From the NCBI GenBank assembly GCA_019753125.1, contig JAIELH010000056.1, positions 1-64,000 on the forward strand: DNA of 64,000 nucleotides, given 5' to 3'. Position 1 is the stretch's first letter, and every line of letters starts with the position of its first letter. This DNA comes from Gallionellaceae bacterium (GTDB lineage Bacteria; Pseudomonadota; Gammaproteobacteria; Burkholderiales; Gallionellaceae). Under the pieces are notes generated by a model. That model worked only from the letters and a program-made list of their open reading frames with translations. It had not been told where the DNA came from and did not search any database. The translations under genes were made by a program, and so were the position numbers. This document shows positions 1 to 64,000 of the stretch, piece after piece.

Positions 1-377
1 TGCCCGAGCGGGCCACCGGTGGTTTCCACACCGGGCGTATAGCCATATTCCGGGTGCCCCGGCGTCTTGGAATGCATCTGGCGGAAGCGCTTCAATTCCT
101 CGATCGGCAAGTCATAACCGGACAAATGCAGCAGCGCATAAATCAGCATCGAACCGTGGCCGTTGGACAGCACGAAGCGGTCGCGGTCAGGCCATTTCGG
201 GTTGACCGGGTTATGGCGCAAATGGCGGTTCCACAACACATCGGCAATTTCGGCCATACCCATCGGCGCGCCCGGATGGCCGGAGTTCGCTTTTTGCACG
301 GCATCCACTGCCAGCATACGGATCGCGCTGGTAATGTCGTTGAACTTTGGGGGGGTGATGTTGCGTGTCGCTGCCAT
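1..377 (-). CDS. tkt: Transketolase, N-terminal part (cut by window start)
   Basis: Transketolase moves two-carbon ketol units between sugar phosphates in the pentose phosphate and Calvin-type pathways, using thiamine diphosphate. Only the first 125 codons are in the window; the gene runs off the left edge. The visible part has the family's early motifs: [11 protein letters not shown] with the substrate-contacting His, the [13 protein letters not shown] cofactor-side motif, HSKTPGHPE and [11 protein letters not shown]. The start is an ATG preceded by AGGAGA, a strong ribosome binding site. It is followed upstream by 170 bases with no gene before ntrX ends, so it probably has its own promoter. 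The identification is firm; whether the gene belongs to a Calvin-cycle operon cannot be seen. Confidence 0.95.
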
Positions 378-547
378 TTGCTTTTATCTCCTGAACATCT
401 TTGCGGGATTGATCACATGAATTCTGCCGGACCTGTAATTATGCCGCAGCACCCCGATTAGGGCAACCACACCCCCTACAGCCGTTTCCGCAAGATTATT
501 CCCATTCGCAAATACAGAAACAATGACAAACACACGCTTAATGTTTA

Positions 548-1204
548 TTACGATTCATTAGCCTCTTCCTCAACGCTCTTTTTGGCCAATTTAACCCCCA
601 GTTGCTTGAGTTTTCGATAAAGATGGGTACGCTCCAGGCCAACTTTTTCGGCTACCCGGGTCATGTTGCCCGCCTCTTTACGCAGATGGTAATCAAAATA
701 GAACGCGTCAAAATGCTCGCGTGCTTCGCGTAGCGGCAAATCCAGCGGCAGCGACATATGCTGCACCTGCCCGCCGCTTCCCGATATGCTCTCCTGGTTG
801 TTCGTTTCCGTATGCTGGAGCGGCGGTTTAGGCGCGCCTTCCCTGATTGCCTTGGCAATGGTGCCCAGCAATTTTTGTAGCGCAATGGGCTTTTCCAGAA
901 AATCCACCGCGCCGATACGCGTCGCCTCGACTGCCGTTTCAATGGTGCCGTGTCCGGACATCATCACAACCGGCATGGTCAGCAAATCCTGTTCAACCCA
1001 CTCCTTGAGCAGGGTAACGCCATCGGTATCAGGCATCCAGATATCGAGCAGCACCAGATCAGGTTCGTGCTCGTTGCGATAGTTGCGCGCCTGCTCGGCA
1101 TTCTCCGCGAGATGCACCTGATAACCCTCATCGAACAGGATTTCCGACAACAGCTCGCGAATGCCGACCTCATCATCTACCACCAGAATTTGCTTGATCG
1201 TCAT
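548..1204 (-). CDS. ntrX: NtrX-like response regulator without AAA+ domain
   Basis: Response regulator of about 218 residues, partner of the adjacent NtrY kinase. The receiver domain (about 1-120) has the acidic pair at D10/D11, phosphoacceptor D54 in LVLLDIWMPD and the conserved K105. A linker follows, then a C-terminal Fis-type helix-turn-helix (TRVAEKVGLERTHLYRKLK). Full NtrX proteins are about 450 residues with a sigma-54-interacting AAA+ ATPase between these parts; it is absent here with no sign of a frameshift. The protein therefore likely binds DNA without activating sigma-54 polymerase (inference). I chose the ATG at 1204, which overlaps the ntrY stop as TGATG and sits behind GAGGAGG; a GTG one codon upstream is possible. 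Confidence 0.88.
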   Translation of the reverse strand: MTIKQILVVDDEVGIRELLSEILFDEGYQVHLAENAEQARNYRNEHEPDLVLLDIWMPDTDGVTLLKEWVEQDLLTMPVVMMSGHGTIETAVEATRIGAVDFLEKPIALQKLLGTIAKAIREGAPKPPLQHTETNNQESISGSGGQVQHMSLPLDLPLREAREHFDAFYFDYHLRKEAGNMTRVAEKVGLERTHLYRKLKQLGVKLAKKSVEEEANES

Positions 1205-3321
1205 CACACCTCCTCAACAAGCGGCAAGCTAATATTGATCCGTGCTCCGCTACCTGCATTATTTTCCAGGGCGATATGCCCGCAATGCTCTTCAACTATT
1301 TTTTTCACTATCGCCAGCCCCAGCCCGGTGCCTTTGGTCTTGGTTGTCATATATGGCTCAAATGCGCGCGACAGGATGCTTTCCGGAAAACCTGCCCCGT
1401 TATCCTCGACACGCAGATGAATTTCCCCATTATGCATTTCGGTGCTTAATATTATTTTTGGCTGCACCACCCCCTGCAAGGCGTCTTGCGCATTCTGCAA
1501 CAAATTGTGGATGACCTGCCGCAAACGGGTGGCATCCCCGTTGATTTCGCTCCGCGTTGCTTCCAGTTTCAACACGAGATGCACTGCATTCGCTTCGTAT
1601 AACCCCAACACCTCCTTGATCAGCTTATGCATATCCAGGCGCGACAGCTTCAAGGCAGGGCCGCGCGCATAATCGGCAAAATCGCTGACCATGTTCTTCA
1701 TTGCGCCAACCTGGCTGACAATGGTTTGCGTGGCGCGCCGCAGCAGTTGCGCATCCTTTTCATCGAGTTTGTCACAGAGTTTATGCTGTAAACGCTCCGC
1801 CGAAAGCTGTATCGGTGTGAGCGGGTTTTTGATTTCATGCGCAAGACGGCGCGCCACTTCGCCCCATGCCGCCTGCCGCTCTGCCCTCAGCAAATGGCTG
1901 ATATCATCGAACACCACCACATAACCCGCCTCTCCGCCTTGCGGCAAACGTGTGCCGCGCATCAGCAGTATCTGTGCGCCATTCTTGCTCAGGCGCTCTA
2001 TTTGCCGCTGCCATTCTCCGCTGTCCATTTCACCGAAAGCCTCGATGATGGTGTGGCAGAACGAGTTCAACAGGCTATGCCTTTCGGCAATCTGGCCAAG
2101 CGACACGCGTTGCATCTCTTGCAGCGGCGCCCCCAGAATATTGGCCGCGCTGGTATTCACCGAACGCAAACGCATTTCGTCATCCAGCGCCAATACGCCT
2201 GAAGACAAATGGGTCAACACGCTTTCCAGGTAAACTTTGGCGCTCTCCACCTCGCGCTGCTGTTGCTCACTGGCATGCTTCGCCTCGAACAACTGGCGCG
2301 TCATCTGGTTGAACAAACCGGTCAGCGCGCCCAACTCATCGCTACTCTGGATCGGACGCTGCCCGGTAAAATCGCCCTGCGCCACGGCGCGCGTGCCTTC
2401 CGCCAATGCCTCCAGCGATGAGCCCAAACGCTCGCTGATGAAAAATGCCACCGATACCGCCGTCAACAACACCACCAGCAACGAAAGCGTCAGCGTGATT
2501 GCATACAAACGCTTCAGCCCGAGGCGCGATAACGTCAGTTCCTGATAATCCCGGTACACCGACTGCACAGTCTCGGCATCCGCCTCGATCTGCTTCGGCA
2601 CAGGCTGGGTAAACTGCAATATGTACCGCGCACCCGCCTGGCCGCTGCCATTTACCGCCGCCAGTGCGCGCAATGTCAGACCTTTCGGCAAGGTGTCGAT
2701 CACCGCATACTCGCCCTTGTCCATCACATGCCGGAGCGCATCACCATCAGGCATATCCAGCAAACGCAGGTTGTCGCCAGAGGAAAATGCGATCAAGTTT
2801 CCTTTGGCTGTGAATAGAGCCGCTTTTTGCGCCACCTTCTCATCCACCATCTGCTTCAGGGCGCGCTGATATTGCTCGGATGGTTTTTCCGCCAGTAATA
2901 ACGCGGCAAATTGTGTCTTTTTGGCAAGCTCTTTCAGGCTGTTATCCAGGCCGCTTCTGCCCAGGTTAAGGCCCCCTTCAAGCGCCTTTTCGACGCGCAC
3001 GTCAAACCATGATTCAATGCTTTTACCCAGAAACTGCACCGATACGGCGTAAATCAGGATACCCGGCAACACCGCAATCAGCGTAAAAGAAAGCACCAGA
3101 CGCAGAGTCAGTTTTGAACCGAAGACTTTATTTTTGAGTTTATTGCGTAACCGCCAGAACTGGTAGCAGACCACCCCGAGCAAACCCAGCGCAAGCACGC
3201 CGGTCAGCCCGAGCACGCCGTAATAACCGCCGGAAAAGATATCGGAATTGCCACTGCTCCCGGACAACAGGTACAGCAATGCCCCACCCACGACAATGCC
3301 GATGGAAATCAGGTATTTCAC
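1204..3321 (-). CDS. ntrY: NtrY-type sensor histidine kinase
   Basis: Membrane histidine kinase of 705 residues, the length expected for NtrY. The N-terminal third has several hydrophobic segments (about 5-22, 33-55, 75-100, and one near 280-300 that closes a large extracytoplasmic loop). HAMP (SLEALAEGTRAVAQGDF) and PAS regions follow. The phosphorylated His is in RLAHEIKNPLTPIQLSAERL near residue 490. The ATPase domain shows HNLLQNAQDAL, DNGAGFP and KGTGLGLAIVKK. It is translationally coupled to ntrX downstream and starts 7 bases after the DUF4390 gene, so the three form one operon. The signal sensed is unknown; nitrogen or redox control is a family-level inference. Confidence 0.93.
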   Translation of the reverse strand: MKYLISIGIVVGGALLYLLSGSSGNSDIFSGGYYGVLGLTGVLALGLLGVVCYQFWRLRNKLKNKVFGSKLTLRLVLSFTLIAVLPGILIYAVSVQFLGKSIESWFDVRVEKALEGGLNLGRSGLDNSLKELAKKTQFAALLLAEKPSEQYQRALKQMVDEKVAQKAALFTAKGNLIAFSSGDNLRLLDMPDGDALRHVMDKGEYAVIDTLPKGLTLRALAAVNGSGQAGARYILQFTQPVPKQIEADAETVQSVYRDYQELTLSRLGLKRLYAITLTLSLLVVLLTAVSVAFFISERLGSSLEALAEGTRAVAQGDFTGQRPIQSSDELGALTGLFNQMTRQLFEAKHASEQQQREVESAKVYLESVLTHLSSGVLALDDEMRLRSVNTSAANILGAPLQEMQRVSLGQIAERHSLLNSFCHTIIEAFGEMDSGEWQRQIERLSKNGAQILLMRGTRLPQGGEAGYVVVFDDISHLLRAERQAAWGEVARRLAHEIKNPLTPIQLSAERLQHKLCDKLDEKDAQLLRRATQTIVSQVGAMKNMVSDFADYARGPALKLSRLDMHKLIKEVLGLYEANAVHLVLKLEATRSEINGDATRLRQVIHNLLQNAQDALQGVVQPKIILSTEMHNGEIHLRVEDNGAGFPESILSRAFEPYMTTKTKGTGLGLAIVKKIVEEHCGHIALENNAGSGARINISLPLVEEV

Positions 3322-3328
3322 CGCCCCA

Positions 3329-3967
3329 TCACTCCGCTCTGCTTTCGGTGTATACGATATCCGCCGGATGAACCACCCAGTAATACCAATCGGAATTAAG
3401 TGTCCAATCTTTGCCGGTCAGCGCATTCACCTGCAACAGCTTCGGCAATTGTGCGGTGTCCAGCCTCAAACGCACCGCTGCCGTATAGCTGCTATTTTTC
3501 TTCAACAGCTCTGCGGAAATGGGAGGCGAAATTTGCCTCGCCAGCATGTTTAACGCATCCTCAAAGCTGGCAAAATTCTGGAACAGCGCTCCGCGAGAGA
3601 TACGGTACTGCCGCGTCAACATGCTGTACGAAAGCTTGGCGGTCTGCTCACCGCGAAAGACCTCCTCATCCATCCAGTACCAGCGTGAGCGTGTCAACGA
3701 AAATTCGCTGACAAAATGTAGCGGTACACCGCGCGACAAAGCCTGTTGCACCACGAGCGTCAGATTGACCCCATAATTGGCGTAGAGTTGATAGCCCTCC
3801 TCACCGTGGCGCATTTCCGCCTTGTTGATGGAAATACCCTCTGCCTGTACTGCCGCCACAAACAGGCCGGCGAGCAATATGCCGCGCAGCAGCAGGCCGG
3901 TGCGCACGACAACTGCACCAAGCAAATTCACCAGCGCGGGAAAAACGGATTGATGGGAAGCTGTCAT
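3329..3967 (-). CDS. DUF4390 family protein
   Basis: A 212-residue protein of the DUF4390 family, which in Betaproteobacteria is regularly found just upstream of ntrY. A hydrophobic stretch at about residues 20-42 looks like a signal peptide or membrane anchor. The rest is soluble and mixed in composition (SRWYWMDEEVF, RQYRISRGALFQNF, LNSDWYYWVVHP). It is likely exported and may work with the NtrY sensor, but this rests on gene order alone. It begins the DUF4390-ntrY-ntrX operon. No catalytic motif is visible. Confidence 0.82.
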   Translation of the reverse strand: MTASHQSVFPALVNLLGAVVVRTGLLLRGILLAGLFVAAVQAEGISINKAEMRHGEEGYQLYANYGVNLTLVVQQALSRGVPLHFVSEFSLTRSRWYWMDEEVFRGEQTAKLSYSMLTRQYRISRGALFQNFASFEDALNMLARQISPPISAELLKKNSSYTAAVRLRLDTAQLPKLLQVNALTGKDWTLNSDWYYWVVHPADIVYTESRAE

Positions 3968-4144
3968 AGGTACGCGCGTTTAATCATGTTTGCGGGCGCA
4001 ACATATAGGCCCATCGCTTTCTTTATTCTGCAAGAAGCGCCATTCAAGCCGCCATGAACACCTGTTCTGCATACCTGCTACTTCATCAAGCAGACAAAGA
4101 CCCGCAGCCATTGGCACGACAGATATTTACCGGAAATGAGGGTG

Positions 4145-6751
4145 TCATTTTTTCTTTGGCAACGATTTTTTAACTGCCGGTTTCGTTGCCTTCGTGGCAG
4201 CCTTGACAGATGTCTTCTTTGCCACAGTCGTTTTGGCGGTATCCTTGGCTTTAGGTGCCTTGGCTTTGGTCGCTTTAGCCTTAGGCACCTTGGCAACCGC
4301 CTTCCTGGTTTTTCCGCCACCCTTGGCGGCTTTGGCTGCAATCAATTCCAGCGCCTGCTCCAACGTCAACTCTTCCAGCGAAATATCTTTCGGCAGAGTG
4401 GCATTGACCTTGCCATGGCGGACATAGTTTCCGTAACGCCCGCTGCAAACTTCCACACTGGCCTTGTCGTCTGGGTGATCGCCCAAGGTGCGCAGCACGG
4501 TATTGCCTTCCCGTGCCTGCGCCAACAACTCTACGGCGCGCTCCAGCGCGATATCGAAAATACTGTCGGTGCGCGGTATGGATTTAAATTTGCCGTCATG
4601 CCCGATATAAGGGCCGAAGCGGCCGATATTGACGATGACCTTCTTGCCGGTTTCAGGATGCACACCAAGCTCACGCGGCAATGAAAGCAGCTTCAGCGCA
4701 CCGGCCAAGTCGGCCTGCTCGACAGGCATCTCCTTGGGCCATGACACACGCTTGGGCTTGATTTTTTCGCCCTTTACCGCTTCCCCGAGTTGCACGTAAT
4801 GGCCATACGGACCGCGCAGCAACAATACCGGCTGCTGGCTGCCCGGATGCATACCCAGCTCGACTCTCGCCGATGCGTCGTCTTGCGATTCGCCGCTGAG
4901 ACTGCGTTTGTACTTGCATTCCGGATAGTTGGTACAGCTTATAAAGCTGCCGTAACGGCTGAGTTTTTTGGCCAGCGGTTTACCGCATTCCGGACAGGCT
5001 TCGTCGAGCAATTCAACCGGGCGATCGATGTTGGCCTTATCGCTGATAAGACTCGAAAAACCCTGCCAGAATTCCGCCATCACACCGATCCAGTCGCGCT
5101 TGCCTTCCGATACTTCGTCAAGTTCGTCTTCAAGGTGTGCGGTGAAACCATAATCCACATAGCGCGTAAAATGCTCGGTGAGAAAGCGCGTGACCACACG
5201 GCCGACATCGGTCGGAACGAAGCGCTTCTTGTCGAGAATGGCGTATTCTCTGGCTTGCAGCGTGGAAATGATCGTCGCGTAAGTGGATGGCCTACCGATG
5301 CCGTATTCCTCCAGCGATTTGACCAAGCTGGCCTCGGAGTAGCGCGGCGGCGGCTGGGTGAAGTGTTGTTCGCCGTACAGTTTGTCCAGCGGCAGCACAT
5401 CTCCCTCCGCCAGCGGCGGCAACTTGCCGCCCTCTTCTTCGGCGGCATCGTCCACATCTTCCATATACACGCCGATGAAACCGGGAAATACCAATACCTG
5501 CCCGGATGCACGAAACAATGTGGTGTCACCGCCCAAACGGATATCCAGGCTCACCGTATCGAACCGCGCCGGAGCCATCTGGCACGCAAGCGTGCGCTTC
5601 CATATCATTTCATAGAGGCGCGCCTGATCGGCGGTCAAATGGCTGCGAATGCTGTCCGGGGCGCGCTCGATCGAGGTCGGGCGTATCGCCTCATGCGATT
5701 CCTGCGCGTTCTTGGTCTTGCTCTTGTAGGCCGGCTGGGTGCTTGGCAAATATTCGCTGGAGAAATTGCTTCTGATGTAGTCGCGGATCTCTTGCACCGC
5801 TTCTTTGGCCAATGATACCGAGTCGGTACGCATGTAGGAAATCAAACCGACCGTCTGACCGCCGATATCCACGCCCTCGTACAGCGATTGTGCGGTGCGC
5901 ATCGTGCGTTCGGCGGACATGCCCAGCTTGCGCACCGCTTCCTGTTGCAGCGTGGAGGTGGTGAACGGCGCGGCCGCATAGCGTTGCTTGGCTTTTTTCT
6001 CGACGCGCGCCACCTTGGGTGGTAACTTGGCATCGTTGAGCTTGGCGAAAATCGCCTCATATTCTGCCTGGCTGCCGATACTGAGCTGCTCCAGTTTCTT
6101 GCCCTGATACTGGAACAGCTTGGCGGTGAACGGCTGGTGATCCTTGTGGCTGTCCAGATGCACTGTCCAGTATTCCTGGCTCTTGAATGCCTCAATCTCC
6201 AGTTCGCGCTCAACGATCAAACGCAAGGCCGGGCTTTGCACGCGGCCTGCCGACAAACCGGGACGAATCTTGCGCCACAGCAGCGGCGACAAATTAAAAC
6301 CGACCAGATAATCCAGCGCGCGCCGTGCCTGCTGCGCATTGACTAACGGCATTGAGATTTCACGCGGGTGAGCGACCGCTTCGCGCACCGCGGACTGGGT
6401 GATCTCATAGAACACCACGCGTTGCATATTCTTATTTTTCAGGCCACGCTTGACCTTCAGCAACTCAGAAATATGCCAGGCAATCGCCTCTCCCTCGCGA
6501 TCCGGGTCAGGCGCCAGCAGGATATTGTCAGCGAGCGTGGCCGCCTTGGCTATTTCGCCCATATGTTTGCTGTTACGCGCAATAGTTTCATATTGCATCG
6601 CAAAATTATTCGCGGTATCGACTGCGCCGTTCTTGGGGATCAAGTCACGCACATGCCCATACGAGGCGAGCACTTCAAAATCCTTGCCCAGATATTTTTT
6701 AAGCGTCTTGGCCTTGGCCGGAGACTCGACGATCAGAAGATTGGTTGCCAT
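4145..6751 (-). CDS. topA: DNA topoisomerase I with basic C-terminal tail
   Basis: Type IA topoisomerase of 868 residues that relaxes negative supercoils. The Toprim domain opens the protein (NLLIVESPAKAKTLKKYLG, DPDREGEAIAWH). The catalytic Tyr lies in GLISYMRTDSVSL. A zinc-finger segment of the form CPECGKPL...CTNYPECKY follows near residue 600, and then domains with RFGPYIGHDGKF and GRYGNYVRHGK. The last 60 or so residues are almost entirely Lys, Ala, Pro and Thr, like a histone H1 tail; E. coli TopA lacks this but many Betaproteobacteria carry basic tails. It is the last gene of the LysM-dprA-smg-topA cluster, 15 bases after smg. Confidence 0.97.
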   Translation of the reverse strand: MATNLLIVESPAKAKTLKKYLGKDFEVLASYGHVRDLIPKNGAVDTANNFAMQYETIARNSKHMGEIAKAATLADNILLAPDPDREGEAIAWHISELLKVKRGLKNKNMQRVVFYEITQSAVREAVAHPREISMPLVNAQQARRALDYLVGFNLSPLLWRKIRPGLSAGRVQSPALRLIVERELEIEAFKSQEYWTVHLDSHKDHQPFTAKLFQYQGKKLEQLSIGSQAEYEAIFAKLNDAKLPPKVARVEKKAKQRYAAAPFTTSTLQQEAVRKLGMSAERTMRTAQSLYEGVDIGGQTVGLISYMRTDSVSLAKEAVQEIRDYIRSNFSSEYLPSTQPAYKSKTKNAQESHEAIRPTSIERAPDSIRSHLTADQARLYEMIWKRTLACQMAPARFDTVSLDIRLGGDTTLFRASGQVLVFPGFIGVYMEDVDDAAEEEGGKLPPLAEGDVLPLDKLYGEQHFTQPPPRYSEASLVKSLEEYGIGRPSTYATIISTLQAREYAILDKKRFVPTDVGRVVTRFLTEHFTRYVDYGFTAHLEDELDEVSEGKRDWIGVMAEFWQGFSSLISDKANIDRPVELLDEACPECGKPLAKKLSRYGSFISCTNYPECKYKRSLSGESQDDASARVELGMHPGSQQPVLLLRGPYGHYVQLGEAVKGEKIKPKRVSWPKEMPVEQADLAGALKLLSLPRELGVHPETGKKVIVNIGRFGPYIGHDGKFKSIPRTDSIFDIALERAVELLAQAREGNTVLRTLGDHPDDKASVEVCSGRYGNYVRHGKVNATLPKDISLEELTLEQALELIAAKAAKGGGKTRKAVAKVPKAKATKAKAPKAKDTAKTTVAKKTSVKAATKATKPAVKKSLPKKK

Positions 6752-6766
6752 GCGTGCAATTGGGAC

Positions 6767-7222
6767 TTAGTGTAATTGTGTGGAATACAGCGGCGTGAGC
6801 AGCTCTTCGACCAGCAACGGATCAATATCCTGATGGCGGTTCCACAAGACCATCAACATAATCAGCTTAAGCTTGTCCAGACCTAAATTTTCCTGTTGCA
6901 ACGCGACGGCACGATCAATAATCATCTCGCGCTCAACAGCGGAAATCATGTGCTGTCGCTCGGAAAACATCAGGAATTGGCGCGCTTCATAACTGATACG
7001 ATGCAGCTCCAGCTCGGCAAAATGGCGCAATCCGGCATGCTCAAGGCTGGCCGGATAGCTGTCAGGGCTCTGTTGTTGCAGCGCGGACAGCCAGGTCAAT
7101 GCTTCGTCGATCTCCTCGCCTTCAAATCCGGCGGCGGAAAGCTTGCGCGACAATTTGTCTGGCTCCGGATAACTGCCTGCGTCAAAATAGCTTTCAAACA
7201 AGTACATTAGAATTTCGAACAT
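6767..7222 (-). CDS. smg: Smg family protein (DUF494)
   Basis: A 151-residue acidic protein of the Smg/DUF494 family, recognised by its N-terminus (MFEILMYLFESYFD), its length and its place between dprA and topA. The biochemical role of Smg is not established. The sequence is mostly helical, with no signal peptide, membrane span or metal motif. It starts 11 bases after the dprA stop and is followed 15 bases later by topA, so it is probably cotranscribed with both. Confidence 0.93.
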   Translation of the reverse strand: MFEILMYLFESYFDAGSYPEPDKLSRKLSAAGFEGEEIDEALTWLSALQQQSPDSYPASLEHAGLRHFAELELHRISYEARQFLMFSERQHMISAVEREMIIDRAVALQQENLGLDKLKLIMLMVLWNRHQDIDPLLVEELLTPLYSTQLH

Positions 7223-7233
7223 GATGTGCGTTA

Positions 7234-8388
7234 TTAGTGGATTCGTTGATACAAACCGCCGGGCAACGCGCTGATGCGTCCCTCCAGCTCAAGTTCCAAC
7301 AGCATGGCGGATAGCTGGCTTACCGTCAAGCCGCAACGTCCGCCGAGCGTTTCCAGGTCAACCGGATCAAAGCCCATCTGCTCCAATAAAGCCGAATCTG
7401 CGCCTTGTGCCACTGGGTTATGCGCGTATGCGACAGGCAGTTCGCCCAATTCCTCAAGAATATCCTGCGCAGTCTCGACAAGTTTTGCGCCTTGTTTAAG
7501 CAGCGCATGGCAACCTTTGCTTTGCGGCGCATGAATCGAGCCGGGTATCGCAAATACATCGCGATTCTGTTCCAACGCCAGCCGCGCGGTAATCAACGAG
7601 CCGCTTTGCAACGATGCTTCCACCACCAGGCATCCCGTACTCATGCCGCTGATGATGCGGTTGCGGCGTGGAAAATTGGCGGCCAGCGGCGGTGTGCCGA
7701 GAGGAAATTCCGAGATTAGCGCACCCTGATGGGCCAGCGCATGCGCAAGGTCGCGGTTAGCCGCCGGATAGACTTTGTCCAGCCCGGTACCGACCACCCC
7801 GATACTGCCACCCTGCCCGTGCAATGCACCGCGATGCGCGGCAGCGTCGACGCCATGCGCCATGCCGCTGATAATGCACAGTCCCGCATTGCTCAACGAT
7901 TTGGCAAATGCCTCGGCATTATTGATGCCTTGGGGTGTGGCATTGCGGCTGCCGACCACCGCCAGCGCAGGTTGGTTCAACAGATCAAGCCGCCCTTTCA
8001 CATACAATAATAACGGCGGATCGGAAATGTTCAGCAGCGCTTGCGGATAGGCACGGTCGGCGAGAGTGATGATGCGGTTATTGCCATCTTCGAGCCAGGC
8101 CAGCGTAGCGGCAAGCGCATCATCGTCAATGCCTTTGCCGATTTCGCTTGCGACTTCCGCTTTGACGACGGATTTGAGCGAGCTAACAGGCGCATCGAAA
8201 ATCGCCTCTGGCGAACCGAATTCCTTCAGCAGGCAGCGCGCTCCTTCACCACCCAGACCACGCATCAAGCTGAGCGCCAGCCATGCCTTGAGTGAAACAT
8301 TATCGCAGCCGTTAGTTTGTTTCGGATACGCAGTCAAACATCTTTCAGCCGGCAGCCCGCATGGATGGCCAGTAGTTTCAACAGTCAT
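7234..8388 (-). CDS. dprA: DNA processing protein DprA
   Basis: DprA (384 residues) binds incoming single-stranded DNA and loads RecA during natural transformation. The Rossmann-like core shows VVGSRNATPQG, GLCIISGMAHGVDAAAH, GVVGTGLDKVYP and the FPRRNRIISGMS loop. The C-terminal 60 residues form the small winged-helix domain (LGGRCGLTVSQLSAMLLELE). The first 30 residues before the usual start of homology are unusual and contain three Cys; no other in-frame ATG offers a shorter start before the SAM-like segment. The gene begins 3 bases after the LysM gene stop, indicating coupling. Other competence genes are not in view. Confidence 0.95.
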   Translation of the reverse strand: MTVETTGHPCGLPAERCLTAYPKQTNGCDNVSLKAWLALSLMRGLGGEGARCLLKEFGSPEAIFDAPVSSLKSVVKAEVASEIGKGIDDDALAATLAWLEDGNNRIITLADRAYPQALLNISDPPLLLYVKGRLDLLNQPALAVVGSRNATPQGINNAEAFAKSLSNAGLCIISGMAHGVDAAAHRGALHGQGGSIGVVGTGLDKVYPAANRDLAHALAHQGALISEFPLGTPPLAANFPRRNRIISGMSTGCLVVEASLQSGSLITARLALEQNRDVFAIPGSIHAPQSKGCHALLKQGAKLVETAQDILEELGELPVAYAHNPVAQGADSALLEQMGFDPVDLETLGGRCGLTVSQLSAMLLELELEGRISALPGGLYQRIH

Positions 8389-8390
8389 AC

Positions 8391-9413
8391 TCAGGGGGTT
8401 TTTGCCTGATCCAGCAATTCCACCGGCAATTTGGTCTGCATTACCAGCGCGTATGACACCTTGTCGAATACACGAAACACGAACAGCAAACCATAACGCT
8501 CATCCGGCAGCAAGGTCTTTTCATCATTGTTTTTGACCGTTTCACCCTTGCGGTACAAAGCCAGCACATGGCCGCTTTCCAGACCATCGCGCTTGCCCTT
8601 GTTCAAGGTGACAAGAGTGTTCTGCCCGCCCTGAGAGACTCCTCCATAAATGGAAATGATACGCGCCAGAACGTCACCTGCAGGTGCGCGCGGCAGATAA
8701 GTGCTGAAGACTTCACCGGAGTGCATAACCAGACGGTCGCCCTTGTCAATTTCCTGCACCGCCTTTGTGATCAATACAGTGCTGACATCGGCAAAATCTG
8801 TTACTTCAACATTGCCCAGGTAGATAGCTTCAATCCCCAATACTTCATTGGTATCCGGATCAAGCAAAGTTTTGCCGGGACGATAAATCTGCCACTTGGC
8901 CCCCTTGTCAGCAGGCAAGCCTTTTGCAAAACCCACATCACCCGAACCAAGCGTCACGCGTCCGGCACGCGCGCCAACTAACGTCGGCGCCTCTTTCAGT
9001 TCACCCTCTTGAATGATCAGTGGCTGGCTCAGGAACGGCGCAATGGCGCTGGCAGGAATGCTGGGTATCGCATCGCGCTCGCTGTAACTCTCGCGGATCT
9101 TCGGCGAGAGTTTGACCAATCCATTCGTACCGGCCTGGCCAATCCGCAACGTGTTATTGGCGCGATTCAGAACAATTACATCACCGGGATAAATCCAGTG
9201 CGGGTCTTTGATGATGTCCTTGTTTGCACCCCAGATATACGGCCATCTCCATGGATCTTTGAAAAATTTGCCTGAGATGCTCCACAGCGTGTCTCCTTTG
9301 GTGACAATATGCAGATCGGGCGCATCTTTGCGAAGCTCTGGAACGGTTTCAGGTTGCGCGGCAAAAGCTAGGGCGGGCAATAAAAGGCAAATCAGCGATA
9401 TAATCTTGCGCAT
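8391..9413 (-). CDS. LysM domain protein, exported
   Basis: Exported peptidoglycan-binding protein of 340 residues. A signal peptide (MRKIISLICLLLPALAFAA) is followed at about residues 35-85 by a LysM domain (HIVTKGDTLWSISGKFF, then DPHWIYPGDVIVL). The remainder is a long domain with no known catalytic motif. A much longer upstream open frame exists, but the ATG at 9413 directly precedes the signal peptide and fits the family. It is the first gene of the LysM-dprA-smg-topA cluster and is divergent from def, with 100 bases between them for promoters. Confidence 0.92.
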   Translation of the reverse strand: MRKIISLICLLLPALAFAAQPETVPELRKDAPDLHIVTKGDTLWSISGKFFKDPWRWPYIWGANKDIIKDPHWIYPGDVIVLNRANNTLRIGQAGTNGLVKLSPKIRESYSERDAIPSIPASAIAPFLSQPLIIQEGELKEAPTLVGARAGRVTLGSGDVGFAKGLPADKGAKWQIYRPGKTLLDPDTNEVLGIEAIYLGNVEVTDFADVSTVLITKAVQEIDKGDRLVMHSGEVFSTYLPRAPAGDVLARIISIYGGVSQGGQNTLVTLNKGKRDGLESGHVLALYRKGETVKNNDEKTLLPDERYGLLFVFRVFDKVSYALVMQTKLPVELLDQAKTP

Positions 9414-9513
9414 CGAAAACTCCGGCAGGATGATGTAAGGAGCGCGCAATACAGCCGCGGCCAGCCAAATTCTGCATCCAGCCGCCCAAATTAGCAAGCA
9501 TTTAAGGAAAGCG

Positions 9514-10017
9514 ATGGCCCTCCTGAAGATTCTGCAGTACCCCGATGAACGCCTGCACAAAGTTGCCGCTAAAGTCGAACACATCAATCCGGCAATCCGC
9601 AAACTGGCGCGCGACATGGCTGAAACAATGTATGCCGCCCCCGGGGTGGGCTTGGCAGCCACGCAAGTGGATGTCCATATGCAAATTATAGTGGTGGATG
9701 TATCCGATACACACGATCAATTGATGCTGTTCATCAACCCGGAGATCATCGCCAGCAGCGGTGAGGAAGAATGCGAGGAGGGGTGTCTGTCGGTGCCCGG
9801 TATTTATGAAAATGTACGCCGTGCGGAAAAAGTGACCGTGCGCGCCCTTAATGAAAACGGTGAATCATTCACACTTGAGGCCGATGGCTTCCTGGCAGTC
9901 TGCATTCAGCATGAGATGGATCACCTGCGTGGCAAAGTGTTTGTCGAATACCTGTCACAACTCAAACAAACGCGCATCCGCGCCAAACTGAAAAAACGCT
10001 TGCGCGAGACACTTTGA
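9514..10017 (+). CDS. def: Peptide deformylase
   Basis: Removes the formyl group from the initiator Met of new proteins. All three family motifs are present in 167 residues: [16 protein letters not shown] with the metal-binding Cys, and QHEMDHLRG with the two metal-binding His and the catalytic Glu. It heads def-fmt-rsmB, the usual order. It starts after TTAAGGAAAGCG, a good ribosome binding site. Confidence 0.98.
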
Positions 10018-10076
10018 GCCGCCACATAACTGCCGTTTCGCCGAGTTGTGCAACGCTTTGTTAGATCAAATCCATT

Positions 10077-11021
10077 ATGAAAATAATCTTTGCCGGAACA
10101 CCGCAGTTCGCCGCCAGCGCCTTGGCTGCATTGCTTAGTGAACATCAGGTCGTTGCGGTGCTTACTCAGCCTGATCGCCCTTCCGGGCGCGGAATGCAAC
10201 TCACCGCCAGCCCGGTGAAACAGCTAGCCCTACAGCACGGCCTGCCGGTTCTACAGCCCGCCACTTTGAAAACAGAAGAAGCCCGGCATTCGATAGCTGT
10301 TCTGCAAGCCGACGTGATGATCGTGGCCGCTTACGGATTGATACTGCCGAAACCGGTGCTACAATTGCCGCGCCATGGTTGCCTGAACATCCATGCCTCA
10401 CTGTTGCCGCGCTGGCGCGGAGCTGCACCGATACAACGCGCGATTCTGGCCGGCGATCATGAAACAGGTGTCACGATCATGCAAATGGATGAAGGCCTGG
10501 ATACCGGCGATATGTTGCTGCGGCACACTTGCCCGATTGAGAAGAGCGACACCGCACAAACCCTGCAGGACAAGCTGGCTGCAATTGGAGCGGCGAGCAT
10601 CCTCGAAGCATTGCGCCTGCTACAGGAAGGGCATTTGGTGCCGATCAAGCAAGACAATAATTTGGCAAGTTACGCCCCCAAACTGCTCAAAAGTGAAGCG
10701 CAAATCGACTGGCGGCAAGACGCTCAGCAAATCGAACGTGCGGTGCGCGCCTACAACCCTTTTCCGGTATGCCATACTCATTTCAACGGTGCCACAATAA
10801 AAATATGGCAGGCCAGTCTATGCGCCGATATACAAGGCGAACCCGGCAGGGTGATGGCTGTAGACAAGCAAGGCATCATAGTCGCTTGTGGCAAAGATGC
10901 GTTGCGCCTGGAGGTACTGCAACGCTCCGGCGGCAAGGCACAACCCGTTGCACAGTTTCTGCAATCGATACCTGCCAAGGCTGGTGATATGTTTTCAAAT
11001 CCAATTATTAGTGAACGCTGA
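10077..11021 (+). CDS. fmt: Methionyl-tRNA formyltransferase
   Basis: Formylates Met-tRNA(fMet) with 10-formyl-THF, the counterpart of def. It has 314 residues, the normal length. The N-terminal formyltransferase domain shows IIFAGTPQFAA, the LPRHGCLNIHASLLPRWRGAAPIQRA active-site region (split here: NIHASLLPRWRG, with the catalytic Asn and His) and MDEGLDTGDML. The C-terminal tRNA-binding domain follows. The end overlaps the start of rsmB by 11 bases, so the two are translationally coupled. Confidence 0.98.
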   Translation: MKIIFAGTPQFAASALAALLSEHQVVAVLTQPDRPSGRGMQLTASPVKQLALQHGLPVLQPATLKTEEARHSIAVLQADVMIVAAYGLILPKPVLQLPRHGCLNIHASLLPRWRGAAPIQRAILAGDHETGVTIMQMDEGLDTGDMLLRHTCPIEKSDTAQTLQDKLAAIGAASILEALRLLQEGHLVPIKQDNNLASYAPKLLKSEAQIDWRQDAQQIERAVRAYNPFPVCHTHFNGATIKIWQASLCADIQGEPGRVMAVDKQGIIVACGKDALRLEVLQRSGGKAQPVAQFLQSIPAKAGDMFSNPIISER

Positions 11022-12321
11022 CTTGCAACATATCCAGCTTGCCGCCTCCAACGTCGTTCAGCAAGTGCTGACGAATGGGCGCAACCTGAATCAGGCGCTG
11101 GACGAATCGTTGCGCCGGAAATCGGCCTGGACACCAGCGCAACGTGCCGCTCTTCAGGACTTGAGCTATGGCACATTGCGGTTTTATGGACAATTAAACG
11201 CAATATTAGGCCTGCTGCTGCATAAACCACTGACAGATGAACGGCTGCGCTATTTGCTGCTGGTTGCGCTGTACCAATTGCAATACAGCAAAGCGGCGCA
11301 ACATGCGATAGTCGATCATGCAGTGCGCGCCGCACAAATGTTGAATCCACGCGCGAGCGGGTTAGTAAACGCCAGCTTGCGTAATTTTCTGCGCAAACAG
11401 GCCGGCTTACTCAAGCAGGCAGCGCATCATGCAGAGGGGCAATACAATCATCCGCAATGGTGGATCGATAAGCTGCAAGCTCAGTATGGCGAGCGCAGCA
11501 CTGCCATACTGGAAGCAGGCAATCAACGCCCGCCGATGATATTGCGCATCAATCAGCGGCGTGGCACTGCAGCAGGTTATCTGGCACTGCTATCTCAACA
11601 GGAGGGCGAACTCCAAAATTTGGCTGCCCGCCTGATCGAGCCGGGTGCGCTGCAATTAGACAAGCCGGTGCCGGTAGACCGGCTGCCTGGCTTCTTTGAT
11701 GGCATGGTTTCTGTACAGGATGCCGGTGCGCAATATGCAGCGCACTTGCTGGACCTGCATGATGGCATGCGCGTGCTGGATGCCTGTGCCGCGCCGGGCG
11801 GCAAGACCGCGCATATCTTGGAGCGCGCCACAGTCGAAATGGTCGCTGTAGACAAAGATGAACAGCGCTTGCAGCGCGTCAACGAAAATTTGCAGCGCTT
11901 GGGTTTAACGGCAAAATTGATAGCCGGTGATGCCGCACAACCAGGTGCATGGTGGGATGGCCGGTTGTTCGAACGCATCCTCGCCGATGTGCCATGCTCG
12001 GCCTCCGGCGTGGTGCGCCGCCACCCTGATATCAAATGGTTGCGCCGCAGCGCCGATATCGTGGGTTTTGCCGCGCAACAACTTGCCATCTTGCTGGCGT
12101 TATGGCCGTTGCTGGCGCAAGACGGTAAATTGCTCTATGCCACCTGTTCGGTCTTCCGCCAGGAAAATGAACAAGTGATTGCGGCATTCCTGGCGCAGCG
12201 GCCGGATGCACAGCGCTTGCCTATAAGCCTGCCGGATGACAGCTCAGGGCAATTGCTGCCCAATGAGCAACATGATGGATTTTTTTATGCTCTGTTGCAC
12301 AAGCCAGCCGAAGCAACATAA
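11011..12321 (+). CDS. rsmB: 16S rRNA m5C967 methyltransferase
   Basis: RsmB methylates C967 of 16S rRNA. The N-terminal NusB-like domain (about 1-140) is followed by a Rossmann methyltransferase domain with DACAAPGGKTAHILE for SAM binding, the ADVPCSASGVVRRHPD motif IV Cys, and the catalytic Cys in LLYATCSVFRQENE. I chose the GTG at 11011, which gives 436 residues, close to the family's usual 430, and overlaps fmt. A longer upstream frame runs inside fmt and is unlikely. The gene ends 25 bases before a strong terminator. Confidence 0.96.
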   Translation: MNADLQHIQLAASNVVQQVLTNGRNLNQALDESLRRKSAWTPAQRAALQDLSYGTLRFYGQLNAILGLLLHKPLTDERLRYLLLVALYQLQYSKAAQHAIVDHAVRAAQMLNPRASGLVNASLRNFLRKQAGLLKQAAHHAEGQYNHPQWWIDKLQAQYGERSTAILEAGNQRPPMILRINQRRGTAAGYLALLSQQEGELQNLAARLIEPGALQLDKPVPVDRLPGFFDGMVSVQDAGAQYAAHLLDLHDGMRVLDACAAPGGKTAHILERATVEMVAVDKDEQRLQRVNENLQRLGLTAKLIAGDAAQPGAWWDGRLFERILADVPCSASGVVRRHPDIKWLRRSADIVGFAAQQLAILLALWPLLAQDGKLLYATCSVFRQENEQVIAAFLAQRPDAQRLPISLPDDSSGQLLPNEQHDGFFYALLHKPAEAT

Positions 12322-12346
12322 AAATCTTTTTGCTTGCGCATGAAAC

Positions 12347-12372
12347 AAAAAAGCAGCCAAAGCTGCTTTTTT
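12347..12372. terminator. Bidirectional rho-independent terminator
   Basis: A hairpin with a seven-pair AAGCAGC/GCTGCTT core around a short CAAA loop is flanked by A runs on the left and T runs on the right. Read from either strand it ends in a U tract. It lies between the convergent rsmB and atpC genes and can stop both. Confidence 0.87.
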
Positions 12373-12392
12373 GTGTTTGCTGCCGCTTGAAT

Positions 12393-12821
12393 TTAATGCC
12401 CCGCTTGTTTGCGCAAGTGCTGGATTGCACGCAACTGGGCAATCGCCTCCAGCAACTCGGCCTGTGCTTGCGCGTAATCGATATCGGAGGTGCGATTTTT
12501 CATCGCTTCTTCCGCTGCATGCTTTGCTTCCAACGCACGGGCCTCATCAAGGTCGCCGCCGCGTATCGCGGTGTCGGCCAAGATAGTGACAATGCTGGGT
12601 TGCACCTCCAGCATACCGCCCGAAACGTAGATGAGCTCTTCGCGTTCCTGATCCGGGCACTTGATCCTGACCGAGCCAGGTTTGATGCGCGTCATCAGTG
12701 CAGTATGGCGCGGATAAATACCCAGCTCACCCATTTCACCGGGAACCACGACCACTTCAGCCAGCCCGGAAAAAATGGATTCTTCCGCGCTAACTACGTC
12801 GACATGTACGGTCATAGCCAT
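12393..12821 (-). CDS. atpC: ATP synthase F1 epsilon subunit
   Basis: The epsilon subunit (142 residues) sits in the rotor stalk and inhibits ATP hydrolysis. The N-terminal beta-sandwich is clear ([35 protein letters not shown]) and the C-terminal two helices follow ([12 protein letters not shown]). It is the last gene of the atp operon, 15 bases after atpD, and ends just before the shared terminator. Confidence 0.97.
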
Positions 12822-12836
12822 CAGATTTCCCTTCGA

Positions 12837-14255
<1,419 letters not shown>

Positions 14256-14282
14256 TTAATTTTTAATTCGCATCTGGTTTCA

Positions 14283-14395
14283 ATCAGCCAACCGCTGCCG
14301 CATCTTTAAGATTTGGTCTCGCCATAACGTTCGCCATGCTCACATTAGTCTCGCCCAATCTTATGCAGCCGCGCCATCAGCCAACCGCTGCCGCA
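14283..14395. repeat. 20-bp direct repeat of the atpG 3' end
   Basis: Twenty bases at 14376-14395, covering the last six codons and stop of atpG, recur exactly at 14283-14302 in the atpG-atpD gap. Between the copies lie inverted heptamers at 14307-14313 and 14357-14363 (TAAGATT and AATCTTA) that could form a stem. It looks like the remnant of a local duplication; function is unknown. Confidence 0.8.
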
Positions 14396-15243
14396 CCGCC
14401 GACGATTTCTGAAATTTCGCGGGTGATGGCAGCTTGACGCGCCTTGTTGTAAACCAGCTTGAGCTCGCCAATCACGCTCTTGGCATTATCGGATGCGGCC
14501 TTCATCGCCACCATACGCGCACTTTGTTCGGACGCCACGTTTTCCACGACCGCCTGATAAACCAGGGACTCGATATAACGCACCAACAGCTCGTTAATGA
14601 CCTCTTTGGCATCCGGCTCGTAGATATAGTCCCAGCTACCCTCCGCAGTCCCAACCTGATTGCTGGTGAGCGGCAGCAATTGCTCGACGCGCGGCTCCTG
14701 CTTCATGGTGTTGACGAAATGGTTGTAGCTCAGATGTATGGCATCGATTTCTCCTGCCACATAAGCATCCAGCATCACCTTCACTGCACCGATCAACTTC
14801 TCGATATGCGGCGTGTCGCCCAAACCGGTCATGTTGGATTTTACCTTGGCGCCGATGCGCGTCATAAAACCCAAACCCTTGTTGCCTATCGGACAAACCA
14901 GGATACCCTTGCCTTCGCCTTCCCAGGTTTTCATATGGCTCGTGGCAAGACGCAGAATGTTGGTATTCAGCCCACCACACAAGCCTTTATCTGAAGTAAC
15001 CACAATCAAGCCGACATTTTTAACCGCTCCGCGCTTCACCAGAAACGGATGCTTATACTCCGGATTGGCGCGTGACAAATGCGCTGCAACATTACGGATT
15101 TTTTCAGCGTAGGGGCGGGCTGCGCGCATACGTTCCTGCGCTTTGCGCATCTTGGCTGCGGCAACCATTTCCATGGCGCGCGTGATCTTGCGTGTATTTT
15201 CTACACTCTTGATTTTCGCGCGGATCTCTTTACTGCCAGCCAT
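14377..15243 (-). CDS. atpG: ATP synthase F1 gamma subunit
   Basis: Central rotor shaft subunit, 288 residues. The conserved N-terminal helix ([20 protein letters not shown], then [16 protein letters not shown]) and the C-terminal helix ([20 protein letters not shown], then [16 protein letters not shown]) are intact. The middle carries [10 protein letters not shown]. It starts 13 bases after the atpA stop. The 3' end is partly repeated downstream. Confidence 0.98.
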
Positions 15244-15256
15244 CTCTCACCCCGCC

Positions 15257-16798
15257 TTAATAAACAGCCGTCGTCTTGAATTTCTCGATTGCTGCGGCCA
15301 TCAGTTTTTCATTATCCGCACTCAATTCCTTGGTGGATTCAATCGCGTCCATCAAGCTCTTGTTATTGGATTTCAGGTAAGCATGCAACGCCGATTCAAA
15401 TGCCAGCGCCTTGGGTACGGGCACATCGTCAAAATAGCCTTTATTGACGGAGAGCAGCGTGACGGCCATTTCGGCAACAGACAGCGGACAGTATTGCAAC
15501 TGCTTCATCAGTTCGGTTACCAGGCGGCCGCGTTCCAACTGCTTGCGGGTAGCCTCATCCAGATCGGAAGCAAACTGCGCAAACGCCGCCAATTCACGAT
15601 ACTGCGCCAATGCCAGACGCACACCGCCACCCAGCTTCTTGATGACTTTGGTCTGTGCCGCACCACCCACGCGAGACACCGAAACACCGGCGTTGATCGC
15701 GGGGCGGATACCGGCATTGAACAAGTCCGTTTCCAGAAATATCTGGCCATCGGTAATCGAAATCACGTTGGTCGGCACGAACGCGGACACGTCACCGGCT
15801 TGCGTTTCAATGATCGGCAATGCGGTCAGCGAACCCGTCTTTCCTTTGACCTCACCCTTGGTGAACGCTTCCACGTATTCGGCATTCACGCGCGCTGCGC
15901 GCTCCAGCAAACGCGAGTGCAGATAGAACACGTCGCCCGGATAGGCTTCACGGCCCGGCGGACGGCGCAGCAACAGGGAAATCTGACGATAAGCCCAGGC
16001 CTGCTTGGTCAAATCGTCGTAAACAATCAAGGCATCCTGGCCGCGATCGCGGAAGTATTCGCCCATCGTGCAACCGGCATAAGGCGCCAGAAACTGCATT
16101 GCGGCAGAATCGGAAGCGGTCGCGGCAACCACGATCGTATAGCCCAGCGCGCCATGCTCTTCCAGTTTGCGCACTACGTTGGCGATGGTCGAGGCCTTTT
16201 GCCCAACTGCCACGTACACGCAGGTCATATTCTGACCCTTCTGGTTGATGATCGCATCCACCGCAACGGCCGTCTTGCCGGTCTGGCGGTCGCCGATGAT
16301 CAGCTCACGCTGGCCGCGGCCAATCGGAACCATCGAGTCGATCGACTTCAGACCAGTTTGCACTGGCTGGTCAACGGACTTACGCGCAATCACGCCCGGT
16401 GCGACTTTTTCGATCTTGTCGGTCATCTTGGCATTGATTGGCCCCTTGCCGTCGATCGGCTGGCCCAATGCATTAACTACGCGACCGCACAATTCCGGGC
16501 CGACCGGCACTTCCAGAATACGCCCGGTACACTTGACCGTGTCGCCTTCGGTAATATGCTCATACTCACCGAGCACCACCGCGCCGACCGAGTCACGCTC
16601 GAGGTTCAGCGCCAAGCCGAATGTGTTGCCGGGGAATTCCAGCATTTCACCTTGCATCACGTCAGACAAACCGTGCACGCGAACGATACCGTCTGTCACG
16701 CTGACCACGGTGCCTTCGGTGCGCGCTTGCGTCAGCGCCTCAAAGTTATCGATGCGGTTACGAATCAAATTGCTTATTTCAGAAGGGTTGAGCTTCAT
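15257..16798 (-). CDS. atpA: ATP synthase F1 alpha subunit
   Basis: Non-catalytic nucleotide-binding alpha subunit, 513 residues as in E. coli. The Walker A motif is [15 protein letters not shown]. The signature [17 protein letters not shown] and the N-terminal [14 protein letters not shown] are present. It lies 30 bases after atpH. Long open frames on the opposite strand here are codon-bias shadows. Confidence 0.99.
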
Positions 16799-16828
16799 CG
16801 GAATTTCCTTATCTTGATAAATCCATTA

Positions 16829-17362
16829 TCAGGCCAGAGCGTTTGCCATTTCGCCGAGACGGGTGCGCGCAGAACCATCGATCACCTTGTCTCCGGCACG
16901 AATGACCACTCCGCCCAGCAATTCTTTATTGATTTTACAAACCAGTTTGATTTCGCGCCCCAAACGCGCTTTCAGCGAACTGACAATTTTTTCCTGTTGC
17001 GCAACGGATAGCTCGAATGCAGAATCCACCACCACGTTTACGGTTCTTTCAGCCTCCGCACGCAGCGCTTCATAGATTGCGGCAATTTCAGGAAGCATCA
17101 GCAGGCGCTGATTGTCTACCAGCACCCTGGCAAAATTACGTTGCTGCACCGTTGCTTGCCCGCCCAGCAAACCGTCCATCAGACTTTCGAGCTGCGCCTT
17201 GGCAACCCTTGGGCTGCTGACCACGGCACGAACCTCCGGATGATTGACCGCCTCGGCAAGAGATACCAGCACCTCCGACCAGCCTTTCAAATCCGCCAGT
17301 TTCTGCGCTTCTTCAAAAGCTGCCTGGGCATACGGACGAGCAATGGTAATGGCTTCGGACAT
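16829..17362 (-). CDS. atpH: ATP synthase F1 delta subunit
   Basis: Delta subunit (177 residues) joins F1 to the peripheral stalk. The N-terminus (ITIARPYAQAAFEEAQ) and the C-terminal GGVVIRAGDKVIDGSARTRL are typical of OSCP/delta proteins. The gene starts 5 bases after atpF and belongs to the atp operon. Confidence 0.97.
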   Translation of the reverse strand: MSEAITIARPYAQAAFEEAQKLADLKGWSEVLVSLAEAVNHPEVRAVVSSPRVAKAQLESLMDGLLGGQATVQQRNFARVLVDNQRLLMLPEIAAIYEALRAEAERTVNVVVDSAFELSVAQQEKIVSSLKARLGREIKLVCKINKELLGGVVIRAGDKVIDGSARTRLGEMANALA

Positions 17363-17367
17363 GGCTT

Positions 17368-17838
17368 TTAGATTTCCGCAACGAGTTTATCGAGCAGGTC
17401 GTTATGCGCCTTGGCGTCAATTTCACGACCGAGGATTTTACCTGCACCGGCAAGCGCGATTGCCGACACTTGCGTGCGCAATTGCTCCTTGGCGCGAAAC
17501 ACTTCCTGATCAATTTCAGCCTTGGCTCCGGCAATGATGCGGTCGCCTTCCACCTTGGCCTGCACCTTGGCAGCCTCGATGATCTCACCGGCGCGCTTTT
17601 CACCGTTAGTCACAATTTCGCCGGCTTTTTCTTTTGCTTCACGCAAAATCTCTGCCGAGCGTTTGGCTGCCATCTCCAAATCATGCTTTGCACGTTCCGC
17701 ATCCGCCAATCCATCGGCAATTTGCTTCTTGCGTTGATCCAGCGCCGCCATGATGGGTGTCCAGACAAACTTCATGCAGAACCACACAAACAGTGCGAAC
17801 ATGATCGTCTGGGCGAGAAGAGTTGCATTGATATTCAT
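17368..17838 (-). CDS. atpF: ATP synthase Fo b subunit
   Basis: Peripheral stalk subunit, 156 residues. One N-terminal membrane helix (LLAQTIMFALFVWFCMKFVW) is followed by a long charged helix that dimerises and binds delta. The length matches E. coli b. It lies 44 bases after atpE. Confidence 0.97.
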   Translation of the reverse strand: MNINATLLAQTIMFALFVWFCMKFVWTPIMAALDQRKKQIADGLADAERAKHDLEMAAKRSAEILREAKEKAGEIVTNGEKRAGEIIEAAKVQAKVEGDRIIAGAKAEIDQEVFRAKEQLRTQVSAIALAGAGKILGREIDAKAHNDLLDKLVAEI

Positions 17839-17882
17839 GCAAGCTACCTTTCCTGAGTTATGCGTTGTCGCTTAATGAAAAA

Positions 17883-18125
<243 letters not shown>

Positions 18126-18174
18126 TTATTTCTCCTGGTTAATAAAAGTAAAGTTAATGAAATCGATATTATTT

Positions 18175-19044
<870 letters not shown>

Positions 19045-19078
19045 TCACTATCTCACGTCTTTGAATTACTGATAAATA

Positions 19079-19130
19079 ATCGGGCTATTAACAGCACCGC
19101 TTGAATCGGGCTATTAACAGCACCGCTTGA
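19079..19130. repeat. 26-bp tandem duplication at the atpI 3' end
   Basis: Two exact 26-base copies lie head to tail at 19079-19104 and 19105-19130. Because 26 is not a multiple of three, the second copy shifts the atpI frame. In one copy the codons read QAVLLIAR in the present atpI frame; in the other they read the same peptide in the frame that continues to a stop at 19053. Confidence 0.95.
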
Positions 19131-19546
19131 CCCATCACAAAACCACCTAATACCGCAGGTGGCGATAATCTTAGTAGTGCCAGACATAAACCAAGGAGCA
19201 CAACAACAATCAGAAATCTTTCGGCAGCGTAAAAATACATAAGCCGCAATTGAATGTGCGTGTCTTGCGCAGAATGCAACGCCGCTCTGGACATTCGCCA
19301 AGCCAGCATTGCACCATTGAGAACGGATATACCCCCCCCACTCAATACCGCTGCCGTTAATTGCAGCGCACCCTCCATGCCATAAGTGAAGCCCCCAGCA
19401 GCCAGTACCGCCACGATTTGCAGCCAGACCACTTGACGCGCTATTCTTTTTTCCTTGGCTTCGGCAACGAAAAGCTTTGAAATAATAGCGGTGTTTTCCG
19501 CCAATGTCAAACTTCGTTGCGACTCATCGTCGGCAACCTTGCTCAC
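19088..19546 (-). CDS. atpI: AtpI-like protein with C-terminus changed by duplication
   Basis: Small membrane protein (152 residues) encoded just before atpB, as AtpI usually is; AtpI proteins help c-ring assembly or ion uptake. Hydrophobic helices are seen at about 43-60, 65-85, 105-125 and 130-147. The GTG start overlaps the parB stop by one base (TAGTG). The last residues read RFKRCC because of a 26-bp tandem duplication; without it the protein would end LLIARLFISNSKT at a stop at 19053, giving about 155 residues. The altered tail follows the last helix, so function may survive. Confidence 0.85.
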   Translation of the reverse strand: MSKVADDESQRSLTLAENTAIISKLFVAEAKEKRIARQVVWLQIVAVLAAGGFTYGMEGALQLTAAVLSGGGISVLNGAMLAWRMSRAALHSAQDTHIQLRLMYFYAAERFLIVVVLLGLCLALLRLSPPAVLGGFVMGQAVLLIARFKRCC

Positions 19547-20409
19547 TATTTCGCCTTTTTAAGCTTGTTCAGGAACTCATCCAGCTGGTCATGGTTCATG
19601 TATTCAATAATCAGCTTCCCCGCGCCTTTATTGCCTGGCTTGATTTCCACGCGCGTTCCGAGAACGGCACTCATTTCTTCCTGCAATCGCTGCGTATCAC
19701 GGCTGGGTTTGTGTGTTTTTTTATGCTTGATTCGTTCTGGTTCGCCGGTTTGCTTCTGCACGAGCCTTTCCGCTTCGCGCACCGACAATCCGTCCAGCAC
19801 GATTTTATTGGCGAGCAGCACCTGCTGGGCATTCTCCAAGGACAACAAGGCACGCGCATGCCCCATATCCAGCCTGTTTTCCATCAGCATGTCCTGTACC
19901 GCCTGCGGCAACTTGAGCAGCCTCAACAGGTTGCTGGCGGCGCTACGAGAACGCCCTACCGCTTCCGCAGCGACTTGGTGGGTCATTTTGAATTCATCGA
20001 TCAAACGCTGGAGGCCTATCGCCTCCTCCAGCGGATTCAGGTTCTCACGCTGTATGTTTTCAATCAGCGCCATCGCCAATGCCGCATTGTCCGTGACGCT
20101 GCGCACCAGCACCGGCACATGGGTTAATCCCGCCAATTGCGCGGCACGCCAACGCCGTTCACCGGCAATAATTTCATAACTATTATCTGCAAGCTGGCGC
20201 ACCAAAATCGGCTGCATTACTCCCTGCGCCTTGATTGATGCCGCCAAATCATTCAGCGAAGCCTGATCCATGTGCGAACGCGGCTGATATTTGCCCGGCT
20301 TGAGCAACGCCACGTTCAAATCACGCATCACCTCATCTTTTTCGTTTTTTCCGCCTGACAACAATGCGTCCAGACCACGCCCCAAACCCTTGTGTATTTT
20401 TGTTGCCAT
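19546..20409 (-). CDS. parB: Chromosome partitioning protein ParB
   Basis: ParB (287 residues) is a CTPase that binds parS and spreads along DNA. It has the N-terminal GRGLDALLSG, the CTP-binding GERRWRAAQLAG, the ALIENIQRENLNPLEEA box, and a helix-turn-helix (THQVAAEAVGRSRSAASNLL). The C-terminal dimerisation segment ends ELDEFLNKLKKAK-like. Two consensus parS sites occur nearby, at 23.8 and 30.4 kb. It lies 10 bases after parA. Confidence 0.98.
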   Translation of the reverse strand: MATKIHKGLGRGLDALLSGGKNEKDEVMRDLNVALLKPGKYQPRSHMDQASLNDLAASIKAQGVMQPILVRQLADNSYEIIAGERRWRAAQLAGLTHVPVLVRSVTDNAALAMALIENIQRENLNPLEEAIGLQRLIDEFKMTHQVAAEAVGRSRSAASNLLRLLKLPQAVQDMLMENRLDMGHARALLSLENAQQVLLANKIVLDGLSVREAERLVQKQTGEPERIKHKKTHKPSRDTQRLQEEMSAVLGTRVEIKPGNKGAGKLIIEYMNHDQLDEFLNKLKKAK

Positions 20410-20419
20410 GATTGCTTCC

Positions 20420-21202
20420 TTATGCCGTTGCGGCAGTTTGTGCCGCGTTGTTTAACAATTCTCCGGCCAGCGCCAGATAGGCCTGCGTTCCTTTGGACAA
20501 TTTGTCGTGGTACAGCACCGGCACTCCATAGCTGGGCGCTTCCGCCAAGCGCACGTTACGCGGAATCACGGTGCGGTACACTTTGTTGCCAAAATGCTCC
20601 AGCAATTGGTCTGAAACCTGTTGCGCCAGGCTATTGCGCGGATCAAACATCGTGCGCAGCAACCCTTCGATTTCCAGATCAGGATTCAGGCTGGCGCGTA
20701 CTTTGCGGATGGTGTTCACCAGATCGCTCAACCCTTCCAGCGCATAGTATTCGCATTGCATCGGAATCATCACCGACCTGGCCGCGCACAAGCCATTCAA
20801 TGTCAGCAAATTCAAGGCGGGCGGACAATCGATCAGCACAAAGTCGTACTCCGCTGCAACTTGCCGCAACGCATCGCGCAACCGCGTTTCCCGATGCGCC
20901 AAATCAACCAGTTCGACTTCCGCTCCGGCCAAATCGCGATTAGCGGCCAACAGATCATATTTTCCAGCCTCCGAGCGCACCCGTGCCTCAGCGACTGTTT
21001 TACTACCCAGCAAAACATCGTAAACGCTGGCCTGCAAGTCGCGTTTGTCGATACCGCTACCCATCGTAGCGTTGCCTTGCGGATCAAGGTCAATCAGCAA
21101 CACACGCTGCCTGGTTGCTGCCAGGCTGGCAGCCAAATTCACCGTGGTTGTGGTTTTTCCCACGCCGCCCTTCTGGTTGGTTACAGCCAATATCCTCGTC
21201 AT
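20420..21202 (-). CDS. parA: Chromosome partitioning ATPase ParA
   Basis: Deviant Walker ATPase of 260 residues that moves ParB-bound origins. Visible motifs are NQKGGVGKTTTTVNLAA (deviant Walker A with the signature Lys), DLDPQGNATMG and FVLIDCPPALNLLT. The ATG overlaps the rsmG stop as ATGA. The order rsmG-parA-parB near the origin is typical of chromosomal par loci. Confidence 0.98.
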   Translation of the reverse strand: MTRILAVTNQKGGVGKTTTTVNLAASLAATRQRVLLIDLDPQGNATMGSGIDKRDLQASVYDVLLGSKTVAEARVRSEAGKYDLLAANRDLAGAEVELVDLAHRETRLRDALRQVAAEYDFVLIDCPPALNLLTLNGLCAARSVMIPMQCEYYALEGLSDLVNTIRKVRASLNPDLEIEGLLRTMFDPRNSLAQQVSDQLLEHFGNKVYRTVIPRNVRLAEAPSYGVPVLYHDKLSKGTQAYLALAGELLNNAAQTAATA

Positions 21203-21840
21203 CTTGCTTCGCTCCCCTTGCGTGTTGCAATTACCAGGCTTCGTGCCGCATGCAACCCCGGCACCCGTAACGGAATGATGCGCTCAATATAGTAATCGGC
21301 CGGCACATCAACCAACTCCTGCTCCGGCGCACCCTTCATTGCCGCCCAATGCCCGTGCGGCGCCATCAGGTGGCGAGTAACACAAAAAAACCCGCTCAAT
21401 TCCGTAAAGGCCCGCGAAATGATCCCATCGAACAGCTCTGCAGGCTGCCAATCTTCTATACGCGCGCAGTGAATGCTTGCATTTTGCAGCCCCAACTCGA
21501 TTATCGCCTGCTGTACAAAGCTGGTTTTTTTGCTGTTGCTATCCAACAACGTGAACTGCCAATCCGGCCGCGCAATCGCCAGCACCATGCCCGGCAAACC
21601 CGCTCCACAGCCTGCATCCAACCATCGCCCCGCCCACAAATATGGCAGCACTGCAAGGCTGTCGAGCAAGTGATGGCTCACCATCTGTTGCGGATTGCGA
21701 ATTGCGGTCAAGTTATAGACCTTGTTCCATTTATGCAGCAATGCCAGATAATCCAGCAATTTGTCCTGCACATCGGCACCCAGCGTTATCCCCATTTGTG
21801 CGATGCCGCTCTGCAGCTCTGCTGCCTGGCTTATGCGCAT
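21199..21840 (-). CDS. rsmG: 16S rRNA m7G527 methyltransferase
   Basis: RsmG/GidB (213 residues) methylates G527 of 16S rRNA. The SAM-binding motif is [17 protein letters not shown]; the YNLTAI segment before it is typical. It overlaps the mnmG end by 10 bases and the parA start by 4, so it is coupled to both. Confidence 0.97.
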
Positions 21841-23732
21841 TTTTGTGTTTGCCTGCCATCTTGAAAACCGCGCTTGAGATGCACCAGCAACAAAGAAATC
21901 GCTGCTGGCGTAATGCCCGATATGCGCGCGGCCTGGCCTATGGTTTCCGGCTTGTGCCGGTTAAGCTTTTGCTGCACCTCTATGGACAATCCTCGCACTT
22001 CACGATAATCCAGATTATCCGGCAACCCCAGTATTTCATACTGCTCGTTGCGCTCGATTTCTTCGCGTTGCCGCTCAATATAGCCGTGATATTTCGCCTG
22101 TATCTCCACCTGTTCGGCAACTTTTTCATCGGCCACGCCCTCGCCCGCACCGGGCAAAGTCAACAGGCTGCCGTAATTTACATCCGGGCGGCGCAGCAAT
22201 TCATGCAGCGAATACTCGCGTTCAATCGGTTTGCCCAATACGCGCACCGCGTCCTGCTCCGGCAGGTTGCGCGGATTTACCCACGTGCTGCGCAAGCGTT
22301 CCTGCTCGCGTGCAATGGCCTCGCGTTTTTTATCAAACATCTGCCAGCGTGCATCATCCACGATACCGAGCCTGCGACCGATCTCCGTCAGGCGCAAATC
22401 GGCATTGTCTTCACGCAACTGCAAACGGTACTCTGCCCGGCTGGTGAACATGCGATAAGGTTCCGTTGCCCCGGAAGTGATCAGGTCATCCACCATCACA
22501 CCCAGATACGCCTCGTCACGGCGCGGGCACCAGGCATCACGTCCGCGCACTTGCAGTGCGGCATTGAGCCCGGCCAATAAACCTTGCGCGGCGGCCTCTT
22601 CATAACCGGTTGTGCCGTTGATCTGCCCGGCAAAAAACAAACCCTGTATCGCTTTGGTCTCCAGCGAGCTTTTCAGATCGCGCGGATCGAAATAGTCATA
22701 TTCAATGGCATAACCGGGACGCAGGATATGCGCGCTTTCCAGCCCCTTGATGGAGCGCACCAAATTCAACTGCACATCGAACGGCAAACTGGTGGAAATT
22801 CCGTTGGGATATACCTCATGCGTCGTCAAACCTTCCGGCTCAAGAAAAATCTGGTGCGAACGCTTGTCGGCAAAACGTGTGATTTTGTCTTCGATGGATG
22901 GGCAGTAACGCGGTCCAACCCCTTCGATCACCCCGGTAAACAGCGGCGATCGGTCCAGCCCTCCACGAATGATATCGTGTGTGTGCTGATTGGTTTCCGT
23001 AATCCAGCATGGCAATTGCCGCGGATGTTGGGCAGCATTACCCATAAACGAAAATACCGGTACAGGGTCGTCACCCCACTGTTCCTGCATCACAGAATAA
23101 TCGATGGTTCGCCCATCAATGCGCGGCGGGGTACCGGTTTTCAACCTGCCCGCCGGGAGATTCAACTCGCGCAGCCGGTGCGCCAGCCGGACAGAAGGCG
23201 GGTCGCCCGCCCTGCCTGCCGGATAATTTACCTGCCCGACATGAATCAACCCGGACAAAAACGTGCCAGCTGTCAGCACCACCGTTTTTGCCTGAAAATG
23301 CAGCCCCAGCTGCGTAACCACTCCGCACGCACGGCCTTGCTCGATCAGCAAATCATCTACCGCTTGCTGAAACAGCCATAGATTGGCCTGGCTTTCCAGA
23401 CGCGAACGTATTGCCTGCTTGTACAACATTCGGTCGGCCTGCGCGCGCGTGGCGCGCACTGCCGGGCCTTTGCTGGAATTCAAGACACGAAACTGGATAC
23501 CGCCCTCATCGGTGGCCGCCGCCATTGCGCCGCCAAGCGCATCCACCTCTTTCACCAGATGACCCTTGCCGATCCCGCCTATCGACGGGTTGCAGGACAT
23601 CTGCCCCAGCGTTTCGATATTGTGATTTAGCAGCAGAGTATTACAGCCGGCGCGCGCGCTGGCCAAGGCCGCCTCGGTGCCGGCGTGCCCTCCGCCCACC
23701 ACAATCACATCAAAAACATCAGGAAATGTCAT
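21831..23732 (-). CDS. mnmG: tRNA U34 cmnm5 synthase subunit MnmG
   Basis: FAD-dependent partner of MnmE in making cmnm5U at tRNA wobble U34; 633 residues. FAD binding is shown by [18 protein letters not shown] near the N-terminus. Other family blocks are [40 protein letters not shown] and ITGYEEA-like [13 protein letters not shown]. The chosen ATG at 23732 gives the usual start; a longer frame runs upstream through the parS site. It lies 88 bases after mnmE. Confidence 0.97.
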
Positions 23733-23795
23733 GCTGCCGCCATTTTGCAAAGGACGCGCATCATACAACAGCACGCAGGGAAATCCCAAACGCAT

Positions 23796-23811
23796 TGTTT
23801 CACGTGAAACA
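23796..23811. promoter_or_regulatory. parS site (ParB binding)
   Basis: The perfect 16-base palindrome TGTTTCACGTGAAACA matches the bacterial parS consensus exactly. It lies in the mnmE-mnmG gap, 2.6 kb from parA and about 5 kb left of oriC. Confidence 0.96.
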
Positions 23812-23819
23812 TGGCCCGG

Positions 23820-25166
23820 CTATTTTCCGATACAGAACCTGCCGAAAATTTCGCCCAGCAAATCGTCCGGAGTAAACTCTCCGGTAATCTCGTTCAGGGC
23901 CCGTTGCGCCAAGCGCAACTCCTCAGCGAACAGCTCGGCGCGGGACAACACCACCTCCGCCTGCGCCAGATGCACTTGCGCCTGCGCCAAGGCGCGCAGG
24001 TGCCGCTCACGGGCCATAAAAGCGCCCCCTTCCTGATCTCGCCAGCCTATCGCCTCCAGCAGCTTGCTACGCAACTCTTCAATTCCGGTGCCGCTCCTGG
24101 CCGATACAAACACGCCCGCCGGCACAGCCGGCATATTGCCGCCCAGCAAATCGGCCTTGTTATATACCAGCAGTCGTGGCGTATCAACGGGCAGCTCTTC
24201 GAGAATCATCTCATCCTGCGGTGTCATGCCCTTGCTGGCATCCAGCAACAGCAAAATCAGGTCAGCCTTGCCCAGGGTCTGGCGGGCTCGTTCAATACCC
24301 ATATTTTCTACCGCATCCTGTGATTCACGCAGGCCGGCAGTGTCCATGATATGCAAGGGCACGCCGCGAATTTGAATAATCTGGCGAATAACGTCGCGCG
24401 TCGTACCGGGAATATCACTGACAAGCGCCACCTCTTCCCCGGACAAACAGTTCAACAGGCTGGATTTGCCGACATTTGGCTGCCCGGCAATAGCCACATG
24501 CACGCCTTCGCGTAACAGGCTACCCTGCTTTGCAGTGTCCAGTGTGTGTTGTAATCTGGATCGAATACAGCTTAGTGCGGTATTGCGCCGCTCGAAGTTG
24601 ATCGCGTCCACCTCCTCTTCCGGGAAGTCCAGCATTGCCTCGACCAGCATGCGCAGCTGGATCAATTCGTCAACCAGCACATGAATGGCGGCGGAAAACT
24701 CCCCGCGCAAGGAACGTAGCGCACTGCGCGCCGCCTCGCTGGTATTGGCATCGATCAGGTCGACAACGCTTTCTGCTTGCGCCAGATCCAGCTTGTTATT
24801 CAAAAAGGCCCGGCACGTAAATTCACCCGGTTGCGCCAACCGTGCGCCCAAGTCAAGACAGCGCTGCAACACCATTTGCAGCACCGCCGAGCCGCCATGC
24901 CCTTGCAGCTCGAGCACATCTTCTCCGGTGTAGGAATGTGGCGCAGGAAAATACAAAGCGATACCCTGATCCATAGGGTCGCCATTTTTATCCAGGAAAT
25001 TGCTGTAAGCAGCATGGCGCGCCATAGGCAACCGGCCCAGGACGGCGACAGCCAATGCTGTAATATTTTGCCCGGATATCCGCACCACCCCGATACCGCC
25101 GCGCCCTTGAGCGGTGGCAATGGCGGCAATGGTTTCAGCGTTTGGCGGCAATGCCTTTGCTCTCAT
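23820..25166 (-). CDS. mnmE: tRNA modification GTPase MnmE
   Basis: MnmE (448 residues) works with MnmG on tRNA U34. The N-terminal folate-binding domain ([20 protein letters not shown]) is followed by a G domain with [20 protein letters not shown] and YNKADL. The C-terminal CxGK motif is FCIGK. The start at 25166 overlaps the end of yidC by 32 bases; a TTG four codons further in would shorten the overlap to 20 bases. Confidence 0.97.
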
Positions 25167-26778
25167 CCTCGGCGGCCTTGGTAATGTACCATTGCTGCGC
25201 GATGGAAAGAATATTGTTCACGATGGAGTACAGCACCAACCCTGCCGGGAAAAAGAAGAAAATAATACTGAAAACAATCGGCATGATTTGCATCACCTTG
25301 GCCTGCATGGGGTCCGGTGGCGTCGGATTGAGGCGCATCTGAATAATCATGCTCGCACCCATTATTATGGGCAGAACATAATAAGGATCGGCTGCCGACA
25401 AATCGGTTATCCAGCCAAAAAATGGCGCGTAGCGCATCTCGACACTCGCCAGGATCGACCAGTACAGCGCAATAAATACCGGAATTTGAATCACCACCGG
25501 CAAACAACCGCCCAATGGATTGATTTTTTCGGTTTTATACAACTCCATCATGGCTTTATTCAATTGCTCACGATCATCGGCATATTGCTGCTTGATCTTT
25601 TCCAGTTTTGGAGCAACAACGCGCATCTTGGCCATGGAACGATAACTCGCTGCAGATAATGGGAAAAACGCGAGTTTAATCAGTACCGTTAACAAAATGA
25701 TAGCAACGCCCCAGTTGTGCACAAAGCTTTGCAACAATGCCATTAACCAAAAAATTGGCGTAGCAATGACAGTTAACCAGCCATAATCAACCGTCAACCC
25801 AAGCCCGGGAGCGATTTTATCCAGGCTCGACTGAGCGGGCCCCGCATAAAGCGGCACACTGATAACCGCCTTTTGACCAGGAGCAATCGCCGGCACAGGC
25901 AACACCACCCCCGCTGAATATAGTCCGCCGTCCAGCTTACGGGTAAAAAATTCACGGTTTGCCTTGTCTTTCGGTAGCCATGCCGCAACAAAATAATGCT
26001 GCAACATGCCAATCCAACCATTATCAGAATCTTTGGGGTATTCCACCTTACCCTTATCTATAGTAGAAAATTCCACTTTCTGGAATTTTTCCTTTTCCGT
26101 ATAAACCGCAGGTCCGGTGTATGTAGGCACCAACTTAGACGCCCCTTCTGGGGGCGCGCTATCACGCAGCAACTGGAAATATGCCGAAGCATTTAATGGC
26201 GTATTACCTCCGTTATCAATCTCATACGCCACATCGACCAGGTAACTGTCTTTCTGAAAAGTAAGCACCTTGGCTATCTTGACCCCGCTCAAACTGGTCG
26301 CTGCCAATCGCACCTGAACACGATCAGCCTTATCAGCCAAACTATATACATCCCGCTCGGCAACAAACAGGCTATTGTGATTGGGCAGCCCTTCGCCCAA
26401 CAAACCGCTCTGCGCTATGTAATTATGTGTACCGGCCCCTTTTTGAAACAACACAAAAGGTTTATTTTTATCTTGCCCATCTGGATGCTGCAGCAAAGCC
26501 AACCGCTGGATATCTCCCCCAACCGTATTGATTTCTGCTTCCAGAAAATTGGTTTTGACTTGTATTATTTTCCCCGCCGCTTGTGCAGGTAACGGCTGGT
26601 TAACAGCCACCTTTTCGATGACCGCAGAAGTAGCTGCCTGTGGTTTTGGCAATCCTTCATTTGCAACAACATTTTGTTGGATATACTGTTCAGGGTGCTG
26701 ATAGCGCTGCCATCCATCCCATACCAGCGCCAGCGAAAAGGCAAAAATCAAGAATAAGAAAAGTCTTTGAAGGTCCAT
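25135..26778 (-). CDS. yidC: Membrane protein insertase YidC
   Basis: YidC (547 residues) inserts proteins into the inner membrane, including Fo subunit c encoded downstream. The first helix ([18 protein letters not shown]) is followed by a large periplasmic domain (about 30-340) and the conserved five-helix core with [20 protein letters not shown] and [17 protein letters not shown]. It sits in the conserved rpmH-rnpA-yidD-yidC-mnmE order. Confidence 0.98.
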
Positions 26779-26792
26779 AGATCAGCCTGATA

Positions 26793-27002
26793 TTAAGGTA
26801 TTGGGTCGTACCCGCCGGGGTTCCATGGATTGCAGCGCAACAATCGCTTAGTGCCAAGCCACACCCCCTTTGCCACGCCATGTTTCGCCAAGGCATCACA
26901 GGCATAATGGGAACAAGTGGGAGTAAACCTGCATGTTGGTGGGCTAAGCGGACTAATCAAGTATTGATAGCCATGTATCAGCTTAATCATGATTCTGCGC
27001 AT
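26793..27002 (-). CDS. yidD: Membrane protein insertion efficiency factor YidD
   Basis: A 69-residue amphipathic protein of the YidD family. The hallmark is [20 protein letters not shown] followed by [11 protein letters not shown]. Three conserved Cys are present. It overlaps the 3' end of rnpA by 16 bases and precedes yidC by 14, so all three are coupled. Confidence 0.96.
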
Positions 27003-27361
27003 TGATTGTCTACCCTGCTAAACAACTTTTCAAGATCGCCGCGTTGCGCCGTGGGTTGCTGCAAATAAGCGTGCCTCACCACCACCACCACGTCCAGGCT
27101 GCGGTCCTTAACACAGTGTTGGCGAAAAACTTCACGCACCACTCTTTTAACGCAATTTCTGTCAACCGCTCTGGAAAGTGCTTTTTTACTTGCAATTATT
27201 CCGAGCCTGGCATTTTTCTTGTCATTGCGCCCGAAGAAAATCTTAAAACACCTGCCAGAAACACTTTTGGCTTTAACAACATGGTCAAAGCCATCCTCAA
27301 GCAACAACCTGTATTTAGCAGTAAATTCGGCGGATTTGCTACTATACAGCGAGTTTTGCAC
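26987..27361 (-). CDS. rnpA: Ribonuclease P protein component
   Basis: Protein subunit of RNase P, 124 residues; it helps the RNA cleave tRNA leaders. The RNR motif is [18 protein letters not shown]. The best start is a GTG inside the last codons of rpmH, giving a 20-base overlap in a different frame. That puts both genes under the same strong promoter. Confidence 0.94.
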
Positions 27362-27476
27362 GGCCTTTAGCGCGGCGCGCGTTAATAACAGCGCGCCCTC
27401 CGCGCGTTTTCATGCGCACCAAAAAGCCATGGGTACGTTTTCTTTTGGTTACGGATGGTTGGTATGTGCGTTTCAT
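27342..27476 (-). CDS. rpmH: 50S ribosomal protein L34
   Basis: L34 of 44 residues, starting [18 protein letters not shown] and ending [11 protein letters not shown], the normal full sequence. It is too short for simple ORF filters. It is first in the operon toward atpC, behind a near-consensus promoter, and its end overlaps rnpA. Confidence 0.98.
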
Positions 27477-27506
27477 GTTTTTTCCTTGGTAAATCGTAAA
27501 ACATGC

Positions 27507-27535
27507 TATTACAAAGCGTTAAAGCGCAAGTGTCA
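27507..27535 (-). promoter_or_regulatory. Promoter for rpmH operon
   Basis: On the minus strand a perfect TTGACA (27530-27535) is followed after 17 bases by TGTAAT (27507-27512), about 30 bases before the rpmH start. This is a sigma-70 type promoter and is expected to be strong. Confidence 0.75.
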
Positions 27536-27556
27536 AGCTTAATTTACTTTCTTGCC

Positions 27557-27565
27557 TGTGGATAA
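27557..27565 (-). promoter_or_regulatory. DnaA box upstream of dnaA
   Basis: A perfect TTATCCACA box on the minus strand lies between the rpmH promoter and dnaA. It may serve dnaA autoregulation or extend the origin. Confidence 0.75.
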
Positions 27566-27627
27566 GTTTGCACTGTAGAATGGACCACATTACTACTGCA
27601 GCCAAAATATTTATTTCTATAACAGAT

Positions 27628-28983
27628 ATGCGGGACCTTTCTTTTTGGGATTCATGCCTCAACTCTTTCAAAAAGAGCTTGCCGCCTCAACAATATAGTT
27701 CATGGATAAAACCTTTGCTCTTAAAAAGCGAAGGGGAGTTTCTGGTTTTGACTGCGCCAAATAGCTTTACCCTGAAACTTGTTCAAGAACGGTTCTTGCC
27801 CGAAATTACCCGGCAAGCAAGTTTGGTATATTCCAAAATTCCCCAGTTTGAATTTCGAGTCCTTGAATCCGAAATATCCAACAAACCGCAAGAAGGCTTG
27901 CCTGATAAGAAAACAACCTCTGCCCCAGAAAACAAACCTAAAATTGAAACATCATTCCGCAGCTATGGGAAACTTAACTCTAATTTGACTTTTGATAATT
28001 TTGTCATAGGTAAAGCCAATCAATTGGCTTTTGCAGCCGCAACTCAAGTTGCCGAATTACCGGGCACATCTTATAACCCCCTATTCATATATGGCGGAGT
28101 CGGCTTGGGTAAAACGCACCTGATTCAAGCTATAGGTAATCAAATCAAGATCAACAATCCGCAGATGAAAATCTGCTATATGCATGCCGAACGATATGTT
28201 TCGGATGTTGTGCGTGCGTACCAATCCAATAAATTCGAGGAGTTCAAGCAGTATTACCACTCCCTGGATATTTTACTGATTGACGATATTCAATTTTTTG
28301 CCGGCAAAAATAAAACTCAGGAAGAATTTTTTTACGCATTCAATACACTGATTGATTCACATAAACAAGTCATTATGACTAGCGATACTTTTCCAAAGGA
28401 AATTGCAGGGCTTGATAATCGCCTGGTTTCTCGTTTTGGTTGGGGATTAACCGTTGCGATAGAACCGCCAGAGCTGGAAATGCGGGTTGCTATCCTGCTG
28501 AAAAAAGCCACTCTGGGTGGTTATTCACTTGACGAATCTGTTGCTTTTTTTGTTGCAAAACACGTAAATTCCAATATCAGGGAATTGGAAGGCGCTTTAA
28601 AACGTGTCGAGGCATATGCAAAATTTCATTGTCGTGCTATTTCCATTGAAACTGCCAAAGAAGCATTGAAAGATATTTTAATTGCGCAAAACAGGCAAAT
28701 TTCCATTGAAAACATACAAAAAACAGTGGCTGAATACTACCATATCAAATTAGTTGATCTGCTCTCCAAAAAAAGAACTCGCAACCTTACCCGGCCGCGG
28801 CAAATTGCCATGTCTCTTGCTCGTGAATTAACTTCAATGAGCTTACCTGAAATTGGCAAAGCCTTCGGTGGAAAAGATCATTCAACTGTAATACATGCTT
28901 GTAAAACAATTGAAAATCTTAAAGCTTCTGATACCGTAATAAACTCTGATCATAAAATATTGCTTCAAATATTACGGGGATAA
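27628..28983 (+). CDS. dnaA: Chromosomal replication initiator DnaA
   Basis: DnaA opens the origin. The protein has 451 residues if it starts at [16 protein letters not shown]. Domain I is followed by a linker, then AAA+ with Walker [14 protein letters not shown], Walker [11 protein letters not shown], and the C-terminal box-binding helix [19 protein letters not shown] followed by [11 protein letters not shown] longer frame begins at 27568, but its extra 20 residues do not look like DnaA. No good ribosome binding site precedes the chosen ATG. The gene is more AT-rich than the mnm and atp genes. Confidence 0.97.
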
Positions 28984-29181
28984 ATCAGTAAATTTAATGT
29001 GTATGAAATGTGGGTAAATTGGGTTCCCATGAGAAATATAAATTTATCCACAATATGAATACTATTTATCAACAGTTATCTTTTATAATTCAACATTAAG
29101 TATCTTTTTGTATAAAAAAAGTTTTTTCAGTTATCAACAGGATACCGGTCAGCTTACTAGTTATTGTTAAGGATTTATATT
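28984..29181. other. Replication origin oriC
   Basis: This 198-base AT-rich gap between dnaA and dnaN has three DnaA boxes in the same direction: a perfect TTATCCACA at 29044-29052 and TTATCAACA at 29066-29074 and 29131-29139. A fourth one-mismatch box faces the other way at 29009-29017. The T/A-rich stretch between the second and third boxes may be the unwinding element. Genes diverge from here: minus to the left, plus to the right. The position is standard for oriC. Confidence 0.88.
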
Positions 29182-30288
29182 ATGTTTATTGATGAAATAG
29201 ATAAAGAAACAATACTCAAACCATTACAAGTTGTAGTTGGTATTGTAGAAAGAAAGCAAACGTTGCCAATCTTGTCTAATATTTTGATTGAAAATCAAAA
29301 TGGAAGAATTCGCTTTACGGCAACTGACCTAGAAATTCAAATTACTACAATTACCAATACCAGTGATAAAAACGAGCAAAATAAAGCTATTACTGTTAAC
29401 GGAAAAAAATTACAGGAAATTTTACGTGTTCTTCCAGATTCCAGTAAAGTCACTATTGATATAAAAGAAAATAAAGCACAAATTAAATCCAATAAGAGTC
29501 GTTTTAGCTTGCAAACCTTACCGGCACAAGATTTCCCAAAACTGAACAACCAGTTAGAAAATTCAAAAACAATTACATTGCCGCAAAAAGAGTTAAAAAG
29601 CTTATTGTCTTCTGTCCAATATGCGATGGCACAACAGGATGTACGATATTATTTAAACGGAGTTTTATTGATTGTTGAAGGCAATAAACTTAAAGCAGTA
29701 GCCACTGATGGGCATAGATTGGCATATAACGCTGGAATAATTAATGGAGATTTTGAAAAACAAGAGATTATTTTGCCACGCAAAGCAGTAGTAGAATTAT
29801 CTAGGCTGTTGGCTGATAACGAAGAAATCGTAGAATTTGAATTTTCGCAGCAACAGGTAAAAGTTTCTTTTTCAGGCATTACGTTAATTACAAAAGTAAT
29901 TGATGGGAAATTTCCGGACTATGAGCGCGTCATACCAAAATACAGCAATCATCTCAGTATGGAACGAGTGCAGGTACAACAAGCCTTGCAACGGGCAGCA
30001 ATTTTGTCCAATGAGAAATTCAGAGGCGTTCGTTTTATATTGACTGAAAAAAACCTTAGTATTATCAGCAACAACAGCGAACAAGAAGAAGCACAGGAAG
30101 AAATAGAAACCGATTATCATGGCGAAGCACTGGACGTTGGTTTTAATGTCAATTACTTGATGGATGGATTAAACAATATTAGCAGTAGCACAGCCACCTT
30201 TTCTTTTGGCGATCCCAACAGCAGTATTTTGATGACAACACCAGATAATCAGGAATTTCGTTATGTTGTTATGCCCATGCGTATTTAA
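29182..30288 (+). CDS. dnaN: DNA polymerase III beta sliding clamp
   Basis: The processivity clamp, 368 residues from the ATG at 29182, behind TAAGGA. Family blocks include RKQTLPILSNILIE, TDLEIQI, VATDGHRLAY, FPDYERVIPK and the C-terminal YVVMPMRI. Codon use is strikingly A/T-rich compared with the rest of the window. It lies just right of oriC and ahead of gyrB. Confidence 0.98.
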   Translation: MFIDEIDKETILKPLQVVVGIVERKQTLPILSNILIENQNGRIRFTATDLEIQITTITNTSDKNEQNKAITVNGKKLQEILRVLPDSSKVTIDIKENKAQIKSNKSRFSLQTLPAQDFPKLNNQLENSKTITLPQKELKSLLSSVQYAMAQQDVRYYLNGVLLIVEGNKLKAVATDGHRLAYNAGIINGDFEKQEIILPRKAVVELSRLLADNEEIVEFEFSQQQVKVSFSGITLITKVIDGKFPDYERVIPKYSNHLSMERVQVQQALQRAAILSNEKFRGVRFILTEKNLSIISNNSEQEEAQEEIETDYHGEALDVGFNVNYLMDGLNNISSSTATFSFGDPNSSILMTTPDNQEFRYVVMPMRI

Positions 30289-30309
30289 CAACAAGTTGCA
30301 AGCCATTTA

Positions 30310-30331
30310 AAACGGCAGTCAGCTGCCGTTT
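30310..30331. terminator. Hairpin after dnaN, possible terminator
   Basis: A perfect nine-pair stem (AAACGGCAG with CTGCCGTTT) and a TCAG loop lies 21 bases after the dnaN stop. The 3' arm ends in TTT but no long T tract follows, so termination may be weak. Confidence 0.5.
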
Positions 30332-30410
30332 CAGGATAAATTCACGATTTGAGAAATAGATGCCTCATCGATATTGCTGTGTTCGAAACAGCAGCGTTCG
30401 GGTGTTTTAA

Positions 30411-32828
<2,418 letters not shown>

Positions 32829-32879
32829 ATCATACACACCCAGATACACTTCTTTTACGAGAGTCGTTGTCTTCCAATT

Positions 32880-32909
32880 GGCGGGAAGCTGTTGCCGCAC
32901 TTCCCCGCC
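32880..32909. terminator. Hairpin after gyrB, weak terminator candidate
   Basis: GGCGGGAAG can pair with CTTCCCCGCC across a short loop, with one bulged C. It lies in the 118-base gap between gyrB and the radical SAM gene. There is no T tract, so this is only a candidate. Confidence 0.3.
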
Positions 32910-32946
32910 ACAGATATAACATTCAAACCAGAAACCAGATTTAACC

Positions 32947-34122
32947 ATGTCCATTCCAATGACATTTTTTCCTCAACGTTCCGAAGAAATCACCGGAGCG
33001 GCCTCAGAAATTTCCCCTATTGTAGGGGATCGCGTGGAGCTGCAACTGCTTACCACTTTGACGTGCAACCTGAAATGCACTTATTGCTCGCTTGGCGTAG
33101 GCGATATGGTCGGTTCACAAGGCAAGGTCTCTTATACGATCGATGTTCTGGATGCTTTCATCAAGAAGCATCTCGCCTCCCATGAGGTTTATGTCACTTT
33201 TTATGGTGGTGAACCGACCTTAAACCTTGATTTCATAAAAGAAGTCATGGAGCGCTATCCGACTTTCCGCTTCCAGCTTCAGACTAACGGCACATTGTTG
33301 GATGGCCTGCCAGATAGTGTTTTAGCAAACCTTTCCAATATCCTGCTTTCGATAGATGGCGGCGAGGAAATCACCGATGGTTTTCGTGGGCGCGGTGTAT
33401 ATCGGCAGGTGGTCAAGAATACCCAGGCGGTGCGCGACCGGATGAAAGGCTCTTTCACGGCGCGCGTGACCTGGAGCAGCGAGAGTACTTCGTTTGAAGA
33501 ACTGGATGAGCTGGCAGACACATTCGATTACGTATATTTCCAGTTTGTTGCCGGGGAAGGCACTTATACGCCCGCCGCAATGGAGAAGAAAAAAGCGGTG
33601 ATCACACAGTTGGTGGACAAATTTTTTTCCAGCAAAGAGTTATATCCCATCATCCCGATCATGGGGGTCGTGCGCAACAAGGTGCTGCCGACCCGGGCAA
33701 CCGAGCTATATCATGGGAAAACCCAATGCCGCGTATCCACCCATATTCTCAACGTGATGCCGGACGGCAAGATTTATCCCTGCCCGGACATGATGTATGT
33801 GCCGGAAATGCTGCAAGGCAACCTGATCGAAAATTGGCTCAAGCCCAGCCCATTGCAGCCGCATCCCAATATGCCGTGTGATACATGTGAAGCGCAGCCA
33901 TGGTGCAGGGGCAATTGCCTGAAGAATCTTTATCTGGCGTACGTGAAAAACGACAGCAACTATCGCACTAAAGTTGTCGAGCCGATTTGCGAGCTGGTGA
34001 GATTTTTGGGCAGGGAAATAGACCGCCACAACCCGCAGGCCTGGTATGCAAAAGCCCCCTTGGATGTGCGCAAGACCTTGCGTGATTGCGAGGTTTACGA
34101 ATATGTGGAAATCATGCCTTGA
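32947..34122 (+). CDS. Radical SAM/SPASM enzyme, substrate unknown
   Basis: A 391-residue radical SAM protein. The 4Fe-4S cluster motif CNLKCTYC is near residue 40, followed by FYGGEPTLN and QTNGTLL. The C-terminal SPASM region has the Cys pattern TQC, YPCPD, CDTCEAQPWCRGNC and PIC, enough for extra clusters. SPASM proteins usually modify peptides or mature enzymes. No convincing small precursor peptide or partner is found on either side: gyrB lies upstream and the folate gene 45 bases downstream. The specific family cannot be named from sequence alone. No clear ribosome binding site precedes the ATG. Confidence 0.85.
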   Translation: MSIPMTFFPQRSEEITGAASEISPIVGDRVELQLLTTLTCNLKCTYCSLGVGDMVGSQGKVSYTIDVLDAFIKKHLASHEVYVTFYGGEPTLNLDFIKEVMERYPTFRFQLQTNGTLLDGLPDSVLANLSNILLSIDGGEEITDGFRGRGVYRQVVKNTQAVRDRMKGSFTARVTWSSESTSFEELDELADTFDYVYFQFVAGEGTYTPAAMEKKKAVITQLVDKFFSSKELYPIIPIMGVVRNKVLPTRATELYHGKTQCRVSTHILNVMPDGKIYPCPDMMYVPEMLQGNLIENWLKPSPLQPHPNMPCDTCEAQPWCRGNCLKNLYLAYVKNDSNYRTKVVEPICELVRFLGREIDRHNPQAWYAKAPLDVRKTLRDCEVYEYVEIMP

Positions 34123-34167
34123 GGCGATAGTAACGCCACGCGAAATTGCGCAAATACCGGATACGGG

Positions 34168-34776
34168 ATGAATCCAACCAAGTCAGGCATCAGAAAAACC
34201 ATCTGTTCGCTGCGGGAACAGCTTTTACCCGAGGTGCGGGCAGCCTATAGCACGGCAATTACTGAGCGTTTGGTGCAACTTGCCGAATACCGGCAGGCCG
34301 GCACCGTGCTGGGCTACATGAATTTCGGCGCGGAGTTCGCCAGCGAGATGTGGATCGCTCATGTATTGGCGGAGGGTAAACGGCTCGTTTTGCCCAAGGT
34401 AAATCATCACACCAACCACCTCGATTTATACCGCGTGGACGACCCGGATAACCAATTGGCACAAGGTCTGTGGGGAATACGCGAGCCTATCGTTGAACGC
34501 TGTGAACGGGTAAGCACCCTGAATGAGGTAGAATTTATCCTCCTGCCGGGTGTGGCATTTGCCCGTGATGGCAGTCGGCTGGGCTACGGTGGCGGATTTT
34601 ACGACAAATTATTGTCTCGTCCGGGTGGTATAAAGGGCGGCGTACGCCGCCCTGTGCTGTTTGCCGCAGCGTTTGCGCTGCAAATTGTTGAACATATCCC
34701 GCAGGAAGCGACCGATATCAAAGTCGATTGGATAGTGACCGAGCAAGAAACAATTGTTTGTTCGGCGCAAGAATGA
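34168..34776 (+). CDS. 5-formyltetrahydrofolate cyclo-ligase
   Basis: A 202-residue enzyme that converts 5-formyl-THF to 5,10-methenyl-THF with ATP (also called MTHFS, YgfA or Fau). The active-site block LLPGVAFARDGSRLGYGGGF and YDKLL are clear. The N-terminal RKTICSLREQL is typical. It ends 26 bases before aceE. Its place between a radical SAM gene and aceE is not a standard arrangement. Confidence 0.94.
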   Translation: MNPTKSGIRKTICSLREQLLPEVRAAYSTAITERLVQLAEYRQAGTVLGYMNFGAEFASEMWIAHVLAEGKRLVLPKVNHHTNHLDLYRVDDPDNQLAQGLWGIREPIVERCERVSTLNEVEFILLPGVAFARDGSRLGYGGGFYDKLLSRPGGIKGGVRRPVLFAAAFALQIVEHIPQEATDIKVDWIVTEQETIVCSAQE

Positions 34777-34802
34777 CACCACGGCAATGGATGGAGGGAG
34801 AG

Positions 34803-37484
34803 ATGGCTTCATTACCTGATTGCGACCCGCCCGATTCCGATCCGCAGGAAACCCGAGAGTGGCTGGATGCGATTGAATCGGTGCTGGACAAAGAAGGCGC
34901 GGAACGCGCTCATTTTTTGCTGGAGCGGCTGATCGACAAGGCGCGCAGTTGCGGCGCGGCGGTGCCGTTCAGCGCGACTACGCCCTATTGCAATACCATC
35001 CCCCTCGAGAAGGAGCAGCGCTCCGCCGGCAACCATGAGCTGGAGCATCGCATTCGTGCCGTGACGCGCTGGAACGCGATGGCGCTGGTGTTGAATGCCA
35101 ACCGCGATTCTCTGGGGCTGGGCGGGCACATTGCCACCTTTGCTTCGGCGGCGACTTTATACGATGTAGCGTTCAATCATTTTTTCCATGGCATGACAGA
35201 TGATCACGGCGGCGATCTGGTGTATTTCCAGGGTCATTCTTCGCCCGGCATGTATGCGCGCGCTTTTCTCGAAGGCGGGCTCAGTGAAGAGCAAATGTAC
35301 AAATTCCGCCAGGAAGTGGATGGCGCCGGCCTGTCTTCTTACCCGCATCCGTGGCTGATGCCGGATTTCTGGCAATTTTCTACGGTATCGATGGGGTTGG
35401 GGCCGTTGATGGCGATTTACCAGGCACGTTTCATGCGCTATCTGGAGCATCGTGAGATCGTGAAAACCGCCGGGCGCAAGGTATGGGCATTTCTCGGCGA
35501 CGGCGAAACCGACGAGCCGGAATCGCTGGGCGCGATTTCGCTGGCGGGGCGGGAGAATCTCGACAACCTGATCTTTGTGGTCAACTGCAATCTGCAACGG
35601 CTCGACGGCCCGGTGCGCGGCAACGGCAAGATCATTCAGGAGCTGGAAGGTGTATTCCGCGGCGCGGGCTGGAATGTCATCAAGGTGGTATGGGGCAGGC
35701 ATTGGGATCGGTTGTTCGCCAAGGATAAAAATGGCCTGCTGCAACAGCGTATGCAGGAGGTGGTGGACGGCGAATACCAGACCTACAAGGCGAGGGACGG
35801 CGCGTATGTGCGCGAGCATTTCTTCGGCAAATACCCGGAATTGCTGGAAATGGTCGCCGATATGTCCGACGACGAACTCTGGCGGCTGAACCGCGGCGGA
35901 CATGATCCGTACAAGGTATTCGCGGCCTATGCGGAAGCCGTTAAACATACCGGCCAGCCGACCGTGATTCTTGCCAAGACCGTAAAGGGCTATGGCATGG
36001 GTGCATCCGGCGAAGCGCAGAACCCGACCCATCAGCAGAAAAAAATGGATATCGATTCGTTGCGCAAATTCCGTGACCGTTTCAATATTCCGCTGACCGA
36101 CGCGCAGGTGGAGAGCCTGAATTTCTACCGCCCGTCCGAAGACAGCCTGGAAATGAAATATCTCAAAGAACGCGTCAAGGCCATGGGTTCGGTGCTGGCG
36201 CGCAAACCGGCCAAGCAGGCGCTGCCGGTGCCGGGCTTGGATGCATTCGATACGCTGCTGAAGGGCACGGAGGGTCGCGAGATATCCACTACGATGGCAT
36301 TCGTGCGCTTGCTCGGCATTCTGGTCAAGGATCAACACATCGGCAAACGGATCGTGCCGATTGTGCCGGATGAATCGCGCACTTTCGGCATGGACGGGTT
36401 GTTCCGCCAGATCGGCATTTTTTCGCAAGTCGGGCAGCTTTATACCCCGCAGGATGCCGACCAGTTGTTGTTCTACAAGGAGGACAAGCACGGCCAGATA
36501 TTGCAGGAAGGTATCAACGAAGCGGGCGCGATGTCCTCGTGGATTGCCGCCGCAACGGCCTACGCAAACCACGGTGTAGCGACAATCCCGTTCTATATTT
36601 ACTACTCGATGTTCGGCTTCCAGCGCATCGGCGACCTGGCTTGGGCGGCGGGCGACATGCTGGCGCGCGGTTTCATGCTAGGCGGCACCGCCGGCCGCAC
36701 CACGCTGAACGGTGAAGGCCTGCAACATCAGGACGGCCACAGCCACTTGCAGGCCGCGATGATTCCGAATTGCGTATCCTATGATCCGGCCTTCGCTTAC
36801 GAGCTGGCGGTCATCATCCACGACGGTATGCGCCGCATGTATGTGAATCAGGAAAACGTGTTTTATTACATCACGGTGATGAATGAAAATTACGCGCACC
36901 CCGCGATGCCCAAGGGCGCGGAGGCGGACATCGTCAAGGGGATGTACTTGTTCAGAGGACAGAAGACAGAGGACAGAGGACAGAAAAAAACTACTGTGCA
37001 ATTGCTCGGCAGCGGGACGATATTGCGCGAGGCGATTGCGGCGGCGGAATTGCTGGAGAAGGATTTCGGTGTTGCATCGGACATCTGGAGCGTCACCAGT
37101 TTCAACGAGTTGCGCCGTGACGGGCTGGATTGCGAGCGCTGGAACATGCTGCATCCCGGAGCCAAGCCGCGCGTCAGCCATGTCGAACAATGCCTCGCCA
37201 AACGCGACGGCCCGGTCATCGCGGTCACCGATTACATGAAGAGCTATGCTGACCAGATCTGCGGTTTTGTGCCCAAGCCATACAAGGTGCTCGGCACGGA
37301 CGGTTTCGGACGCTCCGATACGCGCGCGAAGCTGCGCCGGTTCTTCGAGGTGGATCGCTACTACGTCGTCATAGCAACGCTGAAGGCGCTGGCCGATGAA
37401 GGCACGATCAAGCACAGCGAGGTCAGCAAGGCGATCAAGTTGTACCAGATTAATCCCGATAAACCCAACCCGACGACGGTTTAA
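34803..37484 (+). CDS. aceE: Pyruvate dehydrogenase E1 component
   Basis: Homodimeric E1 (893 residues from the ATG at 34803, behind GGAGGGAG). It decarboxylates pyruvate with thiamine diphosphate. The cofactor motif is FLGDGETDEPESLGAI, ending near VVNCNLQRLDGP; HSSPGMYARAF and NGEGLQHQDGHSHLQ are also typical. Residues about 717-728 (RGQKTEDRGQKK) come from a heptamer tandem repeat and replace the short linker usually seen after KGMYLF. It is followed 11 bases later by aceF. No lpd gene follows. Confidence 0.98.
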   Translation: MASLPDCDPPDSDPQETREWLDAIESVLDKEGAERAHFLLERLIDKARSCGAAVPFSATTPYCNTIPLEKEQRSAGNHELEHRIRAVTRWNAMALVLNANRDSLGLGGHIATFASAATLYDVAFNHFFHGMTDDHGGDLVYFQGHSSPGMYARAFLEGGLSEEQMYKFRQEVDGAGLSSYPHPWLMPDFWQFSTVSMGLGPLMAIYQARFMRYLEHREIVKTAGRKVWAFLGDGETDEPESLGAISLAGRENLDNLIFVVNCNLQRLDGPVRGNGKIIQELEGVFRGAGWNVIKVVWGRHWDRLFAKDKNGLLQQRMQEVVDGEYQTYKARDGAYVREHFFGKYPELLEMVADMSDDELWRLNRGGHDPYKVFAAYAEAVKHTGQPTVILAKTVKGYGMGASGEAQNPTHQQKKMDIDSLRKFRDRFNIPLTDAQVESLNFYRPSEDSLEMKYLKERVKAMGSVLARKPAKQALPVPGLDAFDTLLKGTEGREISTTMAFVRLLGILVKDQHIGKRIVPIVPDESRTFGMDGLFRQIGIFSQVGQLYTPQDADQLLFYKEDKHGQILQEGINEAGAMSSWIAAATAYANHGVATIPFYIYYSMFGFQRIGDLAWAAGDMLARGFMLGGTAGRTTLNGEGLQHQDGHSHLQAAMIPNCVSYDPAFAYELAVIIHDGMRRMYVNQENVFYYITVMNENYAHPAMPKGAEADIVKGMYLFRGQKTEDRGQKKTTVQLLGSGTILREAIAAAELLEKDFGVASDIWSVTSFNELRRDGLDCERWNMLHPGAKPRVSHVEQCLAKRDGPVIAVTDYMKSYADQICGFVPKPYKVLGTDGFGRSDTRAKLRRFFEVDRYYVVIATLKALADEGTIKHSEVSKAIKLYQINPDKPNPTTV
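36953..36987. repeat. Heptamer tandem repeat inside aceE
   Basis: Five head-to-tail copies of CAGAGGA or close variants (CAGAGGA, CAGAAGA, CAGAGGA, CAGAGGA, CAGAAAA) lie in the aceE reading frame. They encode a Gly/Gln/Lys/Asp-rich linker. Confidence 0.92.
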
Positions 37485-37495
37485 GGGAGATACAC

Positions 37496-38779
37496 ATGGC
37501 CATCAGACAAATAGCGGTGCCGGATATCGGCAACTTCAAAGACGTGAGCGTCATCGAAGTGATGGTGAAGGCCGGCGACACGATCAGCGCGGAAGACAAT
37601 CTGCTGACGCTGGAAACCGACAAGGCGGCGATGGACGTGCCGTCGCCCTATGCGGGCGTGATCAAGGAAATGAAGGTCAAGGTTGGTGACAAGGTGTCGC
37701 AAGGCTCGGTGATTTTGTTGCTGGAGAGCAGCGATGCGGCAGCGCAAATCCCCCCCGCCCCCCCTTTTTCAAAGGGGGGGGCTATTGCTGCTTCGACAAT
37801 ACCGCTTTCTGTTTCGACAGCTCAAGCGTCTGAGACAACCGCGCCCCCCTTTGAAAAAGGGGGGGCGGGGGGGATTCCAGTTCACGCCAGTCCCGCGATC
37901 CGCCGTTTTGCACGCGAGCTCGGCGTAGACCTGGCGCAAGTCAAAGGCAGCGGCGAGAAGGGGCGCGTCACCAAAGACGATGTGCAGAATTTCGTCAAAG
38001 CAGCGCTGGCGCAGCCGCGCGGCGTAGCGGGCGGTAGCGGCCTGCGGGTAGCGGAAATGCCAGCGATAGATTTTGTGCAGTTTGGCGCCATTGAAACCAG
38101 GCCGTTGCCGCGTATCCAGAAAATCTCCGGTGCGAATCTGCATCGCAACTGGGTGAGCATTCCTCATGTCACGCAATTCGACGAAGCCGACATCAGTGAA
38201 ATGGAAGCTTTCCGCAAACAATTGGGTGAGGAATATCTCAGCGCGGGCGTCAAAATCACACTGTTGGCGTTCCTGCTCAAGGCGGCAGCCACAGCGTTGC
38301 AGAAATACCCGGAATTTAACGCCTCATTGGATGTGAGCGGCGAGAATTTGATACTGAAAAAATATTTTCATATCGGCGTGGCGGTAGATACGCCGGATGG
38401 CTTGGTGGTGCCGGTGCTGCGCGATGTGGATCGGAAAGGCATCGTGCAACTGGCCAAAGAACTTGGTGAGGTCAGCGCAAAGGCGCGCGACAAGAAACTG
38501 GCGGCAACCGAAATGCTGGGCGGCTGCTTCACGATATCCAGCCTCGGCGGCATCGGCGGTACGGCGTTTACGCCAATCATCAATGCGCCGGAAGTGGCGA
38601 TTCTGGGTATATCCAGATCATGCATGAAACCGGTATGGCAAGACGGCGAATTCGTGCCGCGCCTGATGCTGCCGCTGTCGCTGTCCTATGACCACCGCGT
38701 AATCGACGGCGCGTCCGCAGCGCGCTTCATCGTTTACTTGGCGCAAACGCTGGCAGACATCCGCCGCCTTGCGGTATAA
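37496..38779 (+). CDS. aceF: Pyruvate dehydrogenase E2 (dihydrolipoamide acetyltransferase)
   Basis: E2 core of 427 residues. One lipoyl domain (1-80) carries ETDKAAMDVPSP with the lipoylated Lys. The peripheral subunit-binding domain (about 128-165) reads SPAIRRFARELGVDLAQVKG and GRVTKDDV. The catalytic domain ends with SLSYDHRVIDGASAARF, including the active His and Asp. The linker between the first two domains is largely made of a 33-bp inverted repeat and its spacer (residues about 84-127), giving PPAPPFSKGG and PPFEKGGAGG peptides. Confidence 0.97.
   Translation: MAIRQIAVPDIGNFKDVSVIEVMVKAGDTISAEDNLLTLETDKAAMDVPSPYAGVIKEMKVKVGDKVSQGSVILLLESSDAAAQIPPAPPFSKGGAIAASTIPLSVSTAQASETTAPPFEKGGAGGIPVHASPAIRRFARELGVDLAQVKGSGEKGRVTKDDVQNFVKAALAQPRGVAGGSGLRVAEMPAIDFVQFGAIETRPLPRIQKISGANLHRNWVSIPHVTQFDEADISEMEAFRKQLGEEYLSAGVKITLLAFLLKAAATALQKYPEFNASLDVSGENLILKKYFHIGVAVDTPDGLVVPVLRDVDRKGIVQLAKELGEVSAKARDKKLAATEMLGGCFTISSLGGIGGTAFTPIINAPEVAILGISRSCMKPVWQDGEFVPRLMLPLSLSYDHRVIDGASAARFIVYLAQTLADIRRLAV
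37747..37876. repeat. 33-bp perfect inverted repeat inside aceF
   Basis: Two perfect 33-base inverted arms (37747-37779 and 37844-37876) made of C and G runs around a TTTTTCAAA / TTTGAAAAA core are separated by 64 bases. Each arm has its own smaller C-run/G-run dyad. The whole unit is open in the aceF frame and encodes the interdomain linker. It looks like a dispersed palindromic element, present here in two opposite copies. Confidence 0.95.
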
Positions 38780-38782
38780 CCT

Positions 38783-39448
38783 GTGAATAATCAACCGATC
38801 GGCATCATTGGTGGAACATTTGACCCGATTCATTACGGGCATTTACGTCTTGCCGAGGAAATGCGGGAACTGGCAAATCTTCGACAAATCCGTTTTATTC
38901 CCACCGGCACGCCGCCGCACCGCGCCGCACCGCAAGTATCCGCGACACATCGTAGTGCGATGGTGCAGCTGGCGATCGCCGATCAACCCGCTTTTGTGCT
39001 CGATGAGCGCGAAGTCAGGCGTGCCACACCTTGTTATACGGTGGACACCCTGCGCGAGCTGCGTGCCGAGCTGGGTGCGGTGCAGCCGCTGTGCCTGCTG
39101 ATGGGTGGCGATGCATTCCTGCAATTGCATACCTGGCATGAATGGGAGCAATTGTTTGAGTTGGCGCATATCGTGGTAGGCTATCGCCCCGGTTTTACGC
39201 TGGAGGAACGCATTCACGATGCCCCCGGGCAATTGCGCGACCATTATCAGCGGCGCCTGTGCACAGCGGATGCACTGTCGCAGCAGCCATCTGGCGGTAT
39301 TGTCGAATTGCCTATTCCCAAACTGGAAATTTCTGCCACCGATATCCGCCGCCGTGTGGCGCAACACCGGACCATACGCTACCTGCTGCCCAATGCAGTA
39401 GCGGACTACATTCATCAACATCACTTGTACACACATGCTAACTACTGA
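38783..39448 (+). CDS. nadD: Nicotinate-nucleotide adenylyltransferase
   Basis: NadD (221 residues) makes deamido-NAD. The nucleotidyltransferase motif GGTFDPIHYGHLRLAEE and the C-terminal LEISATDIRRRV are diagnostic. The start is GTG, 3 bases after the aceF stop. The end overlaps rsfS by 14 bases. The nadD-rsfS-rlmH order is widely conserved. Confidence 0.97.
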   Translation: MNNQPIGIIGGTFDPIHYGHLRLAEEMRELANLRQIRFIPTGTPPHRAAPQVSATHRSAMVQLAIADQPAFVLDEREVRRATPCYTVDTLRELRAELGAVQPLCLLMGGDAFLQLHTWHEWEQLFELAHIVVGYRPGFTLEERIHDAPGQLRDHYQRRLCTADALSQQPSGGIVELPIPKLEISATDIRRRVAQHRTIRYLLPNAVADYIHQHHLYTHANY

Positions 39449-39797
39449 AGAAAAAACCAAAGCCGTTGTCGCTGCGCTTGAAGACATCAAAGCCGGCAAC
39501 ATCACCGTGATCGACACCAGCAAACTTAGTCCGATGTTCGATCGTATGGTGATTGCCAGCGCCAAATCGACGCGCCAGACTAAAGCCATTGCCGATAACG
39601 TGGTAGTCAAGCTGAAGGAGCGCGGTGAAGAGGTGTACGGGCGCGAGGGTGAGGACAGTGGCGAGTGGATACTGGTAGACCTCGGTGAGGTGCTGGTACA
39701 TATCATGCAGCCTGCTGTGCGCGAATACTACAACCTCGAGGAATTGTGGAACAAGGCGCAATCGTTGCGCCCAAAATTAGCCAAAGCGCCAGGTTAG
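39435..39797 (+). CDS. rsfS: Ribosomal silencing factor RsfS
   Basis: RsfS/DUF143 (120 residues) binds L14 and keeps ribosomal subunits apart in starvation. Typical blocks are DMVIASAKSTRQ-like DRMVIASAKSTRQTKAIAD and GEDSGEWILVDLGEVLVHIM. It overlaps nadD and lies 14 bases before rlmH. Confidence 0.96.
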   Translation: MLTTEEKTKAVVAALEDIKAGNITVIDTSKLSPMFDRMVIASAKSTRQTKAIADNVVVKLKERGEEVYGREGEDSGEWILVDLGEVLVHIMQPAVREYYNLEELWNKAQSLRPKLAKAPG

Positions 39798-39811
39798 GGG
39801 CGGCAGACCGA

Positions 39812-40282
39812 ATGAAGCTCATCATCGTTTCGGTGGGGCACAAGATGCCGGACTGGATCACAACGGGCTTCAATGAATACGCCAAGCGCATGCCGCGCGA
39901 GGCGAAAATTGAACTTCTGGAAGTAAAGCCGGAGCCGCGCACCACAGGCAAAACCACGGCGCAGATCATGGAAGCAGAGGCGCAGCGTATTTTTGCCGTA
40001 CTGCCGCAAGGTTGTTTGCGCATTGCGCTGGATGAGCGCGGCGCACAACCGACTACCAAACAGCTTGCGGCGCAGATGCAGGGCTGGATGCGTGAAGGAT
40101 GTGATATGGCGTTTATCATAGGCGGCGCAGACGGTTTGCATGAATCGGTCAGGCAGACGGCGCAGCACCTGCTTGCGCTGTCTGCGCTCACCTTGCCCCA
40201 TGCCATGGTGCGCGTGCTGCTCGCCGAACAGTTATACCGGGCACATAGCCTGATGCACAATCATCCGTACCATCGGGAGTAG
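39812..40282 (+). CDS. rlmH: 23S rRNA pseudouridine1915 N3-methyltransferase
   Basis: RlmH (156 residues) is a SPOUT methyltransferase acting on helix 69 of 23S rRNA. Motifs are LRIALDERGAQPTTKQLA, FIIGGADGLHESV and the C-terminal RVLLAEQLYRAHSLMHNHPY plus HRE. The ATG at 39812 gives the exact family length. Nothing coding follows for 260 bases. Confidence 0.97.
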   Translation: MKLIIVSVGHKMPDWITTGFNEYAKRMPREAKIELLEVKPEPRTTGKTTAQIMEAEAQRIFAVLPQGCLRIALDERGAQPTTKQLAAQMQGWMREGCDMAFIIGGADGLHESVRQTAQHLLALSALTLPHAMVRVLLAEQLYRAHSLMHNHPYHRE

Positions 40283-40542
40283 CGAGTGCGTAAACCGGCA
40301 AACCCCACCGAAGCGGCGAGTATTGCTCAATCCAGAAATGAGCCTGAACGAAGGACTTTGAATCTGAGCAAATTAACTCTGTTCGGACTCGGTTTCATTA
40401 TTGAACGATCGGAGCGCAATGTGCCGGTTGCGCCACTTGGCGAGTAACAGCTTTCGGGCAGCGCATTTCGGGTTGATAGAAGGTGAGGTAACAGGACAGG
40501 TTGTGTCAGCGTCATCACGCGCAAGATGAACTTGGCGCGTAC

Positions 40543-40767
40543 TCACTTGTGGATGTTATCCAGATAGGCATCCCGATGCCGCGCACTGCAAAAAGCCTTA
40601 TCCTGAGACTGGATGCTTTCACCTTTCGGCAAATGCACACCGCACTGCGCACAACGCACCATATCCTCGACAGGAGCCTGGTCTTGCCGCGCGACATTCT
40701 TGCGCCAGGATTTGATCAGCAGATAAATCAGCGCCGCAATTGCGACCAGCATCAGCAAACGGCTCAT
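40543..40767 (-). CDS. PP0621-type small membrane/zinc-ribbon protein
   Basis: A 74-residue protein with one N-terminal membrane helix (RLLMLVAIAALIYLLIKSW) and a C-terminal segment with CAQCGVHLP and FCSARHR, resembling a treble-clef or zinc-ribbon. This matches the PP0621 family of unknown function. It follows tatB by 24 bases on the same strand. The 260 bases between it and rlmH hold no supported gene. Confidence 0.82.
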   Translation of the reverse strand: MSRLLMLVAIAALIYLLIKSWRKNVARQDQAPVEDMVRCAQCGVHLPKGESIQSQDKAFCSARHRDAYLDNIHK

Positions 40768-40791
40768 TGAATTGACTCCGGCGCGATTCGG

Positions 40792-41121
40792 TTAAACATT
40801 TTTCTGCGTCTGCACCTGTTCCGCAGTCTGTTCCAGATCGCGGTTGATTTTCGCGACCTCTCCATCCACGTCTGCTGCAACCTGCCGCACCGAATGTTGC
40901 AGGTTATCCGCCTCGGCCTGCATTTTTTTCTGCAACTGTTTAAGCTCTTCCAGTTCCATCTCACGCGCGATATCGCTCTTCATCTTGTTGACGTAGCGTT
41001 GCCCACGCCCCCACAAGTGTCCGGCGGTACGCGCCACCTTCGGCAGGCGCTCCGGCCCGATGACTATCAGCGCCACCAGCATCACCACCACCAATTCAGA
41101 GAAGCTGAAATCAAACATCAC
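40792..41121 (-). CDS. tatB: Twin-arginine translocase subunit TatB
   Basis: TatB (109 residues) helps recognise folded Tat substrates. The N-terminal helix and hinge ([20 protein letters not shown], then [12 protein letters not shown]) are followed by a charged amphipathic helix. The ATG overlaps the tatA stop as ATGA. tatC does not follow; the next gene is PP0621-like. Confidence 0.95.
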
Positions 41122-41336
41122 ACGCTGCCGTGGGTCTTGCTCTTTACTTCGCCTTCGATGGTTTGACCGCCCTCGTTCAACTGCTTGGCCGGTTCCTCAT
41201 CGGTGCGCATGCCTTCCTTGAAGCCTTTTACCGCACCACCCAGATCGCTGCCGATGTTTTTCAGTTTTTTGGTGCCGAAAATCAGTATGACGACCAACAA
41301 TACAATCAACCAGTGCCAGATGCTAAATGAACCCAT
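41118..41336 (-). CDS. tatA: Twin-arginine translocase subunit TatA
   Basis: TatA (72 residues) forms the Tat pore. It has [20 protein letters not shown], the FGTKKL hinge and [10 protein letters not shown]. It is preceded by a GGAGGG ribosome binding site. It starts the tatA-tatB-PP0621 group. Tat export is relevant to the molybdoenzymes implied by the nearby Mo genes. Confidence 0.96.
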
Positions 41337-41466
41337 GTTGCCCTCCTCACAATCTGTGAATGTTCAGTGCCGATAACCCTCTGATCGATCGGCGCAAAAT
41401 ATCGAAAATTATCTACCCCCGGAAAGAAGGCCATACAGACGCCAATCATACCGCAAAGTAGCTTGT

Positions 41467-42537
41467 TCAAACCATCAACGCAACACTCTTCACCTGCGCG
41501 AACACCGCCATGCCCGGCGCCAGCCCAAGCTGGTCGCGCGAACGGCGGGTGATGCGCGCCAACAGCATCTGCCTGACACCGACAGCCAGGCGCAAACTCA
41601 CGCGATCCGGCCCCTCATCCTGAATGCCGTCGATGCGCGCCTCCAGAATGTTGCTGATGCTGGAACAGTGCGGCATGGCCGTCGCGATGCTCACATCGCG
41701 TGCCAGCACGCGGGCGCGCACGACGCTGCCGATGGCGCGTTCCACCTTGCTCGCCCACAGGCTGCCGCCGGAAAAATCCAGCCGGGTCAGATGATATTCC
41801 TCGTCATGTGCACCGACGCGGGCTTCGATCACCGACCCCGCCTCATCCAGATGCGCGGTTGGCAAATCCAGCCGCCCGAGCATTTCGTTGAGCGCACCGC
41901 TGGCGATGACGCGTCCCTGCTCCATCAGCACCAGCTGGTCGGCCAGCCGCGCCACTTCATCCAGTGCGTGGCTGACATAAATCACCGGGATATCCAGCTC
42001 ACCGTGCAGCCGCTCCAGGTACGGCAGAATTTCCCGCTTGCTCGCGGCATCCAGCGCCGACAGCGGCTCGTCCATCAGCAGCAGGCGCGGGCTGGTCAGC
42101 AGCGCGCGCGCGATCGCGACACGCTGCCGCTCACCGCCGGACAGTCCTGCCGGGCTGGCACGCCCGATCAACTTGTTCAGGCCGAGCCATTCAATCGCCT
42201 GTTCCAATTGCACCCTGCGCTGTTCGGGCGGGATGCGCTTCAGGCCGTATTCCAGATTCTGCCGCACCGACAGATGGGGAAACAGGCTGGCCTCCTGGAA
42301 TACATAGCTCAGCGGGCGCCGATGCACCGGCAGGCGGTTTGCACCGTCCTGCCACACCTCGTCCTTCACCTGTAGCATCCCGTCAACACGCCGCTCCAGC
42401 CCAGCGATGCAGCGCAGCAACGTCGTCTTGCCCGAGCCGGACGGCCCGAACAGCCCGATGACGCCATGCGCGAATACCTGAAACTCCGCGTGCAGTTCAA
42501 AACCGGGATAGGAGAGATCGAAGCGCGCCTGGATCAT
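41467..42537 (-). CDS. modC: Molybdate ABC transporter ATP-binding protein
   Basis: ModC (356 residues) powers molybdate import. Walker A is GPSGSGKTTLLRCIAG, the signature LSGGERQRVAIARALL, Walker B LLLMDEPLSALD. A C-terminal TOBE/Mop domain (about 290-356) binds oxyanion. The ATG overlaps the modB stop as ATGA. Confidence 0.97.
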   Translation of the reverse strand: MIQARFDLSYPGFELHAEFQVFAHGVIGLFGPSGSGKTTLLRCIAGLERRVDGMLQVKDEVWQDGANRLPVHRRPLSYVFQEASLFPHLSVRQNLEYGLKRIPPEQRRVQLEQAIEWLGLNKLIGRASPAGLSGGERQRVAIARALLTSPRLLLMDEPLSALDAASKREILPYLERLHGELDIPVIYVSHALDEVARLADQLVLMEQGRVIASGALNEMLGRLDLPTAHLDEAGSVIEARVGAHDEEYHLTRLDFSGGSLWASKVERAIGSVVRARVLARDVSIATAMPHCSSISNILEARIDGIQDEGPDRVSLRLAVGVRQMLLARITRRSRDQLGLAPGMAVFAQVKSVALMV

Positions 42538-43217
42538 TTACGCTTACCTGTCGGATTGAGCGTGTACAGCGCCAGCAGCACGACAAAGGCGAACACCACC
42601 ATCCCCGCCGACAGCCAGTGCGCCGAGGCATATTCCATCGCCTCGACATGGTCGTAAATCTGCACCGACACGACGCGCGTCTTGTCCGGAATGTTGCCGC
42701 CGATCATCAGCACGACGCCGAATTCGCCGACGGTATGCGCGAAACCGAGCACCGACGCGGTCAGAAAACCGGGCTTGGCCAACGGCAGCGCCACGCTGAA
42801 AAAAGTATCCAGCGCCGATGCGCGCAACGTCGCGGCGGTTTCCAGCGCCCGTTCGGGAATTGCCTCGAAGGCGTTTTGCAGCGGCTGCACGACGAACGGC
42901 AGTGAATAAAGCACCGAGGCGATCACCAGCCCGGCGAACGTGAACGGCAGCAGGCCGATCCCCAATGCCTGCGTAAAATGGCCGATTGACCCGGATGGCC
43001 CCATCGCCACCAGCAGGTAAAAACCGATCACGGTCGGCGGCAGCACGATCGGCAGCGCGACCACCGCGCCGACCGGCCCCTTCCACCAAGAACGGGTGCG
43101 CGCCAGCCACCATGCGATCGGCGTGCCGACCAGCAGCAGGATGGCGGTCACCACTGCGGCCAGCTTGAAAGTAAGCCAGATCGCGGACAGATCGGCAGTT
43201 GAAAAAGCGGATTCCAT
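42534..43217 (-). CDS. modB: Molybdate ABC transporter permease
   Basis: ModB (227 residues) is a membrane permease with about five helices. The EAA-like loop is AFEAIPERALETAATLRASA. The N-terminal helix lies at 12-35 and PIVLPPTVIGFYLLVA is typical of ModB. It lies 4 bases after modA. Confidence 0.96.
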   Translation of the reverse strand: MESAFSTADLSAIWLTFKLAAVVTAILLLVGTPIAWWLARTRSWWKGPVGAVVALPIVLPPTVIGFYLLVAMGPSGSIGHFTQALGIGLLPFTFAGLVIASVLYSLPFVVQPLQNAFEAIPERALETAATLRASALDTFFSVALPLAKPGFLTASVLGFAHTVGEFGVVLMIGGNIPDKTRVVSVQIYDHVEAMEYASAHWLSAGMVVFAFVVLLALYTLNPTGKRK

Positions 43218-43221
43218 CGCG

Positions 43222-43992
43222 CTATTTTACTTCACCCGGCAACACAAACCCGTAACGCGCCATCACCGTACGCGCCTCCTTGCCTGCAATGAAACTAGCA
43301 AATTCCTGCGCTAGCGGATTCGCAGCGGCGCGCCGGGTGATAATGAAACCCTGCTCCAGTGGCTGGTGCAATTTGTCGGGGATCAGCGCATAGCTGCCCT
43401 GCTTCGCCAGCTCCGGGCTGAGCGCCAGCGACAGCGCGACGATGCCAACCTGCGCGTTGCCAGTCTGCACGAACTGCGCCGCCTGCGCGACGTTCTCGCC
43501 ATAGATCAGCTTGGCTTCCACCTTCCACCATACGCCTGCCGCCTTCAGCGCTTCTTCGGCGCGCTTGCCGTAAGGCGCGTGCTTCGGGTTGGCAATCGCA
43601 ATTTTCTGAATAGAAGAGTCGGCGAGATCGGCGAGCGTCATCTTCACGGCATCGCGCGACGGGCTCCACAACACGATACGCCCCACCGCATAGGGCTGCA
43701 CTTCGGATGCTGCGAAGCCTTCTTCCTTGAGCGCGCGCGGGTAAGCGATATCGGCGGAAAAATACAGATCGAATGGCGCACCTTGGCGGATTTGCGTCTG
43801 GAATTTTCCGGACGAGCCGTAAATGGTTTCTACCTGGCCGGACGGATGCGTCTTGCTGAACAGCACGACGATCTCGTCCAGCGCAAACTTGAGGTCGGCA
43901 GCGGCGGCGATCGTGAGCGTCTCTGCCAAAACAGGTCGTGAGAACAAACCAACAAGCAAGATGAAGGAGAACAACCGGAACAGCAATTTCAT
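43222..43992 (-). CDS. modA: Molybdate-binding periplasmic protein
   Basis: ModA (256 residues) binds molybdate in the periplasm. A signal peptide (MKLLFRLFSFILLVGLFSRP, then VLA) is followed by TLTIAAAADLKFALDEI and GSSGKFQTQIRQGAPFDLYF, which contact the oxyanion. The ATG at 43992 follows GGGAGGTTGTA. A longer frame reads upstream through the ModE-like boxes and is not likely. Confidence 0.96.
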   Translation of the reverse strand: MKLLFRLFSFILLVGLFSRPVLAETLTIAAAADLKFALDEIVVLFSKTHPSGQVETIYGSSGKFQTQIRQGAPFDLYFSADIAYPRALKEEGFAASEVQPYAVGRIVLWSPSRDAVKMTLADLADSSIQKIAIANPKHAPYGKRAEEALKAAGVWWKVEAKLIYGENVAQAAQFVQTGNAQVGIVALSLALSPELAKQGSYALIPDKLHQPLEQGFIITRRAAANPLAQEFASFIAGKEARTVMARYGFVLPGEVK

Positions 43993-44006
43993 TACAACCT
44001 CCCTTT

Positions 44007-44060
44007 CGATATATACCATCAAATATAACGATATGCGAAATATACCAGCGAATATAACGA
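44007..44060. promoter_or_regulatory. Two ModE-box-like operators upstream of modA
   Basis: Two related imperfect dyads, 44007-44032 and 44036-44060, have CG(A)TATA-type and TATAACGA half-sites around 6-7 base spacers. This resembles the known ModE operator with inverted TATAACG half-sites. They lie between modE and modA and would let ModE control molybdate uptake. Confidence 0.65.
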
Positions 44061-44100
44061 ATAACAATCGCGCCATACCCTCGACCCAAAAACCTTTGGA

Positions 44101-44451
44101 TTAATCAGTCCGCTTCGCTAGCAGGCGGGTAAATTCACGCATCTCGCTGGATACGCTTGCCGCTGCCTTGAGCTCCATCTCCCGATATCGTGCCAGAACA
44201 TCCAACCCCAGATCCGTAACGCGCGCCCCACCGCCTCCCGCTCCGCCCTTGACTGCTTCTACCAGCGGCGCACGAAAGCTGCGATTCATGGTATCCACAA
44301 GCATCCAAGCGCGACGGTACGACATGTCGATCTCGCGCGCAGCAGCAGAGATAGAGCCGGTGCGTCTGATGGCTTCCAGAAGGTCTGCCTTGCCAGGGCC
44401 GATTGCGATGTCGGCGCCCAACAGGATACGCAGTCTAGGCTTCACGCTCAT
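44101..44451 (-). CDS. modE: ModE-type regulator, DNA-binding domain only
   Basis: A 116-residue regulator with the ModE/LysR-like winged helix (KADLLEAIRRTGSISAAARE, then SYRRAWMLVDTMN) and the GGAGGGGARVTDLG segment. E. coli ModE has about 260 residues with two molybdate-binding Mop domains; these are missing. How molybdate would be sensed is therefore unclear; ModC's own TOBE domain or another protein may help (inference). It is directly upstream of the ModE-like boxes and modA. Confidence 0.88.
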   Translation of the reverse strand: MSVKPRLRILLGADIAIGPGKADLLEAIRRTGSISAAAREIDMSYRRAWMLVDTMNRSFRAPLVEAVKGGAGGGGARVTDLGLDVLARYREMELKAAASVSSEMREFTRLLAKRTD

Positions 44452-44492
44452 TCTCTTGCAGCATTCCTGTTAGTCTGGTTCAAAAACCGCAT

Positions 44493-45035
44493 CTATCTCG
44501 GCTTCGCATGCGCCGGACGAAATGCCTTGCATTGTTTGGGATCGGATTCCAGGTATGCGCCCTCGATCAGGTCGATGCAGTACGGGATCGCCGGAAACAC
44601 GGCGTTCAGGCAGTCGTCGATCGCGGAAGGCTTACCGGGCAGGTTGACGATCAGGCTCTTGCCGCGGATCCCGGCGGTCTGCCGCGACAAGATTGCGGTG
44701 GGCACGAACTTCAGCGACGCAGCGCGCATCAGTTCGCCGAAGCCCGGCATCATCTTCTCGCATACCGCCTCGGTGGCTTCCGGCGTGACGTCGCGCAACG
44801 CCGGGCCGGTGCCGCCGGTGGTGACGATCAGGCAGCAATTCTCGACGTCGCTCAACTCTCGTAGTGCGGCCTCGATCTGCGGCTGCTCGTCGGGAATCAC
44901 CTTCGCGACCACCTGCCACGGCGAGGTCAGCACGCGCGTGAACCACGCGTGGATCGCCGGGCCGCCCTTGTCCTCGTATTCGCCACGGCTGGCGCGGTCG
45001 GAGATGGTAAGAATTCCAATTTTAGCAACGCCCAT
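44493..45035 (-). CDS. mog: Molybdopterin adenylyltransferase
   Basis: Mog (180 residues) adenylates molybdopterin before metal insertion by MoeA. The MoCF fold is clear: IGILTISDRASRGEYEDKGG, CLIVTTGGTGPALRDVTPEA and NLPGKPSAIDDCL. It starts 2 bases after moeA, with GGAGTAACT before the ATG, and is followed by modE. Confidence 0.95.
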   Translation of the reverse strand: MGVAKIGILTISDRASRGEYEDKGGPAIHAWFTRVLTSPWQVVAKVIPDEQPQIEAALRELSDVENCCLIVTTGGTGPALRDVTPEATEAVCEKMMPGFGELMRAASLKFVPTAILSRQTAGIRGKSLIVNLPGKPSAIDDCLNAVFPAIPYCIDLIEGAYLESDPKQCKAFRPAHAKPR

Positions 45036-45037
45036 AG

Positions 45038-46345
45038 TTACTCCTTGAAGCCTGCATCATCCTGAAACGTGGTGCCGTCAAGCAACTGCACCGTCACGAT
45101 GCTGCCCGCCGCCAGTCCGTTGCGCTCGGCCGGCAACACTGCCAACCCGTCCGCCCTGGCCATCGACAGCAGCATGCCGCTGCCCTGCGCGCCTGTGGAG
45201 GTGGCCGCATAGCCGCCTTCTTCCTGCGCCAGCAGCACGCGGATGAATTCGGTGCGTCCCGGTTGGTGCTTGACGTTATGCGTCAGCCGCGCCTCGATCG
45301 TGCGGCGGTGGGTGCGCGCGTGTCCCATCATGCGGCGCAGTGCGGGAACAACAAATTCTTCAAAACACACCATACTCGATACAGGGTTTCCGGGTAAACC
45401 AAAGATAATTTTTTCGCCGACCTTGCCGAACGCGACCGGATGCCCCGGCTTCATCGCGACGCGCCAGAACAGCATCTGCGCGCCCAGCGCCTCGATGGTC
45501 GGGCGCACATAATCGTGCACGCCGACCGAAGTGCCGCCGGAGACCAGCAGCACGTCGTATTCCAGCCCGCGCTTCAGGTAGCGCACCAGTTCGTCGGGGT
45601 CGTCGCGCGCGATGCCGAGCAGCACCGGCTCGATGCCGAGCGCCTGCACCTGCGCCATCAGCGCGTAGCTGTTGGAGTTGGGTATCTTGTTCGGATCGAC
45701 CGGTTCGTCGAGCCCTTCCAGCTCGTTGCCAGTGGACAGGATCGCGACGCGCGGCCGCCGGTACACCTGCACCTGCGCGCGTTTCACCGTCGCCAGTACC
45801 CCGATCACACCGGGCGTGATCGGGGTGCCGGGTGCCAGCACCACTTCGCCGTTGCGCATGTTCTCGCCGAGCCGGCGGATGTCGTTGCCCGGCTTGACTG
45901 CCAGATTGATCTGCACACGGTCGAACAAATTCTTGCGCAGCGAGGCGTTTGCCCCCTCTCCCTCCGGGGGAGGGTTGGGGTGGGGGAAGCCACTATCTAT
46001 TGTCTGCGTATCCTCGACCCGGATCACCGCATCCGCGCCCTGCGGCATCGGCGCGCCGGTCATGATGCGCGCGCACTGTCCGGATGCCAGCGTCTTGCCC
46101 GGCATGTCGCCTGCCTTGATGTCCTCGATGATTTCCAGCATCGCGGGAACGGCGGTCAAGTCCACGCTGCGCAACGCGTAGCCGTCCATCGCCGAAATGT
46201 CATATGGCGGCTGGTCGCGGTTGGCGCGCACCTCCTCAGCCAGCACGCGCCCCAGCGCTTGTTCGAGCTTCACTTGCTCTGTGCCGGATGCCGCAACCGA
46301 TTCGATAACGGTGCGCTGCGCCTCGCTGACCGACAAATGCTCCAT
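45038..46345 (-). CDS. moeA: Molybdopterin molybdenumtransferase
   Basis: MoeA (435 residues) inserts molybdate into adenylated molybdopterin. Motifs are PPYDISAMDGYALR, MTGAPMPQGADAVIRVEDT, STGNEL, VSGGTSVGVHDYV and GLPGNPVSSMVCFEEF. Residues about 118-131 (PHPNPPPEGEGAN) come from a G/C-rich palindromic repeat read in frame after VEDT; this segment is extra relative to the family pattern I know. The ATG at 46345 overlaps the mobA stop as TGATG; a GTG one codon earlier is possible. Confidence 0.96.
   Translation of the reverse strand: MEHLSVSEAQRTVIESVAASGTEQVKLEQALGRVLAEEVRANRDQPPYDISAMDGYALRSVDLTAVPAMLEIIEDIKAGDMPGKTLASGQCARIMTGAPMPQGADAVIRVEDTQTIDSGFPHPNPPPEGEGANASLRKNLFDRVQINLAVKPGNDIRRLGENMRNGEVVLAPGTPITPGVIGVLATVKRAQVQVYRRPRVAILSTGNELEGLDEPVDPNKIPNSNSYALMAQVQALGIEPVLLGIARDDPDELVRYLKRGLEYDVLLVSGGTSVGVHDYVRPTIEALGAQMLFWRVAMKPGHPVAFGKVGEKIIFGLPGNPVSSMVCFEEFVVPALRRMMGHARTHRRTIEARLTHNVKHQPGRTEFIRVLLAQEEGGYAATSTGAQGSGMLLSMARADGLAVLPAERNGLAAGSIVTVQLLDGTTFQDDAGFKE
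45951..45991. repeat. CCCTCTCCC-type palindromic repeat inside moeA
   Basis: A palindromic repeat with CCCCCTCTCCCTCC facing GGAGGG and then TTGGGGTGGGGG. Close relatives occur at 52744-52783 and, reversed, at 54240-54283. It is open in the moeA frame. Confidence 0.88.
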
Positions 46346-46929
46346 CACTTCACTCCATTCCTTGCCGCCTCGACATCCTGCGGCGTATCCAGATCGAAAA
46401 AACTGCGCAACTGCGGATCGACAGCCAGCATCTCGGCTTCATCCACATAACGCACCTCCAGCTGCTGCAATGCGCCGCGCAAACTCTTTTGCTGCGCCGC
46501 CAAACTGGCGTGCAGCGGCACAAGACAACTGGCCGCATAGAACGCCGCCAGCGGCTGCGGATGGCCATGCACGACCGGCACCACCGCCTGATGCCGTAAA
46601 CGATACCCGGCAAGCAGCTCGACCACTTCCGGCACCACGAACGGCATGTCGCAGGCCATCATGAATGCCCACGGCGTGGTGATCTGTCTCAGGCTGGCGA
46701 CCAGTCCGGCCAGCGGGCCGCCATCGGGTTGTTCGTCGCAGACTTGCGGCAGGTCGATTCCGGCGCGCGGCTGGCGCACGCTGACGATCACCTGCGGGAA
46801 TAATTGCCGCATCGTTGCAATGACCGACTGCAACAGCGTCTTATCACCCAGCATCACGTTCGCCTTGTCGCGCCCCATGCGTTGCGAATCGCCGCCCGCC
46901 ATCACAATCGCGGTGCAATCCGTAATCAT
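46345..46929 (-). CDS. mobA: Molybdenum cofactor guanylyltransferase
   Basis: MobA (194 residues) attaches GMP to Mo-molybdopterin, giving the cofactor of DMSO-reductase-type enzymes. The nucleotide loop is IVMAGGDSQRMGRDKA; DEQPDGGPLAGLV and FMMACDMPFV are typical. The start may be the ATG at 46929 or one five codons upstream at 46944; neither has a strong ribosome binding site. It is coupled to moeA. Confidence 0.94.
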   Translation of the reverse strand: MITDCTAIVMAGGDSQRMGRDKANVMLGDKTLLQSVIATMRQLFPQVIVSVRQPRAGIDLPQVCDEQPDGGPLAGLVASLRQITTPWAFMMACDMPFVVPEVVELLAGYRLRHQAVVPVVHGHPQPLAAFYAASCLVPLHASLAAQQKSLRGALQQLEVRYVDEAEMLAVDPQLRSFFDLDTPQDVEAARNGVK

Positions 46930-47011
46930 TTGTTCCAACCCCATTTCATCGGTGAAACTGCGTTGGCTTCCTCACTTACTCCTGGCCGCACATGAGTGCT
47001 GTCTGCGTCGC

Positions 47012-47545
47012 TCACTCGTCGCCGCCTTGTTTGACCTTCGAAATTGGGTTGGAACATGGCACGCGATCCAGAATAAATTGCGCAATCGCCGTGATATCTT
47101 CCAGCCCGAAATGCGGCAGTTGCGGGTATACCTCGTCCATGTCGGTGACGATGGCGATCAACCCGTCCTCAATCGTGCAGCGCGGCGGCTTGGCGCACTC
47201 GCGGCGCAGCACTTCGATCTTTGCGCCGGCGCAGTGTGAAAAACCTTCCGCCAGCACCAGGTCGGCCTCGCCGAGGAAGCGTTGCGCCAATTGCTCCGGC
47301 TCACGCCGGTCGACGGCATCTGCGACCAGTTGCAGTTCGTTCGACGTGACCAGCATGCTCATCAATGCACCGGCCTGTTTGTAGCGGTAGCTGTCCTTGC
47401 CCGGCGTATCCAGCACCACCTTGTGATGCGCATGTTTGATCGTTGCGACACGCAGCCCCCTGCCGCTCAATTCGCACAGCAGCTTTTCGACCAGCGTGGT
47501 CTTGCCGGAGCCGGAATGACCGACGACGGTAAATACATTCGACAT
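47012..47545 (-). CDS. mobB: Molybdopterin-guanine dinucleotide adapter MobB
   Basis: MobB (177 residues) is a GTP-binding helper of MobA. The P-loop is VVGHSGSGKTTLVEKLL and KHAHHKVVLDTPGKDSYRYK is typical. DLVLAEGFSHCAGAKIEV follows. It lies upstream of mobA by 82 bases and downstream of moaE. Confidence 0.95.
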   Translation of the reverse strand: MSNVFTVVGHSGSGKTTLVEKLLCELSGRGLRVATIKHAHHKVVLDTPGKDSYRYKQAGALMSMLVTSNELQLVADAVDRREPEQLAQRFLGEADLVLAEGFSHCAGAKIEVLRRECAKPPRCTIEDGLIAIVTDMDEVYPQLPHFGLEDITAIAQFILDRVPCSNPISKVKQGGDE

Positions 47546-47595
47546 TATGAAAACCCCGTATGTTGTCCTGCTTGGCAGGGATAATTCAATCAGCC

Positions 47596-47616
47596 GGATT
47601 CCCGCCTGCGCGGGAA
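47596..47616. repeat. Solitary GGATTCCCGC-type palindromic repeat
   Basis: A short dyad (CCCGC, loop CTGC, GCGGG) within GGATTCCCGC...GCGGGAA resembles one arm of the paired element in thiL. It lies just after the moaE stop and might act as a transcript-end hairpin. Confidence 0.6.
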
Positions 47617-47624
47617 GACGGTGT

Positions 47625-48050
47625 TTATGGATGCGGCGTCACCCAGGAGTCGCCCTGCGGCGTGACCTCTTTTTTCCAGATCGGCACACGCTGTTTCAGT
47701 TCATCGATCATCCAGCGACAGGCTTCCAGCGCGGCGACGCGATGTTCCGCTCCCGCCGCGATGAACACGATATTTTCGCCACCCTTGACCGTACCGATAC
47801 GGTGCACGATACGCGCATCCAGCAGGCCGTATTTTTCGATCGCATCGTCACGCAATTTTTTCAGCTCCGACAGCGCCATGCTGCCATAGGCATCGAAGCT
47901 GATCTCCGAGACCTCGCGGCCTTCCGAGAAGTCGCGCGCGCAGCCGAGAAACGTGGCGATGCCGCCCATGCGCTTTGAGCTGGTCTGCAGCGCTTTGATT
48001 TCTTCGTCCTGGGAAAAATCTTCCTGCTGGATTCTGACGGCCGGCTTCAT
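47625..48050 (-). CDS. moaE: Molybdopterin synthase large subunit
   Basis: MoaE (141 residues) transfers sulfur from MoaD to cyclic pyranopterin. Motifs are GGIATFLGCARDFSEG, SFDAYGSMALSELKK, HRIGTVKGGENIVFIA, HRVAALEACRWMIDELK and WKKEVTPQGDSW with the catalytic Lys. The ATG at 48050 follows GGAGGTTAGG. It starts 1 base after the moaD stop. Confidence 0.97.
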   Translation of the reverse strand: MKPAVRIQQEDFSQDEEIKALQTSSKRMGGIATFLGCARDFSEGREVSEISFDAYGSMALSELKKLRDDAIEKYGLLDARIVHRIGTVKGGENIVFIAAGAEHRVAALEACRWMIDELKQRVPIWKKEVTPQGDSWVTPHP

Positions 48051-48051
48051 C

Positions 48052-48291
48052 CTAACCTCCGGAAAATCTGGCCATGAATGCCACTTCGCTGTTGTCTGCG
48101 AGCGGCAGCGACATGTCGCGCACATGCTCGCCGTTGACCGCGGCGAAGCAAACGATCTCGAATGCCTGCGGATATTGGGCCGCCAGTTCGTCGCGCACAT
48201 CCTGCAACCTTAGGCCGGGCCGATATTCGGCTTGCAATGTGTTGCTGCCGATGCGCTCTGCCACTGGGCCAAAAAATAGCACCCTGATCAT
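48052..48291 (-). CDS. moaD: Molybdopterin synthase sulfur carrier subunit
   Basis: MoaD (79 residues), a ubiquitin-like protein. It starts [15 protein letters not shown] and ends in MARFSGG; the terminal Gly-Gly becomes the thiocarboxylate. The ATG overlaps the moaC stop by 4 bases. Confidence 0.96.
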
Positions 48292-48806
48292 TTTATCTCT
48301 CCACGCCGCCCCATATCCTCTCGGAGCCAAGTTCCGCTCTTGCCGCCGTGCTTTTCCTCAAGCTGCACACACTCGATGCGCATGCCCCGGTCGATTGCCT
48401 TGCACATGTCATAGATTGTCAGCAGTGCCACATTGGCAGCGCATAACGCTTCCATCTCGACGCCGGTCTGTCCGACGCAGCTCGCCGTGGTGACCGCCTT
48501 GATACCGACGCAACCGCTTTCGTCGGGATCGGTAATCTCGCTGAACACCACCTCCACACCGGTCAGCGCGATCGAATGGCACATCGGAATGATATCGGGC
48601 GTGCGCTTTGCCGCCATCACCGCGCCGACATCGGCTACTGTCAGCACATCGCCCTTGGCGATGCGCCCCGAACGGATACGCTCCAGCGTCGCCGGCTGCA
48701 TGCGCAGGATCCCGCTGGCAACCGCGACACGCTGGGTATGTGCTTTTGCCGAGACATCCACGATGCGCGCCCTGCCCGCATCGGAAAAATGGGTTAATTC
48801 GTTCAT
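48288..48806 (-). CDS. moaC: Cyclic pyranopterin monophosphate synthase
   Basis: MoaC (172 residues) completes the first step of cofactor synthesis. Motifs are [41 protein letters not shown] and [11 protein letters not shown]. The chosen ATG at 48806 gives the normal length. It heads moaC-moaD-moaE; the moaA partner is not in the window. Confidence 0.97.
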
Positions 48807-48982
48807 TCGAGTAGCTACCGGTTGATGCCGAAAATAAGGCGGAAATTCTAATTCAAATCGGCGTAACCCGCCATGAAACAGTACGACACAACTAACCAAG
48901 GCGCTGCCGCAACTGAGCAATTCACCCGATACCGCTGCACATCGGCTAAAATACCCGCGTCCAATTCACCGGTAACATTGCG

Positions 48983-49321
48983 ATGCGACTCACTCTCTCT
49001 TTGCTGCTCGGCGGCCTTTGCCTGCCCGCCTTTGCTGGCCAGCCCGTCCCGGCCAATCTCGAACCGCTGCCACCGCCGCCACCGTTTGATGCCGCGCCCG
49101 ATGCCGCATCCAGCAACGAGCCGGAAGTAACCATCATCAAGCAGACCGAACAGACCGTCGAAGAATACCGCGCCGGCGGCAAGCTGTACATGATCAAGAT
49201 CACGCCAAAGAACGGCGTACCTTACTATCTGGTCGACGATCAGGGCGACGGGAAGTTCGCGCGCCAGGAAAGCCTGGATTCCGGGATACGCCCGCCGCGC
49301 TGGATCATCCGCCGCTTCTGA
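48983..49321 (+). CDS. DUF2782 family exported protein
   Basis: A 112-residue protein with a signal peptide (MRLTLSLLLGGLCLPAFA), a Pro-rich stretch (LEPLPPPPPF) and a small basic domain (EYRAGGKLYMIKITPKNGVP, YYLVDDQGDGKF). It fits the DUF2782 family, often found near thrB or polA in Betaproteobacteria. Function unknown. It is divergent from moaC, with 176 bases between. Confidence 0.85.
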   Translation: MRLTLSLLLGGLCLPAFAGQPVPANLEPLPPPPPFDAAPDAASSNEPEVTIIKQTEQTVEEYRAGGKLYMIKITPKNGVPYYLVDDQGDGKFARQESLDSGIRPPRWIIRRF

Positions 49322-49326
49322 ATAAT

Positions 49327-49562
49327 CCTAGAAACCTCAGTTGACCGCTCATTGGAACGCATAAGGCAATGGCTAAAATGGTTTTTGTGTTGTATCGCCG
49401 ATTCATCGACCAGATGAACGCGCTACGGGGCGGATTGCACGGTTCTGGCGGCGCATGGCAGCGTTGCAACTCCTTGGAATGGAACGACCATTCCGCGTCG
49501 TTGCGCCTTGCCCTACGCCCCCATAACCGCACACTCCACCCCGTCCAACTGAGGTTTCTAGG
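49327..49562. mobile_element. MITE-like element with 17-bp inverted ends and 5-bp target duplication
   Basis: The 236-base element begins CCTAGAAACCTCAGTTG and ends with the exact reverse complement. It is flanked on both sides by ATAAT (49322-49326 and 49563-49567), a target duplication. The right copy overlaps the thrB start codon. No transposase is encoded; the short frames inside have no recognisable product. It must have been moved by an enzyme encoded elsewhere. Confidence 0.88.
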
Positions 49563-49565
49563 ATA

Positions 49566-50507
49566 ATGGCCGTTTTTACCAGTGTTTCCGAGGATGAGCT
49601 GACCGCATGGCTGAGCGATTATTCGCTTGGCCGGTTGCTTGAGTTGCAGCCGATCGCCTCCGGCATCGAGAACACCAATTACTTTGCCACGACCGATAGC
49701 GGCCGCTTTGTGCTCACGCTGTTTGAGAAACTCACCGCCGACGAGCTGCCGTTCTATCTGAACCTGATGGCGCATCTGGCCAGCCACGGCATTCCCTGCC
49801 CGCGCCCGGTGGCCAACCGGCGCAATCAATTTTTGGGCGCACTCAACGGCAAGCCCGCCTGCATCGTCAGCCGCTTGAGCGGCAAATCCATCGTTACACC
49901 AAACAGCGCGCAGTGCGCTGCCGTCGGTGCAATGCTCGGGCAGATGCACACCGCCGGCCAGGGTTTTTCGCAGGTCATGCCCAACCCACGCGGCGCGGCA
50001 TGGCGCGCGGCAACCGCGCCGCAGGTGCGCATGTTTCTGGACGCCGCACAGGCGGCATTGCTGGATAGTGAAGTGGCGCTGCATCAGCAGCAGAACTGGG
50101 CGCGGTTGCCGCAAGGCGTGATCCACGCCGACCTGTTTCGCGACAACGTGCTGCTCGAAGAAGATCGTGTCGGCGGCCTGATCGATTTCTATTTTGCGTG
50201 CAGCGACGCGCTGCTGTACGACGTCGCAATCACCGTCAATGACTGGTGCATGAATGCAGACGGCGCGCTCGACACTGACCGTGCGCAAACCTTCCTGCGC
50301 GCCTACCATACGGCACGCCCGCTGCTGGAAAGCGAACGCGAAGCATGGCCGCTGATGTTGCGTGCCGCCGCGCTGCGCTTCTGGCTGTCGCGCCTGTTCG
50401 ACAAACATCTGCCGCGCGACGGTGAGCTGGTCAACGCGCATGACCCGCGCCATTTCGAGCGTATTTTGAAAAATCATATCGCCACAGAGAAATCCATTTG
50501 GCTATGA
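49566..50507 (+). CDS. thrB: Homoserine kinase (choline-kinase-like type)
   Basis: ThrB (313 residues) phosphorylates homoserine for threonine synthesis. It is the APH/choline-kinase-like type common in Alpha- and Betaproteobacteria, not the GHMP type. Motifs are ASGIENTNYFATTDSGRFVL, QMHTAG and the catalytic GVIHADLFRDNVLLEEDRVG, ending in LIDFYFACSD. The start lies 3 bases after the MITE-like element, whose end supplies AGGA as the only visible ribosome binding site. Confidence 0.95.
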   Translation: MAVFTSVSEDELTAWLSDYSLGRLLELQPIASGIENTNYFATTDSGRFVLTLFEKLTADELPFYLNLMAHLASHGIPCPRPVANRRNQFLGALNGKPACIVSRLSGKSIVTPNSAQCAAVGAMLGQMHTAGQGFSQVMPNPRGAAWRAATAPQVRMFLDAAQAALLDSEVALHQQQNWARLPQGVIHADLFRDNVLLEEDRVGGLIDFYFACSDALLYDVAITVNDWCMNADGALDTDRAQTFLRAYHTARPLLESEREAWPLMLRAAALRFWLSRLFDKHLPRDGELVNAHDPRHFERILKNHIATEKSIWL

Positions 50508-51268
50508 GCGAAAACGGCATCGAAATACGCAAGCTGGGCGCGCTACGCGGCTGGATATGGGTAAAGCACGGCTATCAGCTCATCATGCACAACCCGCTGC
50601 TTGCCATCTCACTGGCGCTGGCCGGCGCACTGGTGATGCTTGCCCTGCTCTATATTCCCATGTTCGGTCCGCTGATCGCCCTGCTGCTGCTACCAGTGCT
50701 GCTGGCCGGCTACATGCGCATCTGCCGTGCACTGGAAGAAAACGAGGAAATCGAATTGCAGCAGCTTTTCGCCGGTTTCGAAAAACATGCGGCGCGCCTG
50801 GTTTCGTTAGGCGGCTTTACGATACTGGGAATGCTGATCACCTCGATGGTGATGATTTTCATCGGCGGTGAGGCACTCACCAAGTTGCTGGAAAGCTTCC
50901 AGTCTACCAACGACCCGCAGATGTTGATGGATGCGATGTGGACTGCCGGGTCGGGCGTGGCGCTCAGCCTGATGGCAGGCTTTTCGCTGATGTTTATGCT
51001 GATGCTGGCGTTGCAATACGCGCCGATGCTGGTGTTTTTCAGCGATATGCCGCCGTTCGCCGCGCTGCGCGCCAGCCTGTCCGGCTCGCTGCGCAATATC
51101 ATCCCGTACACCGTGTACAGCCTTATCATGCAAGTAGCCGCGCTGGCGCTCGGTATCCTGCCGTTCGGTATCGGGCTGATCGTATTGCTGCCGCTCGGCT
51201 TCACTTCGCTCTATGTCAGCTACCGCAACATCTTCCCGTTCCCTGGAGAAATTCCGCCCGCCCAGTGA
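50504..51268 (+). CDS. BPSS1780-type membrane protein
   Basis: A membrane protein of 254 residues with about five or six helices (LLAISLALAGALVMLALLYI, PLIALLLLPVLLAGYM, and others to 225). It fits the BPSS1780 family of Betaproteobacteria, function unknown. The ATG overlaps the thrB stop as ATGA; a TTG two codons upstream is possible. It converges with uvrD. Confidence 0.82.
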   Translation: MSENGIEIRKLGALRGWIWVKHGYQLIMHNPLLAISLALAGALVMLALLYIPMFGPLIALLLLPVLLAGYMRICRALEENEEIELQQLFAGFEKHAARLVSLGGFTILGMLITSMVMIFIGGEALTKLLESFQSTNDPQMLMDAMWTAGSGVALSLMAGFSLMFMLMLALQYAPMLVFFSDMPPFAALRASLSGSLRNIIPYTVYSLIMQVAALALGILPFGIGLIVLLPLGFTSLYVSYRNIFPFPGEIPPAQ

Positions 51269-51294
51269 GGGGATAGCAAAGGCATAATGCAACA

Positions 51295-53505
51295 TCAGGT
51301 TGCGGTGAGCTTGGCATATTCCAGCGCCAGCCATTTGCTGCCGGCATGTTTGAAATTGACCTGCACGCGCGCGTCCGCGCCGCTGCCCTCGACGCCGGTG
51401 ATCACGCCATCGCCGAATTTCTGGTGGAACACGCGCTGGCCGATGCGCCAGGGCGAACTGTGTATGGGTGGCGCACCGTCGCCAAACGAAGGTGCGGCAG
51501 GCGCGGCAGAGGCGCCAAAACTGCTGCGTGCCACAAAACGCGGCGACAACCAGTGCAGCAATTCATCCGGCAGTTCGCGCAGGAAACTCGACGCGATGCC
51601 GTAGCTGACCTGCCCGTGCAACATACGGCTCTGCGCGAACGTCAGGTACAACCTGCGCCGTGCGCGCGTGATCGCCACGTACATCAGACGCCGCTCCTCG
51701 TCGATGCCGCCGTCTTCGCGCTGGCTGTTCTGGTGCGGAAACAACCCCTCTTCCAGCCCGGTGATGAACACGGTATGGAACTCCAGCCCTTTGGCGGCAT
51801 GCACCGTCATCAAATGCAGCGCATCGTCCTGATCGCCCGCCTGATGTTCGCCCGCTTCCAGCGAGGCATGGGTCAGAAACGCGGTCAGGCTGTCGTCCTC
51901 GCTCTCATGCACAAACAGCGTCGCCGCATTGACCAACTCGTTCAAATTTTCCAGGCGCTCCTCGGACTCGCGCTTCTTCGCGCCGGTCTCATTCCGGTAA
52001 TGCGCGACCAGCCCGCTGTGCTCCAGCACATGGTCGATGATTTCCGGGAGCGGTAATTCGCGTGTCGCGCTGCGCAACGATTCGATCAATGCGACGAACG
52101 CCGATACCTTGCCGCCCGCCCTAGCCGCCGCATCCCACAAGGTTGTGCTGTGAATTTTCGCCGCTTCCTGCAATTGCTCGATGCTGCGCGCGCCGATGCC
52201 GCGCGTCGGGAAGTTGATAATGCGCAGCAGCGCATTATCGTCATCGGTGTTCTGCATCAGGCGCAAGTAGGCCAGCGCATGCTTGATCTCCTGCCGCTCG
52301 AAAAAGCGCAGCCCGCCATATACGCGGTACGATAGCCCGGCGGAAACCAGCGCGTGTTCCAGCACCCGCGATTGCGCGTTGGAGCGGTACAGCAGCGCGA
52401 TTTCCCTGAGATTGACGCCTTCGGATTGCAACTGGCGTATCTCGTCGACGATGAACCCGGCCTCGTCCACATCGGTCGCCGCCTCGTACACGCGCAGCGG
52501 CTCGCCGCCGCTCTCCGCCGTCCACAGATTCTTGCCGAGGCGGCTGCGGTTATGCTGGATCAGCGCATTGGCGGCATCGAGGATGTTGCCGTGCGAGCGG
52601 TAATTCTGCTCCAGCTTGATCACGCTCTCGATGTGGAAATCGCGCAGCAGCTCCTGCATGTTGCCGACGGTGGCGCCGCGAAACGCATAGATCGACTGGT
52701 CGTCATCGCCTACAGCAAAGATTGAAGATGGCCTTTCACGTTCGCCCCCTCTCCCCCCGGGAGAGGGTTGGGGTGAGGGAGCGCGACCTTCGCCAACTCC
52801 TGCCAGCAGCTTCAGCCACCTGTATTGCAACGGGTTGGTGTCCTGGAACTCGTCCACCAGGATATGCCTAAAGCGCTCCTGATAATGCTCGCGCAGTGAC
52901 GCATTGCGCGACAGCAGCTCGTAACAGCGCAGCAGCAACTCGGAAAAATCCACCACGCCTTCGCGCTGGCATTGCGCGTCGTACTCGGCAAATACCTCGA
53001 CCTTGCGCCGCGTGTAGGGATCGTAAGCCTCCACCTCGTGCGCGCGCAGTCCCTGTTCCTTGCTGCCGCTGATGAAGCTCTGCATATCGCGCGGCGGATA
53101 TTTCTCATCATCGATATTCATCGCCTTCATCAGGCGCTTGATCGCGGATAACTGGTCGCCGGAATCGAGTATCTGGAAAGTCTGCGGCAGATTCGCCTCG
53201 CGATAATGCGCGCGCAACATTCGGTTACACAACCCGTGAAACGTGCCGATCCACATGCCGCGCGTGTTGATCGGCAGCATCGCCGATAGCCGCGTCGCCA
53301 TTTCCTTCGCCGCCTTGTTCGTGAACGTTACCGCCAGGATGCCGTGCGGGCTGACCGCACCGCTGCTGATCAGCCAAGCGATGCGCGTGGTCAGCACGCG
53401 CGTCTTGCCGCTGCCCGCCCCGGCAAGGATCAGCGCGGACTGGTGCGGCAGGGTGACGGCTTGGCGTTGTTCGGGATTGAGTCCGGAAAGCAGTGACGAG
53501 TTCAT
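51295..53505 (-). CDS. uvrD: DNA helicase II, UvrD/PcrA/Rep type
   Basis: Superfamily 1 helicase of 736 residues. Motifs in order: LNPEQRQAV, GAGSGKTRVLTTR, GTFHGLCNRMLR, DEFQDTNPLQYRWL, VGDDDQSIYAFRGA, LEQNYRSHGNI, LMTVHAAKGLEFHTVF and ERRLMYVAITRARRRLYL. Residues about 241-254 (PSPQPSPGGRGG) come from a palindromic repeat between the DEFQD and VGDDDQS motifs, extending a loop that is short in relatives. The ATG at 53505 fits the family; a longer frame upstream does not. Rep cannot be fully excluded. Confidence 0.95.
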   Translation of the reverse strand: MNSSLLSGLNPEQRQAVTLPHQSALILAGAGSGKTRVLTTRIAWLISSGAVSPHGILAVTFTNKAAKEMATRLSAMLPINTRGMWIGTFHGLCNRMLRAHYREANLPQTFQILDSGDQLSAIKRLMKAMNIDDEKYPPRDMQSFISGSKEQGLRAHEVEAYDPYTRRKVEVFAEYDAQCQREGVVDFSELLLRCYELLSRNASLREHYQERFRHILVDEFQDTNPLQYRWLKLLAGVGEGRAPSPQPSPGGRGGERERPSSIFAVGDDDQSIYAFRGATVGNMQELLRDFHIESVIKLEQNYRSHGNILDAANALIQHNRSRLGKNLWTAESGGEPLRVYEAATDVDEAGFIVDEIRQLQSEGVNLREIALLYRSNAQSRVLEHALVSAGLSYRVYGGLRFFERQEIKHALAYLRLMQNTDDDNALLRIINFPTRGIGARSIEQLQEAAKIHSTTLWDAAARAGGKVSAFVALIESLRSATRELPLPEIIDHVLEHSGLVAHYRNETGAKKRESEERLENLNELVNAATLFVHESEDDSLTAFLTHASLEAGEHQAGDQDDALHLMTVHAAKGLEFHTVFITGLEEGLFPHQNSQREDGGIDEERRLMYVAITRARRRLYLTFAQSRMLHGQVSYGIASSFLRELPDELLHWLSPRFVARSSFGASAAPAAPSFGDGAPPIHSSPWRIGQRVFHQKFGDGVITGVEGSGADARVQVNFKHAGSKWLALEYAKLTAT
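52744..52783. repeat. CCCTCTCCC-type palindromic repeat inside uvrD
   Basis: CCCCCTCTCCCCCCGGGAGA and the following GGGTTGGGGTGAGGG form a palindromic repeat in the uvrD frame. It shares its core with the moeA element and, reversed, with the one at 54240. Confidence 0.9.
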
Positions 53506-53809
53506 GCTCGGATTATCCCACAGCCTCGGCCCGCAAATGGCTGCGTCTATGCCGGAGCCGGTTTTTTCTTTGCACATCGCCGTGATTTTGCTGTTTACGT
53601 CACTTTGCAGGCCTTTATAAAGCCGCATTGCCAAAAACGATTCGGCTCTGGTTTGCTTCCAGCATTGGCGAGAGACTGTTCTCTAAGCTACCTACCTTTT
53701 TCGCTTCTGGCTAAGTGCGTGTCTTGTCTGTTGGTGAGAGAGCGAAGGCCAGTAACGATTTTCGGTCTGTTGCCTTCATTTTCCAAAAACTGCTCAACAC
53801 AGGCCATTC
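53506..53809. other. 304-bp gap without a recognised gene
   Basis: The gap between uvrD and the methyltransferase gene. A 99-codon plus-strand frame starts at 53605 but has no ribosome binding site or recognisable motif and runs into the methyltransferase gene. The uvrD promoter is expected here. No hairpin, SOS-box consensus or tRNA was seen. Confidence 0.6.
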
Positions 53810-54640
53810 CTACATCCGCCAAACCAGCAGCGTCGAGCGATGCAGGTCATCTACTTGCACCGTTTGATGCGGTGCTTGTTCAGGCACCGGGAAGGTGCTG
53901 CTGACGAACAGCGTTCCGGGCCGCATCTCGCTGCGCGCCTTGCGCCAGAGGCGTTCCATCGGCACCGGCGAGAGGTAGGCAAACACGACGTCGTAGTGCG
54001 CCAAATCACAATCCCACAGGCTGCCCCAGTGCAGCTCGCAGTTGCGGTAGCCGCCCAGCTTGATGCGCAGCCAGCTCCACAGGAACGGCAGCGGCGCGGA
54101 TTCGACGCCGCTGTAGTGCCCGTCCGGGCGCGCGCTGGCGAGGTGTGTCAGCACGCCGCCCAGCCCGGAGCCGAGATCGATGAAAGTAAAGTGCGGTGTG
54201 GGGGAGCGTTCCGGGTTATTGGCATCTTGTTTATGGTTTGCTCCCTCACCCCCAGCCCCTCCCCCGGTGGGGGAGGGGAGTAAATGTTCCAGCGCGTACC
54301 ATACCTTGTTGCTGGAAAGATATAGCGGGACCTGGGTGCGGAACGTGCTCCAGTACACCGCGAGCAGGATCAGGAACGCGGCGAGGAAGAAGCCGGGCGG
54401 GATGTCGAGCGCGAGCATAGCCACCAGCGCGGGCGCGAACAAAAACTGGATCGCCAGCCACCAGCGCGCCAGCCCGGCGAACTGGCTCAACGTAGCGGCC
54501 AGCAGGCCGCACGACAGCGCGAAAATGAACAGGGTCGGGTGCAGTTCGACTGTGCGGACAGCGAATATGGCCAGCGCGAATGCGGTAGCCTGCAACAGCA
54601 GCGCAATAATCGAGGGCGGCAGCTTGCTGAATAGTCTCAA
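53810..54640 (-). CDS. Membrane-anchored class I SAM methyltransferase
   Basis: A 276-residue protein. The first 100 residues hold about four membrane helices. After a linker, TFIDLGSGLGGVLTHLA gives the SAM-binding motif, followed by YSGVESAPLPFLW and DVVFAYLSPVPMERLW, as in class I methyltransferases. The substrate is unknown. Residues about 119-133 (PSPTGGGAGGEG) come from a palindromic repeat at the junction of membrane and catalytic parts. It lies 1 base after the yajL-like gene. Confidence 0.8.
   Translation of the reverse strand: MRLFSKLPPSIIALLLQATAFALAIFAVRTVELHPTLFIFALSCGLLAATLSQFAGLARWWLAIQFLFAPALVAMLALDIPPGFFLAAFLILLAVYWSTFRTQVPLYLSSNKVWYALEHLLPSPTGGGAGGEGANHKQDANNPERSPTPHFTFIDLGSGLGGVLTHLASARPDGHYSGVESAPLPFLWSWLRIKLGGYRNCELHWGSLWDCDLAHYDVVFAYLSPVPMERLWRKARSEMRPGTLFVSSTFPVPEQAPHQTVQVDDLHRSTLLVWRM
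54240..54283. repeat. CCCTCTCCC-type palindromic repeat in methyltransferase gene
   Basis: CTCCCTCACCCCCAGCCCCT followed by CCCCCGGTGGGGGAGGGGAG is the same repeat family as in moeA and uvrD, in the opposite direction. It is open in the methyltransferase frame. Confidence 0.88.
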
Positions 54641-54641
54641 C

Positions 54642-55184
54642 TCAGCGAACTAGCCCGGCTTCGACTTCCTGGCGCTTGGCTTTGCCGGACAGCCGCTCCA
54701 GCAGCGTCAGCGCGAAATCCATTGCGGTGCCGGGGCTGCGCGAGGTGACGAGGTTGCCGTCTTCGACGACATCGGCCATTTGCAGCACGACCTTGGGAAA
54801 TTCGTCGAGGCAGGTCGGGTAACAGGTGGCGCGCCTGCCGTCGAGCAGCCCGGCGGCGGCCAGCACCGACGGCGCGGCGCAGATCGCCGCGACCTGTTTG
54901 CCCGCGCCGCTCATTCGTTGCAGCAGTTTCAGCACGCGCGCATCCGCTTTCAGGTTTTCGGTGCCCGGCTGGCCGCCGGGCAGCACCACCATGTCGTAGT
55001 CGTGCGCCAGCGCCTCGTCCAGCGTGGTGTCCGGCGTCAGCACGATATTGCGGCTGCCGCGCAACGTGCCGCGATGCAAGCCGGCGGCGGTGACATTGAT
55101 TCCGCCGCGCCGCAGGATGTTGATGATCGTGACCGCCTCGAGCTCTTCGCTGCCGTCGGCGAGCAGCACTAAAACGTTTTTCAT
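54642..55184 (-). CDS. DJ-1/PfpI family protein, YajL-like
   Basis: A 180-residue protein of the DJ-1 family. The conserved acid lies in ADGSEELEAV, the nucleophile Cys in AAICAAPSVLA, and TSRSPGTAMDFAL is typical of YajL/DJ-1 chaperone or deglycase members. The exact activity in this family is debated. It starts after AGGAGACTGAC and precedes the methyltransferase gene by 1 base. Confidence 0.92.
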   Translation of the reverse strand: MKNVLVLLADGSEELEAVTIINILRRGGINVTAAGLHRGTLRGSRNIVLTPDTTLDEALAHDYDMVVLPGGQPGTENLKADARVLKLLQRMSGAGKQVAAICAAPSVLAAAGLLDGRRATCYPTCLDEFPKVVLQMADVVEDGNLVTSRSPGTAMDFALTLLERLSGKAKRQEVEAGLVR

Positions 55185-55205
55185 GTCAGTCTCCTGGCTA
55201 TTGGG

Positions 55206-55691
55206 TTACTTGCGCCCCAGATCTTCGATCGCATCGACGACCATCCCGGTTCCTACCGCGATCAGCAGAATATCCGCCGCCGCGCGTACGTAGCGATGCC
55301 CTGCTGGCGGCGCACCCAATTGCTCCAAAACTTTTTGCGGCAGCTCGTGGTAGGCCATGTCGTTCGGGAAAGGCTGACCGACAGCCCATTTCTTCGCCTG
55401 CCCCGGCGGCAGGCAGCCATTATTCTTTTTTGCCAGGCCGGGCGGGCAGCGTCCGTTGCGGGATTGGCCTTCGAAATAGTCGCGGATAATGGCGCGCTGC
55501 CTGTCATCAAAATGTGTGCCTGGCGCTGCTACCGTGTCGCGATCCTGTGTCTGCTGCTCTTCCTGCTGGCGTTTCAATGATTTGCCGCCGCCGGCCCATG
55601 ACGGTTTATCGGCGAATGCCTGGCTGGCCAACAATGCTCCTGCGAATATAAGTGCCAGCGTGCGGATCATTTGCGTGGATATTTTTTGCAT
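55206..55691 (-). CDS. CigR/RcnB-like periplasmic protein
   Basis: A 161-residue exported protein. A signal peptide (about 1-27, ending ASQAFA) is followed by a basic, Gln-rich stretch, then YFEGQSRNGRCPPGLAKKNN and GCLPPGQAKKWAVGQPFP, typical of the anti-virulence regulator CigR / RcnB-like group. A final hydrophobic stretch (DILLIAVGTGMVVDAI) may be a membrane helix. The start follows AGGAGATGG. Longer upstream frame is noise. Confidence 0.78.
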   Translation of the reverse strand: MQKISTQMIRTLALIFAGALLASQAFADKPSWAGGGKSLKRQQEEQQTQDRDTVAAPGTHFDDRQRAIIRDYFEGQSRNGRCPPGLAKKNNGCLPPGQAKKWAVGQPFPNDMAYHELPQKVLEQLGAPPAGHRYVRAAADILLIAVGTGMVVDAIEDLGRK

Positions 55692-55771
55692 GGACCATCT
55701 CCTGAAAAAGAGTTGCGGGAAGCGCATTGTCACCCAGCCTTGCTTCAGCGGCAATGGCAAACAAACCTCTG

Positions 55772-56470
55772 TTACTTCTTGCCGGCACACAGGCTTTCGC
55801 AAGGCACGCCATCGCCATTCCGATCCAGCGTCTTGATGCCGCATTGCGTCAGGTAATGCCGCGCCTCCTCGCAAGAAGCCATTTCCGAACAATGCTTCTT
55901 GCTGCCGCAGGTAAAGCCGAGCGTGTTTTCTTGCACTGCCGCGCTGCCAGCGGGCAGCGCGGCATGCGAGGGATTGCCCGCAACATTCGGGTGCGCTTTG
56001 CGCCATTCCCATGGCGGCAGCGGATCGCTGAGCGCCCACAGGCCGCGCGGAACCTGTCTGGCTTCCGCTTCCAGTGCAACCAGCCTCTGGTTGCTGTGGT
56101 AGCTCGAATATTCCCATGCCATGCCACGGCGGATTTGCTCGGCATTCACGTCCAGGCCGTCCAGGCTGAGATGCGCGACGATGCGCCCGTATTTGTCCAC
56201 CGCCTGGCTGGCCACCTTCACCTGCTTGCCCAGCACGATGCCGGAGAGCGAACGCTTCGAGGCTTCGCCGAAAACCTGCGCTTTTTCCGGCGCATCGATC
56301 TCGGCCAGGCGCACCTTGATTTTGTGATGGCCGCGCAGCACCAGTACCGTGTCGCCGTCGAGCACGGCAATGACCTTGGCGCTGAATTCCTGCGTTGAGC
56401 CTGCGCCTTGCGCTACTCCGTCCGCACAAAACAGCGCGATGCAGATCAGCAGGCGGGCGATATTTTTCAC
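55772..56470 (-). CDS. Thermonuclease-like protein with Excalibur domain
   Basis: A 232-residue exported protein. After a signal peptide (1-22), a staphylococcal-nuclease fold shows VIAVLDGDTVLVLRG, VRLAEIDAPEKAQVFGEASK and DKYGRIVAHL with conserved acid and Arg residues. The C-terminus has an Excalibur domain (CGIKTLDRNGDGVPCESLC), a calcium-binding motif found in surface proteins. The GTG start overlaps the pgpA stop as GTGA, which supports it over the longer upstream frame. It may degrade external DNA (inference). Confidence 0.88.
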   Translation of the reverse strand: MKNIARLLICIALFCADGVAQGAGSTQEFSAKVIAVLDGDTVLVLRGHHKIKVRLAEIDAPEKAQVFGEASKRSLSGIVLGKQVKVASQAVDKYGRIVAHLSLDGLDVNAEQIRRGMAWEYSSYHSNQRLVALEAEARQVPRGLWALSDPLPPWEWRKAHPNVAGNPSHAALPAGSAAVQENTLGFTCGSKKHCSEMASCEEARHYLTQCGIKTLDRNGDGVPCESLCAGKK

Positions 56471-56970
56471 TGCAACAGGCTCTTGATGAGCGCGAGGCAC
56501 AGCAGCGCGTAACCGGCGGCGAGCAGATCGTCGAACATCACGCCGAGCCCGCCGTGCCAGTTCTGGTCGAAATGGCGTATCGGCGGCGGTTTGACGATAT
56601 CGAAGAAACGGAACAGCGCGAAGGCCAGCAACGACCATTCCCATCCCGGCGGCGTGAAGAACAGCACCAGCATGAAGGCTACGATCTCGTCCCACACGAT
56701 GCCGCCGTAATCGGCCACGCCGAGCGCCTTGCCGGTGATGTCGCACACCCATACGCCGAGGGCGAACGAGCCGGCCAGCAGCACCAGGAACAAACTGTCT
56801 GACAGGAGCGGCGCGAGAACCCAGTAGATCGGGAATGCAGCCAGCGTGCCGAATGTGCCCGGCGCCTTGCGCGCCAGGCCGCTGCCGAAGCCGAACGCCA
56901 GCAGATGCGCCGGATGGCTGAACAGGAAACGCCAGCCCGGCTTGACGAGCAATTCAGCGGAAGTGGTCAT
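56467..56970 (-). CDS. pgpA: Phosphatidylglycerophosphatase A
   Basis: PgpA (167 residues) dephosphorylates PGP to phosphatidylglycerol. Typical blocks are [50 protein letters not shown] and [16 protein letters not shown]. Several membrane helices are present. The ATG at 56970 lies inside the last codons of thiL (17-base overlap), and the order nusB-thiL-pgpA is common. Confidence 0.96.
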
Positions 56971-57961
56971 AACCGTCGGCCTCGATATGGATCGGGTGTC
57001 CCTGCGCATCGTGCACGATGCAGCCGCGCCCTGCAACAATTTTTCCGATACGGGTCAGCGGCAGGCCGAGCTGCGTGGCGATGCGCTCGATCTCGGCGTT
57101 GCGTGCGGCAGGCGCCGTGAAGCACAGCTCGTAATCGTCGCCGCCGGACAGAATGCAGCGTTGCAACAGCAACTCTTCATCACCGTCATTCCCGCGAAGG
57201 CGGGAATCCAGTAGTTTTATCGAAATGGATTCCCGCCTTCGCGGGAATGACGCTCCGGTTGGTATCGAGTCAAACAGTATCTCTGCACCCACCTGCGACG
57301 CTTCGAGAATATGTCCGAGATCGCCGAGCAGCCCGTCGGAAATGTCGATCGCGCTGCTGGCGATGCCGCGCAACGCCAGACCCAGCGCCACGCGTGGCTG
57401 CGGCTGGTGCAGGCGCAGCGCACAGGCGGCCAGTTCAGTTTCATTCAGAGTGATGCGTCCTTGCAGATGCGCCAGCGCCAGCGCGGCATCGCCCAGTTGG
57501 CCGGACACCCAGATTCCGTCGCCCGCTTGTGCGCCGCTGCGGCGCAGCGCCAGACGCGGCGGTACTTCGCCGAAGATCGTCACGCACAGATTGAGCGCGC
57601 CGCGTGTCGTGTCGCCGCCGACCAGCTCTACGCGATGCTGCTGTGCCAATGCAAAGAAACCCGCACTGAATCGTTCCAGCCAGGCTTCGTCCGCACTGGG
57701 CAACGCGATGGCCAGCGTCGCCCAGCGCGGCGCGGCGCCCATCGCCGCCAGATCGGACAGGTTTACCGCCAGCGTCTTGTGGCCGAGCAGGAACGGGTCG
57801 GCATCGGGAAAGAAATGCGTGCCGCTGACCAGCATATCGGTGGACACCGCCAGCACGTTGCCTTCGCTTACCCGCAACAGTGCGGCATCGTCGCCGACGC
57901 CGAGCAGCGCACCGGGCGTGGGGCGAGTGAAGAAACGGCGGATCAGGTCGAATTCGGACAT
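56954..57961 (-). CDS. thiL: Thiamine-monophosphate kinase
   Basis: ThiL (335 residues) makes thiamine diphosphate, the cofactor of tkt and aceE in this window. Motifs are [47 protein letters not shown] and [18 protein letters not shown]. Residues about 237-260 (SFPRRRES and DSRLRGND peptides) are encoded by a paired palindromic repeat and lengthen a segment normally shorter. It lies in secA-argJ-ribBX-ribH-nusB-thiL-pgpA. Confidence 0.96.
57184..57252. repeat. Paired ATTCCCGC palindromic element inside thiL
   Basis: Two perfect 27-base inverted arms (57184-57210 and 57226-57252) around a 15-base spacer. Each arm contains its own CCCGC...GCGGG dyad with GAAG in the middle. The element is open in the thiL frame. 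This ATTCCCGCGAAGGCGGGAAT motif is a dispersed repeat known from many bacteria. Confidence 0.95.
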
Positions 57962-57966
57962 GTTTT

Positions 57967-58046
57967 GTAGGATGGGTTGAGCGCAGCGATACCCATCAAT
58001 CTGTTAACGTAAATCGATGGGTATCGCTGCGCTCAACCCATCCTAC
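57967..58046. repeat. 31-bp inverted repeat between nusB and thiL
   Basis: Perfect 31-base inverted arms (57967-57997 and 58016-58046) with an 18-base spacer fill most of the nusB-thiL gap. Each arm reads GTAGGATGGGTTGAGCGCAG and on, with a GATGGGT/ACCCATC dyad of its own. A very stable stem would form in RNA from either strand; it may end or protect transcripts. No T tract. Confidence 0.94.
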
Positions 58047-58058
58047 GACCAACGGAAT

Positions 58059-58517
58059 CTATTTTGCGGAAAATTCCACCGCGCGCAACTGCGGCGCGAG
58101 TTTGTCGAGCACGCCGTTGACATACTTGTGGCCGTCGGTGCCGCCGAAGGTCTTGGCCAGTTCGACCGCTTCGTTGATCGCCACTTTATAGGGCACTTCG
58201 AGGTGCTGCGACAACTCGAATGCGCCCAGCAGCAGCACCGCGAACTCCACCGGGCTGAGTTCGGCCAGCGGCCTGTCCAGATGCGGGGCAAGCAGCGCTT
58301 CAAGATCGGCGTGTCGGTCCAACGCGCCGTGCAGCAGTTTGGAAAACAACCCCTTGTCGTAGCGCCCGAGATTTTTTTCGGCCTGGATCTGTTTCTCGAT
58401 TTGCGCCTCGTCGCCGGCCGTCACGCGCCACTGGTAGATGCCCTGCAACGCCAGTTCACGTGCGCGGTGGCGCGGACTCTTGTTCGATGCTTTCTTGATT
58501 TCGGCTACCGCGCTCAC
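58059..58517 (-). CDS. nusB: Transcription antitermination factor NusB
   Basis: NusB (152 residues) joins the rRNA antitermination complex. Helical motifs [46 protein letters not shown] and [11 protein letters not shown] are typical. The GTG start overlaps the ribH stop as GTGA. The inverted repeat follows 12 bases after its stop. Confidence 0.97.
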
Positions 58518-58966
58518 GCCATGTCCCGCAGTAGATTGGCCATCTCGATCGCCACCAGCCCGGCTTCGCGGCCCTTCACATCCATACGTGCGACCGCCTG
58601 CTCGTCGTTGTCGGTGGTCAGGATCGCATTCGCGATCGGCACGCCGCAGGCCAGTTGCACTTCATTGACGCAGCGCGCCGACTCGTTCGATACCACCTCG
58701 AAATGATATGTGTCGCCGCGTATCACCGCCCCGAGCGCGATCAGCGCGTCGAATTTTTCACTCTCGGCCATGTGCAACAATGCCAGCGGGATCTCCAGCG
58801 CGCCCGGTACGGTGGCCAGCGTGATGTCGTCTTCGGCGACGCCGTGCTGCACCAGCGAGGCGCGGCAGGCGCCGAGCAGGCCTTCGCACACTTCCTGATT
58901 GAAGCGGCTTTGCACGATGCCGATGCGCAAGCCTTTGCCGTTCAGGTTCTTCTCGATCTCTTTCAT
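58514..58966 (-). CDS. ribH: 6,7-dimethyl-8-ribityllumazine synthase
   Basis: RibH (150 residues) makes the penultimate riboflavin precursor. Motifs are [42 protein letters not shown] with the catalytic His, and [17 protein letters not shown]. The ATG overlaps the ribBX stop as ATGA. Confidence 0.98.
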
Positions 58967-60078
58967 TTATCCTTCTCCGTGCTGGTTATTTTTGCCTGGC
59001 AATAGCGCACCACTTCCAGCCCGAAGCCGGTCATGCTCGGCAGCTTGCGCGGCGTGGCCATCAGGCACATCTTGCCGACGTTAAGGTCGCGCAATATCTG
59101 CGCGCCGATGCCGTAGCTGCGCGGATCCCACTGCGCGTGATGCGCTTCTGTTTTGACCTCGACGCGCGCCAGCAAATCCTGCGGGGTTTCGCCGTGATGC
59201 ATCAGCACCAGCACCCCGACAGGCGAAGCGGCAATCCGGGTCAACGCATCATGCACGCTGGTGGAATTCGAGTAGTGCGCCTGTTCCAGGAAATCCATCA
59301 CCGACAGCGGTTCATGCACGCGTACCAGGGTTTCTTCCTCGGGCTTGATGTTGCCTTTCACCAAGGCGAGATGGGTGTACTGCGTGGTCTCGTCAACATA
59401 GGTGGCCAGGTTGAATTCGCCATAGGCGGTTTGCACCTTGCGCAGCGACACGCGTTCGACCAGCTTCTCGTTATGGCTGCGATGCTCGATCAGGTCGGCG
59501 ATCGTGCCGATCTTCAGTTGATGCTGTTTCGCGAATTCGATCAGGTCCGGCAGGCGTGCCATCTCGCCGTCGTCCTTGAGGATCTCGCAGATCACCGAGG
59601 CCGGGGTCAGCCCCGCCAGTTGCGCCAGGTCGCAGCCCGCTTCGGTATGCCCGGCGCGCACCAGCACGCCGCCGTTCTGCGCGCGCAACGGGAAGATGTG
59701 GCCCGGCTGCACGATGTCGCCGGGCTTCGCATTTTTGTTCGCGGCAGCCTGTATCGTGCGCGCGCGGTCGGCTGCCGAGATGCCGGTGGTCACGCCGGTC
59801 GCCGCCTCGATGGACATCGTGAAATTGGTGCCCAGCGGCGAACCGTTGTCGCGCACCATCAGCGGCAGATGCAGTTGTTTGCAATGCGCCTCGGTCAGCG
59901 TCAGGCAGATCAGGCCGCGCCCGTGCTTGGCCATAAAGTTGATTTTTTCCGGTGTGACGAATTCTGCGGCAAACACCAGGTCGCCTTCGTTTTCGCGGTC
60001 TTCCTCGTCCACCAGCACGACCATGCGGCCGGCGCGGATTTCCGCGATGATTTCATGTATTGGCGCTATATCTGTCAT
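58963..60078 (-). CDS. ribBX: DHBP synthase with degenerate GTP cyclohydrolase II domain
   Basis: A 371-residue protein. The N-terminal DHBP synthase (RibB) domain is intact: [21 protein letters not shown] and [13 protein letters not shown]. The C-terminal half has the RibA fold outline (LVRVHEP...) but none of the three zinc-binding Cys of true GTP cyclohydrolase II, so it should not make the first step. This matches the RibBX type described in Proteobacteria. A separate ribA is expected elsewhere. The ATG at 60078 fits better than one four codons upstream. Confidence 0.93.
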
Positions 60079-60113
60079 GCAGGACCTCAATAATGTCTGG
60101 GTTGGTTACGCAA

Positions 60114-61343
60114 TCAGCTGCGGTAGCTCGCGTTGATCTTGACGTAATCGTAAGAAAAATCGCATGTCCATACGGTGGCATTTGCCGCGCCACGGCCCAG
60201 CGCCACGCGGATCGTGATGTCGTTTTGCCGCATCACGCGCTGCCCGTCTTCCTCGCAATAGCTGGCGGCGCGCCCGCCGTTCTCGGCGACCAGCACGTCA
60301 TCCAGATACAGCTTCAGTGCGGCGACGTCCAGATCGTCTATGCCGGCATAACCGATTGCGGCGAGGATGCGCCCGAGGTTGGGGTCGGAGGCAAAGAACG
60401 CGGTCTTGACCAGCGGCGAACGCGCAATCGCGTAGCCGATCTGCTTGCATTCGGCTTCATCGCGGCCGCCTTCGATACGCACGGTGATGAATTTGGTCGC
60501 GCCTTCGCCGTCGCGCACGATGGCTTGCGCCAGCCAGATCGCGACTTCGCTGACGGCGGCTTGCAGTGTGGCAAATTCTGCGCTGCCGGCTTCGCGGATT
60601 TCCGGTAGGGTGGCTTGTCCGGTGGCAATCAGCATCAGCGCATCGTTGGTGGAAGTATCGCCGTCCACAGTGATGCAGTTGAACGAGCAGTTGGCGGCCT
60701 CGCTGACCATGCGCTGCAACAGCGGTTGCGCGATTGCGGCATCGGTGGCGATGTAGCCGAGCATCGTCGCCATGTTCGGATGGATCATGCCGGAACCTTT
60801 GGCGATGCCGGTGATCGTGATGGTCACGCCATTTATCGTGACTTGTCTGGAAATCGCCTTGGCGACGATGTCGGTGGTCATGATCGCGTATGCGGCATCG
60901 TGCCAGTTGCCGGCACGCATGTTCGCGATGCATCCGGGCAGGCCGGCGGCGATTTTGCCGACCGGCAACGGCTCCATGATTACGCCGGTGGAAAATGGCA
61001 AAATCTGCGACGCCTTGCAGTCCAGCAGCCCGGCCAGCGCCGCGCAGGTGGTGCGCGCATCCTGCAAGCCCTGTTCGCCGGTTCCGGCGTTGGCGTTTCC
61101 GGTGTTGACCACCAGCGCGCGGATGCCGTCCGGCTGCGCGAGGTGTTCGCGCGCGACGGTTACCGGAGCGGCGCAGAAACGGTTCTTCGTGAACACGCCG
61201 GCAACGCGCGCGCCTGCGCAGAGTTGCATCACCAGCAGATCCTTGCGTTTTTCACGCTTGATGTTCGCTTCGGTGACGCCCAGAGAAACGCCTGCAACGG
61301 GCAACAACTGTGCCGCAACGGGCGGTGTCAGATTAACCGGCAT
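60114..61343 (-). CDS. argJ: Glutamate N-acetyltransferase / amino-acid N-acetyltransferase
   Basis: ArgJ (409 residues) recycles the acetyl group in arginine synthesis. The self-cleavage site is in [17 protein letters not shown], where cutting before Thr makes the two chains. Also seen: [13 protein letters not shown] and [16 protein letters not shown]. The C-terminus ends NASYRS as in most ArgJ. It lies 69 bases after secA, an order common in Betaproteobacteria. Confidence 0.98.
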
Positions 61344-61412
61344 AAGAGGTATTCCTGTCGTTTCGATGCAGTGTATCCGTCATCACGGGCATTTCATTCG
61401 CCCGATCAGGTT

Positions 61413-64000
61413 TTACAATTTCCCGTGGCATTGTTTGTATTTTTTGCCCGATCCGCAGGGACAGGGATCGTTGCGCCCCACCTTGCTGCCTTCACGCAAG
61501 AACGGTTTGTGTTCCCCTTCGGCCGCGTCCGTTGGCTGCGCCAAGGCTTCGTCATAATCGGCATGGTGATACTGCACATTTTCCGGCGCCGGCGCGGCTT
61601 CCACCGACTCGATGTCCGCTTCGCTGCGCACCTGCACCGTCATCAGCACCTGCGTCACTTCGCGTTTGATCGCATCCAGCATCAGCGAAAACAACTCGAA
61701 GGCCTCGCTCTTGTATTCCTGCTTGGGGTTCTTCTGCGCATAGCCGCGCAAATGGATGCCCTGGCGCAGATGATCCAGCGCGGCAAGATGTTCGCGCCAA
61801 TGCACATCCAGGCTTTGCAGCATGATCGCACGCTCGTAATGGTGCATCGATTCGTCGCCTACCGTCTCGACTTTGGCCTGATATTGTTGCCGCGCATGTT
61901 CGGCGATACGCGCCCGCAGCCCGGATTCGTTTAATTGCTTGTCCGTTTCGAGCCATTGCACCAGCGGCAACTCCAGGCGGTATTCGGCAGCCAACAGTTT
62001 TTCCAGGCCCGGCACATCCCACTGTTCTTCCATGCTGTGCGGCGGAATGTACTGGTTGACGGCATCTTCGAGCACGCCCTCGCGCATGGCTCCGATGGTT
62101 TCGGAAATATCCGAGCTTTCCAGCAGTTCGCTGCGCTGCTGGTAGATCACCTTGCGCTGGTCGTTGGCGACATCATCGTATTCCAGTATCTGCTTGCGTA
62201 TGTCGAAGTTGCGTGCCTCCACTTTGCGCTGTGCATTTTCGATCGCACGCGTCACCCAGCTATGCTCGATCGCTTCGCCTTCCGGCAGCTTGAACCGGTT
62301 CATGATCGCGGTCACGCGGTCGGAAGCGAAGATGCGCAGCAGCGGATCTTCCAGCGACAGGAAAAAGCGGCTCGAACCGGGGTCGCCCTGGCGGCCGGAG
62401 CGGCCGCGCAACTGGTTGTCCACACGGCGCGATTCATGGCGTTCGGTGCCGATGATGTGCAGGCCGCCGCTGGCCAGCACCTGTTCATGCAACTGCTGCC
62501 ACTCGGACTTCAGTTGCGCGATACGCTGCTCTTTGGTTTTCTCGTCCAGGCTGGCGTCGGCACGAATGTGCTCGATCTGCTTTTCAGCATTGCCGCCGAG
62601 CACGATGTCGGTGCCGCGTCCCGCCATGTTGGTGGCGATAGTGACCATGCCGGGGCGTCCGGCTTGCGCGATGATCTGCGCCTCGCGCTCGTGTTGTTTG
62701 GCGTTCAGCACCTGGTGCGGCAGCTTGTCCTTTTCCAGCAGATGCGCCAGCAATTCGGAATTTTCGATCGAGGTGGTGCCCACCAGCACCGGCTGGCCGC
62801 GCATATGGCAATCCCTGATGTCTTCGATCACCGCCTGGTATTTTTCCTTGGTGGTGAGGTACACCTTGTCCATCATGTCCTTGCGGATGGTCGGGCGATG
62901 CGGCGGAATAATCACCGTTTCCAGGTTGTAGATTTGCTGGAATTCGTATGCCTCGGTATCTGCCGTGCCGGTCATGCCGGCCAGCTTCTGGTACAAACGG
63001 AAATAATTCTGGAACGTGATCGAAGCCAGTGTCTGGTTCTCTTTCTGGATAGCCACGCCTTCCTTCGCTTCCACCGCCTGATGCAGGCCGTCGGACCAGC
63101 GCCGTCCAGACATCAGGCGGCCGGTAAATTCATCGACAATGACGACTTCTCCGTTCTGCACCACGTATTGCTGGTCGCGGAAAAACAGGTTGTGCGCGCG
63201 CAATGCCGCATACAGATGATGGATCAGCGTGATGTTGGCCGGGTCATACAGACTGCCGCCGGCAGGCAGCAAACCTGCCTGTGTAAGAATGTTTTCCGCG
63301 CGTTCGTGGCCGGATTCGGTGAGCAATATCTGGTGGTTTTTCTCGTCCACACTGAAATCGCCCGGCCCGTCTTCCTCGGCCTGACGCTGTAATTTCGGCG
63401 CAAGTTGGTTGATGCGCACATAGATGTCGACGTTGTCTTCGGCCTGGCCGGAAATAATCAGCGGTGTGCGCGCCTCGTCGATCAGGATCGAATCCACCTC
63501 GTCGACGATTGCGTAGTTGAGTGGGCGCTGGTAGCGTTCCTCGCGTTGCGTCGCCATGTTATCGCGCAGATAATCAAAGCCGAATTCGTTGTTGGTGCCG
63601 TAGGTGATGTCGGCAGCGTAGGCGGCCTGCTTCTGGTCATGCGGCATCTGTGACAGGATCACGCCCACCGATAGTCCGAGGAAGCGGTATAGCCTGCCCA
63701 TCCATTCCGCATCGCGTTCCGCCAGATAATCGTTGACCGTAACGACATGCACGCCCTTGCCGGAAATTGCATTCAGATAGGCGGGCAAAGTGGCCATCAG
63801 GGTCTTGCCTTCGCCGGTGCGCATTTCGGCGATCTTGCCGTAATGCAGCACCATTCCGCCGATCAGTTGCACGTCAAAATGGCGCATCCCCAGCACGCGC
63901 GAACTCGCCTCGCGCACCACCGCAAAGGTCTCCGGCAACAGCGCATCCAGCGATTCGCCTTGCGCAAAACGTTGCCTGAAACTGCCGGTTTTCCCGCGCA
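61413..64000 (-). CDS. secA: Preprotein translocase ATPase SecA (N-terminus cut by window end)
   Basis: SecA drives protein export through SecYEG. About 862 residues are visible; some 50 N-terminal residues are outside the window. Motifs are [17 protein letters not shown] (Walker A), [19 protein letters not shown] (DEAD-like), [15 protein letters not shown] and [20 protein letters not shown]. The C-terminal SecB/zinc-binding tail has [16 protein letters not shown]. The reading frame is open to the right edge; the TTG near 63938 is not the true start. Confidence 0.98.

Follow-up and report, generated by a model that had tools for sequence, protein, structure and literature searches.

The window analysed here, the full 64,000-nt stretch of contig JAIELH010000056.1 from a bacterial relative of the iron-oxidising Gallionella, contains six genes that carry dispersed repeats in frame, and all six ORFs are intact. 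The places and open frames proved to be as an earlier note on this DNA had described them, and the three palindrome families and one heptamer that it listed were borne out as four dispersed families. The genes and repeats are arranged as follows:

34728..37484, forward strand: aceE, pyruvate dehydrogenase E1; intact ORF (our gene caller places the start at 34791)
36953..36984, forward strand: array of CAGAGGA heptamers within aceE, translated as FRGQKTEDRGQK in a loop at residues 743-757; best period 7
37496..38779, forward strand: aceF, dihydrolipoamide acetyltransferase; intact ORF, repeats between the lipoyl and E3-binding domains
37746..37781, forward strand: left member of the paired C5T3/A3G5 palindromes within the aceF linker, read IPPAPPFSKGG
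37844..37876, forward strand: right, inverted unit of the C5T3/A3G5 pair in the aceF linker, read PPFEKGGAGGI
45038..46348, reverse strand: moeA; intact ORF
45951..45991, reverse strand: element in moeA assigned to BoxC/TM, GFPHPNPPPEGEG; one mismatch from the TM consensus
47598..47617, reverse strand: single unit assigned to CGTC-1, intergenic, between two genes
51295..53634, reverse strand: uvrD; intact ORF
52747..52779, reverse strand: element in uvrD assigned to BoxC/TM, APSPQPSPGGRGG; no mismatch to the TM consensus
53810..54640, reverse strand: methyltransferase-like ORF, named in the earlier note; no Pfam match, but same-genus orthologs exist
54243..54277, reverse strand: palindrome resembling BoxC within the methyltransferase-like gene, LPSPTGGGAGGEG; more than one mismatch from the TM consensus
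56954..57961, reverse strand: thiL, thiamine-phosphate kinase; intact, TIGR01379 match above cut-off
57184..57252, reverse strand: head-to-head dimer in thiL assigned to CGTC-1 REP; 69 bp, 23 codons

Pfam supports the identities of the five hosts other than the methyltransferase-like ORF. The repeats had been placed at domain junctions or loops, and the loops hold for moeA, uvrD and thiL, where the inserts lie within domains; the UvrD insert is predicted, at low confidence (pLDDT about 50-55), as a coil flanked by a helix and by the strand at 303-308, which it precedes. Only in aceF is the position inter-domain, between the lipoyl (5-75) and E3-binding (129-164) domains, and the aceE repeat sits at the edge of the C-terminal domain. 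The intergenic CGTC-1 unit is the only non-genic locus of the four families classified in the window.

Two of the families have published names. On sequence grounds, the moeA and uvrD palindromes are assigned to BoxC, also known as the PIT or TM triplex motif, and the methyltransferase copy is BoxC-like only. BoxC/PIT/TM-ECO has been described with the consensus CCCTCNCCCN3-6GGGNGAGGGN3GGGNGAGGG as multi-copy and unevenly distributed among related genomes (Holder 2015, PMC4666352), and the copies studied here share these traits. Since the uvrD copy has similarity matches in just 29 of 5426 E. coli genomes, its assignment rests on the published consensus. The own genome contains 24 BoxC palindromes with 3 mismatches allowed (reversed-pattern control 1+1) and 12 exact TM consensus matches (reversed control 0), and at least one such exact match occurs in 48 of 61 same-genus genomes, the own one included.

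The thiL insert is likewise assigned to an already named family as a CGTC-1 REP dimer. CGTC-1 is described as having a CGTC/TGTC (or CCTC) tag, an 8-bp stem, a 4-nt loop, a CCA tail and head-to-head dimers that are mostly intergenic near gene ends, and it includes Neisseria dRS3 and R. conorii RPE-6 (Di Nocera 2013, PMC3733652). The proposal that the repeats differ in sequence from Rickettsia palindromic elements (RPEs) is therefore only partly right. The thiL unit gives 23 pattern matches in the own genome (reversed-pattern control 0); stem and loop were built into the pattern that was searched, and 18 of the 23 half-sites carry a CGTC or TGTC tag and 20 of 23 the CCA. Clusters of at least two units make up 9/14 in the own genome and 40/71 elsewhere in the genus. 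These loci are mostly dimeric and extragenic, as described for the family, and the in-gene thiL copy is an exception. Intragenic REPs have been reported, with UvrD/Rep helicases among the hosts, and loop insertions were argued in that account to be possibly neutral (PMC3733652).

The other two families are the aceF pair and the heptamer. The aceF palindromes are inverted CCCCCTTTGAAAAAGGGGG units, with 5+5 matches in the own genome at only 2 loci (reversed-pattern control 0). The heptamer gives 39+41 overlapping matches (reversed-pattern control 0). Its 7-bp unit is dispersed, sometimes intragenic and sometimes in inverted pairs, and in these respects it resembles the G-rich heptamers GGGAATC of Xanthomonas and GGGGA(C/T)T of Nostoc, for which dispersed, some intragenic and some inverted-pair copies are described (PMC4692102). 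It differs from these in that CAGAGGA lacks the run of three or more G found in G-quadruplex heptamers, and in that its inverted arrays flank a hairpin.

We compared the host proteins of the own genome (G000) with orthologs across 24 same-genus genomes. UvrD has 21 extra residues relative to close relatives and to E. coli UvrD, which shows a 21-residue gap. Fifteen of 20 same-genus orthologs compared, a set without loci from G005, G012, G015, G017 and G024, have no extra segment at this point; judged by match gaps, G005 and G024 also lack an insert at site 280, and G015 carries additional sequence near 286. The MoeA loop is likewise empty in 15 of 20 same-genus orthologs. For uvrD and moeA, the comparisons support the earlier note's reading of insertion into once-shorter genes. 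They support it in part for thiL and the methyltransferase-like gene, in which host residues are altered besides the insert, but not for aceE and aceF, in which a naturally variable loop or linker has been rewritten and is not clearly longer than in relatives. ThiL, aceE and aceF thus speak against clean insertion, with host sequence replaced.

In AceE, AceF, MoeA, UvrD and ThiL, the same loops hold different repeats in different species. At ThiL ~236-263, G000 carries CGTC, three genomes (G010, G016 and G017) a CCTCCCCTTGTCAGGGGAGG-type repeat, G012 a 50-bp palindrome and G015 another repeat; at UvrD 280, G000 and G019 carry BoxC, and G003 and G010 another palindrome. On a six-gene tree, with states set by eye and G015 excluded, the minimum numbers of changes are 6 for ThiL, 5 for UvrD, 3 for MoeA and 8 for AceE. 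Three of the other insert families recur in the DNA examined, each in several contexts with distinct flanks (about 15, 15 and 7, some of them short matches), and the G012 ThiL palindrome and a G002 UvrD insert showed no recurrence in this DNA.

We then consider how the frames stay open. Genes were called with our own codon-score caller trained on the window, and a repeat was counted as inside where at least 60 nt of open gene lay on each side, so that broken genes count as outside. The earlier note had suggested selection or a mechanism of frame-preserving insertion. The genome-wide count shows repeat loci to be rarer in genes (22 of 60) than shifted control positions (267/341, 78%); L326-L330, which come from the 3-mismatch BoxC list but lack a site under the stricter pattern, are not among the 60. 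This supports selection acting as a filter. Because the caller is blind to genes broken by inserts, we infer the purging of such copies rather than see it. A frame-aware mechanism is not needed for the four window families, since BoxC copies within genes occupy each of the six reading frames (25, 10, 9, 8, 7 and 3 copies; n=62, with one of the 25 an own copy entered twice) and the repeats are stop-poor: outside genes, BoxC has 4.86 of 6 frames open per copy, single heptamer arrays 5.6 and CGTC dimers 1.51.

We therefore consider it likely that dispersed short repeats landed in or replaced permissive loops and linkers, that stop-poverty and purging keep the frames open, and that the loops were reoccupied. 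Copies of BoxC/TM, the CGTC-1 REP, the C5T3/A3G5 pair and the CAGAGGA element would land in permissive surface loops or linkers, each presumably moved by an enzyme and adding a nearly neutral peptide. Frame-breaking or core-hitting copies would be lost through purifying selection, and a loop with one repeat would tend to accept, exchange or nest further ones, which would account for different families at the same loop across species. These results suggest that bacterial proteins are continually remodelled by short DNA repeats.

The selective filter leaves one contrast between families unexplained. BoxC lies inside genes at 9 of the 15 loci in the own genome and at 52 of 82 elsewhere in the genus, with coding signal on both flanks in 44 of the latter 52, whereas CGTC does so at 1 of 14 and 1 of 71, making the thiL copy one of only two in-gene cases among 85 classified loci. 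The BoxC sample combined 60 chosen stretches (G011, G012, G015, G017, G019, G024, G047, G053) with 30 one-per-genome loci to give 83 clusters. The CGTC sample combined 40 chosen stretches (G017, G019, G024, G070) with 30 loci to give 72 clusters, and removal of own-genome copies (BoxC L369, CGTC L462) left 82 and 71. These samples are not random and retain copies shared by descent, which the Fisher test (P about 3e-18) treats as independent. Among one-per-genome loci, BoxC is in genes at 9/21 and CGTC at 0/30 clusters (L441-L470, own one removed). Single CGTC and BoxC units are equally short and equally stop-poor and should fare alike under a pure filter, yet 0/36 and 59/95, respectively, are in genes; stop-openness is thereby ruled out as a full account of which families enter genes. 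The uneven frames, with 25/62 in one, also tell against a pure filter, and the genic share of single BoxC (0.62) comes close to the 0.71 expected if all frame-compatible insertions survived, a high value if conserved enzymes were hit at random.

This contrast could instead be partly set at insertion, with BoxC (and the heptamer) inserted preferentially into transcribed or coding DNA and CGTC placed or kept at gene ends. Intergenic CGTC is indeed closer to genes (median 21.5 bp, 56/70 within 50 bp) than BoxC (37 bp, 18/27 within 50 bp). On the other side, in-gene BoxC still falls below the share at shifted positions (366/478), and no transposase is known for BoxC or CGTC here. A RAYT as mover of the four families finds no support: the sole PF01797 match in the own genome lies in a 3.3-kb locus without any of them, unlike in a REPtron. 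In E. coli K-12, moreover, the 23 BoxC copies are described as always intergenic (PMC4666352), whereas copies here are mostly in genes and in frame, so the preference is not fixed by the motif itself. We regard family-specific targeting as a plausible reading but give it less than even weight.

For the aceE array, a different origin is conceivable, namely growth in place by local slippage. Among the 21 orthologs compared within the genus, counting that of G000, 11 show a best period of 7 in the loop, eight of these within exactly 48 nt, and the units differ (CAGAGGA, CAGGAAT, CAGGACT and GAAGGGG-like). However, the CAGAGGA unit is dispersed in 29 own-genome clusters, five of which are inverted pairs around a hairpin, as for a mobile element, and slippage seems somewhat unlikely to us.

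A 60-bp element (20 codons) was also found inside other repeats, at loci L187, L344, L473, L497 and L502. An Rfam search of these five loci returned no family for it, no match was found in a plasmid collection at the sensitivity used, and its core strings did not occur in the literature searched. A 6-bp stem flanks 10 of 35 copies against 4.64 expected, a weak test. One could imagine layered in-frame rewriting, in which BoxC insertion favours genes, at loops that tolerate it, and the element then inserts after CT within BoxC, CGTC and heptamer repeats without frame change, by a single-strand Y1/RAYT-like reaction, so that a loop is rewritten repeatedly; we hold this scheme to be speculative and doubtful.

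It is improbable that the Pro/Gly/Arg-rich peptides were selected for improving or regulating the enzymes. Such a role would fit the placement in loops and linkers, the flexibility required of the aceF linker and the over-use of one BoxC frame (PNPLPxxGEG, 25 of 62); but both strands and all six frames are used, the segment is missing from sister-species orthologs or has an unrelated one in its place, and the hosts, ordinary enzymes that elsewhere include ThiC, GcvP, an ABC ATPase, IleRS, MnmA, a RecB-like helicase and CusB, have no common function. Although the genome is a draft (88% complete, 97 contigs), an artefact of assembly or binning is highly improbable, given intact frames on both sides of the repeats and in-frame repeats of the same families in other same-genus genomes, some at the same loops.

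The best-known protein-coding palindromes are those of Rickettsia and Wolbachia, where in-frame copies are described within conserved-protein genes and further copies between genes (PMC2229807). The kind of phenomenon is therefore already known; added here are the contrast between families and the 60-bp element inside repeats. As with RPEs, palindromes lie in frame within conserved genes and are absent from relatives. Unlike RPEs, the units are shorter, different families occupy one loop in different species, and four families share one 20-kb stretch in a Gallionella-like genus. This many-genome genus, in which several families enter and replace one another at the same core-enzyme loops, offers a pair of palindromes that match in unit size and openness but lie about forty-fold apart in genic share, and their comparison makes it testable whether such repeats are targeted, selected or merely tolerated. 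The loops mark natural permissive sites useful in protein engineering, and they warn against taking every loop insertion in these enzymes for a domain, as some consist of repeat DNA. The stretch itself is unusually dense: in a simulation of 59 elements, with the span length set by the observed cluster itself and 25 kb assumed for contigs of unlisted size, seven repeat loci (six genic, one intergenic) within 20.3 kb exceeded uniform placement (P = 0.0004, maximum anywhere).

The window lies on contig 4 (1-64000) of a draft genome of 2.47 Mb (88% complete, 97 contigs), whose closest named relatives by UvrD are Gallionella and Nitrosomonadales MAGs (81-84% identity over the best segment). The earlier note's claim that aceE, aceF, moeA, uvrD, a methyltransferase-like gene and thiL stay open with repeats inside them was confirmed from the sequence for all six. 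Every window repeat is multi-copy in this genome, and reversed-pattern controls in the pattern search for the four families returned 0, 1+1, 0 and 0 copies. Window positions 36953-57252 hold seven repeat loci of four families in 20.3 kb, denser than uniform placement (P = 0.0004).

The thiL insert is a 69-bp head-to-head dimer of the unit CGTC-ATTCCCGC-GAAG-GCGGGAAT-CCA. Because half-sites of this family in the same genome carry a CGTC or TGTC tag (18/23) and a CCA tail (20/23), the insert can be assigned, on sequence, to the CGTC-1 REPs as defined in the available part of Di Nocera 2013 (PMC3733652), which treats CGTC-1, Neisseria dRS3 and R. conorii RPE-6 as one family. Against the BoxC/PIT/TM-ECO triplex consensus, as excerpted from PMC4666352, the uvrD insert has 0 mismatches and the moeA insert 1, and the methyltransferase-gene copy is a more distant relative of BoxC. 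The CAGAGGA heptamer forms 29 clusters in the genome, five of them inverted pairs flanking a hairpin. In this genome the aceF unit is confined to two loci, one in aceF and the other in the gene of a RecB-like helicase. On the stretch with the latter (L309:1-5841, from contig 26), the helicase frame contains two heptamer elements together with one palindrome pair of the aceF type, all in frame, and an adjoining PD-(D/E)XK frame holds a further heptamer array; recombination genes are noted as REP hosts in the same excerpt of Di Nocera 2013.

At the UvrD insert, E. coli UvrD (2IS1) has a 21-residue gap, the E. coli AceE loop is five residues shorter, and alignments to ThiL 3MCQ and, for MoeA, gephyrin continue on both sides of the respective inserts. 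In a UvrD structure predicted with AlphaFold2 from 29 sequences (mean pLDDT 82.5), residues 278-302 are coil, between a helix (267-277) and a strand (303-308), with pLDDT of about 50-55 for residues 281-300.

Alignment with orthologs, which the earlier note had suggested as a check, drew on 24 same-genus genomes and revealed sister genomes with no segment or a different repeat at the UvrD, MoeA and ThiL loops. UvrD and MoeA were each compared in 20 genomes. At UvrD residue 280, 15 of the 20 lack an extra segment (the source genome, G000, is one of the 20), and the site is occupied by BoxC in G019, another palindrome in G003 and G010, and an unrelated stretch in G002. At MoeA position 120, 15 of 20 again lack a segment; BoxC is present in G000 and G015, BoxC with a second repeat nested within it in G006 and G012, and that second repeat in G011. 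ThiL 236-263 bears segments of five kinds in 7 of 22 genomes, and ThiL 88 carries BoxC in G015 and, judging from match positions, probably in G007. The AceF linker contains C/G-rich palindromic tracts in 8 of 22 (G000 included; substring filter), with plain Ala/Pro linkers in most others. Parsimony on a six-gene tree of the 24 genomes, with states assigned by eye, requires at least 6 changes for ThiL, 5 for UvrD, 3 for MoeA and 8 for AceE. These differing occupants and recurrent changes at the same loops show that the permissive point is a property of the protein, and the repeat occupying it varies.

The aceE loop (window 36940-37000) has a best period of 7 in 11 of 21 same-genus orthologs, with differing heptamer units, and in 8 of these 11 it is exactly 48 nt long, as if the unit had changed while array length was held. 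In G001 and G010 a second UvrD loop, near residue 526 (same-genus stretches L304 and L305), also holds an insert, and a match gap suggests one in G005.

The genome-wide count that the earlier note had also proposed placed 22 of 60 loci inside genes (at least 60 nt of open gene on each side): BoxC 9/15, CGTC 1/14, heptamer 10/29 and the aceF unit 2/2. The same loci shifted by 500-900 nt fell inside genes in 267 of 341 cases, and the repeats are thus scarcer in genes than under random placement. With the source genome's copies removed, BoxC across the genus lies inside genes at 52 of 82 loci (21 between genes, 9 overlapping gene ends; shifted control 366/478), with coding signal on both flanks in 44 of the 52, and a one-per-genome subset gives 9/21. 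The corresponding figure for CGTC is 1/71 (shifted control 296/408). Hosts in the source genome include ThiC, a glycine dehydrogenase subunit, an ABC ATPase, methyltransferases, IleRS, MnmA, CusB and peptidases; a Pfam search with the host frame in stretch L319 gave no match. In this genome a Y1/RAYT transposase domain was found just once, in frame within an hsdR gene (L155:1-3288, contig 63, minus strand), at residues 514-596 of the open frame, between the SWI2/SNF2 (174-392) and domain-3 (639-822) regions; it is flanked by GGAGCTGGAAGCTCC-type palindromes, one of which, by eye, reads GTAG on the opposite strand.

Copies outside genes leave 4.86 of six frames open for BoxC, 5.6 for single heptamer arrays, 4.72 for single CGTC units and 1.51 for CGTC dimers. 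In-gene BoxC copies use all six frames (25, 10, 9, 8, 7 and 3 of 62; the top frame has 24/61 without one double-counted copy), which is consistent with repeats going in at any phase by chance and bad copies then being lost, one frame being somewhat favoured. This process does not explain the contrast between families, since single CGTC units match BoxC in openness but lie inside genes in 0 of 36 cases, versus 59 of 95 for single BoxC. The contrast may reflect delivery of the two families to different sites, some other harm done by CGTC within genes, or retention of CGTC at gene ends for a function.

Insertions of this kind are already known, since REPs and RPEs read in frame have ample documentation. 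The in-frame BoxC variant appears to be new: BoxC in E. coli is located between genes according to the excerpted PMC4666352, and no report of in-frame BoxC was found in a survey covering a minor part of the matching papers.

The repeat nested in MoeA of G006 and G012 belongs to an element some 60 bp long, GATGRAAC-ACTAGCCATTCGACTA-hairpin-AAGTCGCTGGTTAT, found in 36 contexts (35 measurable) in the stretches examined. Examples, besides about 30 other contexts, are:

L473:1354-1413, copy of the element
L497:2728-2787, copy of the element
L187:1148-1201, copy of the element
L344:3118-3177, copy of the element

Judged by eye, most copies interrupt a BoxC, CGTC palindrome, heptamer array or other palindrome whose flanks join as an uninterrupted repeat. 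Of the 35 measured copies, 31 have lengths divisible by three, but as nearly all of these are either 60 bp (24 copies) or 54 bp (5 copies), they do not amount to 31 independent facts. The core strings had no match, and the element no description, in the literature text searched. In 28 of 35 copies the dinucleotide directly in front of the element is CT; as REP transposases cleave at CT dinucleotides (PMC8266576, as excerpted), a Y1-type reaction may serve by analogy as a lead.
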